In this document: positions 1-64,000 of the stretch, one piece after another
Layout: every line of letters starts with the position of its first letter
How positions within the stretch are numbered: the first letter of the stretch is position 1
NCBI GenBank assembly: GCA_002897115.2
Contig: BCIH01000005.1
Span: 1,245,980 to 1,309,979, forward strand
Origin: Prototheca cutis
Taxonomy: Eukaryota > Chlorophyta > Trebouxiophyceae > Chlorellales > Chlorellaceae
Length of the DNA stretch: 64,000 bases
Direction of reading: 5' to 3'
The notes under the pieces: model-generated
Told to the model about the DNA's origin: nothing
What the model saw: the letters and a program-made list of their open reading frames with translations, nothing else
The model's database searches: none
Program-made: the position numbers and the translations under genes

Positions 1-560
1 GCTGCAGCGATCTCGGCAGCATCCTGAGTTGGAGAGGCCAGCGCTAGCTTGGCCGGGACTGCGAGAGGCACCGGCAGAGGTGGCGGGAAAGCCGGGGCTG
101 CAACCGGCATGGGCGGCGAAGCCGGGGCCTTCAGGCCCTGCACTGCCTCTGTGGCGGCAGCGATTGCCGCAGCAATGGCGTCTTTCACTCGAGCCTCCTG
201 CGTGGTTGTTCCAGCAAAGGGCGCCGAGCCGGGCATGTCGGAGCCCGTTCGTTGCAGACCAGGGCCTTCCTGCCTCAGCCTTGCAGAGCTGGAATCTGCC
301 TGCATCGGCGGTGTCCCTGCAGCATGTGGGGTCACCTCTGGTGTGGCAGTGGAGCTTGCCAGTCCAGATCGTGTGGCGGGTTTTATGCTGCCCGTGGGGG
401 TCTTGCGGCCTGGCAGCCGGCCAACAGGCAAGTTGAGGTTGAATCCCGTCTTCTTGATGATGGCTGGCTTTTGAGTGCCCTGTGATGCCGGTGCTACCGT
501 GCCTTCCTCGGAAGGAGTGCCATCGCCTAGCGTCAGGGGCGCCATTCCGGGAGGGANCAT
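1..560 (-). CDS. Ala/Pro-rich protein, 5' part only (runs off window)
   Basis: An open frame on the minus strand runs from an ATG at 560-558 to the window edge with no stop, about 186 codons. The translation is low complexity: Pro, Ala, Ser, Thr and Gly dominate, with an Ala-rich helix-like stretch (KDAIAAAIAAAT) and then Pro/Ala alternation near the edge. In-frame stops lie just upstream, so 560 is either the true start or an internal Met close to a 3' splice site (TGTCAG at about 600). One undetermined base falls in codon 2. I do not recognise the family. Codon use resembles the neighbouring genes, which is the main argument that it is coding. Confidence 0.4.
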   Translation of the reverse strand, partial: MXPPGMAPLTLGDGTPSEEGTVAPASQGTQKPAIIKKTGFNLNLPVGRLPGRKTPTGSIKPATRSGLASSTATPEVTPHAAGTPPMQADSSSARLRQEGPGLQRTGSDMPGSAPFAGTTTQEARVKDAIAAAIAAATEAVQGLKAPASPPMPVAAPAFPPPLPVPLAVPAKLALASPTQDAAEIAA

Positions 561-1297
561 CGTCGCCTGGGAGTGGCCTCCAGGAGGTACCTGACAGCTC
601 TCACGGCCTCATGGTTACTCCAATCTGCCGTGTAATGATAACGACACTCTTGTCGTGAGTGTTATGGTTCATGATGCCTCACGCAACACCGGCCCTAAGG
701 ACCCTGACAGCGCGGCTTTGGTGGCCGTGCAGTCGACATTGGCAGCCCACACAGCTCAGCCCTGCATCGCCACACCCACCTTGCACTCAGGGCCTCATTT
801 CCACGCTCAAGTTATACACTTGGGGTGCATTTCGAAATAGAATCAAAAGCTAGCTCGGGCACCAGGCTTCCAGACACGCCGTGCTTGCTAGCCGACCTGC
901 TCAAGGTGTCGTATCTCGTGCAGGCCGGGGAAGCTCGCGCCTGACGCCCCGGACGAGGCGCAATCACCTGCTTCCAGCGTTGAACATGTCTGATAAATGT
1001 CAATATTGCGGCATCTGACCGCACTGCCCGCGATTGACCTGTGGCTTTGTTCCAGATGCAGAGCGACTCTCCGATTTGACGGTGAGTAGTCATGCTGGGA
1101 TGGTCCAGGCCCCACAGAGACTCCTCCCAACCCTGGGGTTTCAACCAACGCAGCCTTGGCCAGAGGGTGTTGCCAACAGGGCACCGTGTCCTTTCCTCTC
1201 ACGTTCTTGCTGCAAAAGCACGTTTAGGTGTGCCATTTACTCAAACCGAGCACTGGGCACTCTCGGAGCCAGTGCCCGCCCCGCCGTCTCGTATTCC
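561..1297. other. Intergenic, no gene seen
   Basis: This stretch lies between the 3' end of the P5A ATPase gene and the 5' end of the edge gene; both run on the minus strand. It should hold the ATPase 3' UTR and the promoter of the edge gene. No recognisable coding or RNA element was found. Confidence 0.5.
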
Positions 1298-4200
1298 TCA
1301 TCNCTGCTCCTGGCGGTGCAGGAGATGGGCGGCATCCAGCTGCCGGAGGCCTCCCTTGCCCGGGGGGGTGGGCGCGGGGAACAGCGCACGGGCGGTGCGC
1401 TCGATCAGTGAGGTGGCGACAAACGCTAGGGCTCCCAGACCCAGCAGTTTGTACTGCATGCTGGCTGGGATGGGCACCAACGAGAACCAGGTGCGGATGC
1501 CGGGGGGCACATCCAGCACCAGCAGGACGTAAGCCAGCACGCTGTAGTTGATCGACAGCGCAAAGTAGCGGTTTTCCTGCAGCGGCGTGTTGAAGGGCGC
1601 GCCCACGTAGTTGACTGCAAACGTCATCGTCTGCAAATGGGGTTCATTTTGAGTGGAGTTTGCCTTGCAGCATCCTTGCTGAGGAGATGCTTGCAGGTGT
1701 GGGCACGGCCGAGGAACGCCACCAGAGTGACCACCAACCTGGATGCCAAAGTTGACCAGGAAACAGATGGTGTTGATGAGGTTTGGCTTGAAGGGCGTAT
1801 CGGGCTCCTGCTTCTCATCCTGCAGTGGAGTTGGGAATGTGGAAAGAGAATGTGTGTGAGCAATCTGCATTCGCATCAAAGTGCGGATTGCTTGTTTCAT
1901 CTGGTTCCACACAGCAGGAGCCCATCCAGCACACAGGGCACGGTCACCAGAAAAGCAAAAGGCAGAGCGAGTCCATAACCAATTTCCCTCTCCTGCTCGC
2001 CGTCAAAAGCCATGCCCTCCCACCAACAGACAACGTACCGGGGGCATGACGTCGTGCGCCAGGCGCTGCATGTACATGAGGAAGCTGATATGCACGGCAA
2101 ACTGGCCCAGAAGACTGACCAGCATGTAGCGCGAGAAAACACGCGCATGCGGGCGCTGACGTGACAGCGTGGTCAACGGCTTGGCATTGGAAATGAAGAA
2201 AAACATGCCTGCCGTCAGCACGCCAGCCATCGTCGCCTGTCGTTGGGTGGGTGCGTGTTAACGGGTGGGAGTGGGAGGCATTGCATGACGCCTAAGAGGG
2301 GGGGGAGGAATACTGCCGTATTGCTGGCATCAAACTTCCACCAAACAAAAAAATCCCTCAACCACACAACACCTGGAGGTCTCCCAGCTTGATGCCGTCC
2401 ATGTACTGCACAGAGAGTGAATAAGCCGAAGAAAGACAGAGCAGGCCCAGGATACGGAACATCTGCATGGTGGTGACCAGCGTGCAGCGACCCTGGCGCA
2501 GAATGTCCAGGCAGGGTGCCACGCTGGAGACCTTGGCGGTGAAGGGGGACGCCATGCTCGCGTCCCCGGGCTTGACCATCGCCCCATCTTCAAGACCACC
2601 CTGCGCCGCTGCCTGCGCCGCGGCCATGTCGTCCATGGACTTGGCCATGCGCCGCATGAACGGCGTGATTTTCTTGCCCTTGCGCTCCAGGTCCTGCAAC
2701 ATCTTTGTCCCCGGACCCGGCGGCAGTTTTTCCTGGGCGTCTGCCTCGCCGGTCGCCACGGTGGCGCCGGAGCTCTTGCTCAGGTTCTTGCCTGTACCGC
2801 TGCTCTTGCCATCAACCTTGGTGGTCTTCTTCTTCTTCTTCTCCGGCGGGGCAAGAAGCGCGACGCCGACCTGCGCGCCCTTGAGGGCACCGACGTCGTT
2901 GGTGCCGTCGCCGCACATGAGGACGCCCAGGCCCGCGGCCCGAAGCGCCCGCACGACCAGCTCCTTGTGCTCTGGTGTGACGCGTGCGTAGACAGAGACA
3001 ACAGGGATGTAGGTGCTCAGCGCCGCGCCGGCGTCGGGGAGCGCAGCCAGCGCGTCCAAGCCTTCGCCCGTGAGGCACAGATCGTGCGACGCAGCCAGCT
3101 CGCCCGCCGCGGCCGCGCTGGGGTCAAAGGGAACCCGCACACTCTCGTCAGGGCTCACCCAGCTGAACTTGGTGGCTGTGTTGCCAGTCCCGGCACCATC
3201 AACAGAATTACTAGGGTCGAGGATGAGGACGGGTCGGACGACGATTTGCACCGCGGCAGCGGCGTGGCAGGCTGTGAGGGCGGCATCGCCCGTGATCATG
3301 ACCAGCTGGTGCCCGCTGGTTCTCAGCGCCACACACGTCGGCGCGCTGTCTGGCTTGAGTGGGCTGCGAAACACGGCAAACCCAGCAAACGTCAGGCCTT
3401 GTTCTGCGGATTCGCGGGGGAGCTGTCTCAAGTCGGCCGGGGCCAGCCCGGGATCCAGTCTCCGGCATGCCAGGGCAAGGACCCGCGCGCCCTGCGACGC
3501 AAACCGCCGGTACGCGGTGTCGTAGCCCTCGGGAACAACTGCCAGTTCCCGTCGGACGACTTCTGGTGCGCCCTTGGTCAGAACCCAGTGCGCCGTGGCT
3601 GTGCCAGCAGCATCCGACGCCACCGTCACCACCGTGCTCATGCGCTTGAGCGCAGAAGAAAAGGCATAGCGGTGCACGATCTCCACCGTTTCACGTGGGG
3701 ATGCAGTGCTGCTGTCGGGGGAACGAACCGAGTTCGCGCCCCTGGGCACCCAGCCCACACTTTCCAGAGCCACTTTTTCCAGCGGATCTCCCACAAGCTC
3801 CTTGTCCACCTGGACGAGGGACTGGCAGGCAGCTAGGATCCGGGCCGTCTCCACGGGCAGCTGGCCGGCGAGAGCCAGACCCTCGGGGTGCGGGGCAGCC
3901 ACGACCTCCGTCTCCTGGGAGCTGCCACCAGCAATGCCATCGGTCTTGCCTTGTGCTGGTTTGCTGCCCTTGCTGCCACCAGGAGCTGCTGTTGCCTTGA
4001 AAGCAGCATCTTCCAGTCCCGCCACACCCTCGAGCACAAAGTGGTCGCTGGTGAGGGTTCCCGTCTTGTCAAAGCAGCAGGTAGTGACTGCGCCAGCCAA
4101 CGGGATGCGGAAGGGCTCCGTGCAAAAGACCTTGAGCTTGGACAGTGCCAGCAGCGAGGCATTGACCGCGATGGTTAGCTCCATGGGTAGTTCGGGAGGC

Positions 4201-6796
4201 ACCACCGACGTCAGGATCATGATGCAATTAAGGACCAGCTTGAACCGGTCACGGTCTGGGTCCTGTTTTTTTTTTTTTTTTAATGGGACAGTTGCTCTCT
4301 GTTTGTCGTCATAATTTCGTGGGATTGGCGGTGCTTCTTCTTTGATGAAGGCAGCTCAGGACCATGGCAGGCGGTTCACCGCCGCCCAGCATACCCTCTC
4401 CTTGAACCACACTCCCTTCCCCCGCCCAAAGCTTTCATGACGTACCGCCAGTCCATAGTACAGGACGTAGCCTGAGGCAGCGATGGCCCAGAACAGGAGG
4501 AAGCCGATGAAGAGAAAAGTCTCAATGTTGTTGGCCGACACCTTCTCCGTAGAGTACAAAATCGTCCGCATCAGCTGGCCTGCAATGTTTGGTAGTATAA
4601 GATTTCATTATTACTTATTTTATTTATTTTGGGAGGGGGGGTTTGGGGGGGGGGGGGCATGTGGATGACAGGTTGTGAGAACCACCTGGTGAATCCAAAC
4701 AAAAAGCACTTTCCTTGGGCTGTGCCGAATCCGGTTCTCAAGACGACAGCGAGACAGCCACCATCNGGCGTGCGCAGGCGGGCAGTCTTGTCGCCCGTGG
4801 TCTGCAGCAGCTTGGTGCCACCGAACACAATGTGGGCCCGGTCCCGCTGGACGTCCAGGCGCGCCGCGGCGCCGCCTTCGTCCTGGGCATCAATGGCAGC
4901 CTTGCGCTGGGGTGTGGACTCGCCTGTGAGCACTGCCTCATCTGCGATGCAGCCGCCGGCCAGCAGAAGCATGTCTGCCTGGACCACCACATCATCCCCG
5001 GCCTCTGCATTATTCATCGTGTATGAGGAGCTTGAGCGAGTGTGGGCTTTTTTTGGTGGTGGTGGTGGTGTGTGTGTGGGAGGGGGGGGGGAGAGGGGGG
5101 GATACATCATGCACCTCCCCATTAACCCACCTTCGCGGAGAATGGAGACGACATCGCCTGGGACCAGGGCATCACCCGGAATCTTGGCCCACTTGCCCCC
5201 CCGATAGACATTCAGCTCCTGTAATAGATTTGGCGGAGGGACGACGGCTGTGGCTCAATGGTGTCTTCAGCCATTGCTGACACTCTCACAGCGAGACCCC
5301 CCCTCCCCACGCCCTACACACACAATCTCCGCCACACCCGCTTGGGTGCCTGGAGCTTGCGGATGTCCATCAGGTTTTTGATCCGCTGCACCACCACTGT
5401 GCACTCAAAGGTCACCAGCATGAATAGCGTGAACAGCGAGTAGTACCTGCAGTAGAAGAGTGGTGGAGGAGTGGGGCACCCGGGAAAGTTCATGCCATCA
5501 ACATGTGGACACGAAACCCAGCACAAAAAAACCCTGAGCAACCCCCTCGGCCAAGCAGAATCCAGCTCACCAGTACTCGTCCAGGGCCCAGAGGCCGACG
5601 CAAAAGACCTGGAAACAGAAGAACGGAGCCAGCAGCTGCTCGAGCAGCAGCGACCCAAAGCTAGGCACTGGCACCTCAAACTTGTTACTTCCCCAGCGGT
5701 CATCGGCTGCAGTCACAGCCGCGTCACTGGGCATGCCTGGGGACGCCAGGTACTCGCCCACAGTACCATTCACGGGGTACTGTAGTCGCGTCACCGCGCC
5801 AGTGGCGGCATCGTGCACAAAGCGCAGCTTGCNGAAGGAAAAGGCAAACCGCTGCCCACCCGCCTGTGGATGGGAAGGTACGTGTGGGGCATGGGGGCCT
5901 TGGGGAACAGCTTAGATCGTGTCCTCCACGAAGACGTGCGCCGCCGCAACCCACCTCACACCCCGGCCTGGCAATACTATGACAGCCAGCAACAGTCCCA
6001 CGACTCAAACCACCACAAACTCGATGCCCTGCTTCATTCACCCACCCCATCAGGCTTGCTCTCCAGAGGCACTACGTCCCGGCCGCCCACAAAGGCGTGG
6101 GGCACCACCAGCAGGTGGCTGGCCTGCTCGAGCCGGGGCACCTCGGCAAACCGGATGCGAGCCTTGAGCCCAGCGCTCCACACGCCGCTCAAAAAGGTCA
6201 AAGCCTGCGGGGAGATGGTGTGTTGGGCATCAACGGCCTGCTCGCGAGCAGGGCATGGAACTCCAGCAGGGTGTGCACCAAAGCTCTACCAGGATGCTGA
6301 TGCATAATCCGACAGAAATGCTCCCAGTCCTCCACTTACATGTACGGCCAGGATGGCATAGGTTGCCAGCTGGACGAGGTAAAAGTCCTCAAAGCCATGC
6401 TTGGCCACCCAGGACACCACATAAGCGGCCCACGCGGCGTAGACGATGCCAAAGGGCCACAAGTCCAGGCGCGAGTTCCTGCGCGATCAATGGCTTCGTG
6501 TGTGCGCATCAAGATCATGCCGACACGCCAACAGCGCCAGACCTTGCATGCGAGGCCACAGCAAGCGCGGGATCCACGAACACCCCCGCATCACCCCCTG
6601 GGTTCTTCGAGCTCGACACCCTGGGGCCGGCTAGGTCCCAAGTCGCAGCTAGTATTACCAGAGTCAAGTACCGCAACACAAAATCCCTCACAAACCTTGG
6701 TTTCTCCCGCAGAGGAGTGATGCTGATCAGCTCCTTGGCCTCGACGGCCAGGCGCTGCGGCGCCATTGCGCTCGCAAGGCCCAGCACACGCGTCAC
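1298..6796 (-). CDS. SPF1: P5A-type ATPase (Spf1/ATP13A1/PDR2 family), 12 exons
   Basis: ER-membrane P5A P-type ATPase, a family known to remove mis-inserted transmembrane helices using ATP. Exons (descending): 6796 or 6766-6696, 6478-6340, 6204-6046, 5863-5571, 5446-5338, 5218-5131, 5004-4714, 4579-4446, 4262-2373, 2236-2039, 1819-1739, 1630-1298. Reading phase closes at every junction and gives about 1261 residues from the second Met, close to the family length. The actuator loop has LTGES. The long exon carries PPELPMEL in the membrane, the phosphorylation motif DKTGTLT (Asp near residue 493) and the hinge [10 protein letters not shown]. The C-terminal membrane helices match the family ([16 protein letters not shown]). 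A Gly/Lys/Ser-rich insertion follows the hinge. The stop is TGA at 1300-1298; an undetermined base at 1303 could move it one codon earlier. The intron 4713-4580 begins with GA instead of GT. Confidence 0.95.
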
Positions 6797-7308
6797 TCAA
6801 TTCAGCGGTCGATGCTTATTCCATAATACTCTGCCTTCCAAGGAGTATCTCGTGCGTTAGGGCTGCAGTCAATACTCTTGTAGGGGATGGGATGAGGGCC
6901 CCAATGTCCAACCCGATCGCCGAGTTTTCGGGGAAACCCCTTCGGGAGCAACCAGGGCACCGGCATCCCAGCCTTCACACGCCAGCCTTCCGCGCCAGTG
7001 CATGACGCCCAGGCCGGACAGCAATGCCGAATCAATTACATTGAAAAGCGCCCCACACTCTATTGATGCCTCATTATCGACGATAAGGTCTGGTAGCGAT
7101 CGCATGTTGAGCATCGATGTAGCCAACAGGCCAAACCACTGCGCTTCAGCCAAACTGTTTCGATGACATTACAGGGTTGGTTGCCTGACGTGCGCTTGGC
7201 TCAACCCAGCGCATGTCTGCAGGCCTGCTGATCCCACGGTTCGGGGTCTGTGTTCCGAGCTGTAGAGCACGGGTGCGCATCCACCGGGCACTGCCCTGGA
7301 CACGGGGA
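6797..7308. promoter_or_regulatory. Divergent promoter region, P5A ATPase / DUF3228 gene
   Basis: About 0.5 kb separates the starts of two divergently transcribed genes. No TATA box or repeated element was recognised. An in-frame upstream Met at 7213 could extend the rightward gene by 32 residues. Confidence 0.4.
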
Positions 7309-8172
7309 ATGGCCTCATCCCAGGCATCCCAGTCCACCTTTTTCCTTGATGAATTTGCCAAGAGGCAGTGGGAGGACCCGGATCATGCGGGCACGAGGCT
7401 GACCTGCGACCAAGCGGAGTTTGTGCGCCGTGTGGAGGAAGCTCACCAGAGTGGTGCCCAGCTGAGGGATGGATACGCCCCCTTTTGCAAGCACGTGTTC
7501 ATTACCAACTTCACCGAGGCCACAGTGGGGGCGGAGGTTATCACCCCACAGAACGCCCACCTCCTGCGCTCTGGGTACCAGAAACGGCGGCCGGAGGAGG
7601 CAGCAGTCCTAGCTCGCTGGTTCCCAAGATCTGCGGTGGAGCCCCGCAGGGCCCGCTACCTGGACGTCATCTGCTACTCCCGGGAACAGCTCCTGCTGGA
7701 GCACACCGCGCTGCCATTTGAGAGCAAGGGTACGGTGCTGGGGTCGGACCCGGGCCTGCCCCCCGCGCCCTGGGGCATCATCTCCATCAAGGCCCAGGAC
7801 GAGGACCACGAGACACCCATGCAGGTGGTGACGCTGAGGTGCCTGCATGTCTTACTGCGTGATGTTCAATGTTGAGAATGGGGCTGCGGAATGGGTTGGG
7901 CAGCGGAGAGCTTCTCCGCCGTGGTGGCAGACCTGAGTGTGTTGTGGCACCTCGGGCACCGGTGACAGGGGTTTCGACCATGTCACGCGATACCATGCTT
8001 GCCATGGTGCATGGGCTTGTGACACATGTATCCACCGCATCGCGTTCTGCAGCCCATCACCATCATGCGCAATGCGCTTGGCCGGGAGGAGGGCGGCAGC
8101 GGTGTGCCGCTGGACAGGAAGAAATATGCCGAAGCCGTCGAGTACTGGGAAAACCATGCCATTATTCAATGA
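7309..8172 (+). CDS. DUF3228 family protein, 2 exons
   Basis: Exon 1 is 7309-7824 and exon 2 is 8053-8172, joined by a canonical intron (CAG|GTGGTG to CTGCAG), giving 211 residues. The C-terminal exon has the family signature ITIMRNALGREEGGSGVPL and a final helix KYAEAVEYWENHA. The N-terminal half has FCKHVFITNFTEA and APWGIISIKAQDED, as I recall from DUF3228 proteins of plants and bacteria. The family has no established biochemical function. I chose Met 7309 because it gives a normal-length soluble protein; Met 7213 is in frame and would add a basic 32-residue leader that could be a targeting peptide. A TGTAA element, the usual green-algal polyadenylation signal, lies at 8199-8203. Confidence 0.85.
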
Positions 8173-8540
8173 TAGAGGGAATTCTTTGTTCTTTCTCTTG
8201 TAAAATGGTAGGATCTGCGGACGATGGTGCCAGAGAACACGCACGAATGGCCAACAAAGAGACCTCCTGCGGTCAGCCAAGTGTCAAAAATGTTCGCGTT
8301 TTCTCAGTTGGAAAGATGAAAAATGTCGCAGGCGCGCGACAGCTCCTGGGCGACGTATCACCCTTTCCCCAGGAGCGCCACCTCGCTGTAAAAGTAGTCG
8401 CAATCTATCATTGTCTTGAGGATTGGATTGTACGGCGAGCTGATCGACCGGACGAGCTGTTGGAGACCGCAGCTGCCCGGCGCTTGGAAGGGACCTCCAG
8501 CCCGGATGCCCCGTCGAAAGTGACCAGGGACACGAGAACG
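8173..8540. other. Short intergenic region
   Basis: It holds the 3' UTR of the DUF3228 gene and the 5' region of the next gene on the same strand. The frame of the next gene stays open upstream of its proposed ATG, so an unrecognised upstream exon is possible. Confidence 0.35.
8199..8203 (+). terminator. TGTAA polyadenylation signal of the DUF3228 gene
   Basis: TGTAA lies 27 bases after the stop codon. In green algae UGUAA is the established near-upstream polyadenylation element. The pentamer is short, so a chance match is possible. Confidence 0.35.
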
Positions 8541-9841
8541 ATGCCCATAGACGGCGGCGAGGCTGTCATTGTAGATCAGCGAGGTTGTGGACCTCCCTCT
8601 TCGCCACTTTTCGTCGGAGGGTGAGCGGGCCGGGGGAGGGAGAGACCCATCTGTCCACCGCCCCGCCAGCTCGGGGAAGCTGGGCCGGGGCAGATACGCG
8701 TGAACAGCTGGAGCTTGCCTCGGCCCCACCGCAACCCTCCTCACCGCTCTGTTTTTCCTTGCAGGGGCCAAGTGCGATGTGATGTGAGGAGAGATCGCCC
8801 GGGCCAGTCGGGCCTGTCCCCTGGTCTGGGCCGGCCGGCCTCCCACCTGGGCAACAAGTCGAGGATTCTCACAGACAACACGCGAGTGCTGAACGCGGCG
8901 GAACAGATGGTCTCCTTGGAGGAGACTCATGCCAAGCTCTTGGCCCGAAAAACAGCACTCGACATCCACCTCAAAGTAAGGCATGGGGGGTATGGGTTAA
9001 CAACATTGCCAGGACCGTGTTGATAGTGTGTCGAACTTCCGACATAGTGCAGCAAAGGCCGGAAATCTCTCCCTGGGAAAAATTTCTGGACGTACTTCTA
9101 GGCCGCTGGTGCCGTGTGACATGGCCCTAGTCGGAGTGCCATCCTGCTTCCACTGCCTGCATGTGTGTGTTGCGCCAAAAGTCTGGTGGTCAACCATTGC
9201 GGTCCGCTCGTGGCCTGCCACCCCTCCTGAACCCCCAACCCCCTTCTCCCTCACCTGCAGACCTTGCAGTCCCGGATGGTCCAGACGCAGGATGAAAATC
9301 TGCAGATCAAGCGACTTGTGTCGAGTCTGAATGTGTGTAAGGAAGACTTTACGCAGTTGCATGCGCCGCCTGAGCGCCGAGAAGAGGCCATGCTTGCCGT
9401 GGGCACCCGGCTGCTCAACGGCCTAGGGCCCGCCGAACCCCCCGCGTCCTGGGGTTCTTCCACTGGCTCTACACACACCAAGGAAGCACAGTGAGTTGCC
9501 TCACTGCTGTGAAGATTTGTGGGGCCAGTGGGATGTTATGTGCACGGGGGTGAACTGGCATTCCTGTTGTCATTCAGCTCGGAGCCCTGCCAGCCATGTA
9601 TGCCACCATGCCCTGGCCCANATCCCCCCCCCCCCCCTCTCTCTCAATGCTACACAATTGCCCCCGATAATTCTTCCCTGTCAAACCCATTCGCAGGCTC
9701 CTGCTGGCCACGCACGCGGAGGCCGCACAGGTGGCGGCTGCGGCGCTGGTGGCATGCGGCAATGATACCGCCGCCGCCGTAGTCGCACTGTTGGAGGCGG
9801 CTGAGCGTGGCGCCGGCTGCATGGCTGCCACACGCCGGTGA
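8541..9841 (+). CDS. Unknown coiled-coil protein, 4 exons
   Basis: Exons 8541-8620, 8765-8975, 9261-9490 and 9697-9841 join with closed phase and good splice sites (GTGAGC, GTAAGG, GTGAGT donors), giving 221 residues. The middle is a charged, heptad-like coiled coil (residues about 55-125, e.g. LLARKTALDIHLKTLQSRM). The C-terminus is Ala-rich and helical (VAAAALVACGNDTAAAVVAL), which recalls the third helix of UBA-like folds, but this is only a resemblance. I do not recognise a family. The start is the least certain part: ATG 8541 lies in a frame that is open further upstream. An undetermined base at 9622 is intronic. Confidence 0.5.
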
Positions 9842-10465
9842 TGGCTCGTTCGATGGCTGCATGCCATGTGCATCTTCACCGCATGGGTCCCGGAAAACCC
9901 TGATGGCTAGTTTACACTGTGCGGAGAGTTGGCAGAGGCTAGTCGGCCGGCCCCGCACTCATCCCGACATCGCTGCCCTTCCATACTGCTGCCGTTTCTT
10001 CCTGTCTTGCTGCTCGTGCCATAGATATTTCCCTCCTGAGAGTCCAGACCCCCGCTGGGTCCGCACGGCGCAAGCTCGCCCTTGGCCGGCCCCACTCTGC
10101 ATGGCCCGCCACACACGCACCATTCGTTCTCCCAGCACACACCTCCTGCGCCCTGTTTTTCGTCATTCCACGTGCGCTGCCAGACAGATCACACCTTGTT
10201 CAATCTTGAGTGCTTGCGTGCGGGTCCTGCGCCCACGCGCCGCGCGTCTTTCCGCTCCGTGCAAGCCGTGTTGTGGGTTCGTGATGCCCTGTTATCCTTT
10301 CCTAGAGCCCACTTCAAACCTTGCTGTTACCAGGCTTCCTTCGCCAGACAAATGTTTGGGGCTCCAAGAGCTGGCATGTGGAAGGGTACAGGGTGGTCAT
10401 CTGCAGAGCAGCCGGGGCATTTCGGTGGTCAGAGATAGACACCGAATGGTCCACTTGCGACGTTC
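9842..10465. other. Convergent 3' intergenic region, no gene seen
   Basis: It lies between the 3' ends of two convergent genes. Short open frames occur on both strands but have no splice, family or composition support. Confidence 0.45.
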
Positions 10466-11187
10466 CTACACGTCCCCAGCTTCCAGTCTCCGGTACCAGT
10501 CGTTTGCCCCATCACGCATGAAGCTGCGGAATGAGGGAAACTCGGGCTTCCAGCCACCAATCACGGCACGTGTGGCCGGATTTGTCATGCGTTTGCCCCG
10601 GCCCTGGCCTGCACTGCCCTCCAGGCGGACGGGGTCGTTTGGCTCGATCGGGCTGTAGCCCGCAGGGCTAGCCAGCGCTTCTTCCACTATCTCCTGGGGA
10701 CATAGGGTTTTTGAGTCTGATTTGTTGCTGCTTGTGCGATGTGCATTGAGGCATAACATTCTGGCCGGCTCGGGCAATAGGAGGAGATGTAGCATGGATC
10801 AACACACGTGTGCAGGCACAGGGCCCTGCAGATAAAACCTTGATATGTCAACAGACTGCTGGCACACCATGGCAAGCAAAATAAACAAGAAATCCCGGCA
10901 TGCCTGCAGCGTGAGTGGCCCATCGTCACAGCCAACGAGAACAGCACCGCGCGTAGCATCCGGCTGCATCAGCGCCTCCAGCGTCAGCCCCGCTGCGTCT
11001 TGGTAGTGCAGCAGGTTGATCAGCGCACCCCCCCAGCGGTCCACGGCTCCCCGCTTCTTGAGGTAAAATGTGTGCGGGCCCCTGAGGGGGGATCACAGAA
11101 GATGACCAATGTGCTGTCGAGACAGGTACCAGCGGCAAAGCATTCTGCTACCACCTCTCGCGGCAAGAAAAGGAACACATCATCATT

Positions 11188-11224
<37 letters not shown>

Positions 11225-12029
11225 CATCCTTGTCTGGAACACCACTTTGGATACACACAATTGCTCAGGGTCTGGAGATAAATAGCATCTGTATCTTTTC
11301 CCAGACGAGCAGCGCACCTGAGGGAGTGGTAGAGGCCGACTAATCGCAAGGCACAACCACCGACACGCCTGGCCTCCTCCTCGGCGAGAAGAAGCCTGTC
11401 CGTTCGGGCAGAATGGCCAAGCGCATGGCTCGGGGAGGTCTCGTCGGCAGGGGCACCGTCCTCCACATCGTAGAGCGCCGCACTGGAGGTGAACACCAGG
11501 CCACCGGTGCCGTCCCATCGAGCCGCTGCCCGCCGCACCTCGCCGGGGTAATCGGGGCTGGCAGATGGCGGTGCACAAAAGGCAACGTTGGCAAAGGATC
11601 TTTCTTCTGGCTGGCGGGGGGTGTCGATTGCCCAGGGTGTGATGCCCAGCCGCCGCAGCCTGCTTGGAGTTTTTTTGGTGAATGTCATGGGCGGTATATG
11701 GGCAATACTGGGGATGTTGTGGTTCACTAGGGCAAAATCCACAATTTCAAGGCATACCTGTCGTGGTGGGTGGTGGTCTGGGTGAGCCCTGTCACGGTGC
11801 CTGGGCCATGTGCGTCCAGCCAAAGCTTGCCCAGGTACTGGCCCAAAACCCCGGGACCCACAATCAGCAGATCTTGGGATGCATGTGGTGGTTCAATAGA
11901 CGAATAAACACGTTGATAGCGCCTTGATGGGGAGTGAACGCAGCCACGGCGTCTGGGCAGGCTGGGAGCAGTTAGCGCTGCGGAACCCAAGGTGGTGGCA
12001 TGGCGGCCGGGGCCCTGCACGCTCCTCAT
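10466..12029 (-). CDS. NAD(P)-binding Rossmann (extended SDR, YeeZ-like) protein, probably plastid-targeted, 4 exons
   Basis: Exons 12029-11758, 11659-11318, 11081-10904 and 10693-10466 give 339 residues with closed phases. The first 50 residues are rich in Arg, Ser, Thr and Ala without acidic residues near the start, as in chloroplast transit peptides; no in-frame Met lies closer to the domain. A Rossmann start follows (LLIVGPGVLGQYLGKLW, with GxxGxxG). Downstream are the SDR-like LVFTSSAALYD and the segment GPHTFYLKKRG...RWGGALINLLHYQDAA, the substrate-side motif of YeeZ-like NAD-dependent epimerase/dehydratases. The substrate is unknown. The third intron has a GC donor (LQ|GCATGC at 10903), and the second contains a GAT/ATC microsatellite. 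Confidence 0.8.
11178..11225. repeat. (ATC)n microsatellite in an intron
   Basis: About 15 near-perfect ATC units lie inside intron 2 of the SDR-like gene; the transcript strand reads (GAT)n. Confidence 0.9.
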
Positions 12030-12449
12030 TGCCCAAAATGTCTCGTTTCAGATCACATCCTTGCAATCATATACATGATAATGGCTGTCAAGAAAGAACA
12101 CATGGCAAAAGTGGTTGATCAGCTCGTGACATGGCAGGGTTTCGGAAGGACGATCTGCGAGTGNCCAATCATCATGGCAGATCCGATCCGTTCATCCGCC
12201 AATGAATGCCATGAGGATTGTGCCTCCGGCGTCGTGTGATTTGGTNTANTGATTCTGTGAAGCATTCGATGATGCAATGCACCTGCCATTTTAACNAACA
12301 TCCTATGGCATAGGGCGAGCGCGGGGGCGCCGCGACTACTGCCGCTGCTGTTCTTCGCATCATATTGGCCACCTGTTTNAGCGCTTCTGTCATTAGAGGA
12401 TGGCGGTAANTGTATGATGCATAGCATGCAAAGTATGCGNCACTCTGGA
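12030..12449. promoter_or_regulatory. Divergent promoter region, SDR-like gene / MurE homologue
   Basis: About 0.4 kb lies between two divergent genes that both appear plastid-targeted. It contains seven of a local cluster of isolated undetermined bases. No specific element was recognised. Confidence 0.4.
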
Positions 12450-15400
12450 ATGACGGCGTCGCACCGGGGGTCGACAGGGGCGCCGGGCCAGGTTCATAGG
12501 ACCGCCACCCGCGCCGTCCACCCCGCCGCCTGCTTTCGGGCTGCCAGAGCAGGCAGACCGCCGCGGCTCTCCATCNCAAGAACTGGNGACTNTCGCAATG
12601 GCGGACCGCGGTTCCAAAGACGAGAGTTTGTGGCGGTGAAAGCCATTTCTATGGAGCCAGGCAGNGACGACGATGATGGTGGGTTGGTATCTTGTTTGTT
12701 TGCTGAGCTGGCTTTTTTGGCTGCATTGCAACTCCGCGCTGCATGCGGGCGGCATGGAATGAGGGATTTGCAGGCCTGCCTAACGATCCTGGGCGTCCCA
12801 CTCCCACAGACGAGCTGGGGGGCGGCCCAGGGCGCCGAGGGGACGATGCCGGGGAGGATGGCCGCGACTTCAGAAACAAGAAGGCCGCCAGGCCGGCGGA
12901 CATGCTCAAGGATCTGGATGACGTAATTGCCCAAGCGATGAAGAGTGGGAGTGAGAGCGAGGAGGAACCAGGCAAGAAATGATGTGTGGGTGTAAGCCAG
13001 GGATCGGTGGGTCGTGACTGGGGAGATTGTTGGCAGGTGCTGAGGTCTCAAGGGACAGCTGTATGTGTGCTGTCTGAAGTTGCCTTGCGACTTGCAAGGG
13101 CACATTGGGTGTAGAACTGCCCGTTCTCTCGAAACCGCTGTTCCTTGCAGAAGAGCGCTCCACGCGTGCCCGCGCCGGCATCCAAGACCGCGAAACGGCG
13201 GCCGCCGGGCCTGGCGAAGAGGACGAGGTGCCAGAGTATCCCGAGCCCCCGCAGCGCAGCTGGCGCCTCGCGGATCTTTTGGAAGCTGCAGGCCTGGAAC
13301 TCGTTGGTGAATTCCCTGGCGATGGCCATTATTCAAACAATGGGATATCAGCAGTTATAGCCACTGGGCCTGCCTGTCCCGACCTGACCGTCCACGGCCT
13401 GATCACCTGCAACTCGCCCCGCGGCCTGCCCCAGTCGCTCTACATCTGCACCCCAGCCACGGACGGCGAAACGGATGGACACGATTTCACTGATCAGGCG
13501 GCCGAGGTTGGGGCCATTGCTGTGTTAGCAGAGCAGGGCCGGGAAGTCCCGCCCTGCAACATTCCCGTCCTCCGCTGCGTTGGTCTCCAGCAGGCGGTTG
13601 GCCGGCTGGCTGCTACGTTCTATGGTGGGTTTCGTTTCTTTTTTTTCTTTTTTTCTTTCCTTTTTGGGGGGGGGGGGGCGCGCCTGGGCCTGGGCCTGGG
13701 CCTGCATGTTTCTGTGAGGGAGAGCATGGGAGAAGAAACTCGTGATGATATCTGGGCCCAACAGCTGCATGCCAGCTGTCCACCACGCACCTCATCCCGA
13801 TGGCACGCAACAACACAGGCTTCCCTGCTCGCGACATGACGGTGGTGGGTGTCCTGGGATCCCACGGCAAGACCACTACGTCGTGGCTGCTCCGGGGCAT
13901 CATCGAAGAGACTGGGGCGCTGACGGGACTGTCTGGTGAGCCTGGAGAGAAGGGGCAGGGGCTCCCCCCACAAGCTGCAAAGAATGTAATAGACTGAAAA
14001 CACTTCACTCCCAACAACCGATCATCCAGGAACCATTGAGTACGCGCTTGCTGACACTCGGCTTGATGAGCAGGGCAACATTTGGGAGCCCGAGGAGGAA
14101 GATCCTTCTGCCGAAGTCGAGAGCACCTCCCCATTCCACCTCATGCCCTACCAGGGGCGATACGGGTGAGCGACCGGGTTATCCCCTTGTGTGTTTGTCG
14201 TGAGCAGGGGCTGTGAAAGAGGGAGGATGCCATGGGAGTGGCAGATGCTTAAAAGAACAAGTCACCCCTTCATGCCAAGTTGTTCCAGCAATCCCCTGCT
14301 TGTCCCCCAATGCACGGCCTGCAGGCAGCGGGAGACGACACCAGATCCGCTCCACCTTCAAATGCTTCTGGCCGGCATGCGGGACAGAGGCGCGACACAT
14401 GCGATCGTCGAGCTCTCGCTCGCTGCATTGATCAGGGACAGGTACAGGCTTGGGAGGACCGGAAACGTTGACGCCCTGCTTATCTGGACTGGCAGGGCAA
14501 GCTTAGCCCAGATGTGCTGGGTGGCAGTGCTTGTCGACTGGCAAGACTCCCCTGACCATCATCAAATGTCATACATGCACACACTCACGCTCGCCTGCGC
14601 CATTCCACAACTCACCAGGCTCGTGCGGGATTTGGATGCCGACATCCTCGTCTTCACCTGCTTCCTGGAAGACGATCTCCCTGCGGGGCTGGACCCTTCA
14701 CGCTGCCGTGACGCCGTGCTGCAAGCCTTTGCTGACTTGAGTCCCCAGGCCACTGCCATCGTCAACCTGCATGGTGTGTTAGGGTTTTCCCTTTTCTGTT
14801 TATTTTTTGGTTTGATTGGGGCTTTACCAGACTGCTTTCCCTAGCATTCCTCAGCTTAAAACTCAGTCACAACAAGAAAAACAAAAACAAAAAAAAGCTG
14901 CCACTGTCCTACTGCGCCAGACAACTTTGGGGCAGTGCTCGCAGAGGTGCTGAAGCCGCGAATCAAAGGCATGCCTCCTGCTGCTGCTCCGGATGCCGCG
15001 AAAGAAGGCGCGGTGGCAAAGGAGGAGGCGGACGAGGGAGACAGCTCGGCAGATGATGGCACCCCAGCCCCTGGAACTCCCGCCACACCACCTGGTCAGC
15101 CGACGCTGTTGACGTTTGGCACGCAGCTTCCGAGCAGGAGCAGCGCGCTGCCCCGGCCGCTGCCAGACGTGTTTGCCGAACGGGCAAAGTGGTCGATCTG
15201 GGAGAGCGAGGTCGTGCTCAACGCCCCTCAGGGCCGACTCCAGCTCATCCTGCCCCTGCTCAGCAGCGTCAACTTGGGCAACATGACTGCTGCGGCCAGC
15301 GTGGGCGTCGTGCTGGGCACGCCACTGGCCGATATCGTGGCGGGCATGAGCGCGGTGGACGTCATCCCCGGGCGGGGGGAGGTGCTGGATGAGGGCCAAG

Positions 15401-16735
15401 GGTTTTCCGTGGCCGTGGATGCCGCACGGTCGCCGGCCGCCGTGCGCCGGTTGCTGAGCTCGCTTCAGCACGTGGGTGCCAAGCGGGTGCTGGTCGTCGC
15501 GGGGGCGCGGGGGGACTCGACACGCGAGCAGCGAGCCGCACTGGGAGCGGCGCTGCACGATGGCGCGGACATGCTGTTCCTCACAAACGACAGCCCAGGC
15601 GCCGACTGGCCCGACCGCATCGTCGCCGATACGGTGGCCGGGTTTCCCCGGGAAATCAGGGACCGCAACCCCGGCGTGCCGTTCCCCTGGCTCCAGGACA
15701 AGCACCGTACGCCGCAGTGGTACCAAAAGTATCTGATACAGTACCAAGCTGAGATTGGGCGCTACATCATCGAGGACCGCTTTTCCGGTGCACACGATTG
15801 TTGTCGCCTGGTTGTTCAGAGTGCATTCTTGTCCCGCTGGAAGGCACAGTGTTGGCTTGAGAATGGGGGTGCAACCACCTGCTTCTGGCCCGGGCCATTT
15901 CATTGCCGAATGCTCACATCCCCCTCCCCCTCCCTACCCCAATAATAACAATGAACAGCTATTCGTGTGGCAATCGGCACTGCCCGGCCGCGGGACTTGG
16001 TGGTCGTTCTGGGCCGGGGGCATGAGGACTGCCAGGAAATCTGGAATGGCCGGGAACTGGGAGCGACGATGCAGGTGCGTCGCCGGTTGTCATGGGTCCG
16101 CTGCCGCCCATTTCAGGCTTTTGGTGCGATACGTTGCTTGAATTAGCATCTCATATGGTAGGGCAGTCCCCCCTCCCCACCCAAAACAAAAACAACGGTC
16201 AAGTACAAAAAAAATTGCCAACCCTCGTAGGGATGGTTTGACGACAGGCTGGAGTGCCGGGCGGCGCTAGCCAAGCTGCCCAAACTTAACCGGATCAAGG
16301 ACCTGGACCGCACGGTCCTGCCCTGGACCAGGCACGCCTGCTTGGAATCGTTTGGGTGTCATGGAGGAGTTTATGGCGACGCCTGTCGGGGCGGCAGTTC
16401 TTTCGCGATTCTTGGAATGGCCACACGAATTGCAGACGCTCCCCTCCCAACGCGAGTCGCAGCTGGGCGTGCATACCGGCCGCCTCTTCTGATGCACATG
16501 ATGCACAGTGGCGCTGTAGTGCACACCCAACCTGCCCTTGTTTCCATGCCCTTCCAGGTACATGGAGGACCGGGAGGGTATGGCTCCGATGGTGGCATAC
16601 GATGCCATCATGAGGCATATCAAGGAGCAGGGCATCAAGATCAAGCACGTGTTTGGACCAACGCCCGAGCTGGCGCAAAAGGCCGAAGAGCAGGAGGCCG
16701 CACAGGCGAACAGTGGGCAACCGAAGGGCTCCTGA
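12450..16735 (+). CDS. murE: Plastid-type MurE homologue (Mur ligase family), 11 exons
   Basis: Exons: 12450-12678, 12810-12971, 13151-13624, 13765-13935, 14030-14165, 14325-14441, 14619-14773, 14921-15787, 15959-16074, 16231-16331, 16558-16735; phase closes throughout, about 901 residues. The Arg/Ser/Ala-rich start looks like a transit peptide (Met 12414 is an alternative). An acidic segment (ADMLKDLDDVIAQAM) resembles the plant-specific N-terminal region of Arabidopsis MurE. Domains follow in MurE order: Mur-N (RLADLLEAAGL), P-loop GVLGSHGKTTTS, TTPDPLHLQMLL, and the C-terminal VVVLGRGHEDCQEIWNGRE and WFDDRLECRAAL. Bacterial MurE adds diaminopimelate to UDP-MurNAc-dipeptide; the Arabidopsis homologue instead supports plastid-encoded RNA polymerase activity. 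Several catalytic motifs are altered here, so a structural role is likelier. Introns 2 and 10 have GC donors. The last exon is a Glu/Ala-rich tail not typical of MurE. Confidence 0.9.
13669..13706. repeat. G tract followed by GGGCCT hexamer repeat in a MurE intron
   Basis: A poly-G run is followed by about four GGGCCT-type units inside intron 3. It also sits in a pyrimidine-rich to G-rich switch that may hamper sequencing. Confidence 0.7.
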
Positions 16736-16960
16736 TCTGCTGTGCTGCTGGCCGCTCCAGCAGGACCCACTCCGTCCTCCCCGTACGGAAACAGCATGGC
16801 TGAAAATTGTGACAATGCCCCGCGAAACTGAAATTCGGTATAACCAGAACTCCGGTATGCAAACATTCGTTCCCATTTCCGCAATCGAAAACATNAGAAG
16901 TCCTGCCTGGAGAGTATCCGATGATCTGAGGGAGCCCGAGCAGGTCTTTCGACGGCAGGG

Positions 16961-18461
16961 ATGGCTGAGGCCCAAGCCTCCGGCCAGCGGCAGCCGGTGC
17001 AGTGGAATGGCCCTGAAGCGGTGGAAACAGAAAAATCGGAGCTGGACATTGAGCGAGAGAAACATGCAAGGAGGTGCGCACGGGTCCTCGTCCGCGCCGT
17101 GCCCGGCCTGTCGCCCTGCATTGATGAGGGGTTGCGTGGAGTGTCTGCACCACGGCCACACTCCTGACGTGGGCATGCGCAGCCCAATCAGTGGCCGGGA
17201 CCTTGCATCGCACGCGTATCTTCTCTCCCAGCCACTGTGCACCTCCTGCCACCTCCAGGGCGGCCAAATTTGGGACGGAGTATGTGGAGCCGACAGCCCG
17301 ACGGGACCTGCGGCTGCAGAGCCGACGGGAGCGCCTCCAGCGACCTGGCTTTGCAACGGGCATCGACCTGTTCTCACCGGTGTGTAACTAGGAGGGGGAA
17401 GGGGGTGTGTCTGGCGAGAGTCAAGTTTTCCCCAGCTGACACAAGGTTTGGGGAGCGCCTCCCATGGTGTCCTTTGTCCACTCCAAAATCAGCACGCCAC
17501 ATCCCCATGCACACATCAGCAACTCCCCCACCTACAAACACACACTACCTTCCCAACCAAACAGGAGGAGATTGCCAAGTGCGAGGCTCGGGCCGCCAAG
17601 TTTGGTGCCACCGACGCCGCACTGAGCTGGGCCCCTCCCGAGGACCTTGCGAAGCGTGCGCAGCGTGCGGCTCGCTTCGGCACCGAGTTTGCCCCCGCGC
17701 AGGATGCGATGATGGACGTGGATCTGCTGGAATCGCGGCGTGAGCCATCGCTGAGTCACGCCCTGCGACCAGATGCTGTCTACGTCTATGGCGTTGACCT
17801 GCTATCCACAGCCGATGTGCTGCGTGTGTTTGGCGACTACGGGCCACGGTTTGTGGAGTGGATTAACGATTCCTCCTGCGTTGTGCTTTTTGCCGACGGA
17901 CCGGGCGCCAAGCGCGCCGTCGCCGGGTTGGGCCGGCCCCTGCCCCCAGACCCGGGGTCGGAGCTCCAGGGGTTGGACCCAGCGGACCCCTCCAACATGG
18001 AGTACATGTGGCATCAGGTTGTCATCGCTGGTGGGGCCGGCGACGAGCAGCAGCGGGGAACGGAGGCCAATGGCGCACTGCAAAACCCGCTGCTGCTGCG
18101 CATTGCGACGACGGAGGACGTGCGGGCCGAGGGCCGAGTCCAATCCCGGCGGCTCTGGCAGGACAGGGCCCACGGCAGCCGTGGCAGGGCGGCTGGGCGG
18201 CACAGGCGCCAGCGTCATGACGGGGATCAAGAAGCCATGGATGACGACGCGCAGGAAGGCGGCGATGCACGATCACGGGGACGAGGCTTGGGCGTCCGGC
18301 GGCAGGGCAAGACGAGGAAACCACGGCCAAACACCGAGGGTGCCATTTTACCGGGCCCGAATGCCCTCTTCAAACGGGCGTTGGGAGAAGTGGTTGCCAG
18401 CGCACCGGGCCAGGAAACAGAGTTGGGCACGAGGCAAGCCGTCAACTATGCTGACCTGTGA
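16961..18461 (+). CDS. NCBP3: NCBP3-like nuclear cap-binding subunit, 3 exons
   Basis: Exons 16961-17073, 17259-17379 and 17565-18461 give 376 residues with closed phases. The order matches animal NCBP3 (C17orf85): an acidic N-terminus, the TGID block (FATGIDLFSPEEIAKCEARA), two AAKFGT-type repeats, then the RRM-like core (AVYVYGVDLLSTADVLRVF, FVEWINDSSCVVLFAD) and a later LLLRIATTEDVRAEG strand. NCBP3 binds capped RNA with NCBP1 and acts in mRNA export. The C-terminal third is basic and low-complexity (Arg, Gly, His), with the NCBP3-like KRALGE near the end. The start is the first in-frame Met, only 225 bases after the MurE stop. It is shorter than the human protein (about 620 residues). Confidence 0.82.
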
Positions 18462-19086
18462 ATTTCTCGTTTCTCCAAGGATGGAACAAGCGATTGTTTC
18501 CATCAGATCGAGCGCAACCCGTGTGGGCCTTGTGAATGCCAGTGCACTAGCCCATGAGGAAGTGATTGCTTCTTGGTGCGGGCCAGCATGGTTGTGTTCT
18601 TCCTGATTTAAGGACAAACACCAGTCCCTCTCCCTGTTCGACACCTGTCCACTGACCCATTGCCCCGAGGGGTCCATGTGACAGACAGGAGAGTTTTGCC
18701 AGGCTGGATTGACAGGATGGAGATGTCACGTCAAACAGCACCACATGCAGGCCGTAAAGACGCCGGCACTCGAGGGTTCTGGGGGTGATGTGCCTCTTCT
18801 CAAAATCCTTGATGAGTGCAACAACAATTTGCCAATACAATTGCAGGCAGCATCTGCTGCGTGCAAGATGCTGCCTTGTCTTGCAACGTGTACACGAGAC
18901 AAGGTGCCTGCACGCGCAGGGTTGAATAGTAGCAATCAGGAAACTGGTCAAAGAGTGTGTGTCAGTTCTGCTTTGTTGGAGAGCTGCGAGTGGGCTTCAT
19001 CTCCGTGGCTCAGTCTCGCACAGGTCATGCAATTGACTTGCACGCTGTGAAGTCACCAACAGGACCAGGCCAGCCCAGCCCCGAGC
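18462..19086. other. Convergent 3' intergenic region, no gene seen
   Basis: It lies between the 3' ends of the NCBP3-like and sorting-nexin genes. No convincing coding, RNA or repeat element. Confidence 0.45.
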
Positions 19087-19349
19087 TCAGGGTTGGGCAC
19101 TGCCGTGTTTGATGTTGGTGAANAGGCTCTTGAGCTCGGGCATGAGGTGGACCACCAGGATTTCCAGAGCGCCATAGGCCAGCTGCAACAGCATCGTTTC
19201 GCTCTGTAAAATCTCCAGCAAGTCCTTGATACCACTGCAGGGTGTGGGTCGGTTGGGGGTGAGGGATGGGCGGCTGGGTGGACCAACCGCAAGCATGCAG
19301 GGTGTGACAGCAGAGAACCAACCTAACAACAAGACGCATGCCCCCCCCT

Positions 19350-19408
<59 letters not shown>

Positions 19409-22400
19409 CACCGAGAAAACAAATAAGAATCCAAATAAAATAGCCGCCTGTCCACGCACGTGATGTACGCAGTCTTGCCTACCAGGCCCAGAAGGGCGGC
19501 TGGGGCCTTGGTGAGCAGCAGCTTCTCCACCGCTTCCCGCACCTCCTCCGCATCCAGCGGCTTGGGCCAGGGGTCTTCCAGGAACTGGTCTGGTCGCATG
19601 GGCTCCGGTCGGCCCCGCCCCGCAAACGGCGCAGGCGGCGGGGACAGATCGGCACCATGCACCGGCAAGCCTTGCGGAGGCAGCTGCAGAGTTGACGACG
19701 ACGTTGCATNGCTGGGGCAAGTGCTTGTTGGTGTCGCCCCCACGACTCGGGTGGCCTCCTGCATGCTCTTTCCACGTGCCTCGGCTTCGGCGGCCGAGGC
19801 GAGGTACTGCGGGGTTGCCTGGCACCAGACGCCGCCCGGCCAGAGTGCCCGCTGCAGCGCCTCGATCGCGCCTGCCAGGACGGTCTCACTCCTGAGCGCC
19901 CGCGCGCGGGCTGCCAGGTAATCGTCGATGGCCGTGCCCGCCACGACGCTGAGCACCTGCCGCCCCACCGCGTACACCTGGCGCCGAAAGAAGCCACGAG
20001 TCGCGAGCTGAAACACGCAGTCCATCACGTCGTACAACGGCGCAGACAGCCCCGCCTCGCCGTCGGTTGCGGAGACCGCAGCAGCCACGGCTGTGGGCAG
20101 CGCTTCCAGTGGCGCTGGGATTGCCGGCAGGTGGTGGAGGCCAGGCAGGGGTGGCAGGTGTGCATGCGATCCGGCGTGCGAGGACGCACGCGACGGCATA
20201 GTGGTGCTGTCTGTTTTTCCACCTGCAGCACCGTTACCCCCAGCATCAGAGGACGAGGGGGGTGGCGCCAACAGGTTGCCTGGGGCCGCGACCAGGATCC
20301 CTGCCACATGCAGGGCAGGGTTTACGCAGACAGCCGGCACCGCGGCTGCACCAGCCACGATGCTTGGCCAGTGCTTGCTGGGTGATGGGGCCCGGCCCGC
20401 GCCCAGATCAGCCTCTGAGGAGGCAGGAGAGGGCGTGGCAGACGGCGGTCTGTTGCCGCTCTTCGTCCGTTGCTCCAACCAGCTTCCCAGCTTGTTACTC
20501 CAGCCGCTCGGCGATGCCTACGTGTGTGTACAAAGAGGAGANGAGGGTGCTATCAGGGCCGGCATCACCCCGCATCCAGGCCTTTTGGGGCAGCGAGCCC
20601 CCCACGAGCGGAGCGGACATTGCCCCTGTTTCCATGATACCCCCGCCATGACAACAAACTCCATTCGCAATCACATAACAAGATAACGTGACCCAGACCC
20701 ATCTCCCGGGCATCACCTTCTCGGCGCTGGGGGCAGGGACGAGGCGTGCCCGTGGCCTGCCAAGGTGCAGACCCGACTGGACCTTTTCCTTGCTTTCCAC
20801 CAGCTTGTCCGTTGATGCCTGGGGAACATGGGGGGTTATTGTGACCTCCGCATGTTCGTTCCATGACGAGATGCAGCTGTAGCACATGCCACCACCAAAT
20901 TAGGCCACCAGCTGGTGTTTCAAAGGCAAGCGGGGATGCATGCATACTGCATACACAACACACAGCCTCGGCCACAAGCATCAGTCGCACCTCCACAGCA
21001 GATTTAGCAATGTCAGTGGCAGCGTACAGAGCGCTCTTCACCGGCACCTTGGCAATCCGAGTGAAGCTGCCCTTGCGGTCGTTGACGGCCGCCGGCTCAC
21101 TGTCGAGGAGGAGGATGGGTTATGTAATCGACATTATGTAATTGTGCATGCTTTTCTTCATGCTGCCGTTCAAATCATGCACAGCTCCACCAAAGCAGCT
21201 CCTTCCACACCTGGCCAGGCTCGTCTGCACAGGCTTGGCCGGCTTGCTGCCCGATGACAGCTCAAAAACTTCTGACCCGGGCCGCAAAAACTCCCAGACG
21301 TCGCGCCGGCCTGAGGGTGGTGCAGCAGAAGGAATGATGTGCAGTCTCATCCTGCAAATCCCATTCACCACCCCCCCCTCCACACACACACACGCACAAC
21401 TTGCATACCCTTGAGTATGTGGCTATTGAGCAGACTCTGGAGATATCTATCCAGCGTCGCTCTTCGCTCCTCCACGAAATCCACATCTTGGGAGTGCACA
21501 AACATTCGCTTGGGTGGAAGCTTCAGCCTGTGCATTGGTAACATCGGGCTGCTGAGTCCAGGAAACCGCCGTATGCAGTGTTCTTTCATAAGCATAAGAG
21601 GCCATTGGCCGCCGCAGGAGGGCTATCGCAGCCCCCTCCGGCCCCCGGCCAGAAAAGAACAGGCTTCACAGCCAGCACAAGGACATGAAACCCGCCCAGC
21701 CACCAACTGAAAAGCCGCACTTGTAGGCAGGCAGTGTCTTGAGCTGGCGGTGCAGCACTTCAAAGTTGCGGTACCGCCGCGTCACGATCCACGAGCTGGC
21801 GTCGTCGCGGACCTGGATGGTGTACATTACGTAATCCTTCCCTCCCCGGGCCACCAGCTCTGCTGAGACCACGGCTGCCGAGAGGTTTCCAACGGGCGTG
21901 GTTTTGGAGTTCGTCCTTGAGGGGGTAAGACTGCCGCCGCTGGACGGCACCGAGCCGACAAAGCTGCCCTCCACACCGGCAGTGTCGGCCGCAAGCGCGA
22001 TGAGGTGCGCCCCAGCATCCAGGCCCGGGGAATCCAGTGACTGCCAGGCGCCAACCGTGGCAGACTGGCCGGACGGGGATAGTACGTGACCGTTGGGGTA
22101 CGATGGGGCACGGGGCCCGCCGACATCCCAGGCTGCCCCGTTGTCCACATGCAGGAACAGCGGCGCAGAGCTTGACCGGTTGTGACCCAACTGCGGCTGG
22201 CTGGGTGGGAAGGACGACGGCGGGAACGGCGATGCCATAGTAGGGGCCCCATGGCCATCGCCCGTCTCTGCCAGATAGCTCGTTGACGGCAAACTCCGGC
22301 CTTCAAAGCCTCCTGTCCCACCCCCGCCCGCCGCAATCCTGCTTCTGATGCCCGCCTCCTCCATCGCCGTCGACCTACATAGCGAGCGATGTGTGGGAGT

Positions 22401-24585
22401 TGCGGTGGGTGGGATTGGTCGATGGGCTAAGCCATATGCAGTGGGATCCTCTGTGATACACCTTGTACCGTTGACGCCCACTGACTGGAACGCGCCCCCC
22501 CCCCCAAAATACACACAGACACACACACTCACTGCAGTCGGCGCTCGAATTCCCAGTTTCCACGGCGATTGGCTGAATTGATGGCTTTCAGAGCCGCGGT
22601 CTGACCCTCTGCGCCAGGGGCTGTCGCCGTCTTGGGGTTGTCCGCCGCAGAAGACAGCGCAACATACAGACCCTGAGGGAGGGATACTTGGGTTTCTAGT
22701 GGGGCAAAGCTTGTGGGTGCTGTTTGGGTACAGCCAGCGCTATCATGTGATGGAATAACTAGGAAGGAAAAAAGCGCTTGCAGTGGGGGGATCCGCTTCC
22801 CGACAGACCTTGTAGGCATAACTGCATGATGCAGAGTAGAGATTGGCATCGCCATTGGAGTATTGAATACAATCACCTCACTCGACAATGTAAAAGCCGT
22901 GGCTGCACCTTGCCTGACCGAATAATAACCATTGCCCCAAACAAAACAAAACCGAGCCAAATCCTGTCGACGACTCACTAGGGTGTGCAGTACATCATGA
23001 CAGGACGCAGTACCGCGGCGGCGAGCAGCTCTGACGATATGGTGAAGCTGGGGCACTGGGTAGGGATGTCCTCCTCCGGCAACAGCAGCCGTGTCATGCC
23101 CCGGGCCACCGCACGCAAAACCTGGAGCGCGTAGACCAGGGACAAACAGCAAACTTTTCAGTGTGGATGCAGGTGTAGTCACACGACAACAGGCACGAAC
23201 CAAAGGGCCTGCCACTGCCGCCTGCACTCCACAGCTGTCTTGAGCCCCAGATATCAAACACCCCCCCCCCCCCCCCCCCCCCGCCCAAGGAAAACCTTGT
23301 AGTGGCCATCGGGCGTCTGGAGAGCCGGGTGCAAGTTGTTCTCCGACTTCATCTCACCGCGAAAGGCCCGCTCGCGAGCTGCTGGGGTAAGATCCTTGAG
23401 CGAGGTTCCCAGGCATGCCGCCTGCAGGCTCTCCCGCGTGTCTCGATACAGCTCAGTCTGCGCCAGGTCAGTTTGGGGGTTTCGTAGACTGGACCGCTTA
23501 CGTCGCCGTGTCTCGCAAGCTCTCTCCCCACCCTGGCCGGTTCGGACCGACTCATACTGGTTTGCAAGGCCTCCCCCACTCCACCACCTCATTCCCAGAG
23601 AATGAACCGCCGTCCACCGTCTTGGCCCTTGCGCACCACCAGACCTGTTCGATCAGCAGCTCAGCCAAGTCCCGGAGCAGTGCCTTGAGATCCACACGGC
23701 GCGCGCGGGCAGACAGACAACCGAAAGCGCCGTTCAACACACCTCGAGCTCGGGCCGGAAACTCCTTGTCTGGTGTGACTGCAGAATACCAGATGTCATA
23801 TACAAACTGCGTATATGGGATTGCAAAAGCGTATTGGGTTCTAGCGTGTGTGGGTGTGGGGGGGGGGGGGGGGTGTTCAGCAGATTGTGCAGGAGGGCTG
23901 GAGGCTGTACGCCCTGGCCAAGCAGCCACAGTGTCTGCTGACTCTCAGCTGGGAACACTCCCCTTCTTCCCAAACAAATTAGCCCAGTCGGCACACCTCT
24001 TGGACGATACTCCCGCAGAGCAACTCCCAGGCAGCTGAGACGGCAGAGCTGTCCACTGCCTGGCGCCAGGCGTAGGGATCAGTCAGCGGTGGCGGCGACA
24101 GGATGCCCGTGACGGGGCCCTCCAGTCCGGGTGCAGCTGGCTCTGCCCTCGACCGCCGCGCGACAGAGGCCGGGGCCCGTGGTTCGCAGGTCCGACAGCC
24201 TGCCCCCGCCAGCCAGCCAAGGCCCAGGCAGGCTACCGCCAGGCAGACTGTGAGGAGTAGCATCACGCTCATCCCTACGACTCCGGTTGGGGAAGTTTGT
24301 TGGGGGGGGCGCAATGTGTGCTTGGTTTCCATGGGGCATGAACTACTGGCCCTTGAAAAATGCATTCAGGTCATTCTCAGGATGCAAACATGCAGGCACG
24401 TTCCTGGCAGCCCCTGGCCCTTCCCCTCCCCGATCCTTACTTGAGATGACCAGAGCCAAAAGGGCCACCCCTGAGGCCACCCGGACCTCCCGCTTGGCTG
24501 CACATCGCCGCAGCCAGACGGTAACAACAGCCTTCCAGACATGCAAGGGAGAGGCAATGACGGGCTTCAACGGCTCCTCCTCCAT
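19087..24585 (-). CDS. Membrane-anchored sorting nexin (TM-PXA-PX-Nexin_C), 13 exons
   Basis: Exons (descending): 24585-24441, 24274-23997, 23806-23645, 23457-23296, 23121-22979, 22709-22533, 22374-21721, 21527-21409, 21310-21211, 21099-20991, 20818-20717, 20517-19460, 19234-19087; about 1118 residues. Only the start of exon 6 (22709, CAAG acceptor) is a weak call. The N-terminus has long hydrophobic helices (VASGVALLALVIS, VMLLLTVCLAVACLGLGWL). PXA follows (FVYDIWYSAVTPDKEFPARA, ALLRDLAELLIEQ), then a Ser/Pro-rich linker. The PX domain is YVMYTIQVRDDASSWIVTRR, RYRNFEVLHRQL and PPKRMFVHSQDVDFVEERR; a phosphoinositide-binding basic patch is present. Nexin_C is DCVFQLATRGFFRRQVYAVG to KAPAALLGLVGKTAY. 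Relatives (yeast Mdm1, human SNX13/14/19) tether the ER to other membranes; no RGS domain is visible here. Confidence 0.92.
19350..19406. repeat. (CA)n dinucleotide repeat in the last sorting-nexin intron
   Basis: About 28 CA units on the plus strand lie in the last intron. The transcript strand reads (TG)n, starting 54 bases after the 5' splice site. Confidence 0.95.
23261..23282. repeat. 22-base C tract in a sorting-nexin intron
   Basis: An uninterrupted run of C (G on the transcript strand) lies within intron 4. Its length is likely to be unreliable in the assembly. Confidence 0.9.
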
Positions 24586-26028
24586 GAGGTCAGGCTCCGC
24601 GCATGTTCTGCTGGAAGACTACGGGGGCCGCTGGTCTCTCGCCCCGCACGCTCCCGACCAGACCCTAGTGCGATGCTCGCTCAGCCGCGGATTATGAGCA
24701 TTGCGATGATCTGGGCCAATGCCATAATTATTCCATGCAACAGAAGAGTGGATGATTGCGCTGGGGGAGGGCTGTATGTGGTCGTCTGGCTCGTTTGTGA
24801 TCACTTTCGCAACCAGCTCCCATTTTTCTGAATTCTCGGCGACGGCAGCCTCGCAATGAATTCCCGTGTCAGTCGTTCCGGCCCTCTCGTATCGCACCCC
24901 CTTTGTCCCGCACCACAAAAAATGCTTATTCGACACCCAGACAACAGTGCATGAACAGTACCTCTCCATCATAACGGAGCGTACTTGTGGGCAATCACTC
25001 TTCGAAGTTCGCGAGGGGCGCAGCCGTGGAGGTTGCGCCCACTAGACGGCGCGTGCAGGCCCGCGCAGTGCTTGTTAGCTACAGAAATAAATATGATAGG
25101 TCTTATTATACGATATGTTACACAAGTTGGGGCTGTATATGTGCAGTTACTTAGGTTTCCCGGCAGGCCGCCGCAAGGCCTTGGCCGTGACGGCGGAGGT
25201 GCCTCAGAAGAGGTGAATGGGAGCCCTGGTCACACCCAGTCTGGAGCTCCTGAACAAGCGCTTTCAGGGGGGTGTATTCCACAAGACAGCTTCCCAACCA
25301 TGCCTACACATCCATATCAAGTGGTGCCTAGTCAGGGCTAGGGAAGTAATGAGCGCTTGTTGGCAGCTCAGTCTGGGAGCCAGCATCAAGTCCACAGTGG
25401 GCAGCGCACGGGCCACCGTTTGTTTGGGTCTCCATTGTCGCACCGCATGACTGCATGGTCCATGTGGATGCACGCTCCATTGGTCTCCCGCGGTGCGGAG
25501 CTGCCACGTGGAAGTGGCGAACCACCCAGGCCTGGCAAACCTGGGGCTGCCAACTTTCAAAGGTGATGAAGGTGCCGTCCATGTTCAGGTGGTGCTACCA
25601 CGTGGTCCCATGACGGGCTAAGACCCACGCGGTAGTTTTGGTGCAGAACTGCCGCGTGGTTGCCCGTGGGGCGCCCCTGTGGGAGTCTGGGCCAAGTCCA
25701 TGGACGGACTGGGTCCCTGAAATCCCCGTCGATCAAGCGGGCATGGGCATCGTGAGTAGGGCCTGGCGGCCTGAATTCATTGTGAGGGTGCCCACCCCGC
25801 CGAATTATCCGGAAACCCTTGGTGGAAGGAGGGGTGTGCATGGAGGCTCCAATAACCGGCACATCTCATGGGAGGTACTGGACAGCACAATGTGAACCCC
25901 ATTCTACACTATTTCAATCACTGGTCACCTGAAATTGCAGCAGTGCAATACTGTCGCTTTGTGCAGGGGCCAGGGGAACGAATACATTGTATTGCATCCG
26001 TTGCCGCCTCGCCCATCTGAAATTACCA
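24586..26028. other. 1.4 kb intergenic region, no gene seen
   Basis: It lies between the sorting-nexin 5' end and the 3' end of the seryl-tRNA synthetase gene, both minus strand. It should contain the nexin promoter. An AT-rich island (about 25079-25125) stands out against the GC-rich surroundings. The small open frames on both strands have no family similarity I recognise. Confidence 0.45.
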
Positions 26029-27844
26029 TCATCGACGCGGTGTGATGCGAGTGATACCGGCCATGTAGGGGTGCAGGGCCGACGGGATGTCGACGCTGCC
26101 GTCCTCTCTCTGGAAGTTCTCGAGGATGGCCACCAGCATCCTCGGCACCGCGCAACCCGTGGCGTTGAGCGTGTGCACAAACCGGGAGGCCGGCGCCTTG
26201 GTTGCCACGCTTTCCCTGGTTGGGCCACCTTTCTGGGTGGCCAAACAGCCATCCGATGATGACCCCAAGGTCAAAGCAGGGCGGTATCTGATGTTGAGGC
26301 GCCGAGCCTGAAAGTCAGTGCAGTTGCTTGCAGAGGAGATTTCGCCGTAGCGTGCCATGCCCGGCAGCCATGCCTCGATGTCAATCTTGCGGTAGGCCGG
26401 GGCGCCCAGATCTCGAGTGGGCATGTCCAGCACCCGAAAGTGCAGACCAAGACTGCGGAACAGTTCCACCTCGATGTCCACCAGCTCCTGGTGCAATGCC
26501 TCCGAGTCTTCGGGCCGACACAGCACAAAGGCCTCCACCTTTGTAAACTGGTGCACACGGTACAGGCCACGCCCCGCTGAGCCTGCAGGCATGCATTGAC
26601 AAGTTTGGACGTGTGTGTTCGTGTGGTGATTGAAAAGGGATGTTTGGGTCTCTGCTTGTCAGAGAGAACCAACCAACGCACCTGCGGCGCCGGCTTCGGT
26701 GCGGAAAGCGTGGCCTACGCCGGCCAGACGGATGGGAAGCTGGGCTTCGTCCAAAAGTCCATCCATGTGCAGTCCGCCCAGCGGCACCTCGGCCGTGCCT
26801 GTCAGGCACAGCGAGGTGTTGGCCACGCTGTACACCTGTGTGTTGTCTGCCCGGGGCTGGAAACCGCACTTGTCCAGCACGCTTTCCTTGACCAGGTCGG
26901 GCGTCACATGAGGCACGTAGCCGCGGCGAGTCAGCGTCTGCATTGCATAGGACACCAGCGCCAGCTCCAGGAGCGCCGCCTCGCGCTTCAAGTAATAAAA
27001 CTTGGGCCCTGCAACGGTGCTGCCTGCTGCGAAGTCCACTATGTCCAGCGACTCGGCCAGTGCCACATGGTCTTTGGGGACAAAGCTGAATTCCGGTGGG
27101 GTATGCACCTTTTGCAGCAACCTGGCGGCATCCTCGTCACCAATGGGCGCGTCCGGGTGTGTGGCATTCGGCAGTCGCTGACCCTCTCGCTGCAGCTCCG
27201 CATCCAAACGCACCAGCCGAGCCTCGGAACGTTCCAGCGCCGTCTTGAGCTCCCGTCCAGCCGCCACCAGCCCCGCTCGCTGCTCAGGGGACATGGTCTT
27301 GGCCCCGGCCTGCATGGGTCAATCAGGTGGTGGTCGATCATACATGATATTTTTCGGCATTCTGTCTTTGGTGACGACCACCAAGTGCTGTGTCCCCATG
27401 CATACATCGCAGCACAAGTTCCCGGCAATAAAAAATGCTCCCACCATGCTTGGCACATCCGCAGACCGATGATCGCCGCCACACCTTCATCGCGGCACTG
27501 TTCCTGTTGCGCTCCGCACGCAGCCCGTCCACGGCCTGCGTCTCTGCAACGAACTGGCCATACAGCTCGGCGACCCTTGCCGGGTCAGCCTGCACACCAC
27601 GGTTCTCGCAGTTTCTTATCGCCCCGGGGATGTCTGCTTGCAGTCCCTTAAAGTCCAGGTAGGCATGGTAGGAAGGCGCCGCGTGCAGAGCCTGCTGATC
27701 CTGGACCTTTGGGCCTGTGCTCTCAAGACTTCCCGCACCTGCCGCTGCCGCTGTCGCTGCTGTTGTTGTCCCGGAAGAGCGGACCGCCAGGCAACGCACG
27801 GCGGGCGTTCCTGTGCGCACGAAGTGAGAGGGGCCCTGTATCAA
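26029..27844 (-). CDS. Organellar (bacterial-type) seryl-tRNA synthetase, 3 exons
   Basis: Exons 27844-27485, 27309-26682 and 26582-26029 give 513 residues. The enzyme charges tRNA-Ser with serine. The first 40-50 residues are rich in Arg, Thr, Ser and Ala, as in organelle-targeting peptides. The antiparallel tRNA-binding arm follows ([16 protein letters not shown] to [19 protein letters not shown]). Class II motif 2 is FRTEAGAAG joined across the intron to [16 protein letters not shown]. Motif 3 is [20 protein letters not shown], ending in RRLNIRYRP. The C-terminus [19 protein letters not shown] is the usual serine-site strand. Compared with the family there are about 30 extra residues between motif 3 and FVHTLN. 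The bacterial-type core with a leader suggests plastid and/or mitochondrial use. Confidence 0.95.
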
Positions 27845-28562
27845 CTTGTGAAGTCATCCTCAGAGCAAGACAGACCGCTCATGACAGCGCATTGATTGTG
27901 ATCGACGCAACAGTGCCTGCAATGCGCCTGCTTACCTCGGAGCTGGCAGGTGGGCTGCCTGGCTGGAAAAGCCCGCCCAAAGACGGCCCGTGGGCTAGCG
28001 CTACAAAAGCCGAGCTGGTCCGCCAACCGCATCAGAACGGATGAATGTAGCCGCATTGAGAACACTAGAAGGCTTTAGATTGCATTTGAGCCCGCGAAAC
28101 GCCCTGCTGTGCCCGTTCGGTAGCGACTGAAGAATGTGCTCAGGTCGGCACCTTGTCACGTCCCAAGTCCCTCCACCCCACTCCACAATACAGAGCCCGA
28201 TGCTCAATGCATGCACCGATTTATATGCAGTACAATGTCATAGAATAATTACACATTGATGAAGCTGAGTACGGTTGCTGAAACTGCGACCTAGCCCAGG
28301 AGTGTTTTTCCTTTGCTGCACGGAAGTTCACACCACGCGATGATTCGTCNCCCCTCCTCCCCGCCATGTCGCACCACCATCCTGAGTGAGGAGGAGAAGA
28401 CAAGCATACAGCAGTCTTTGAAATCAGATCAAAAAAGAAATGGTACTCTGGATTCAGCTCTTTTGCGCAGTTCCCGGGTGGTCAACACGTCCGGTTCCTG
28501 TGAATAACGTCGCCGCCGTACTGCTTGGCTGCGGCGGGGNTCCCCTCGTGACTCCGGTCCAC
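27845..28562. other. Intergenic region, no gene seen
   Basis: It lies between the SerRS 5' end and the aminotransferase 3' end. It includes an AT-rich patch near 28229-28262 with TGTAA on the minus strand (28248-28252), a possible distal polyadenylation signal for the aminotransferase gene. Otherwise nothing was recognised. Confidence 0.4.
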
Positions 28563-31500
28563 CTAGCTGTCAACCTTGATGCTGTCGACGATGGCCTCTG
28601 CCAAGTATGCGGCCTTGGCACGGTTCAGGCCCGCCAGACTGATGCGGCCGTCCTTGGTCATAAACACCTTCCACTGCAGTATGGGTGGGGTTGGTGGGTG
28701 GGTGGGCGGTGCAGGGGGATCGACGATGATCTCAAGGGCGTTGCCATGACCATTGCGCTCGTGACATGCCCTTTACGAGCAGGCACAACAGTCGACGCCA
28801 CGGAATCTACACCCCAGCGTCTCACCTTGTTGGTCATGTTCTCCACCTGCTTGGCGGTCAAACCAGTGAAGGAGAACATACCGATCTGCAAGAGGGTGTG
28901 TGGCGGGGGAGTGGCAGGTAGGAAACAGTCACAGGGCCTTTGCAGAACGTCCCCCTCTAAAATATCATCAGAAGTCGTTCCAACCCACAGCAAAGGGCAT
29001 GCACGCTGGTCCAAAAGCCCGGCACTCAATGCAGGTTGTTCAAAAATCCCCCAGCAACACTCGCCTGGTTGGTGACAAAGCTCCAGTCGCGGCTGGGCTC
29101 CAGCTGGGTCAGGTGGTCAAACAGATCCTTCCTCACCGTCTGCAGTCATTTGGGCGGTGGGTGGGAGTGAGGAGGAACCCCGTCCTTGGATGTGTGTGTT
29201 GGGGACTGACAGGTCATCACCGTTGTCGCCGTTTCATAACGACCAATGCAGCAATCTCCCCACTCAACACCGAGTGCCGCCTCACCTTGATGCGGCCAGA
29301 CATCATTTCCATCTCGGCCTTCCACTCGTCAAACAGCTGGTCGTCGCCGACCACCTCTGCCACGATCCTCGCGCCGTGCACCGGCGGGTTGGAGTAGATG
29401 GCTCTGTCGGGAGNGGAGAAGGNTTTTTTTTGGAATACCTCTTTTTTGGCGGCCCGGGGGGGGGCCCTTGATGCCAGCCATACACTTCTGCACCACAGGT
29501 TTCACCAGTTGCCATTGGCAGGGACAAAGCTTCCCACCCACTCAAAGGAGTCAACATCACACACGCCTTGCGATGCGCTTGAGTTGGGACAGCACACGCT
29601 TGGCAGCCTCCGCGTCCTTGAGGACAAAGTTGATAGCACCGATGCGCTCCGCATACAAGCCCAGATTCTTGCTGTACGACTGCGTGAATGTCAAGGGGGG
29701 CCCGGGTGGGAGGAAAATGTGCGTGGGGGGGTGAATGACGGTCGTTGGCACGATGGCAACAGCACTCGCAAGCAATTGCACCCGACACCACACCTGCGCC
29801 ACCATAATCTCCAGCCCGCGCTCCGCAAAGTAACGTGGAGCGTACGCGTCCTCATCCAAGCTGCCGCTCGCAAAGCCCTGTGCATGATGCAATGATGACT
29901 CGTATGCTTATTGGTATTCTGGCGTCAAGTATGTGTGGTGGGTGCCATGCCCGCTGCGTCGACCCGCCCCACCACAGCCAAGGCCTCCTTTCCACCAGCA
30001 ACAACAAACTCGCCTGGTAGGCCACGTCGAAGAAAGCAAAGTGGTTGTTTTCTTCAATGACGTCAGCAATCCTCGCCCACTGCTCCTTCGTGGGGTCGAT
30101 GCCCGTGGGGTTGTGTGCGCAGCCTGCGTAAGATATTTACAAAGCCAGGCACTTTTTCGTTGCATCTAGATTGACCGCTCGATCGTTAGGTCCCCGGGAC
30201 CGACTGGTGTGCACTGCTGCCCTTTCCGCTCCCTGGCCCACCCACGCCCTCGGCGACACCCCACCCCACCCCGGCATCTACCCAGTCACTGGCCCGTCAC
30301 AGCAACGTTCAAAATCCACTCACCATGCAGGACAATCACGGAACCCTCGGGGGCGGCCTTGATGTCGGCAATCATCTTCTCAAAGTCCAGGCCAATGGTT
30401 GCAGGATTAAAGTAGCCATACTCCCGCCACTCCACACCTGATCATATTGTGGAGGAAGGTGGGTTTGTGTGAGAGAAAAGGAGTTTGCTCGAGTGTGTCC
30501 GACTTTCTTTAGACCACGGGCTCTCATGAAAACCACCCCTCCCCCTTCAAACGTCCTGGGCCCCAATTCAGTCCCGCACCGGCATCAGCAAAGATGTTCT
30601 TGTGGTTGCCCCAGGTGGGCTTGGAGATGTAGGCCACTGCCCCGGGCATGAACTTGGCGATGAAGGCCGCCCCTACCCGCAGGCTCCCGGTCCCAGACAG
30701 CGACTGCAGCGTCGCCACGCGGCCCTGTGCACATCGTGTCGGTGGAGAAGGTTTGAGATTGTTGGAGAGTATGGCACTAGCGCCTTGGGTTCCGCGCTGA
30801 TACTGAAGGTTTTGGTGAGGAGCGAAACGTCCGCTTTTTCCACTTTCCCACGTCTTATCCCCGGCATCCCAACCCTTTCCTCAACAACATGTACACACAC
30901 CTCCTTGACAGCAGCGCTGTCCTTGCCCAGCAGCAGGTCGACGGTAGCCGTGCGGAAGCCGGCCAGACCTTCGATGGGCAGGTACTCCTTGTTGTCCCCT
31001 CGCTCCAGCATGCGCCGCTCAGCCTGCACAGCGTTTGGAGGAGTCGAGGAGTGGTGCTGACAGGGAGGGAATCTTGGGAAAGCAAACGAGCAAGTACACA
31101 GAGCGCTTGCCCTTGCCTCCCCGCGCACTGTCACTGCCAGAAAAACCGCGCACACACTTGCCTTGTGAACGACATCCAGCACATAAGGCTTGAGCTCCTC
31201 CGTGCGGTAGGCACCCACCTGCCCATCGTTTTTTGTCAGAAATGCAGGTAAAGCGTGAGCATTCTGGGGTTGGGGCGAAGCATCGCATTCTTCCTAGTTG
31301 TCTAGAGGGGTCCCTCGCCTGCAGTCCCCATGTCTGCACCACAACCAGCAACGGACCCCGAGATTCAGTTTGTCCGGAGAAGTCTCGCGGCGGAAGGCCT
31401 CCGACACACCAAGGACTGCACAGTTGCAGTGAAGGAGCATGAGCGGCATGCGGTGGTAAGCGGAATTGGTAGTGTTCCGATCCGGTCTCATGCCTGGTGG

Positions 31501-31769
31501 TCGTGCGAACTTGGCAAGGGCCCGTCATCCTTCTGCAGCACTTCTCAAGTGCCATTCCAGACCAATCCATGACTGCCATGTATCTTTGTGTACGTACTGG
31601 GATCGGGGGGTGCCATTTCGACGCCGTCCAGACGGCTTGCCCTGCACGTGGTGGTGGGGCCCCTCGCGGACGTCATCCTCGCCGCCTGGGCAAGGGATGA
31701 GGGCAGCGGCGTAGTGGGCAGCTGCCTGCAAGAACGCCCAGTGCGGCATGATCGGAACTGTACCAGCAT
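28563..31769 (-). CDS. AAT: Aspartate aminotransferase, probably mitochondrial, 13 exons
   Basis: PLP enzyme interconverting aspartate + 2-oxoglutarate and oxaloacetate + glutamate. Exons (descending): 31769-31598, 31415-31357, 31218-31162, 31023-30901, 30724-30580, 30437-30324, 30123-30014, 29877-29794, 29679-29567, 29403-29286, 29139-29065, 28885-28826, 28673-28563; phase closes everywhere, 446 residues. The basic, acid-free leader (MLVQFRSCRTGRSCRQ) suggests mitochondrial import. Family landmarks: DKLNLGVGAYRTE, SGTGSLRVGAAF, the aspartate strand CAHNPTGID, FFDVAYQGFASG, the PLP lysine in SYSKNLGLYAERIG (Lys292), IYSNPPVHGARIV and the terminal GMFSFTGLTAKQV...GRISLAGLN. Four introns use GC donors (after 31162, 30014, 29567 and 29065), an exceptional number for one gene. 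Exons are very short, several of 57-84 bases. Confidence 0.96.
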
Positions 31770-32229
31770 TTACATCTCAATCAAAGTCACGCACCTTGGG
31801 TCGAACCGACATCGCGCGTGCCGAACCGGCCTGGCAGGCCCTGCACTGCACCGCCGTGGGGTTTGCCACGACTCCATGCACCATTGTTCCTGTGAGCGTA
31901 CCAAGCCTGGAAGGATCCTTTTCAAACGAAATTAATGCCTTTAAATCGGTTTCGTGTATAAACTGCGTGGCACTCTGGCATTGAGGCCTGGACTGGGCCG
32001 TTTGGAGTCCCGTGCCGAGGCCACAATGTCACGTGCTCTCTCGGGGGTTCTGCGCTCACGACTTCATCCCGCCGGCCCGAGCGTCTGGCGGTCTGCAGCT
32101 GCGAGTGAGCTCCCCCGCAAACCGGGGCAATGATGGAACAATTCCCTCCTCCCCCTCCTCACGGAGCATACCACCCGATCACAGTCAACAAAACAGCACA
32201 GACATATTCTGTCATTACCATGATGCAAG
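31770..32229. other. Intergenic region, no gene seen
   Basis: Promoter side of the aminotransferase and 3' side of the next minus-strand gene. No element recognised. Confidence 0.4.
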
Positions 32230-34559
32230 TCAGTCGTGCTTTGCCGCGGCGTCCGACGGTGTGAGGAGGCCCTTGAGCAGCAGCAGGCAGGCACGCCGTG
32301 CAGTCTCCCGCTGCTGCGCGTCCACACGCTGTGCACACTGTGCCGAGTCCCCCCGGCGGCTGTCAGAGCAAGTGTTCTCCGCGCGGTTGCCAGAATCAGC
32401 CATATCACCGGATTCTGTCGGCGGTTGCTGTGGCGCCGTCAGGAGGGCCGTCTGGGCATGGACCAGGGCGGATCTCAGCACCTCAGGCAGCGTCCCTGCA
32501 GGCTGCAGCCGCGGACCTAGCAGGCCCTGAACCTCTGCCAGCAGATCCAACACACGCCGCATTCCCCGAGGCTGCATGGTTGCGTTTCAAACAGGAAAAA
32601 GGGGGGGGGGCCTGAGTGGTGTCCCCTGGTGCCAAGCGACTCCTTGCAAGGCACACTGATGTACTACTCGCATGCCCACGCTTTCCGGGGACAAATGAAT
32701 AACAACCATTGCAGTGCCATCGCACCTCTGTGGCCGTTGGGTCTGCGAGCAATGTCAACACAGGCATGGCATCCCTCGTGGCAACGTAGGCAAAGAGCGC
32801 TCGGTGGGGTTCCAGGTCCAGTCCGTCGATCGCCGCCGCCCCACCCGGCACCGCTCNGGCCCAGTCCAGCAGTCGCTGCGAGGCGGCAGCCAACAGAAGT
32901 AGTGCCCTCCTGTGTTTATGTGTGTGGGAAGTTTTTCCGATTCTGTCATGCAGGGGCGTTTATGCAGCCTCCCAAACAATCGGCAGGCCGACACACACAG
33001 CTTGGCGATTTCACTCCGTCAACAATGCAAGCATGCAGAAACAAATCAATTACAATCCAGCAGCCAGCATACCATGCACCGCCATGAGCCTGGTTCCCAA
33101 TACAGTATACCACGAGGCCACGCATGAGGCCCGAGGACACGCAGGCATCGGCGAGCTCCTCCCTCGCCCGCATTTGACCCCGGCGGCAGCCCAGCGCCAG
33201 CCAGGCTACGCAGGCAGTCGCCGCCGCCGGCGGCGCGACGGACCCGGGATCAAACATCCCGGCAAGGAGCCTGGGCAGGCGCTCCAGTGCCGCGCGCCAG
33301 AGGCGTGCCTGCTGCGCCCCGAGGTTGGCGCCCAGGGCCGCCTGCGCGACGTCAATCGCGAGCTGCAACGCTGCTGAGGAGGGATTACCTGTACCGAGCT
33401 CTGGACCTTCGACCGCGCCGGATGAGGCTGCATCACGGAGTGCTCCGTCCAGCTCTGCGATACAAAGTGAATTCAAAAGGTGATGCAGAGGGTTGCAGGG
33501 TATTTGAACTGAAAATCTGTTGTCCCAGGGGACCTCCTCATTCACCACGGCACGAAGACGTTGCATGTGGTGCTCTGGGTCCCGAGCAGTGTGGACAGCA
33601 TGCCTGGTGGCCAGGTCCATGAACCATTCTTTGGCAAACCCCCTCTACAGGCAGCAGCGCCACTCAGAAGGATGTTCCGGTGTTGTATAACCCCCCCCCC
33701 CCCAAAAAAAAACCTACATCACCACTGATGTTCACCTTGGAGGCAAGGCACGACGTCGTTCAGACAGGGCAAACTCTCGGTGGGCACGGCCTCGCACAGC
33801 TGGCCCACGCACCCAGCCAGGGCCCGGACCACCGGCAGTGCTGCACTTGCCGGCCGGCGCCGGGCCGCTGCCAGGACCAGGTTCCGCAGCTGTGTCCCCA
33901 GGCCCAGCGTGCCCCAGGCCTGCTTTGTCAGATGCGGCAGTGCCTGGCGCAGCACCTCGGCGGCTTCGCGGGCACCCGATGCCGGCCCGGCCGCCGCTGC
34001 TGCGTTCGTCCCCAAGGAGGAGCCTTTCTCCGCCGCGAGCGCGTGCCTCAGCACAGCGATCAGGGCCACGACGTGGAGGTTGCAGTACAGGGCCTGCTGC
34101 GTGCTCTGCCCAGCGCTAGGCTCCAACGCCAGCCTGCCGGCTTCCTCGCCGACCACAGTCAGCACGCGCGGGCTCACCGAGGCCACCNTGCCTGACAGCA
34201 GGGCGTGCGTGAGGCTGCGAAGCTCCTCGTCCTTGACCTCCTGCAGTTGCAACAGGTGCAGCGGGACGGGGAGATCGCCGCGGGGAATGATCACCAGCCC
34301 GCAGCGCCCTTGCCTGCTGATGATCAACCCCATCCTCCAGCAACCCACCTGCTGGTCCAGCCCTGGCCGAAACAAAGCATCAGAGCATCAATTCCCCGCT
34401 CCTACTCACCGGGAAGTCGTATTTCAAACTTTCGAGTGCAGTCTGGACCATGGCATCCTCAGATCGCCGCTCTTGTGCCGCTGCTTCGGCGTGCTGAAAG
34501 GCCTCCACCATCTCCGCCCCGAATCCGGGCCTGTGGCCCTCTGGTCTGGCGTTCACCAT
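32230..34559 (-). CDS. Unknown Ala/Leu-rich helical-repeat protein
   Basis: Exon 1 is 34559-34410 and starts with MVNARPEGHRPGFGAEMVEA. Exon 2 is 34348-33723 and exon 3 is 33642 to about 33111-33130. A further exon covers about 32891-32725 (ALLLLAAASQRLLDW, LFAYVATRDAMPVLTLLAD). The last exon is about 32570-32230. Phase closes for exons 1-3; the exon 3/4 junction is unresolved (a GC donor at CTCAT|GCGTGG would fit). The protein is built almost entirely of Leu/Ala-rich helices in the style of HEAT or ARM solenoids (e.g. LHVVALIAVLRHALAAEKG, QLAIDVAQAALGANLGAQQ). I see no catalytic motif, signal peptide or membrane helix and do not recognise a family. Undetermined bases occur at two coding positions. 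Confidence 0.55.
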
Positions 34560-35045
34560 GGTACAATGGGCTTAGAACATCATTATAGGAAGATTGCATG
34601 TGACACGTGGCTCTGCATCCTTGGCTCTCTATTCGGGGATCGGGGTCATGCCGGCAGGACCCTGCCGATTTGCCACGTCAGTGCGCAGTTGAACGAGCGA
34701 GGCCGGCCTTCGGGGTTGGCGCAACGCCTCGAGTTCCCCGCGCCCAACGACCCCGCTGGTCATGGGGCCAAGCAATCCAATTCAACAGATTCGTTGTTGT
34801 GCAAAATGCTGAAGATTGCAGAGAGCAAGTGACAGCGGCTTGACCGATTGGGCGCGACAGGGGCCACCCCCCGCTGCCCCCAGTGCGGCTCTTCGTCTCC
34901 TGGGCCGAGCTCCCGGACCTGCAGCCTTGCTCGCTGGATTTGTTGCTTCCCAGTATTGCTTGATACGTTACACGACCAAGCAGGGCGACAGGAAGCTTGG
35001 ATCGCCTTGGTCTCGGCCTGACACTGTCGTACATGGTGTTGGGCC
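34560..35045. promoter_or_regulatory. Divergent promoter region, helical protein / acetyl-CoA carboxylase
   Basis: About 0.5 kb lies between divergent starts. No TATA-like or repeated element was recognised. Confidence 0.4.
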
Positions 35046-38000
35046 ATGACTGTGCCTGAGCCGCGGGAGCAACCCCCCACAGCCGATTCCTCCAACGACA
35101 TGGGCGAGAATGGCGCCTCCAAGCTGGCAAAGGCCACCTCCACCCGGTCACTGCTGTCCATCTCCTACCGGGAGCTCAGCAGGTGGGTGGGTGTTTGTGG
35201 GTGGGCGGATGCAGTGGAGCGGGGTTGTGTGACATTTGTGCCTGATAATTGTGTTGCGATGGGCAATTGTCCAAGAGTCTGTGAAACGGCAAGACTGCAC
35301 TTTGGGCACTGGCAAGTTCGACGCAGCTGGCGCCACCGCGGCGTGCCATCGACAACCTTAATCGGCCTTGTGCTCTTCCCCGTTCATTCGCACTTGTTCC
35401 ATCCACTCCATTCAATACACAACACCCGTGCAGTTCGCAGTCATCACGTGGCGTCCCACCGCGGACCGCCGACGTGTCGGACGCATTGGACCAATGGATC
35501 AAGGGCCTCGGCGGCGACCGTGCGCTGCACAGTGTGCTTGTGGCCAACAACGGCCTGGCCGCCGTCAAGTTTATCCGCTCCGTCCGCTCCTGGGCCTACA
35601 AGACATTTGGCAATGAGCGAGCGGGTACGCAGGGGGTTGTTTGGCGTGTGATGGGGTGGGGGTGGTGCTGCTGCATGGCATTGCCCTGGTGCTTCCCTTG
35701 TCACGCAGGAGTGGATGAGGGGTGTTTTCTTTTATTGACTGCCCAGTGAGATGATTCACACAACCTTTCCTTTCCAAGATCCTGGCATTCACGATTCAAG
35801 CCCAACAGCAGCTTCCCAGGACACTCAAGCAGCATCGTCCACACAAACAAATAAATCACTGCAGTGAAGCTGATTGCCATGGCGACGTCCGACGACATGC
35901 AAGCGGATGCGGAACACATTCGCATGGCTGACCAGTTTGTGGAGGTTCCGGGGGGCAAGAATGTGAACAACTATGCCAACGTCGGTCTCATCACCTCTGT
36001 TGCCGTGCGCACGGGCGTCGATGCCGTCTGGCCGGGCTGGTGCGCTGAGTTGGGTTGCTGTGCTCGTTGGGCAGGGCCTTGCCGGATGACGATGCTGACG
36101 ATGGGAATACGGGCGGTGGGTGCTGGTGTCGGATTCACTGCAGCATTCACATGCACAGAGTGCATGCATGCATGCAACCAAGGGGCCATGTACGTGTCCC
36201 AACCAAAGTGACCCAACCCCCCAACAACCCTAATGACCAACAATGATTTCACAGGGGCCATGCATCGGAGTTTCCGGAACTGCCAGAGGCGTTGGGCGAA
36301 ACGTTTACCGGGATCCGGTTCGTGGGGCCCCCTGCAGGCCCGATGGCGGCGCTGGGCGACAAGGTGGGCAGCACCATTCTGGCGCAGGCCGCCGGTGTGC
36401 CGACGCTCGCGTGGAGCGGGACTGGGGTTGCAATCGCATACGGCGATTGTCCCGGGGGCGAAATCCCTCGCGACATCTATGCCCGTGCGTGCATCGAGTC
36501 TGCCGAGGATGCGGTGGGGCGGTGCGACGCCATCGGCTACCCGGTCATGCTCAAGGCCAGCTGGGGCGGCGGAGGCAAGGGCATCCGGCGCGTCCTTCGG
36601 GGCGACGAGGTCCGCCGCGCGTACGAGGCTGTGAGGGGCGAAGTCCCCGGCTCGCCGGTGTTTGCCATGAAGCTGGCGCCTCGCGCGCGTCACCTGGAGG
36701 TCCAGCTGCTGTGCGACGCGCACGGCGCCGTGTGCTCGCTCTTCTCGCGCGACTGCTCCGTGCAGCGCCGGCACCAAAAGATTGTGGAAGAGGGCCCCGT
36801 CACTGCCGCGCCCGAGGCGGTCACGCGGGACATGGAGCGGTGTGCCAGGGCCCTCGCCCGGTCGGTGGGCTACGTGGGTGCGGCCACCGTGGAGTACCTG
36901 TACCTCATCGAAACGGGGGAGTATTGCTTCCTGGAGCTCAACCCGCGGCTGCAGGTGGAGCACCCCGTCACGGAGATGATCTCCGGGGTCAACATCCCGG
37001 CGGCCCAGCTGTTGATCGCTGCAGGCGTGCCCCTGCACCGCATCCCAGACGTGCGCCGCCTGTTCAAGGCCGACCCCGCGGGCGAGGGGGAGATCGATTT
37101 CGAAACGACGCATCGCCTGCCACCGTCCGGTCATGTCGTCGCGGTGCGCATCACCGCAGAGAATGCATACGACGGGTTCAAGCCCACCTGCGGGTCGATC
37201 GACGAGGTGTCGTTCCGGTCCACACCCGACGTCTGGGGCTACTTCTCGGTCAAGCCCGGCGGCAGAGTGCACGAGTACGCGGACAGTCAGTTTGGGCACC
37301 TGTTTGCCCGGGGGGAAACGCGTGAGGCCGCCATCCGGGCCATGGTCGTCGCGCTCAAGGACATCAAGATCCGCGGTGAGATCCATACGCCGGTTGATTA
37401 CGTCGTGGACCTGATCCAGGACCCCGAGTTCCTGGAAGACAAGCACCACACGGGGTGGCTGGACGGGAGGATTGCGGCCATGCAGGCCGGCGGCGGCGCG
37501 GGTGCGCCGGCCTGGCACCTGGCGGTTGTCGCCGGCGCGGTGCTGCGTGCCAGCCGGCGCTGCGACCGCCGAGCTGCCGACTTTTTGGCGTGTCTGCAGC
37601 GCGGTCAACTGCCTCCCGACCGCGTGAACCTCGTCCGGCTGCAGGAGTCCTTTGTGCTCGACGGCATGAAGTACACCGTCGATGTCGTCCGTACGGGGCC
37701 GCAGGGTTACCGCCTGTCGCTGGGCGGCGGTGCTGTCGACGCGATCGCACGGCCGCTGCAGGACGGCGGGCTGCTGCTGCAGCTCGATGGCCAGTCCCAC
37801 GTGCTGCATGCGGAAGAGGAGGCCCTGGGCACGCGCATCACGCTGGGCAGCCGCGGGTTCCTGCTGTCCACCGAGCACGATCCCAGCCGCCTGCTGGCGC
37901 CCTCGACGGGCAAGCTGGTCCGGCATCTGGTGGATGACGGCGGCCGCGTCGCCGCGGGCGAGGCTTACGCTGAGATTGAAGTGATGAAGATGATGATGAG

Positions 38001-41000
38001 CCTGGCCGCGCCCTCGGCCGGCGTGCTCACCTGGGAAGTCACCGAGGGGGCCGTCCTGACCCCGGGCATGCTGCTGGCCAGGCTGGAGCTTGACGACCTG
38101 GGTGCCGTGCGTCGGGCGGAGCCGTTCTCGGGCTCCTTCCCGCCGCTGGGTCCACCAACTCCCGACTTTGATGGCCTGGGGGCCCGGTTCCGCGGCACCC
38201 TGGACGCCGCCCACAACGTCATGGCCGGGTATGCTGGCGATGTCGCTGGGATCACTGCGTCCCTGCTGGCAGCTCTGGACGACCCCGCGCTGGCCCTGGT
38301 GCAGTGGGACGAGGCCTATGCCGCGGTGGCAGGACGCCTGCCTGGGACCCTGGCGACTCGCCTGGAAGCCATCCTCGGCGAGGGGCTCGTGGAACTCGCA
38401 GGCGCAGGGCCGTCGCATGCGGGCGTGGGAGTCGCCGAGACGCTGATTGTCGCCGGCCGCACCCCTGCCGAGCGTGCCGCCGCGGTCATCNACGGCGACG
38501 ACCCGGATTCTCCCAGGGTTTCCGCAGGTGCAGCACGCGGTAACAGCGGTGTCATTCGTCGAGTGACGCCCGCCACACGCTGCACGGCNCGGCTGCAGGA
38601 GGCGCTGATCGCAGCGCTGGCCTCCGAGACGGACGGCGGGTCGCGTGCTGCGCTGAGAACTTTGGTGGACCCACTGCTGACGATCACCCGCGCCCACGCC
38701 GGCGGGCCCGAAGGCTACGCGCGCAGCGTGGCTCTCGCGCTGCTGGAGGCGTACCTGCGCGTGGAGGAGGCATTTGAGACGGGCGGTGTGCCTGGGACGA
38801 CGCCGCAGGAGGTGATCGACAGCCTCCGCACGTCGCTGCCGGACGACCCGGGTGCGGTGCTGGCCATGGTTCTGGCGCACCAGAGCGGCGAGCCCCGGGC
38901 GTCGCTGGCGTGCCGGCTGCTGAACGCGCTGGCGCTCCCAGCTCCCGACGGCTACAGGCCCGTGCTGCGTCGGCTGGCCGCGCTCAGCGGCGCCGCTGCC
39001 CAGGGGCCCGCCCGCCGCGCGCAGCTCCTGCTGGAGCATTCCCTGCTGGGAGAGCTGCGTGGCCTGGCAGCTAGGGCGCTGTCGGGTCTCGACATGTTTA
39101 GCGAGGCCGAGCTCCGCGATGGCATGATGCCTGTTGCCTCCCCGCTGCATGGCGGTGCGGTCGAGTCGAGCATGGACAACAACGATGATGGCATCCCACG
39201 ACTGGCGGACGCGGTCGCCGCTTTGCCCGATCCCACTACAACAGCAGCTCTCACATCGCCGCGGTCGCCGCTGGTGTCGCGGCGGACGACGCTAGTGGAG
39301 GGTCTGTACGAGGGCCTGGGCAACCTGCACGCCGCAGCTGCGCCCGACGTCGATACTCGCATGGCCATGCTCGTAGAGGCTGCCGCCGCGGTCGAGGACG
39401 CGCTGGCGAGTCTGCTGGATCACCCAGACCCCGTGCTGCAGCGCAGGGCGCTGGCAACCTACGCCCGCCGGCTCTACTTCCCGGCCATGCTCCACGAGCC
39501 TGAGATTGTCGGCATCGGGCCCCGAGGGGCCCTGGCAGCTGTCTGGGCCCACGCCTGCCGCATCCCCATGCTCAGAGAAGGGGTACCTGTGGGAACTGGG
39601 GCATCGAGTGACGGTAGCAGTACCGCCAACGATACCCTGCCGCGGTACTACGGCGCAGCGTTGGTCATCCCCAGCCTGGCCGATCTGCCTGCTGCGCTGG
39701 CGGACGTGCAGCGGCTCAAGGCCCGGACGGGCATGGCGGGACTGGCACAGGGCACACTGCACGTGGTGCTGACGGCCGAAGGCCGCGAAGCCCTGCGCCT
39801 GGGCGCCGGCGCCGAAGCCGCCATGGGGACCATTGACACAGCAGAGTTTTGCGCGGCTGCACTGGCTGCAGCGAGCGAGCAGGGCGGTGGTCTTGACGAG
39901 GACAACGATGATGGGAAGAGCGGCGACGCCTGTGCGGATGCCACGGTCGTCGCGGCATCAGTCGCTGCGCAGACGGCGGCACTGGGTGCAGAGCTGCGGG
40001 CCGCAGGCGTGATGGCCATCTGCTACCTCGCCCGCCACGCGGGGCTGGGGCCGCTGCGCGTGACGCTCTATGCGAACGACGATGGTTCGGTCGACGGAAA
40101 CGACAAGCCTGTCAATGACAATAAATCCAAGCTCCCCGGTTCATCGTTTACTCTCGATCCGGTGCTGGGGTGCGTGGAGCCTCCGACGGCCGGCGCACTG
40201 GAGCTGGAACGGCTGCGGGGCCGGCGGGGCGCGACGCACGCGACGTCGCGCAATCGCCAATGGCATGTGTGGACACTGCACGAGCGTGCGGGCGCGCGGT
40301 CGGCACAGTTGTGCCGCGCTTTCTTGCGTGGCGCGGTCCGCGGCCTGGGCCGTCCCGCGCTGCTGGCGGCCGGGTACGCAGGCAATGCCCCCGGGGTCGC
40401 TGCGGCGGCGCTGGCGGAGCTGGAGCCTGCGCTGGTGGCCGCTGCTTCGGAGCTGGACCGCTGGGGCAAGGGCCGCGTGGGTGCCGCGCGCCCCGACTGG
40501 GCTCATGTGTTTTTGTCGGTGCTGGCGCCGCTGCCGCTGGGCGGAGGCGAGGCAGGAAGCCGCGAGGAAGCTGCGGTTGCAGCCGCTCTGGCCGGCACCA
40601 CGGCCTCGATGGCAGGCAGACACGCCGCGCTGCTGCGCCGGGCCGCCGTCGCCGGCTGGGAGCTGCGCCTGGCGGCCGCCGGCGCCGAGCCCGCTTGGCG
40701 GGTGATTGTTTCTGCGCCTACGGGGCACGAGGCCGGCGAGGAGTGCGTCGAAGTGTATCGAGAAGACGTCGGTTGTTCCGGTGGCTGCACGACGGTGCTG
40801 CGCCCTGTGCGTGTGGGGGGGCAGAGTGGCGGTGTGTCTGCTGCTCCAGCCCTACCGGCCCCAGCTTTGGCACCGTACCCCGCGCTGGAGCCACTGCAGC
40901 AGCGACGGCTGACGGCGAGGCGCCACCGCACGACGTTTGCCTACGATTTCCCTGCGGTGTTTGACGATGCGCTGCGCGCTGCGTGGGCCGCACGCGCCGC

Positions 41001-43687
41001 GGAGGCTGGGGGCCGACCGAGCGCCGCCCCCCCCGCCGGCCGTCTGGTGACTGCGGAGGAACTCGTCATCCCTGAGGCTGAGCTTCGGGGGTACGCAGGC
41101 AACTCTGCCCGCATCCGCATCACCGATCGCCCGCCCTCACGGAATGACATCGGCATCGTGGCGTGGCTCCTGACCCTGCGCACGCCCGAGTGCCCCGCGG
41201 GACGCCAGGTCGTGGCCATCGNCAACGATATCACCTTCAATTCGGGGTCGTTTGGACCGCGCGAGGACGCATTCTTCAAGGCGGCCACCGAGTACGCGCT
41301 GGCACTGCGCCTGCCGGTTCTGTACCTGGCCGCAAACTCGGGGGCGCGCGTTGGTCTGGCCGAGGAAGTCAAGCGCTGCCTCCAGGTTGGTTTTGCTGTT
41401 GTTGGGAGTCGGTTGGCTGGGGAGGAGTTGCTGCGTGTCTCATCCACACACCTGCACATTACAGAAACATGCAGATTCATTAAGAAACACAAAAGAACCC
41501 ACCGTCCGAACGCCTATGCTCACCCACGACGAATGCAACCAATATGACAGGTGGAGTGGAGCACGCCCGAGGACCCGAGCCGGGGCGTGCGGTATCTGTT
41601 TTTGAGCGAGGAGGACTACAGCAGCATCACTGCCCGCGCGACGGCCGAGACCGGCCCACCGCTGAGGTGTACAACCGTCACGGCCGCCGACGGCTCGAAG
41701 CGTTATGTCCTGGAGGACGTGATCGGGCTGGAGGACGGACTGGGCGTCGAGTGCCTGAGCGGGTCGGGCGCCATCGCAGGGACCTATGCCCGCGCCTTCA
41801 GGGAGGGTTTCACCCTGACCCTGGTCTCGGGGCGCAGCGTGGGCATCGGCGCGTACCTGGCGCGGCTGGGCAGGCGCTGCATCCAACGCCGCGAGCAGCC
41901 CCTGATTCTCACGGGCTTCGCTGCGCTGAACAAGCTGCTCGGACGGGAGGTCTACACCTCGCATGCGCAGCTGGGCGGGCCCCGCGTCATGGGCTCCAAC
42001 GGCGTGTCACACCACGTCGTGGAGGATGACCTCGCCGGCGTTGCAACGGCACTGCAGTGGCTGGCGTTTGTCCCCGCGCGTCTGGGCGAACCCGCCCCCG
42101 TGCTGGAACCCGTCGATCCGGTCGACCGCCCCGTCACGTACGCCCCGCCCGAGGGAGAAAAGATGGACGCCCGCCTGGCCATTGCCGGTGGTGGGTTGGC
42201 GGTGGCAGCAGATGAGCCGCACGGCGTGGCAGCGGCCACCGTCGTCGCTGCAGGCGCCAGTGCCTCCGGCCAGCTGCCCACGAAGAAGGATGCAGAAAAC
42301 ATCTTCCCGCTCACGGGTTTGTTCGATGCGGGGTCGTGGGTGGAGGCACAGGCGGGCTGGGCCCGGACTGTGATTACAGGCCGGGCGCGGCTGGGCGGCG
42401 TCCCCTGCGGCGTCATTGGTGTCGAGACGGGCACAGTGCAACTGAGTCTGCCGGCCGATCCGGGGCAACCCGACTCATCGGAGCGGGTTATCCCGCAGGC
42501 GGGCCAGGTGTGGTACCCAGATTCTGCGCTCAAGACGGCGCAGGCTATCGAGGAGTTTGGCCTCGAAGGGCTGCCCCTGTTCATCCTCGCCAACTGGCGC
42601 GGGTTTTCCGGCGGCCAGCGTGACCTGTTTGAGGGAGTCCTCCAGGTGGGAATCCGTTATTGTTGTTTGGTGGCGTTGGGTTGGTGCTTGGGCAAAATCG
42701 AGTCAATGCCAGCTGAATAACACACGACCCCTGCCCAGCATATGCCCCCTCCCCAATGCACTGCAGGCTGGGTCTCAGATTGTGGAGATGCTGCGGACGT
42801 ACAAGCAGCCCGTGACAGTGTACCTTGGCCCTGGCTGCGAGCTGCGTGGCGGCGCCTGGGTGGTGGTCGATTCCCAGATCAACCCGCTGGCTATCGAGAT
42901 GTATGCCGACCCCACAGCTCAGGGTGCGGTGCTGGAGCCCCAGGGCGTCGTGGAAATCAAGTTTCGCGATGCCGAGCTGGTCCGGGCCATGCACCGGCTG
43001 GACCCTCGGATTTCAGCTATTAGGGCCGCGGGCGGCGCTGCGGCCGCGGCCGAGATCCGCGCACGCGAGATGGAGCTCCTGCCCGTGTATCGCCAGGTGG
43101 CGGAGCAGTTTGCGCAGATGCACGATGGGCCGGAGCGCATGCTGGCCAAGAACGTCGTCCGGGGCATCCTGCCATGGGCCGACAGCCGCCGGTTCCTGGC
43201 CGCACGGCTCCGCCGACGCCTTGCCGAGCGTGCTCTCGCAGCCCAAGTCACTGCTGCCGATGGTTCACTGGACAGTTCCCATGCCACAGAAGCAGTCAAG
43301 GCCTGGTACACCAGCTCTATAGGGGCGGGGCCTGGAGGGGCAGTGGGACCGGTAACGGCGATCGCCGGTCCTGCCAGTCCCAGCGCCATCGCATTAGGCC
43401 TAGACACACCAGCTCGGCAGCTGGCGCGACTGCAGCCAGCGCGGGATGCCTCTGAGGCCGCGTGGCGTGACGATTCGCTGTTCCTGGCGTGGGCCGAGAG
43501 CGAGCTGGGGGCCTCGCGCGTGGCGCTGGAGCTGAAAAACCTTCGAGCCGCTGCCGCGCAGCGGGGCGTTGCCGAGCTGTGCCAGACGCAGGAGGGGACC
43601 GCGGGGCTGGTGAAGGGCCTCGCTGCAGCCCTGTGCTCCAACCCTTCGCTCCTGCTCCAGCTCCGGAGCCTGACATCCGAGTCGTGA
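35046..43687 (+). CDS. ACC1: Homomeric acetyl-CoA carboxylase, 6 exons
   Basis: Single-chain carboxylase making malonyl-CoA from acetyl-CoA, bicarbonate and ATP. Exons 35046-35182, 35434-35624, 35865-36039, 36255-41385, 41551-42645 and 42767-43687 give about 2549 residues with closed phases; most relatives have 2200-2350. Biotin carboxylase: LVANNGLAAVKFIRSVRSWA, ADQFVEVPGGKNVNNYANV, the ATP-grasp loop SWGGGGKGIRR (near residue 270) and FLELNPRLQVEHPVTEM. Biotin carrier: YAEIEVMKMMMSL, biotinylated Lys near residue 746. A long Ala-rich central domain follows. Carboxyltransferase: ELVIPEAELRGYAGNSARIR, LYLAANSGARVGLAEEV, ILTGFAALNKLLGREVYTS and FILANWRGFSGGQRD. The N-terminus (MTVPEPREQPP) has acidic residues and does not look like a transit peptide, so a cytosolic enzyme is inferred. 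Three undetermined bases fall in coding positions (38491, 38588, 41222). Confidence 0.98.
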
Positions 43688-44760
43688 ACCGTCACTGGTG
43701 GTGGTGGTGACAGCATGAAAGGGGGAGGTGGCGCCTGCCAGGAAGGGCAAGCCATTTCACACCTCTGGCTGGCGGCATCGTCAAAGCTTCCTCCATTTCC
43801 CCACCGCCCTGGCAGCGAGTTGCAGAACGACAAACCCATTCATTGTCGCCAAACCCATCCCACTTGATGGTAGTTGGCTCAGTTATATCGAATTCATCTT
43901 GAGAAACGCAAGACCCTTCCGGCACTGTGGGTTCCCGAATCCCCGGCATGTGGCTTGAAATTTGGGCTCATTGACATGCAGAAGCATGCCGAACAACCAC
44001 GTCACCAGTGGCGCCGACTCTTTTCTTTGTTTGTACACCACCCTGATTGCACTTGTTGCGTGTTTCATTTTTATTGTAAGTAGGCAGTTTGATAGCAGCA
44101 GGGTTCAAGGACGAAGTTGGTGGGCTTTTGGAGAGCGTGGCATGCTGATTAAACAAGCAGGCAGAACTTGGGCGGGACCTCGTGTGTGTGGTGGTTGAAT
44201 TTGGAAAGAGTCTCTGCCCAAGGACTCGTAACCACCTCCCCTCACGAGAGATCAGAGAGCGGGGCGCACATCCTGAATNGCACAGGCCATGGCAATCATG
44301 CACAGGATTCTTTCATTGTAAAATAAATGGAATGATCAGTCAAATTCAGCCTGAAACGCGTTAATCCTTTGGAATGGAGGGCCGTGCGTGAATGGAGCGG
44401 GGACTGCCTCGTGCGAAAGGTTGAACCCAACTCCCGGCGCGGCACGTCTCCAGAAACTGATCTGGAGGAGCCAGCTGCAGGGTCAGATGCGTGAGAATGG
44501 GTATTCGGACGCTCATGCCAAGGTACAGCTCGGAGACAGGGATGGTCCACCCATGGCACTGGCTTCGGGAGCCCTAGCCACCCCAGTGACCATGCCTGGG
44601 AAGGCAGGTGCTGCAGGCACTGATGACGTGCACGCCGCTTCGAGCTGGATGTGCCAGCTTTCAGACATGGTCTTGTCCTGATGTAGACACCTGCTGGGAA
44701 GGCATGACAGTCATGCCTTCCGTCCCCAACATGCCGTGCTGTGCACAGGTGTCCTTGAGC
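43688..44760. other. 1.1 kb intergenic region, no gene seen
   Basis: It holds the ACCase 3' UTR and the cytidine deaminase promoter. TGTAA at about 44066-44070 may be a distal polyadenylation signal. Short open frames here have no support. Confidence 0.4.
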
Positions 44761-46131
44761 ATGGGCGGCTCTGGAACGCCAGAGGCCAGCCTGCTCGAGG
44801 CTCCCACGGCCCAGCTTCTCGGGCACTGCACGAGCCTGTTGGCTCGCCAGTTCTCGATCCCGGCACCGTTGTTTGCCGAACTCCGGCGCCGGCACGATGG
44901 AGCAGTTGAAGAGGCCCAACTCTGGCGAGCCCTCATCGCCGCTGCCGCCGCCCGGGCGGTCGCCCCCATCTCTGGCTTCATGGTCGGGTGAGCAGAGGGT
45001 TTCATGGGCTGTGGGTGGCGAGTTTTTTTGTGGATTGGGATTGAGCAGCGGGTCCGGAGGGGCCCTCCAGCTTTGAGAGCAGGGCCTCCCACATCTGATC
45101 CAAGACGACCACGGTGGCCAGCACTCATGCCCAAAGGAACATCACACTGCCATCCCATTCCAGCGCGGTGGGGCTTGGCGCCTCGGGTACGGTGTATGCC
45201 GGGGTCAACATGGAGTTTCCCGGCATGCCGCTGTCCGCCAGCGTCCACGCCGAGCAGTTCCTGGTGGCCAACGCCCTGGCTGCCGGGGAGACGGCGCTGC
45301 GCTTCATCGCCGTCTCCGCGCCGCCCTGCGGCCACTGCCGCCAGTTTTTGGCTGAAGTAAACGACGTGGTGAGTGCAGCGCTCGGCGTCATGGGGCCAGT
45401 GCTAGTTGTGAGCTTGGCCGGCGACGCACGACAGCTGTCGTCGGCGTGCAAACGTCTCCAGCCCCCCGCAACGAGCACACACTAGTATCGTCCCTTTCAG
45501 AAACCGCCGGAATCCTCCCACCAACCCCTCTTTTTTGTAGGATTCGATGCAGATTCTGTTTGGATCCGGACCGCCTCATGACCTGGGCCAGCTGCTGCCC
45601 AACCGCTTTGGCCCCGCAGACCTGCTGGGCCCAGACGTCTGCCCCGTGTTTTCCAGAAACACCGGGGTCAAACCGGACAGGCGGTGCCGTGATGGCGAAG
45701 AATGCGGGAATGACAACTCTGTCACCAAGCCAGATGTTGAGGCCGCCGCTCGAAAGGCGCTGCGGGACCTAGCCCACGCGCCTTACTCGCGTTGCCCTTC
45801 GGCCGTGGTGCTGAGGTGCTGCTGCTGTATGGAGGGAGCATCGACGGACGCTTCTTCCCTGGCCACCAAAGTCAGCACCACGGTAATGGCGTCAGGCGGC
45901 TGCATCGAAAGCGTAGCGTACAACCCAACTCTGCCGGCGCTTCAGGCGGCNCTGGTGGCGCTGCGTGTGCGCGGCGCCGATGGCTGGGCCGGCATCCGGG
46001 AGGCGGTGCTCGTCGAGCGGGCGGGCGCAGCAGTGAGTCAGGCTGCAGTCACTCGGGCCATGCTAGCTACTTTGAACCCGGATGCCAGCTTCCGGGTCGT
46101 GTACGTCGATGAGGAGGAGTGCAGCTGCTGA
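44761..46131 (+). CDS. CDA: Plant-type cytidine deaminase, 3 exons
   Basis: Hydrolyses cytidine and deoxycytidine to uridine and deoxyuridine in pyrimidine salvage. Exons 44761-44987, 45164-45368 and 45541-46131 give 340 residues. The N-terminal helix bundle (LLGHCTSLLARQFSIPAPLF) and AVAPISGF precede the core GAVGLGASGTVYAGVNMEFP. Zinc and catalytic residues are all visible: HAE (His104, Glu106) and PCGHC (Cys131, Cys134). FGPADLLGPDV and APYSRCPSAVVL mark the second, degenerate deaminase-like half found in the plant two-domain form, with SVAYNPTLPALQAALV near its end. The protein is about 40 residues longer than the Arabidopsis enzyme, the excess being Asp/Asn-rich and Cys-rich insertions in exon 3. 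One undetermined base is at 45951. Confidence 0.93.
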
Positions 46132-46541
46132 GTGAGAAGCAGCGGCAAGGACGCACCTTTGTTCCCCGATCAGACGCTGAGCTCTGACACCTGGCCCCAG
46201 GGCCAGGCATCGGAAAGGCAAGCCCAGCAAGCAAACGAATACATCCTACAATGGGTGGTGTCGCATGGGTTTGACAACCCATCCTGCCCATGTGTGTTTT
46301 TGGTGTCTTTGATGATTGAAGTGTTGAATGAATCGTTTTATCAACTCAAGTGGAAAGTATGTATGTTCACGGTGCAAGGAATCAAGGGGACGTCCAGGAA
46401 TAAGAGGTCTGGTCACAGAAAAATCTCAGTTGGTTCAGGTGTTGTCGACAAGTGGACGCTCTCACACCTTCCAGGACCAGGAATCACGTCGCCCTACGCA
46501 CGCCCCCGGTATCACCATCAACCACAAATCCCACGCGCAAT
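46132..46541. other. Convergent 3' intergenic region
   Basis: It lies between the 3' ends of the cytidine deaminase and IPK1 genes. No gene or repeat recognised. Confidence 0.45.
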
Positions 46542-48495
46542 TCACATGCCGACGAGCGCCGCGGCTTCCATGATCCGACGGTCAAGGTCCAGGTGATGCG
46601 GGATCTTGGCCACAGACTTGCGGTCCAAGTCGATCAGTGTGATTCGGTACTCCAGCTGCAATTCTCCTGCTGCCAACGGTGGTGGCTTGGTGGTCACGAC
46701 AGGTCCTTTCGGGAAGCCACTAGATCCTCCCGTCGGTGCATCTTCAACGACGCTCTTCCTGGCTCCGTCCCAGCGACAGCGGCAGATGCCTGGCTCTCCG
46801 GCTGACTGGGGCCAGATCTCCACATTCAGGCGGTCGCCAGGGCTTCCAATTGTGCCAGGCTTTCCTAGCACACCAGGCTCCCCAGGAGCCCGTTGCAGGG
46901 CCACGATGAAAGCGCAGTCCCGGGCAGTAGCGGAGACGAGGTAATCCTGCACCAGCTCCAACTCCTGCCATGGCAGTGTAGCCTCCGTCTCCGCTGCACT
47001 CCTGCCGCTCGTCTCTGCGACGGACCAGGCGACGTTGTCCGCTGTAAGTATCTCCAGCAGCCGCTCATAAGCATCGTGCACATGCTGGATGTCTGATTGG
47101 CAGTGCTGCTGGACCGACAATATCTTCTCCAGGACCCCTGGAATTTTCAGGCATGAAGCGTTCTCAGCATGGATTGGACGCTCGGCATTGGGCATGCCAT
47201 CGATGGGCTGCGCACCGTCGGTCAGATTCCTCAGCACTGCGCGTTCAAAGCCCCATGTGCAGCTCCCCCTCCATTTCCAGCCGGGAGTCAACGTCCCTCA
47301 CGCACACCAGCCGTGCTCTGCTCACCGTCTTTGATGGCAATGCCGGCAAGGAGCTCGGCCAGACAGATTGAAGCGTCCTCCGTGCCCTGCAGAGCTGGAA
47401 AGATCAAGCTCGCGGCACTCACCCAGTCGATGCACTGGCCATCCACCCGGACCACGAGGTTGTTCTGCGGGTTCTCTGCGAGCGCAGCCAGTGCAGTCGC
47501 CACGCTTTCCTCCTGGCCCGAAAAGAGGTCACGGGGGTTGTACCGGCTCCGCCGAGCCACTGCACCTTCCTGCAGCTTCAGCGCCTGGTGCAGCTGGTAA
47601 CGGGAGTGCGAGTGCTTGAGGGGGACATGGGCTTCGGGTACGGTGCCTGGATCACTGGCCCCACCCCACTTGGGCTTGATTTCAAACGACACACAGGGGG
47701 GCAGTCGAGTGCCTGTGTGTTTGGGTGCCAGCTCAGCGCCCATGCAACGGGGCCGCCACCCCAAGCACGCGTCGCGCAAGAGCGAGCCCCGGCAGGCAGA
47801 GATGTCCAGCTGCGCAAGCTCGGGACGGTTCAAGCTTGCTAGGACACCTTCAGCTATCGTCACTGCAGACTGNACATGATGTAGCGGGTGTCATTGCAAG
47901 TTGTGAGCACAAACGGGCCCGAGTGTCTACCTCGGCCCATGGCCCACGTGAATGCTACCCATGGCCCAGGACGAGGAACTGTGGTGCATGCTCATCAGAG
48001 CAGACCTTTCCCATTGTAGCACGGTCTCAAAGAAAACTGCAATCCGACACACGCTCGAGCCAGCAGTACCTCACGTGCGCTGTAGGCCTGTGAGAAGAAT
48101 CTGTCGATGAACAGCTGGTCGTAGTTGATGTCTAGCCAAGTTATTATGTCACCCTGGGCATAATCTGGCACAGAGGACCTCCAGACTGCCACCTCTAGAG
48201 CTCGCTCTTGTTGGGTTTTCGGGGCCGGGCGCAGCTTTGGAAGCCGGAGCAGCGAGCGACAGGCCTGGGCGAAACACAGGGTCCCAGGTCTCAGCAGCCA
48301 ACACCTGGGTACCAACGGACATGCAGCCCATTTTTTCAGACTTCACACGTCCCTCAGCAATGAGGTCTACGCATTATAACCCAGAGATCAAACCTGGGGC
48401 TCCTTGTGACGAAGGATGTAGTTGGCGTTGCCTTGTGCGTACAGTTCCCAGTCATCGAGGGTTTGGAGGACCCATGCGCCTGCCGCGCAGTTCAT
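46542..48495 (-). CDS. IPK1: Inositol-pentakisphosphate 2-kinase, 4 exons
   Basis: Phosphorylates InsP5 at the 2-position to make phytate (InsP6). Exons 48495-48394, 48264-48075, 47862-47326 and 47137-46542 give 474 residues with closed phases. The nucleotide-binding N-lobe begins DDWELYAQGNANYILRHK and SLLRLPKLRP. The kinase signature CVSFEIKPKWGG (Lys near residue 160) is followed by RYQLHQALKLQEG and YNPRDLFSGQEESV, typical of the family. The C-lobe has the Mg-binding YRITLIDLDRKSVAKIPHH near residue 450. ARDCAFIVALQ matches the family KDCSIMI strand. Between these two elements sits an unusual Gly/Pro-rich insertion (PGEPGVLGKPGTIGSPGD). Start chosen as the only Met in the first exon that keeps DDWELY in frame. 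Confidence 0.9.
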
Positions 48496-49387
48496 GGTCC
48501 TGCGGTGCAGGCGTCATAACCCCATCGGGATGCTCGACATGCACCCGATTGCGCATGCAATGGAGAATTCCTGTTGGGACTTGCTTGCTTTGATCGTCAT
48601 GGCGGCTGGTGATGCATTTGGCGAGCAACTGCAGATGCTCCGGAACGATCCGGCCTGGCAGTGATGATTGGGAGGAAAGAACAATCCAGCACAGAGCAGC
48701 TGATCTCTTTTTCCTCTGCATTTGGAAAACGGCAGCTGGAGAGACGCTGGACTTTTCCAGGCATCAGAATACACTTTCTTTATCGCAACCCGTGTCTATA
48801 GGATTCGTCTACTCCAATGGGAGTTGCTTGCATTCTTACCATGCAGGGCAACAATAATGCAACCAGCTCAGCCAGCAACAGCATCACATCAACCCGGGGG
48901 CTACTGGGCATCACTGATGGCTGTGAATTCTCACCCCCCACAGGGCAATAGGAAGGTGGACCATCTCAATGATGGACCACCCCCAGTTGGGAAGGCTATG
49001 ACCCCCAGGATGGATGGATGTATGTTCATCAGCACTGCGGCGCTGGAAGCGCAGAGGCCGCTGGCCGGTCTTCCGCAGGCTCTGCACGATGTGCCTCGTG
49101 TTCAGACACGCCATCAGGTCTCTGTTCCAGAGACGATGCTCGCCGTTCGGGGGGCGGCACTTCTCGTTGGTGCAGCGCAGCAGCTGATGACATACCACCT
49201 CGGACGTCTGCTCCCTGCACGACCTGCCCTGCTGCCAAGAAGGAACCCAACCCATTCTCTGAGCGATGCGCCCAGGGAATGTGGCCAAACAGGCAATTTG
49301 TTTGGGAGGCGTGCCCATCCTATTCACATGGGAGTCAACGAATCTCGAGAAGGTTTCATCATTTTCTGCCGTTAATGTACACAGTGC
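48496..49387. other. 0.9 kb intergenic region, no gene seen
   Basis: It is the IPK1 promoter side and the SEC3 3' side. No recognised element; open frames are short and unsupported. Confidence 0.4.
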
Positions 49388-52300
49388 TCATCCATGCAGT
49401 GGATCATCTGGCCTTGAGCTCTTAAACATGCCCTGCAGCTGTGCCTGGCTGAGCGGGAGGGTGAAACCTGGGTACCAGTTCTGAAGCTGGCGCGGAATGC
49501 GCTCCCACCGGGACAGGCAGATGCCTTCCAGCCTGCATGGTCGATCGTCGAGGGGAGTGAATTGTGGGATTTTTCTGTTAATGGAATGCAGGTTCTGCAG
49601 CGGCGCATACGCCTGTCCAAACCATCACATCAGCCTCTGCACACACGCACCGTTGCCATATGCGGCCGACCAGCTCCGGGCTGCTCCCCGCAAAATGCTT
49701 CCCCAGTCGCTGAGACACGGCCACCAGCTTCTTGCTCAAGCTGTGCGTACAGGAACTGCAGAGAGGGGGGTATGGGTAAGGATTATCCGCACCCGGAACG
49801 ATGCCAGAAGGGGCAGGCTTTGGTTGTGCAGCGTGGGGCCATCCGAGGATCCACGCACACATGCAGGCAGTCCCACAATTCATCTGGACACGCACAATCA
49901 ATCTCGCGGTGAGGGAGCACTGACAAGCACCAGACATCATTACTCCTGCAATCGTTCCACTCACTCGAACAGTGCAACGGCGTCCTGCTGGCTAATGGGT
50001 GCCGGGCCCTTTGGCGGGCCTGGCTGCTCCGTAAGATCATCCAGTTTCTACAGGAAATGGCCTTGATGCTGCGGATCTGTAGCGCGCATCCCAAAGGCCT
50101 TCTCCCCCCCAAAACAAGCCCTTTCATTGGTTGACAGCAAAATAAATTTCCACTAGAACCCTCGACAGTCGCCCAACCACCTACCCTGCTGAGGGCGAGA
50201 ACAGCGCCAAACCCGAAATAATCCACTTGCTGCTCGATGTACGTGGCCTCTGCCCGGAAGCTGGCCGTGTTCAGCCTTTCCAGCTCCTCAGCCGCCACGA
50301 CATCTCCCCGCGGCTGTTGTGATGGCAAGGGGTGGCACAGGGGGCTTACACCACGGTCCTGAAGCAGGACGCCCTGCTCGACAATGGGGCNACGAGGGCT
50401 CTGCAGAACAAGCAAGCATGCTTGTCGCCGAGCTCTGCATCACCCCCCATGGCCACAGCACTCATGTTCCGCAGTTCCCACAGACCACCCCCAAATCTCC
50501 AGACCTGGAATGTCCGCTGCAGCAAGATGTAGTTCTCCAGTCGGATGCGGGGCCCATGCTTTTCGTCCCTGGCAGCAACGTCCTCCACGGAAGCCAGCAG
50601 CGCCGCCAACACTGCCGTGAAGATCTTCCGGCCCAGCGTCCTGCACAAAGAGGGGTACTTGCATGCTGAGGAATCTGGATGGTCCAAAACGTTGCATCAG
50701 CATGTTTTCTTTCTTCCAAAAAGGTGTTTCTCGTGATGTTTGACCGGCACAGGAACACTTGCCCGGCCTGGGAAGCGCCCGTGGCCACTGACTGTGCCAC
50801 CGGCTCATCTCTCCCCGTTGCAGGGCCGGGCGCTCCGAAGGGCGAGGGTCGCGGCACACCCCGGCCGCCCGAGGGTGGCTTGGGCCCCGATCCCGCGCGA
50901 AAGGCTGAGGGCCCCAGGCACGCTTCCACCTCCACCACGGCCCGGAGGAAGGGGGGCACAAAGGGGAACACGTGCGTTGTCTTGACCGCGCTGCCGCTCA
51001 GCGAACTCGTCGACCGCTGCAGCGCATACCTGCATCCATTTTGAGGGAAGAAGGATGCATGCGTTCTGGATACAAACGCATGTTTGCATGTTCATGTAGA
51101 AGGTTTTGGATGACAGCGTCCGCCGCAATAGGGGCTGTCTACCCGGCTGCCTGGCCAGCAAGCTCTCCCATCCGCAGGAGAAGCCCCAGAACCTCAGTCA
51201 GCCAGCCAGCCACCATTCAGCAACAGCAGCAGCAAGACCCCATGGTCACCAAACCAGAACGCACTTTTGAATGGCGGCGGTGAGCTCGTTGGCGTAGCCC
51301 TGCAAAACTTCCTGCAGCGCTGTTCCGAGTCGTTTCAACATGGCCTGCAGTGCCTCCACCGTGGCGCCCGAGCCAGCCTCCGCCGTTAACCGGGCTTGCC
51401 AGCCCAACACAGCAGCCAGGGCAGGCACCGCTGACAGTGCACCCAGTCCAGCAATCTCCCCAACCTGTGTTGGGAAGAAGAAATTGCGAGCATGGTTGGG
51501 TGGGGCAAACAAAGACGGAATTGATTCAGCGATGCCATGTGCCGGGGCTGTCGTCGCATCTGCACCGCATCCCGAGCGCCGCCCACTCCATCCCCAAAGA
51601 AAAACCCTCCCGAGCGCTGACCCCCCACCCCGCCTCCGCACCAGGGCTTGAAGCTTGGCCGAGACACCCCGGACAAACAGCTGCACGAGGTCTGCGTCGG
51701 GCTTGTCTAGTGCCACTTTTTCTCCCTTTCCTCNCAGGGCAATGAGTTCGCAGGACAGCTGTGCCTCCCGCCGCACCAGCGGCACTGCCGCATCCAGCGC
51801 CTGCCTGCAGGTAGAGTTTGTCTTAGGGATATTTTTGGCTCGGGCGCATGTGACATGGGTTTTAAAGGACAGGCCGCGCGGTGCCTATCAACCACAGCCA
51901 TGCATGAAACGATATGATCCACGGAGTAGGCACCAACGAAATCTCCTGTCCCACCACCTGCCCCATGCTCACGCACCCCATGCAGGAGCCAAGCTGCGGC
52001 ACAAATGCCGGGGGCGATTTGGCCGTCATTGGCCCAGCCGAGTCGGAGCCGGCCGTGAAGGAGGAGCTCACCAACCTCGCATTTCCACTGCACAGCGTGG
52101 TGATACAGAGCGAGCCAGGGGCTGGTGAGACAATCTCCATCAGTGCAAGGTCTGCTGCTCGTGACATACAGCAAACTACCGTGCACATGCCGGGATCGGG
52201 CCGTTGCATGGAGCTCGGCCGGCTACAGCCCACCACACAGTCCGCTTCTTCTTCCACACACGCTTCCTCATGACCATCAAAGACATACATCCCTGCCAAC

Positions 52301-55300
52301 AAACTCCCCACATACGTACATTTTGAACGATGATGCCTTGCTCTGCATCTGGAAAGATGAACGTGACTGCAGCATGGCACCGGAGCCCATGCTGCTCATG
52401 TGCTGAGCGGAACTTGGGCCGCTCCTCGCCGACTCGACGGCAGCCGCCACCGCCGCCGCTACCGCGCCAGCCAGAGCATCGCCCACCGCGGCCGCATACA
52501 CGCCACGCATCGCAGTGAGTGCGCCGGGCCGCAGCTTCCCGACGACTTCCACCAGCGGCCGCAGCGTCCGCAGGTGGGCATGCAGTTGTGCCAGGTCCAG
52601 TGGCAACGAGGGCCGGATCTCTGCGCGCATAAGTATGGTGGGCATAAAGGGGGGGGGCTGCTGCCATGTATTGTTGCCTCTGCATGAATCTCCTTTGCAT
52701 TCCCTGTGGCACCATCGTGACCTCCCTTCTCGTCCGTGGCCACCAAGGCTTCCTAGGGTTTTCCAGAACCCAACGCACCGATGCTGGAGATTTCCAGGTT
52801 GACAAAGTCCAGGGCCCGCTTCGTAAAAGCAGCCTGCATGTCCCGCAAATCGCCCTGTCGGCGCCGCACAGCTGGAATATGTTGGCGTGCAGAGGGGGAG
52901 GGGGGATCGCGTGACCCAAGGGCTCGGGTGAAGCAGGACAGGTGTCCTCCTTGCGCCGTCGACCCTGGCAGCGCACTATCCGACAGCCTGCGGCCATAAC
53001 CACATCCAGGCCCACATCAAAGACACATGTTTGTTCCGCACAGACCTGCCATCTCCTGCATGTACAATGGTAGCGCGCTGGCCTCGGAAGACAACGCGGC
53101 CAACCGGGCCTCCACCTCCTCGCTCGCGGCCACCATCGCAGGCATGCTGTTGCAATGAGAGGTCAGCTTAACAGCGCACGGGTTGGATGATGCCATGTGC
53201 CTGAAGGCTTCTCCCTGCTGAATGCCACCCAAGGCCACCCAAGCCATGCGACTGGCTGCGTCATCCACCAAACCTCATCACGATGCTCGACTGGAGGACC
53301 GCCATGCACTGCATCACGATGAGGAATGCAACCCGGAACCCCCCCTTCCGCACGCACGAGGGAATGGTGAGGGGCTTGGAGAGCATCAGGGCCTCTGTCT
53401 GCGGTCCCAGACGCAGCTGCAGCAGCAGTGAGTCCAGCGTGTCAAGCAGCGCCCCCGCGTTTCTAGACTGCTGCTCCAATGCATTGTTCCGGCTCTCAAT
53501 GGCTGCACAGGTGGGGAGGGAGGGTCACAGGCTGTAAGTTATCACAAGACAATCCCGGGGGCCCAAAAACAACTCCAAACACGCACACGCACGCATATAT
53601 GCACACACAAGCAAACAAACACATGGACAAACAAAAAGGCCAAACAGGCAAAAGTACCCACCATTGACATCTTGGTGCATGAGGGCAAGTTTTGCATCGA
53701 ACACTGCCAGGCTGTCGTCCAGGTCGCTGAGCAGGGCCAGCGTGGCCGTGACCCCAGCGCCCAGCCTCGCCACCTGTCCCTCGTTCTCCAGCAGCTCGTG
53801 CACACCGGCGTCTTCCAGCGCTGCGAGCTCCGCGACCAGCTGCCCGGCAACTTCCTCCGCGCCGCCGCCCGCGCCCACCACCAGCTCCAGCAGCGTGTCG
53901 AGCTGCCTGTCCTCTCGTGAGCCAGCACGGACCTGCGTGCCGGTGGCAGTCTGACTGACTCGCCGTGGCCGAGCCGGGGCCGCGGCGGAGGAATACACCC
54001 CGGTGACGGCAGCTGCCGGGGTCAGGCCGCTGCCGCCATACTGCGTCAGGCCACTGGCGCTGCCGCGTGAAGAGACGTCGCCGAGGCTCGAGAAGCCCCC
54101 ACGGGGTGGAGCAGCCATGTCTGCTGACCGGGGCCCGCCCAGGTGATCCCCTGCCGGGGACACGGCGGCGTCCTTGGCAGCCGCCGAGCCAAACCCGCGG
54201 ATATCAGCCTCACTCACGCCCGTGACCTCAAGCCTCCTGTTTTCCACCGTCCTGCATTGCCAGGTTTGTCAAAGGCGCCGAGCAATTTTGTATGTGTGTA
54301 TGTGCATTGGAACCTGCGAAAAACAGCACTATTTCCAGGCAATTGCTGTATTCGGTTGGCCGACAGGCAGTCACCAGCCGATGCGGTCCATTCCAGGCTA
54401 GACCACACCGCACGCCTCCAAGTCCCAGCATCCTAACCGTCAAATCCGACCGACGCACAAGCAGAATGCTGATAAAATGCCCAGAAACTCGAGTCTGAGC
54501 GTGGAGGCGGGAAATCCCAGGGAAATGCGCTCGTCCCCCGAGCTGAACTGGCGCCGAAAGAGCAGCGTCACGACTCCATCAGACCCAGCCGCGCACTCAG
54601 CCCGCGTCAGCGTCCGCGTCTTCAGTGACTTGCGAACCTGTGTCATCGGCAAGGAGTGGAAAGGGGTGGGGAAGTCGCCTGTGGCTGTTTGATGCCAATC
54701 AAAGCAATCAAGGCAAGCATGCACCCACATCCACGGTTAGGCACTGACAAAAATCCCTCAGTCCCCAGAACCCCCCCCTTCCGCCGGCGATGCATCCTCA
54801 AATGCATCAACCAGCGAACCTGGGGGCTGCCCTGGGAATTCTTGCACAGGTGCAACGAGCCGCTGCCACCCGACTGGTCCCGTCCCCGACGTCGAGTCCA
54901 TGTCAGCACCAGCGCCCGCTCGCCCTTGCTCTGCAGCGCGCAGTGGTGGCAAGCTGCTTGCCGTGCAGGAAATACGAGTGCAACACAAGTGCCGATTGCA
55001 TGCATGCATGCATGCATGCTCCCAGCGTGGGCCAAGCGGCCCAAGCAAAGCACTCTCACCTTGTGGGCCCCAGTGGCGCTGCCGTGTCTTTTGGAGCTGG
55101 GGTAGCATTTCTCAACCTGTAGCACCAAGTGTGTCGTGTTTTACATGGATGGAGGTGCTTCGAATAACTCTCCTTGGTATTGCTGCCGTGAGCTCCCACC
55201 AACCCTGCATGGCAGTCCACAGGCTCCTCCCATCCACATGTTGAGGTCTGGAAACCACCCCGTCCCAGCGCGGACCTTGAAGACGGCCACGATCTCGTGA

Positions 55301-55356
55301 TCCGTCTGCACAAACAGCCGATGAATGTCCCGAGGGACGGGGGTCTGCCTCTGCAT
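49388..55356 (-). CDS. SEC3: Exocyst subunit SEC3 (EXOC1), many exons, model partly unresolved
   Basis: SEC3 marks exocytosis sites and tethers secretory vesicles to the plasma membrane. Firm exons: 55356-55276 (RDIHRLFVQTDHEIVAVFK), 55116-55060, 54930-54820 (KGERALVLTWTRRRGRD), one starting at 54637, 51804-51642, 51464-51265, one starting at 51029, 50640-50505, 50313-50185, 50047-49965, 49755-49651 and 49532-49388. The N-terminus matches the SEC3 PIP2-binding PH-like fold. A Ser/Ala-rich linker (about 54240-53920) leads to the SEC3 coiled coil: LAALEDAGVHELLENEGQVA, then HQDVN joined across an intron to AIESRNNALEQQSRNAGALL. The C-terminal rod includes ALLASVEDVAARDEKHG, RLENYILLQRTFQ, EATYIEQQVDYFGFGAVLAL and SKKLVAVSQRLGKHF, ending RIPRQLQNWYPGF. 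Junctions around 54560-54260, 53150-51810, 50835 and 50505-50313 are not settled. Confidence 0.82.
54998..55020. repeat. (ATGC)n tetranucleotide repeat in a SEC3 intron
   Basis: About five self-complementary GCAT/ATGC units lie in SEC3 intron 2. A shorter copy occurs at about 36161-36177 in an ACCase intron. Confidence 0.85.
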
Positions 55357-55930
55357 GGTGGCGGACAGGGCCGGGACAAGTCCCCACACACGTCCCACAA
55401 AGTGATCCTGGAGAGCGTCCCTACGCCCCGCTCATCCGTCCGACCACTGACAGAGAGCCGTGTCACGTCCTCTGTTCTCTTCAATGCATTGTAAACCTAG
55501 AATTGAAATAATCTACGGCTTTTGGTCTCCTGATCACTGCTGTGGCTTGACGGCCGGACGATGTTTCTGTGAGTCTCTCGGATTCCATGGGGGGAGTTGG
55601 CAACAGTCCCATTCGGCAATGGCCAATGTGCCATCAATAAGACCAAGGACGCCCGTGATGACGAGGCCACAGTGCCCCAAGTGCGTTCCAAAGTTACCAA
55701 GCATGTTTGTTGGATAAACAAATCCTCGTGATGCGGGTGCGATAAGAAACTGACGGCTGCATAGATGGAGCGGGCCCCAGGGCAGGAACGGAGCCAAGCT
55801 GGGCGTCAGCTTGCCCACCTTTTGCACCGGACACTCAAGGCATGGAGGGCCGGGAACATGCATTATCGTATGTATTGTAGCCTTGGGCTTGACCCTGCTT
55901 CGATTATCGGTGCCAAATCACGCCCCAGCA
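55357..55930. promoter_or_regulatory. Divergent promoter region, SEC3 / LSm protein
   Basis: About 0.57 kb lies between divergent starts. No specific element recognised. The LSm frame is open upstream to 55811, so its start could be earlier. Confidence 0.4.
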
Positions 55931-56647
55931 ATGAAGCCCCCTCGATCCCAAACCCACTATTTTTGCCAGGTGCACCTCGACGATGGCAGGGTGCTGATAG
56001 GGGAGCTCACCTGCCTTGACCCCCAGGCCAACATCATCCTTGGCGACGTTTGTGAAGAAGTCGACGGCACACCCGCCGAGTGCGTGGGATGGCAGGGTGA
56101 TGGCAGAGGCTCTGCACAAGCTTGTGTTCAGCCTGTTCTGTGTGTGCACCCGGTGCTTGTGCATCCTTCCCCTGATTCGCACTGGCCGCATGAACATGGC
56201 ATCTGCGGGCAATCCCCCACGTGCACTCGCACATCGTTTGGGCACATGGATGACAACGTAACCTTACCCAAACCCTGAACCCCCCCCACAATGATCCCAG
56301 GAACGTTCCACGGGCAATGGGACAGATAATCATCCCGGCCGACAAGCGCACCGCTGTCTATGTCCAGGTGCGGCGGCAGAGCTTGTGTCTGTTTAGTTGC
56401 TTCTGTGAGGGACCGTTTACTGTCTCCCTGGCAGGTCCAATGGGCGATGACGACAGTTTGAACCTCGTGTACTGGTGTCCCCAGCACCATCTCCATGACA
56501 CACAAGCCGATGGAGTGATACCCCCTCTTTCTCATGCACCACACCACGCTCCCTTACATGGCATGGCCCATATGACACCAGCAGGCAACTGCCTCGGAAG
56601 CAACAGAGCTGACCAGGATGCTCGAGAAGTGCCAGTCTCAGACCTAG
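55931..56647 (+). CDS. Small LSm-domain protein (NAA38/LSMD1-like), 3 exons
   Basis: Exons 55931-56079, 56301-56367 and 56609-56647 give 84 residues with closed phases. Sm motif 1 is clear: VHLDDGRVLIGELTCLDPQA followed by NIILGDVCEEV. Sm motif 2 is RAMGQIIIPADKRTAVYV. The proximity of the two motifs and the overall size fit single-Sm proteins such as NAA38, an auxiliary subunit of the NatC N-terminal acetyltransferase; an LSm1/LSm-like RNA role cannot be excluded. The last 13-codon exon (LTRMLEKCQSQT) is the weakest part, since its acceptor (CAGAG) is chosen by phase. Met 55931 was preferred to Met 55811 because the extension is hydrophobic and unlike the family. Confidence 0.65.
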
Positions 56648-57320
56648 GGCGGGCAACCGCAGCACGGGAGCCGGCTGCGTGCGGCGGTCGTCATCTCGCT
56701 GGTGCGTGGCAGTGGTCAGGCCCCCCCAGAGCAGTCCCGCAGCGTCTTCAAGGGCGGGGAAGCAAAGGAGCGACCAAGTCTGGCCAGGACATGTTGGAGA
56801 GCAGTATAAGGAAGGAAGGATGCAGGAGAGCTGACTGAGTGGTGCTCCAAGGCAGTGCAGGACAAGCAGGCGGCATACAGAGCAGTGAAGTCAACAGGGA
56901 AACAAGCAGGCAGGTGGGCTGGTACTTTTCGAGGGGCCAGGGCCCCACATGTGTCTGGCCATCGCCGTGCCAAGAACCTTGTACAGAAAAAGCGAGAAGA
57001 ATCCACCGATGAGCGGGTTTGCCCCTTTGCGGGGCAGGTCACGAGCATTCCTAGGCATCCCCCATTGCTGGCAGGACACGCACAGTTTTTTTTAACTTTC
57101 CGGGCAAGAGAAGAGCGAGAGGGTTGTAGTTTTGAGAGGCGAAGGTGTGTGTGCGTGCCGGGGAGGGGATTGGAGATGAAGGGGCAGCGAGACGGAAGGT
57201 GGAGGGTCGCGATGGCATGCGGCAGTATAAAGATGCCAGCCGCTCGGGTTCCTCCCACGCACCCCACCTCCATGTCAGCTCCCCCATTCATATGCCACCC
57301 CCTCTTTTCCCACAAGAATC
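56648..57320. other. Convergent 3' intergenic region
   Basis: It lies between the 3' ends of the LSm and DUF707 A genes. Long open frames exist on both strands because stops are rare at this composition, but none has splice or family support. Confidence 0.45.
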
Positions 57321-59103
57321 TCAGTTGTCCTTGCCCTTGCGGCGGCGGCGGACAAAGCGCAGGGCCAGCACCAGGAGGCAGGCGGCCCCCGCGAGCGCCT
57401 GAAGCCCCAGGAGCACGGGGAACCAGGGCCCCAGCCGTGCCCGAACGGCTCGGTCCAGCCTTTCCAACGACCCTTGCCACGCGTCGACGTCCACCGCCCC
57501 CAGCTCCTGCACCGGATAAAACGGGTACCCCAGTCGCCGCACCGCCGCGCGCGTGTACCCAAACTGGGCCTCACGCCGCGCCTCCTCCACGCGCTGGTCG
57601 TACGGTGCGCCCGACGCGTAGATCGACTTTCCCGCTTTCTTCTTCTCGGGGTGCACCATGCACACCTCGTCCAGCACCGCGATGCGGTCCGTCGGGTACT
57701 TGAGCAGGAATGGCCACACAAAGTCCAGGCCCCACCCTGCGCGTCATTGTCATAATTGGGTGCTGGATGTCTGGTTCTGGTGGGCCTGGGGTTCTTGGCC
57801 TTCATTGTCGGGGGAAAGGGAGATTTTACCTGGGTCAACCGTCGACCAGCCCCCCCCCCCCCAACCACCACCACCAAAAAACTCACCGGAGTAGGAGTCG
57901 TAGAAAGTGGGAACGACAAATTCGTCGTAAAAGCCGTCGCGAGTGGTGAAGATGGGGGCCATGATCTCCACAAATGTCACATACCGCAGCACGTGCTCCC
58001 GCTGCTGGTACATCATGCGCCACCACGACCACGAGCCCTTTGTGTCACACAGGCTCATCTGCGCCAGCCACAGCCCGTAGCGGTCAAACGTCTCGAACGC
58101 ACGGTTGATGTCGCACGTCGACATGACCAGGTCGTCGTCAGCCGTCATGATGGCCTTGTACCCGGCCGTCAGATCCTTCCACTCGGGCAGCTGGTGCAGC
58201 GAGTAAAACAGCCGATACTTTTGGGCCTTGCCGTGGAACACCTTTCTGCAGTCTGGGCACTCGAAATACCCGTTGTCACCAAAGTAGACGGCAATAACGT
58301 CGAAATTTGCCCACTTGGCTTGATTCAGCCAGCTGTGTGTGTGGAATTGGGGAGGACCCTCCATGTGAGAGCCTTGTTGAAACATGGGCAGCGGCTCTGG
58401 GGTCAGATCACGCGCAGTTGACATGCCAGAGCTCTGCCGGGTAACGTCCACCGCAGAGCTCTTGTCGCGGCCTCGCATATCCCAGGACACAGGCACCGGA
58501 ACCATCGGATGCAGGTCCTCAACAGGCAGGGCTTTTGCACCGACGACCCCACCTACCCACCGACTCCCGCCAACGCACCTGACTGGTGTGGCTGTGTCGC
58601 CGACTGCAACCAGGACGAGATACTCCTTCTTGGGAGGTCGGACCTTGAGCAGCTCGCACTCGCCGTCGACCAGGGTCGTGGTGGATTGCCAGACGTCCGA
58701 GCCCATGGCCATCCAGGACATCCAGCCCCCGGCAGGGCGGGTTGCATTGGCCACCTGTCCCGTGCTATTCCCGCTGCCATGCACGTACTTGGCCTGCCAT
58801 TCGAACAATGAAGTCGTCATGTTGGCGAAGTTGGGGTCCAGGCGCTGCCTCCGTCTCGCCCGCAGGCGCTCCGCCCGTCGGGTTGCACGGTCCTTGGCCT
58901 CGTCCGACCCTGCAGGACCACTCCAAGAAAATGGGCCCCGTCAATTTGAAGGGAGTCGAGTCCTAGGCCGTCATGGAATGCAATGCCGTGCACATACACG
59001 TCATACACATACCATTTGAGGTTGTATTGCCCGACGCTGCGTTGCAGACGAGCAGCAGACACAACGCAGCGCCCAGCACCAGCAGACGCGGTGAGCGGGC
59101 CAT
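57321..59103 (-). CDS. DUF707 protein A: secretory, type I membrane, glycosyltransferase-like, 4 exons
   Basis: Exons 59103-59013, 58909-58579, 58332-57887 and 57736-57321 give 427 residues with closed phases. Exon 1 is a signal peptide (SPRLLVLGAALCLLLVCNA). A strongly basic segment follows (ATRRAERLRARRRQR). The DUF707 core is EYLVLVAVGDTA, WANFDVIAVYFGDNGYFEC, MTADDDLVMST with a DXD-like acidic triplet, VEIMAPIFTTRDGFYDEF, and WGLDFVWPFLLKYP leading to IAVLDEVCMVHP. A C-terminal membrane helix (LLGLQALAGAACLLVLALRF) ends in a basic RRRRKGKDN tail, so the catalytic-like domain would face the lumen. Plant DUF707 proteins are uncharacterised; a glycosyltransferase role is inference from the DXD-like motif and topology. 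Its paralogue is the divergent gene starting at 60346. Confidence 0.9.
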
Positions 59104-60345
59104 CAAATCATCCTACGCGCCGCCCGCCCTCATGCGTGATGCTGCACCTGCTTAAACGTCCTTAACAGTGAACACATGGCCAATAAAAGTTGCGATGGCC
59201 TGGAGTCAAACCGGCTTGCCGAGGTGATCCTTGCCGCGAGCTCGTATGGAAGCCCCACTCCATCCACGTGGGGGTCCACATGCTGTCCACGGCGCGGGTG
59301 GGCGTGTGTGTGTCGGGGCTCTACCCTCGTCTCCCCAGCAATGCTGTAGTATTCATTGTGGCCCCAGGCAGACCCTTTTTCCTGTCATTGCCCCTTGAGA
59401 GAGTGTGAATGACGGCGGGGTTCGCAGCAGCACGAGCATGGGGAGCAATCGGAAGCCACGTAGCAGTATAAGGTTTCAACGACGTTTATCAACTGGGCTA
59501 CGAAGAACGAGCAGCTTGCTTCGTTGCTGCGCAATGCTGCAATTCCTCACAGTGTAATCAGTCTTCAAAGGCACAATTCATCCGTATGAGAGCAGCGTAT
59601 CAGCATTGCCGGCTGCTGCGCCCTGCGTGGCGTGCTCTGGGGCTCGGTCTGGCCATGCGCCGGTTGAAGTGCGCCCCCGCCGCACCCGCCCACACCGCTG
59701 GTCTCGGCGTAAGGAGGATGCATTCCAGCAACCATGTCCCAACTCTTGCGAAAGAATCACAAAGCCGTCAATGAACTTGGACAGTCTCAGTTCAGAGGGC
59801 CGAAACAGCTAGCGTCTGTGCAAAGGGCTGAGCACTTTGGGGTTACCGGCCGCATTTGGGCTGCATTCCTGGCCCTACAAGTCTGTTTTTTACACATCGG
59901 CATGCATCCCGCTGTAATGCAGCAGCTGCACGGAGGTTTGCTGTGAGAACAGGGTGTCCATGTGGGGTGCACTCCAACCGTGCTGCGTGCGCTGAATTCA
60001 AACAGCTGGGGAAGATGCTCGTCCAAAAAGTGTCTGCAGTAAGGTTTGACATGCAGCAATGAACCTGTCTCACAACATCTGTTATTGCTGTGNCGGGCAT
60101 TCTGGGTTGGGAATTGGAAGCGGGCGGAAGGCCAGGGTCCCCCTTCTACCACGTGGGCTCCACGTGCAAACTTCAACCACAAGGCCACCTCGTTCGGGCA
60201 GGCTCGAACTCCTGGGAAACACTGCTCTGCGCTCTTATGGGACTGTTTAACCTCTTATCACTACTGTAATGATGGTATATCCCTGCACAGTCGTTGCTGA
60301 GCTGTTGTGACGCGCCCTGGCGCTGTTTCGACACCCTGGCCTGAC
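59104..60345. promoter_or_regulatory. 1.2 kb region between the divergent DUF707 paralogues
   Basis: It is the shared upstream region of the two paralogues. No convincing gene was found. TATA-like AGTATAAG near 59465-59472 is the only core-promoter-like string noticed, and is weak. Confidence 0.4.
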
Positions 60346-60957
60346 ATGGGTTGGGGTGCAACACAGCCCAGCTTCCCGGGGAGGCGCGTGGTGACCCTCC
60401 TGGTATTCCTCTCCATGCACCTCATACCTGGAGTGCAAGGTGTGCATTTCATTGTTGCGTTGCATGGCACTGGCGCCGCGTGCACGGGGTGCTTCAGGTT
60501 AAGGAGCGTGAGGCTTCGAGGGAACTCCCTATCCACCAGACCCACCGGGGCAGGGGTGCAGGCAGGGGCTCCACATCGCGCCACCGCCGGCCCCCCTGCC
60601 GCAGGTGGCATCAACCTTGAAGCCCTGCAGGACCTGCCACCAGCCAAGGACTGGACGTACAACCGCAGTGCCATCCACCAGCAGGTGGACGTGTACAATC
60701 GCCGCTTTGCACGTCCTGCCGCCGGTGACCTTACCAGCGGGGCCCTCCGGGCCCCCGAGCGCCTCCTTAAGCGGCGCAACCTGCTAGTGGTCGTCGGAGG
60801 CGACAACTATGACTGCACGAAATGGATGGATGCGGGAACACCACGCAACTGGGATCTGATCTGGATCTACTATGGGGTTGACAAGAACCTCACTTGCCCC
60901 GAATGTCTCAAGGCCTGTGGCATATGATGATGCTGTTGCGTGTTTGGGGCATGCAGG

Positions 60958-61013
<56 letters not shown>

Positions 61014-63092
61014 ATGGCTCCAGCTTTTCATGAACCAGTGTCACTCACCGCCTACGGCAGGTGTACCGGGCACGGGGTCCCAAGTGGCGGCTGGCTTGGC
61101 GCCTCACGCTGCTCTCGGAGTGGCAAAACCTGACGCACGTCTATGACGGTACCCTTTTTTTGTTGTGTGCAGGGTCGTTGTCGTGATGGGAGTATGGGCA
61201 AGAAATGCTGATGTCCAGCGCGAAAGGGGCGGTGTATGTTGCGTTCAGCAGGTTTTGCAATGGCCAGTGGCAAGCTGCTGAGGTTGTGCGTGGGCCATGG
61301 GCGGTGGCCATGCCTCCAAAACTCCCTGCAACTTGTGAACCAATCAAAACTCTGGTTCAACACCGCCGCAGCCATCGGATTCTGGGACGATGACCTCATC
61401 GTTCGAGATGGTACCGTCATCAACACCGTGTTTGATCGGTTCCACGAGTTTGGCCTTCTCATGGGCCAACCCAGCATCTGCAGAACGCACTGGTGAGTAT
61501 GAATGGAGCAAGGTCTTAGGGGCCGTTGTTGTCCCGGCCTGTTGCAGGCACGTGACTGCTGCTAGCGCCGGTCTCACCATCCTCGGCGCCTGCATGCCCC
61601 TTGTCCTGCCCGGGGCAGGCAAAAGGGCACATTGCCTGACGCAAGGGACACATGGGCACCATCATAGGAGATTCGCTGTGGTCCACGAATCGCTTCCAAC
61701 CCCGTCCCAAGCAACCATGGCCCCCCCCACACCCCTTCCAAGGTCCTGGACGCCATACGATGCGTTGTTTCAACGGAGTGATAACGTGCTTCGGTATACC
61801 AATCACGTGGAGATCATGGCACCTGTGTTTGACATGTCCTTTTTTGATGCCATGATCCGGCCCACCCTGTACAACACACACTACGGGTAAGGTGGTATTG
61901 GGTTGGGGCAGGACGGTTTTGTCCCGGGGGGGTATGGGCTTGGAGAGTTTCATCCGGATGTCTGCTAGGGACAGGTGGGGCATGCAGTGCGCGGCGAGCA
62001 TCCCCCCTCCCCCAAAAAACGAGCGCGACCCTCCCCAGTTACCACGCCTCCCCTCACTTGCTTGGAACCGATAACAGGTGGGGCCTCGACTTTGTGTGGC
62101 CGTTCCTGATGCACTATCCGCCGAACAAGATTGGGGTGATCGACGAGGTCTGTGTCTTTCACCCACCAACATCCCGTGCCAAGGGAAACACTCTCTACCA
62201 CGTTGGTGGGTTGAGTTGGCGGTGGGGCAGGGGTAGGGAATCCGAGGGAGAGGATACAGATGAGGGGTTAGAGAAGCCATGCCATGCCGGGGTTGTTTTC
62301 CAGGGTTGGAGTTCCGAGCCATGGCTGCACATGGTCTGGGCTGTCATTCCAGCACCTGATGCCTCAACCCCTCCCCCCATCCTCACCCACAATGCAGTGG
62401 CGCCGTATTCGGCCAAGCAGGAGGAGCAAGTCCGGTTCAGGGAGTGGGGCTTTACTACCGCCAAGAGAATGAAGCTGGTACGGATGTTGGGCAGCGTGAC
62501 GGTGTGCGCTGCTGGGGAATCGGGGACCTGCATTACCGTGCCTGGTTCCCGCTGCACAGGCAGAGTGCACCCGTAGAACCAATGTGGCATGCCAGAGCAT
62601 GGAAATTGATCGACTTCCTGCATTGTTTCTACCCCAGGGCTGGTCTGACTGGAACTGTGATGTCATCCAGGCGGTGCCCAGGACATCCACCTTCCAAGCC
62701 GGCCATGCCGGTGGCGCACTCCTGCAGTCGGTGAGGAGGCTGGGTGTGTTGGGTTGGGCAGGTGGCCCGTGATCCATGGGCACAGCTTTTGGTCCCTGTT
62801 GAAAGCACATCCGGCAGTCGGGCTTCACAAGCACGGCCTAGAATCCGCCTTGCACGTTGGCGTGCAGCGCTGACCTATGGAAGGACAGCAATCCTGGCTC
62901 ACGTTTGCATCACACCACGACTTCCCATTCCGACAGGCTTGGACCCAGGGCGGCACNTGGTGGCTGCTTCTTGCCTTTAACGCCGGCGTCTGCTTCGTGA
63001 TTGTCAAGGCGGTGGTGGCCTATCGGTCGCGCCGGGGCCGAAACGGTTCCCTGCTCTCAAGGGAACCGCGGTATGCCCATGCACGGTTCTGA
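60346..63092 (+). CDS. DUF707 protein B: secretory, type I membrane paralogue, 9 exons
   Basis: Exons 60346-60439, 60605-60912, 61061-61148, 61372-61492, 61743-61886, 62078-62205, 62398-62477, 62638-62730 and 62937-63092 give 403 residues with closed phases. Exon 1 encodes a signal peptide (VVTLLVFLSMHLIPGVQG). The core parallels protein A in order: NLLVVVGGDNYDCTKW, NWDLIWIYYGVDKN, CPECLK, LSEWQNLTHVYD, GFWDDDLIV with the acidic triplet, VEIMAPVFDMSFFDAM, and WGLDFVWPFLMHYPPNK to GVIDEVCVFHP. The C-terminus is a membrane helix (WWLLLAFNAGVCFVIVKAVV) and a basic tail. It has eight introns against three in A. Intron 2 has a GC donor (CTCAAG|GCCTGT) and a long TG repeat. The undetermined base at 62957 falls in a Thr codon. 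Confidence 0.9.
60959..61011. repeat. (TG)n dinucleotide repeat in DUF707 B intron 2
   Basis: About 26 TG units on the sense strand start 46 bases after the GC 5' splice site. Confidence 0.95.
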
Positions 63093-63683
63093 TGTCGGGA
63101 CGGCCGCCCCCATTTCATGGGTCTATGCTATGCTTTGTGTCGCTATCCTCGAGTACACCCCATGCTGCAACTGGCGTTACCATTTGACGTGTCTTTGCCT
63201 GCTTCCTTCCCACTCCCAACCTTTTCCGCTGAAGGGGTACTCATTCCATCCCATGCGCGTATTCAACTGTGCTGTACTGCGGTTCGGGGGCTGCGCTCGC
63301 CTGCTGACCGAATCCTGCCTGTGCCTGCGGTGACGCTACATGCTCCAACCCTCGTGTCACTGCGGGCCCGTGGTGCTCATGTTGCCTGCAGTTGTCCTGC
63401 CTTGTGCTTGCTGCTGCGTGCTGACTGCCTGGCTGTCCAAAACTCTGCCATGCACTGACACAGTGCCCTTGCTGAGAACATTGCCTTGTTGTCCCAAAGA
63501 GCGAGGGTCCACCGTGCAATGCGCGCACCTCAGTCGGCATGGCCCGTCCGTTCTAAAACCCCTGCTGCATCCGTTGCTGCCAAGGCCGCTGCATGCGCTC
63601 AACAGAACTTGAAAACAGAATCGGTGGAACAGCGAGCATTGCGTATGCCAGCAGAGGTCATTCTATGCCCTCTCTTCCTGGGC
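63093..63683. other. Convergent 3' intergenic region
   Basis: It lies between the 3' ends of DUF707 B and the carboxypeptidase gene. Nothing recognised. Confidence 0.45.
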
Positions 63684-63952
63684 TCAGGACAGGTATCCAT
63701 GCTCGAGGAACTGGGACACCAGGGACAGCGCCTCCTCAGGCTTGGACTCGGGGACGGCGTGCCCTGCGCCGATGACTGTGGCGTAGATGATTCCGGCAAA
63801 GTGACCGGCAAAGCCCGCCACGCGGCCGTCATCCAGGCGCCAAGGCATCCAGGACCAGCGCTCTGGGAAACCCAGGTCAGCCACCCAGGCCTCGGTCGAC
63901 GTATGGGGGATCACCATGTCGTGGTCACCGCTGTAGATCAGCGCACGCATGC
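63684..63952 (-). CDS. Serine carboxypeptidase-like protein, C-terminal exon only
   Basis: The exon starts at 63952 after a CAG acceptor and ends at TGA (63686-63684), about 89 codons. It carries the family C-terminus: RALIYSGDHDMVIPHTSTEA contains the catalytic Asp region (SGDHD), and the catalytic His lies in VIGAGHAVPESKPEEALSLV. WVADLGF and DGRVAGFAGHF match the usual strands between them. The gene continues leftward on its own strand beyond 64000. The catalytic Ser and the signal peptide are outside the window. Such enzymes are secreted or vacuolar peptidases, or acyltransferases in plants; this fragment cannot separate the two. Confidence 0.87.
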
Positions 63953-64000
63953 CTGCCATTTGTGTGTTGTGGTACGTGTGGTGGTGGTGGGGGGGGGGGG

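What the first reader, a model, noticed from the sequence alone, without database searches (positions are those of the whole stretch)
10466..63092. Unusually high share of GC-AG introns
Protein similarity and reading phase force a GC 5' splice site in at least eight introns: donors at 10903, 12972, 16332, 29064, 29566, 30013, 31161 and 60913. About 77 introns were reconstructed outside SEC3, so the share is roughly 10%, against about 1% in most eukaryotes. In several, the bases around the donor are strong (CAG or AAG before GCAAGT or GCGAGT), as expected when U1 must tolerate the mismatch. No alternative GT keeps the conserved protein in frame.
Basis: partly seen in the sequence, partly recalled or inferred. 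Interest (0 to 1): 0.8.

Follow-up and report, generated by a model that had tools for sequence, protein, structure and literature searches.

The report
Many GC-AG introns, green alga
About one intron in ten in this green alga's DNA appears to start with GC instead of the usual GT, mostly where the neighbouring bases already fit the splicing machinery well; this resembles other GC-rich algae and is uncommon but not new.

Summary
An intron/exon HMM that started with no preference among the 16 donor dinucleotides, run on 314 kb of the same assembly (window plus samples of six other contigs), converged on GT 383, GC 45 and seven other listed dinucleotides with 1-12 each. The final decode gives 49 GC of 462 (10.6%, CI 8.1-13.7%); sites with drop test above 3 nats give 26 of 279 (9.3%). 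Simulations with ~1% GC returned 2 GC calls each, of 377 and 379. All eight named donors are recovered; seven have protein support, 12972 has none.

The organism is a green alga of the Auxenochlorella/Prototheca group. The only U1 gene found has the standard 5' end. GC share climbs with U1 complementarity of the other seven positions: 4 of 145 at three matches, 11 of 20 at six; a no-compensation simulation stays near 10%. I read it as GC-directed mutation tolerated by a normal spliceosome where flanks are strong.

It is a new member of a known kind: published shares are 7.7% (Chlorella sp.), 22.2% (Micromonas pusilla), 39.6% (Aureococcus), 56% (curated Emiliania junctions). No transcripts were available.

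The parts
10694..10903 (-). GC-AG intron, donor CAG|GCATGC, in an NAD(P)-binding (EMB2799/CPLD52-like by the names of its homologues) protein gene
   Evidence: HMM drop test 3.9 nats; ungapped at the junction against 4 of 5 homologues aligned, among them Auxenochlorella P0121; the Chlorella variabilis model P0136 has 3 extra residues there
12972..13150 (+). GC-AG intron, donor CAG|GCAAGA, N-terminal part of a MurE-like gene
   Evidence: HMM drop test 4.7 nats; no protein support, region not conserved
16332..16557 (+). GC-AG intron, donor CAG|GCACGC, C-terminal part of the MurE-like gene
   Evidence: HMM drop test 3.7 nats; ungapped LPWTR|Y against A. protothecoides P0178
28563..31884 (-). aspartate aminotransferase gene, 13 predicted introns of which 4 are GC-AG
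   Evidence: 82% identical to Auxenochlorella protothecoides, 79% to Prototheca wickerhamii; decoded ab initio; Pfam Aminotran_1_2 297.1 bits with GC donors, 259.6 with GT-only model
28886..29064 (-). GC-AG intron, donor CAG|GCGAGT
   Evidence: drop test 7.1 nats; 118 of 120 homologues ungapped
29404..29566 (-). GC-AG intron, donor AAG|GCGTGT
   Evidence: drop test 4.2 nats; 120 of 120 homologues ungapped
29878..30013 (-). GC-AG intron, donor CAG|GCGAGT
   Evidence: drop test 4.9 nats; 120 of 120 homologues ungapped
31024..31161 (-). GC-AG intron, donor AAG|GCAAGT
   Evidence: drop test 3.5 nats; 119 of 120 homologues ungapped
   Evidence: HMM drop test 4.3 nats; no protein check made
50641..50762 (-). 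additional predicted GC-AG intron, donor CGG|GCAAGT, in the same gene
   Evidence: HMM drop test 3.2 nats; no protein check made
60913..61060 (+). GC-AG intron, donor AAG|GCCTGT
   Evidence: HMM drop test 4.0 nats; junction lies inside an ungapped 76-residue alignment to the paralogue at 57321-59103

Best explanation
These are ordinary U2-type introns whose +2 base has drifted from T to C under GC-directed mutation (or biased gene conversion) in a 61% G+C genome. The spliceosome looks standard: the one U1 gene found begins AUACUUACCUG, and U6 ACAGAGA and U5 CUUUUAC are standard. A GC donor costs one U1 pair (A-C mismatch at +2), so it persists mainly where the other U1-pairing positions are strong. 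With six of seven other Watson-Crick matches, GC:GT is 11:9, about the C:T ratio after G inside introns (1.15), which looks close to neutral. With three matches it is 4:141, which implies purifying selection. Shown here by computation: the share, the flank dependence, the standard snRNAs. Inferred: that these sites are spliced in vivo, the mutational direction, and the U1-stability mechanism.
For: EM from an uninformative start: GT 383, GC 45, seven other listed dinucleotides 49 together and at most 12 each. An earlier EM with one shared flank model: GT 404, GC 45, 20 others of 469. Simulation controls: planted 3 of 419 and 7 of 407 gave 2 and 2 GC calls; planted 29 of 419 and 48 of 407 gave 25 and 38. 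GT-only decoding is 140 nats worse. Flanks, GC (n=49) vs GT (n=413): A at -2 78% vs 57%, A at +3 51% vs 17%, C at +4 8% vs 33%, G at +5 94% vs 81%. GC share at 5 or more Watson-Crick matches 24 of 82 vs 25 of 380 below, Fisher p 8e-8; a flank model trained on GT sites gives a like rise, 6 of 149 at three matches to 11 of 20 at six. Null simulation with identical flanks: called GC share 9 to 10% at 2-5 matches, 10 of 67 at 6. C:T after G in introns 1.15. snRNAs.
Against: No transcript data. The share falls with a stricter drop test: 19 of 228 above 4 nats, 9 of 168 above 5; GC sites start with a nine-fold lower prior, which lowers their drop values. Real DNA gave more stray dinucleotides (49) than the simulations, so some GC calls may be noise, and the simulations, drawn from the model itself, are idealised. 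By RNAduplex energy instead of match counts the gradient is not monotone: 13 of 39 in the strongest bin, 3 of 51 in the next. Flank-blind decoding showed no rise with match number, and a fall in one setting, but it cannot place donors. GC content alone does not predict the share in published algae (Micromonas RCC299, 64.1% G+C, 2.7%). The negative coupling of exon and intron halves among GT donors is not explained by this model alone.
Confidence: 0.78

Rival explanations
1. Detuning: full-length U1 pairing is selected against (too stable to hand over to U6), so donors with strong exon and intron halves are pushed from GT to GC to weaken U1 binding. GC is then favoured, not just tolerated.
For: Among GT donors MAG and RAGT avoid each other: MAG in 2 of 30 RAGT donors vs 151 of 383 others (p 1e-4), rank correlation of halves -0.27. 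Null simulation gives 67 of 169 and -0.03. In MAG|RAGT contexts GC outnumbers GT 8 to 2. Against the tool's reversed-pattern control MAGGTAAGT is scarce genome-wide (46 vs 271) and MAGGCAAGT common (366 vs 144).
Against: 8:2 is not clearly different from the neutral 1.15:1 ratio with ten sites. The reversed control is a poor one because TA is rare: against Markov expectation scaled from the sample, MAGGTAAGT (46; 35-73) and MAGGTRAGT (314; 256-388) are not depleted. Anti-correlated exon and intron halves are a described feature of donors elsewhere (PMC11732430, passages).
Confidence: 0.12
2. A changed trans-acting factor (U1 modification, U1C, PRP8 or another spliceosomal protein) makes this lineage tolerate GC, much as Iwata and Gotoh suggested (U1 modification or U1 snRNP proteins) for Aureococcus and M. 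pusilla.
For: GC content alone does not explain the spread of shares among algae.
Against: Only one U1 gene found, with a standard 5' end; U5 and U6 standard. GC is rare in weak flanks, which a general relaxation would not predict. The candidate proteins were not examined.
Confidence: 0.06
3. Artefact: sequencing or assembly errors, or gene-model errors; the true donors are GT.
For: The window has 36 N bases; in-frame GT alternatives exist for some introns; one HMM GC call in the window (donor 11368) is contradicted by homologues, and a CAG|GTGCGC donor lies downstream.
Against: Errors would not choose GC over GA or GG, nor strong flanks; simulations with ~1% GC yield 2 GC calls each; conserved proteins run ungapped through the GC junctions; profile scores fall with GT-only models in the 3 pairs tested, of 35 genes with GC calls.
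Confidence: 0.03
4. GC donors mark regulated alternative splicing, as argued for mammals.
For: Published association in animals (PMC2490688, abstract); nearby in-frame GT sites exist.
Against: Ten percent of introns, four in one housekeeping enzyme gene, seems too many and too ordinary for that; the alternatives would insert residues into conserved cores.
Confidence: 0.01

Closest known systems
High GC-AG share in GC-rich algae (Iwata and Gotoh 2011, PMC3033335; passages read)
   Same: High share in GC-rich genomes: Aureococcus 39.6%, Micromonas pusilla 22.2%, Chlorella sp. 7.7%; U1 5' end canonical in the three species they checked
   Different: Different lineage member; here the share is tied quantitatively to flank strength, and no transcripts were used
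Emiliania huxleyi GC-AG introns (PMC4028052; passages read)
   Same: GC-rich alga with very many GC-AG junctions, AG acceptor unchanged; there some were verified by RT-PCR and sequencing
   Different: There GC is the majority donor (56% of 241 curated junctions); here about 10%
Ordinary low-frequency GC-AG introns of plants, animals and fungi (PMC6310983, PMC7072748; passages read)
   Same: Same U2-type donor with C at +2
   Different: About 1.2% in plants; here eight to nine times that
Two 5' splice site classes with anti-correlated exon and intron halves (PMC11732430; passages read)
   Same: GT donors here show the same anti-correlation
   Different: GC donors here do not show it (n = 49, low power); the term GC-AG does not occur in that text; donors here also lack the +4A preference

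Membership tests
U2-type GC-AG intron | GC at intron +1,+2 with AG at the end, forced by reading frame and protein | tested here: met
   for seven of the eight named introns; not shown by protein for 12972
U2-type GC-AG intron | U2-type donor flanks pairing with U1 (MAG|GCRAGT-like) | tested here: met
U2-type GC-AG intron | Junction seen in spliced RNA | not testable with these tools
   no reads or cDNA of this species held
U12-type intron | ATATCC-type donor consensus (as stated in PMC3033335) | tested here: not met
   G at +5 in 94% of the 49 GC donors, MAG-rich exon ends
GC-rich algal genome with elevated GC-AG share | Share several times the ~1% norm | tested here: met
   49 of 462; 26 of 279 above 3 nats; 9 of 168 above 5 nats
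GC-rich algal genome with elevated GC-AG share | High genomic G+C | tested here: met
   61.4% in 314 kb
GC-rich algal genome with elevated GC-AG share | Standard U1 5' end | tested here: met
   one U1 gene found, AUACUUACCUG

The most novel reading that the evidence does not exclude
In this alga U1 pairing strength is held in a window: donors that pair fully with U1 are avoided with GT, and a C at +2 is the favoured way to detune an otherwise over-strong site, so GC introns are an adaptive answer to excessive U1 stability rather than decayed GT introns.
Probability: 0.12. Interest if true: 0.7.

Novelty: new member of a known kind. Interest (0 to 1): 0.4.

Why it matters
Gene finders that allow only GT donors would probably misplace about one junction in ten here, adding or dropping a few residues or splitting genes. 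The steep dependence of GC share on flank strength, in a compact intron-rich genome with one detected U1 gene, makes mutation-selection models of donor sites directly testable. It adds the Auxenochlorella/Prototheca group to the GC-rich algae with raised GC-AG share.

Tried and rejected
Flank-blind decoding: with flat flanks the model cannot place donors (17 or 92 GC depending on the prior) and showed no rise of GC share with match number, in one setting a fall; the null simulations replaced it. Whole-genome word counts, hits vs the tool's reversed control: MAGGCAAGT 366 vs 144, MAGGTAAGT 46 vs 271, MAGGGAAGT 211 vs 212, MAGGAAAGT 173 vs 264, MAGGTRAGT 314 vs 485, MTGGTRAGT 435 vs 320, MAGGCRAGT 649 vs 315, MTGGCRAGT 650 vs 261. 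The scarcity of MAGGTAAGT first looked like avoidance, but TA is rare and the Markov expectation is 35-73, so I dropped that claim; MAGGCAAGT (expected 290-434) and MAGGCRAGT (574-789) are near expectation too. In the window MAGGCRWGT has 9 matches, 5.6 expected, and 12 of 100 shuffles reach that: word counts alone do not show GC donors. A Pfam-only approach to the 35 genes with GC calls was cut short: 3 GC/GT-only pairs and 3 single proteins were scanned; two further pairs prepared were not. A PDB search with an unspliced piece of the aminotransferase found nothing. Loss of METTL16 as a cause of the weak +4A preference: a PF05971 match is present (that PF05971 is the METTL16 domain is recalled, and orthology was not tested), so not pursued. 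Variant U1/U5/U6: rejected. HMM call 11082-11368 as a GC intron: rejected by homologues. The other GC calls with a drop test below 3 nats (23 of 49 with that one) should be treated as unproven. Naming the species: size 19.89 Mb and 61% G+C fit Prototheca cutis (20.0 Mb, 60.3%, PMC5772498), not proven.

Searches for prior reports in this lineage; in the listings shown I saw no paper on the GC-AG share of Prototheca or Auxenochlorella. Lists were capped (20 of 86, 283 and 267) and most listed papers were not opened.
Full report
Place and organism. The window is G000:C5:1245980-1309979 of a 19.89-Mb assembly in 23 contigs. The aspartate aminotransferase in it is 82% identical to Auxenochlorella protothecoides and 79% to Prototheca wickerhamii, so this is a green alga of that group. 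Size and G+C resemble Prototheca cutis as published (PMC5772498, passages), which I did not prove.

Observation. All eight GC donors are at the stated bases. The aminotransferase gene (minus strand) reads through four of them into conserved protein. I then built a two-strand intron/exon HMM (codon usage, donor, acceptor; no homology) and trained it on 314 kb: the window, C1:400001-600000, and 10 kb each from C2, C3, C4, C6 and C8. A first EM with GT favoured gave 404 GT, 45 GC and 20 others of 469. A second EM that began with all 16 donor dinucleotides equally likely gave 383 GT and 45 GC; the other dinucleotides listed were AG 12, AA 10, CA 10, GG 9, AC 5, CT 2, TG 1. GC thus stands well above any other non-GT dinucleotide, but the strays are not negligible. 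The final decode, GT and GC allowed, gave 415 GT and 49 GC, or 413 and 49 after dropping two sites with N: 10.6%, 95% interval 8.1 to 13.7%.

Controls. On HMM-simulated sequence of about the same size with planted GC of 3 of 419 and 7 of 407, the same EM called 2 and 2; with 29 of 419 and 48 of 407 it called 25 and 38. Sites whose removal costs more than 3 nats: 26 GC of 279, 9.3%; more than 4: 19 of 228; more than 5: 9 of 168, 5.4%. GC sites carry a nine-fold lower prior, which lowers their drop values. Forbidding GC altogether costs 140 nats. These tests argue that the share is not created by the method, though single low-scoring calls can be wrong: one window call, donor 11368, would delete a stretch present in all five homologues aligned, and a CAG|GTGCGC donor lies a little downstream.

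Protein evidence. In 120 aminotransferase homologues, the 8 residues on each side of the four GC junctions are ungapped in 119, 120, 120 and 118. For three of the 35 genes with GC calls I compared the GC-allowing and GT-only models against Pfam: 159 vs 150.6 bits (kinase, C1), 261.7 vs 256.6 (DHDPS, C1), 297.1 vs 259.6 (aminotransferase). A TACO1/YebC gene kept its GC site even in the GT-only decode. Donor 16332 is ungapped against A. protothecoides, 10903 against 4 of 5 homologues including an Auxenochlorella one, and 60913 against its paralogue; 12972 has no such support.

How it works. The only U1 gene the search found starts AUACUUACCUG; U6 and U5 carry the standard pairing sequences. GC donors differ from GT donors in having A at -2 (78 vs 57%), A at +3 (51 vs 17%), A or T rather than C at +4, and G at +5 (94 vs 81%); acceptors are alike and introns slightly shorter (median 148 vs 174, p 0.05). 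Counting Watson-Crick matches to U1 at the seven positions other than +1,+2, the GC share is 0 of 2, 0 of 12, 3 of 54, 4 of 145, 18 of 167, 12 of 61, 11 of 20 and 1 of 1 from zero to seven matches. A flank model trained on GT donors gives 0 of 2, 2 of 14, 3 of 50, 6 of 149, 15 of 161, 12 of 61, 11 of 20 and 1 of 1. A simulation with 10% GC and GT-like flanks gives 0 of 3, 2 of 44, 20 of 223, 38 of 430, 46 of 490, 25 of 249, 10 of 67 and 1 of 4, so detection bias does not make the trend. Inside introns C follows G 1.15 times as often as T does; at six matches GC:GT is 11:9. I infer mutation-selection balance with selection fading as the rest of the duplex strengthens. Using RNAduplex energies the trend is weaker and not monotone, which I count against the simplest form of the model.

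An open point. GT donors with RAGT avoid MAG (2 of 30 vs 151 of 383), and the halves are anti-correlated (-0.27); the null simulation shows neither (67 of 169; -0.03). Anti-correlated halves are described for metazoans and for intron-rich fungi (PMC11732430, passages; that the latter are fungi is my reading of the passage). GC donors do not show it (0.06, n = 49), and take 8 of the 10 MAG|RAGT sites. Whether GC is merely tolerated or actively favoured there cannot be settled with ten sites.

Known context. GC-AG averages 1.2% in plants (PMC6310983, passages). Iwata and Gotoh (PMC3033335, passages) already reported 39.6% in Aureococcus, 22.2% in M. pusilla and 7.7% in a Chlorella, linked it to G+C, found canonical U1 ends in the three algae they checked, and called the origin an enigma. 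Emiliania reaches 56% of 241 curated junctions, nine GC ones verified by RT-PCR and Sanger sequencing (PMC4028052, passages). The finding is a real, well-supported new member of that known kind.

Noticed in passing
window 57321-59103 (-) and 59917-63092 (+): Two neighbouring paralogues on opposite strands; 34% identical over 76 residues. The plus-strand HMM model looks incomplete downstream.
   Followed up: partly
window 12651-16735 (+): Nuclear MurE-like (Mur ligase) gene in an alga related to non-photosynthetic Prototheca; 54% identical over 92% to an A. protothecoides protein.
   Followed up: partly
window near 10903 vs protein P0136: The public Chlorella variabilis model of the 10466-12289 gene has a 3-residue insertion at the junction where this alga uses a GC donor; possibly a GT-forced gene model there.
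   Followed up: no
314-kb sample, GT donors: Donors here are weakly U1-like: GTGCGT is the commonest hexamer (44 of 413) and +4 has no A preference (25% A, 33% C), although a PF05971 (METTL16-type, label recalled) gene is present at G000:C2:120213-121148.
   Followed up: partly
window 19351-19406 and 60959-61011: Perfect CA and TG dinucleotide tracts (28 and 26.5 copies) inside predicted introns.
   Followed up: no
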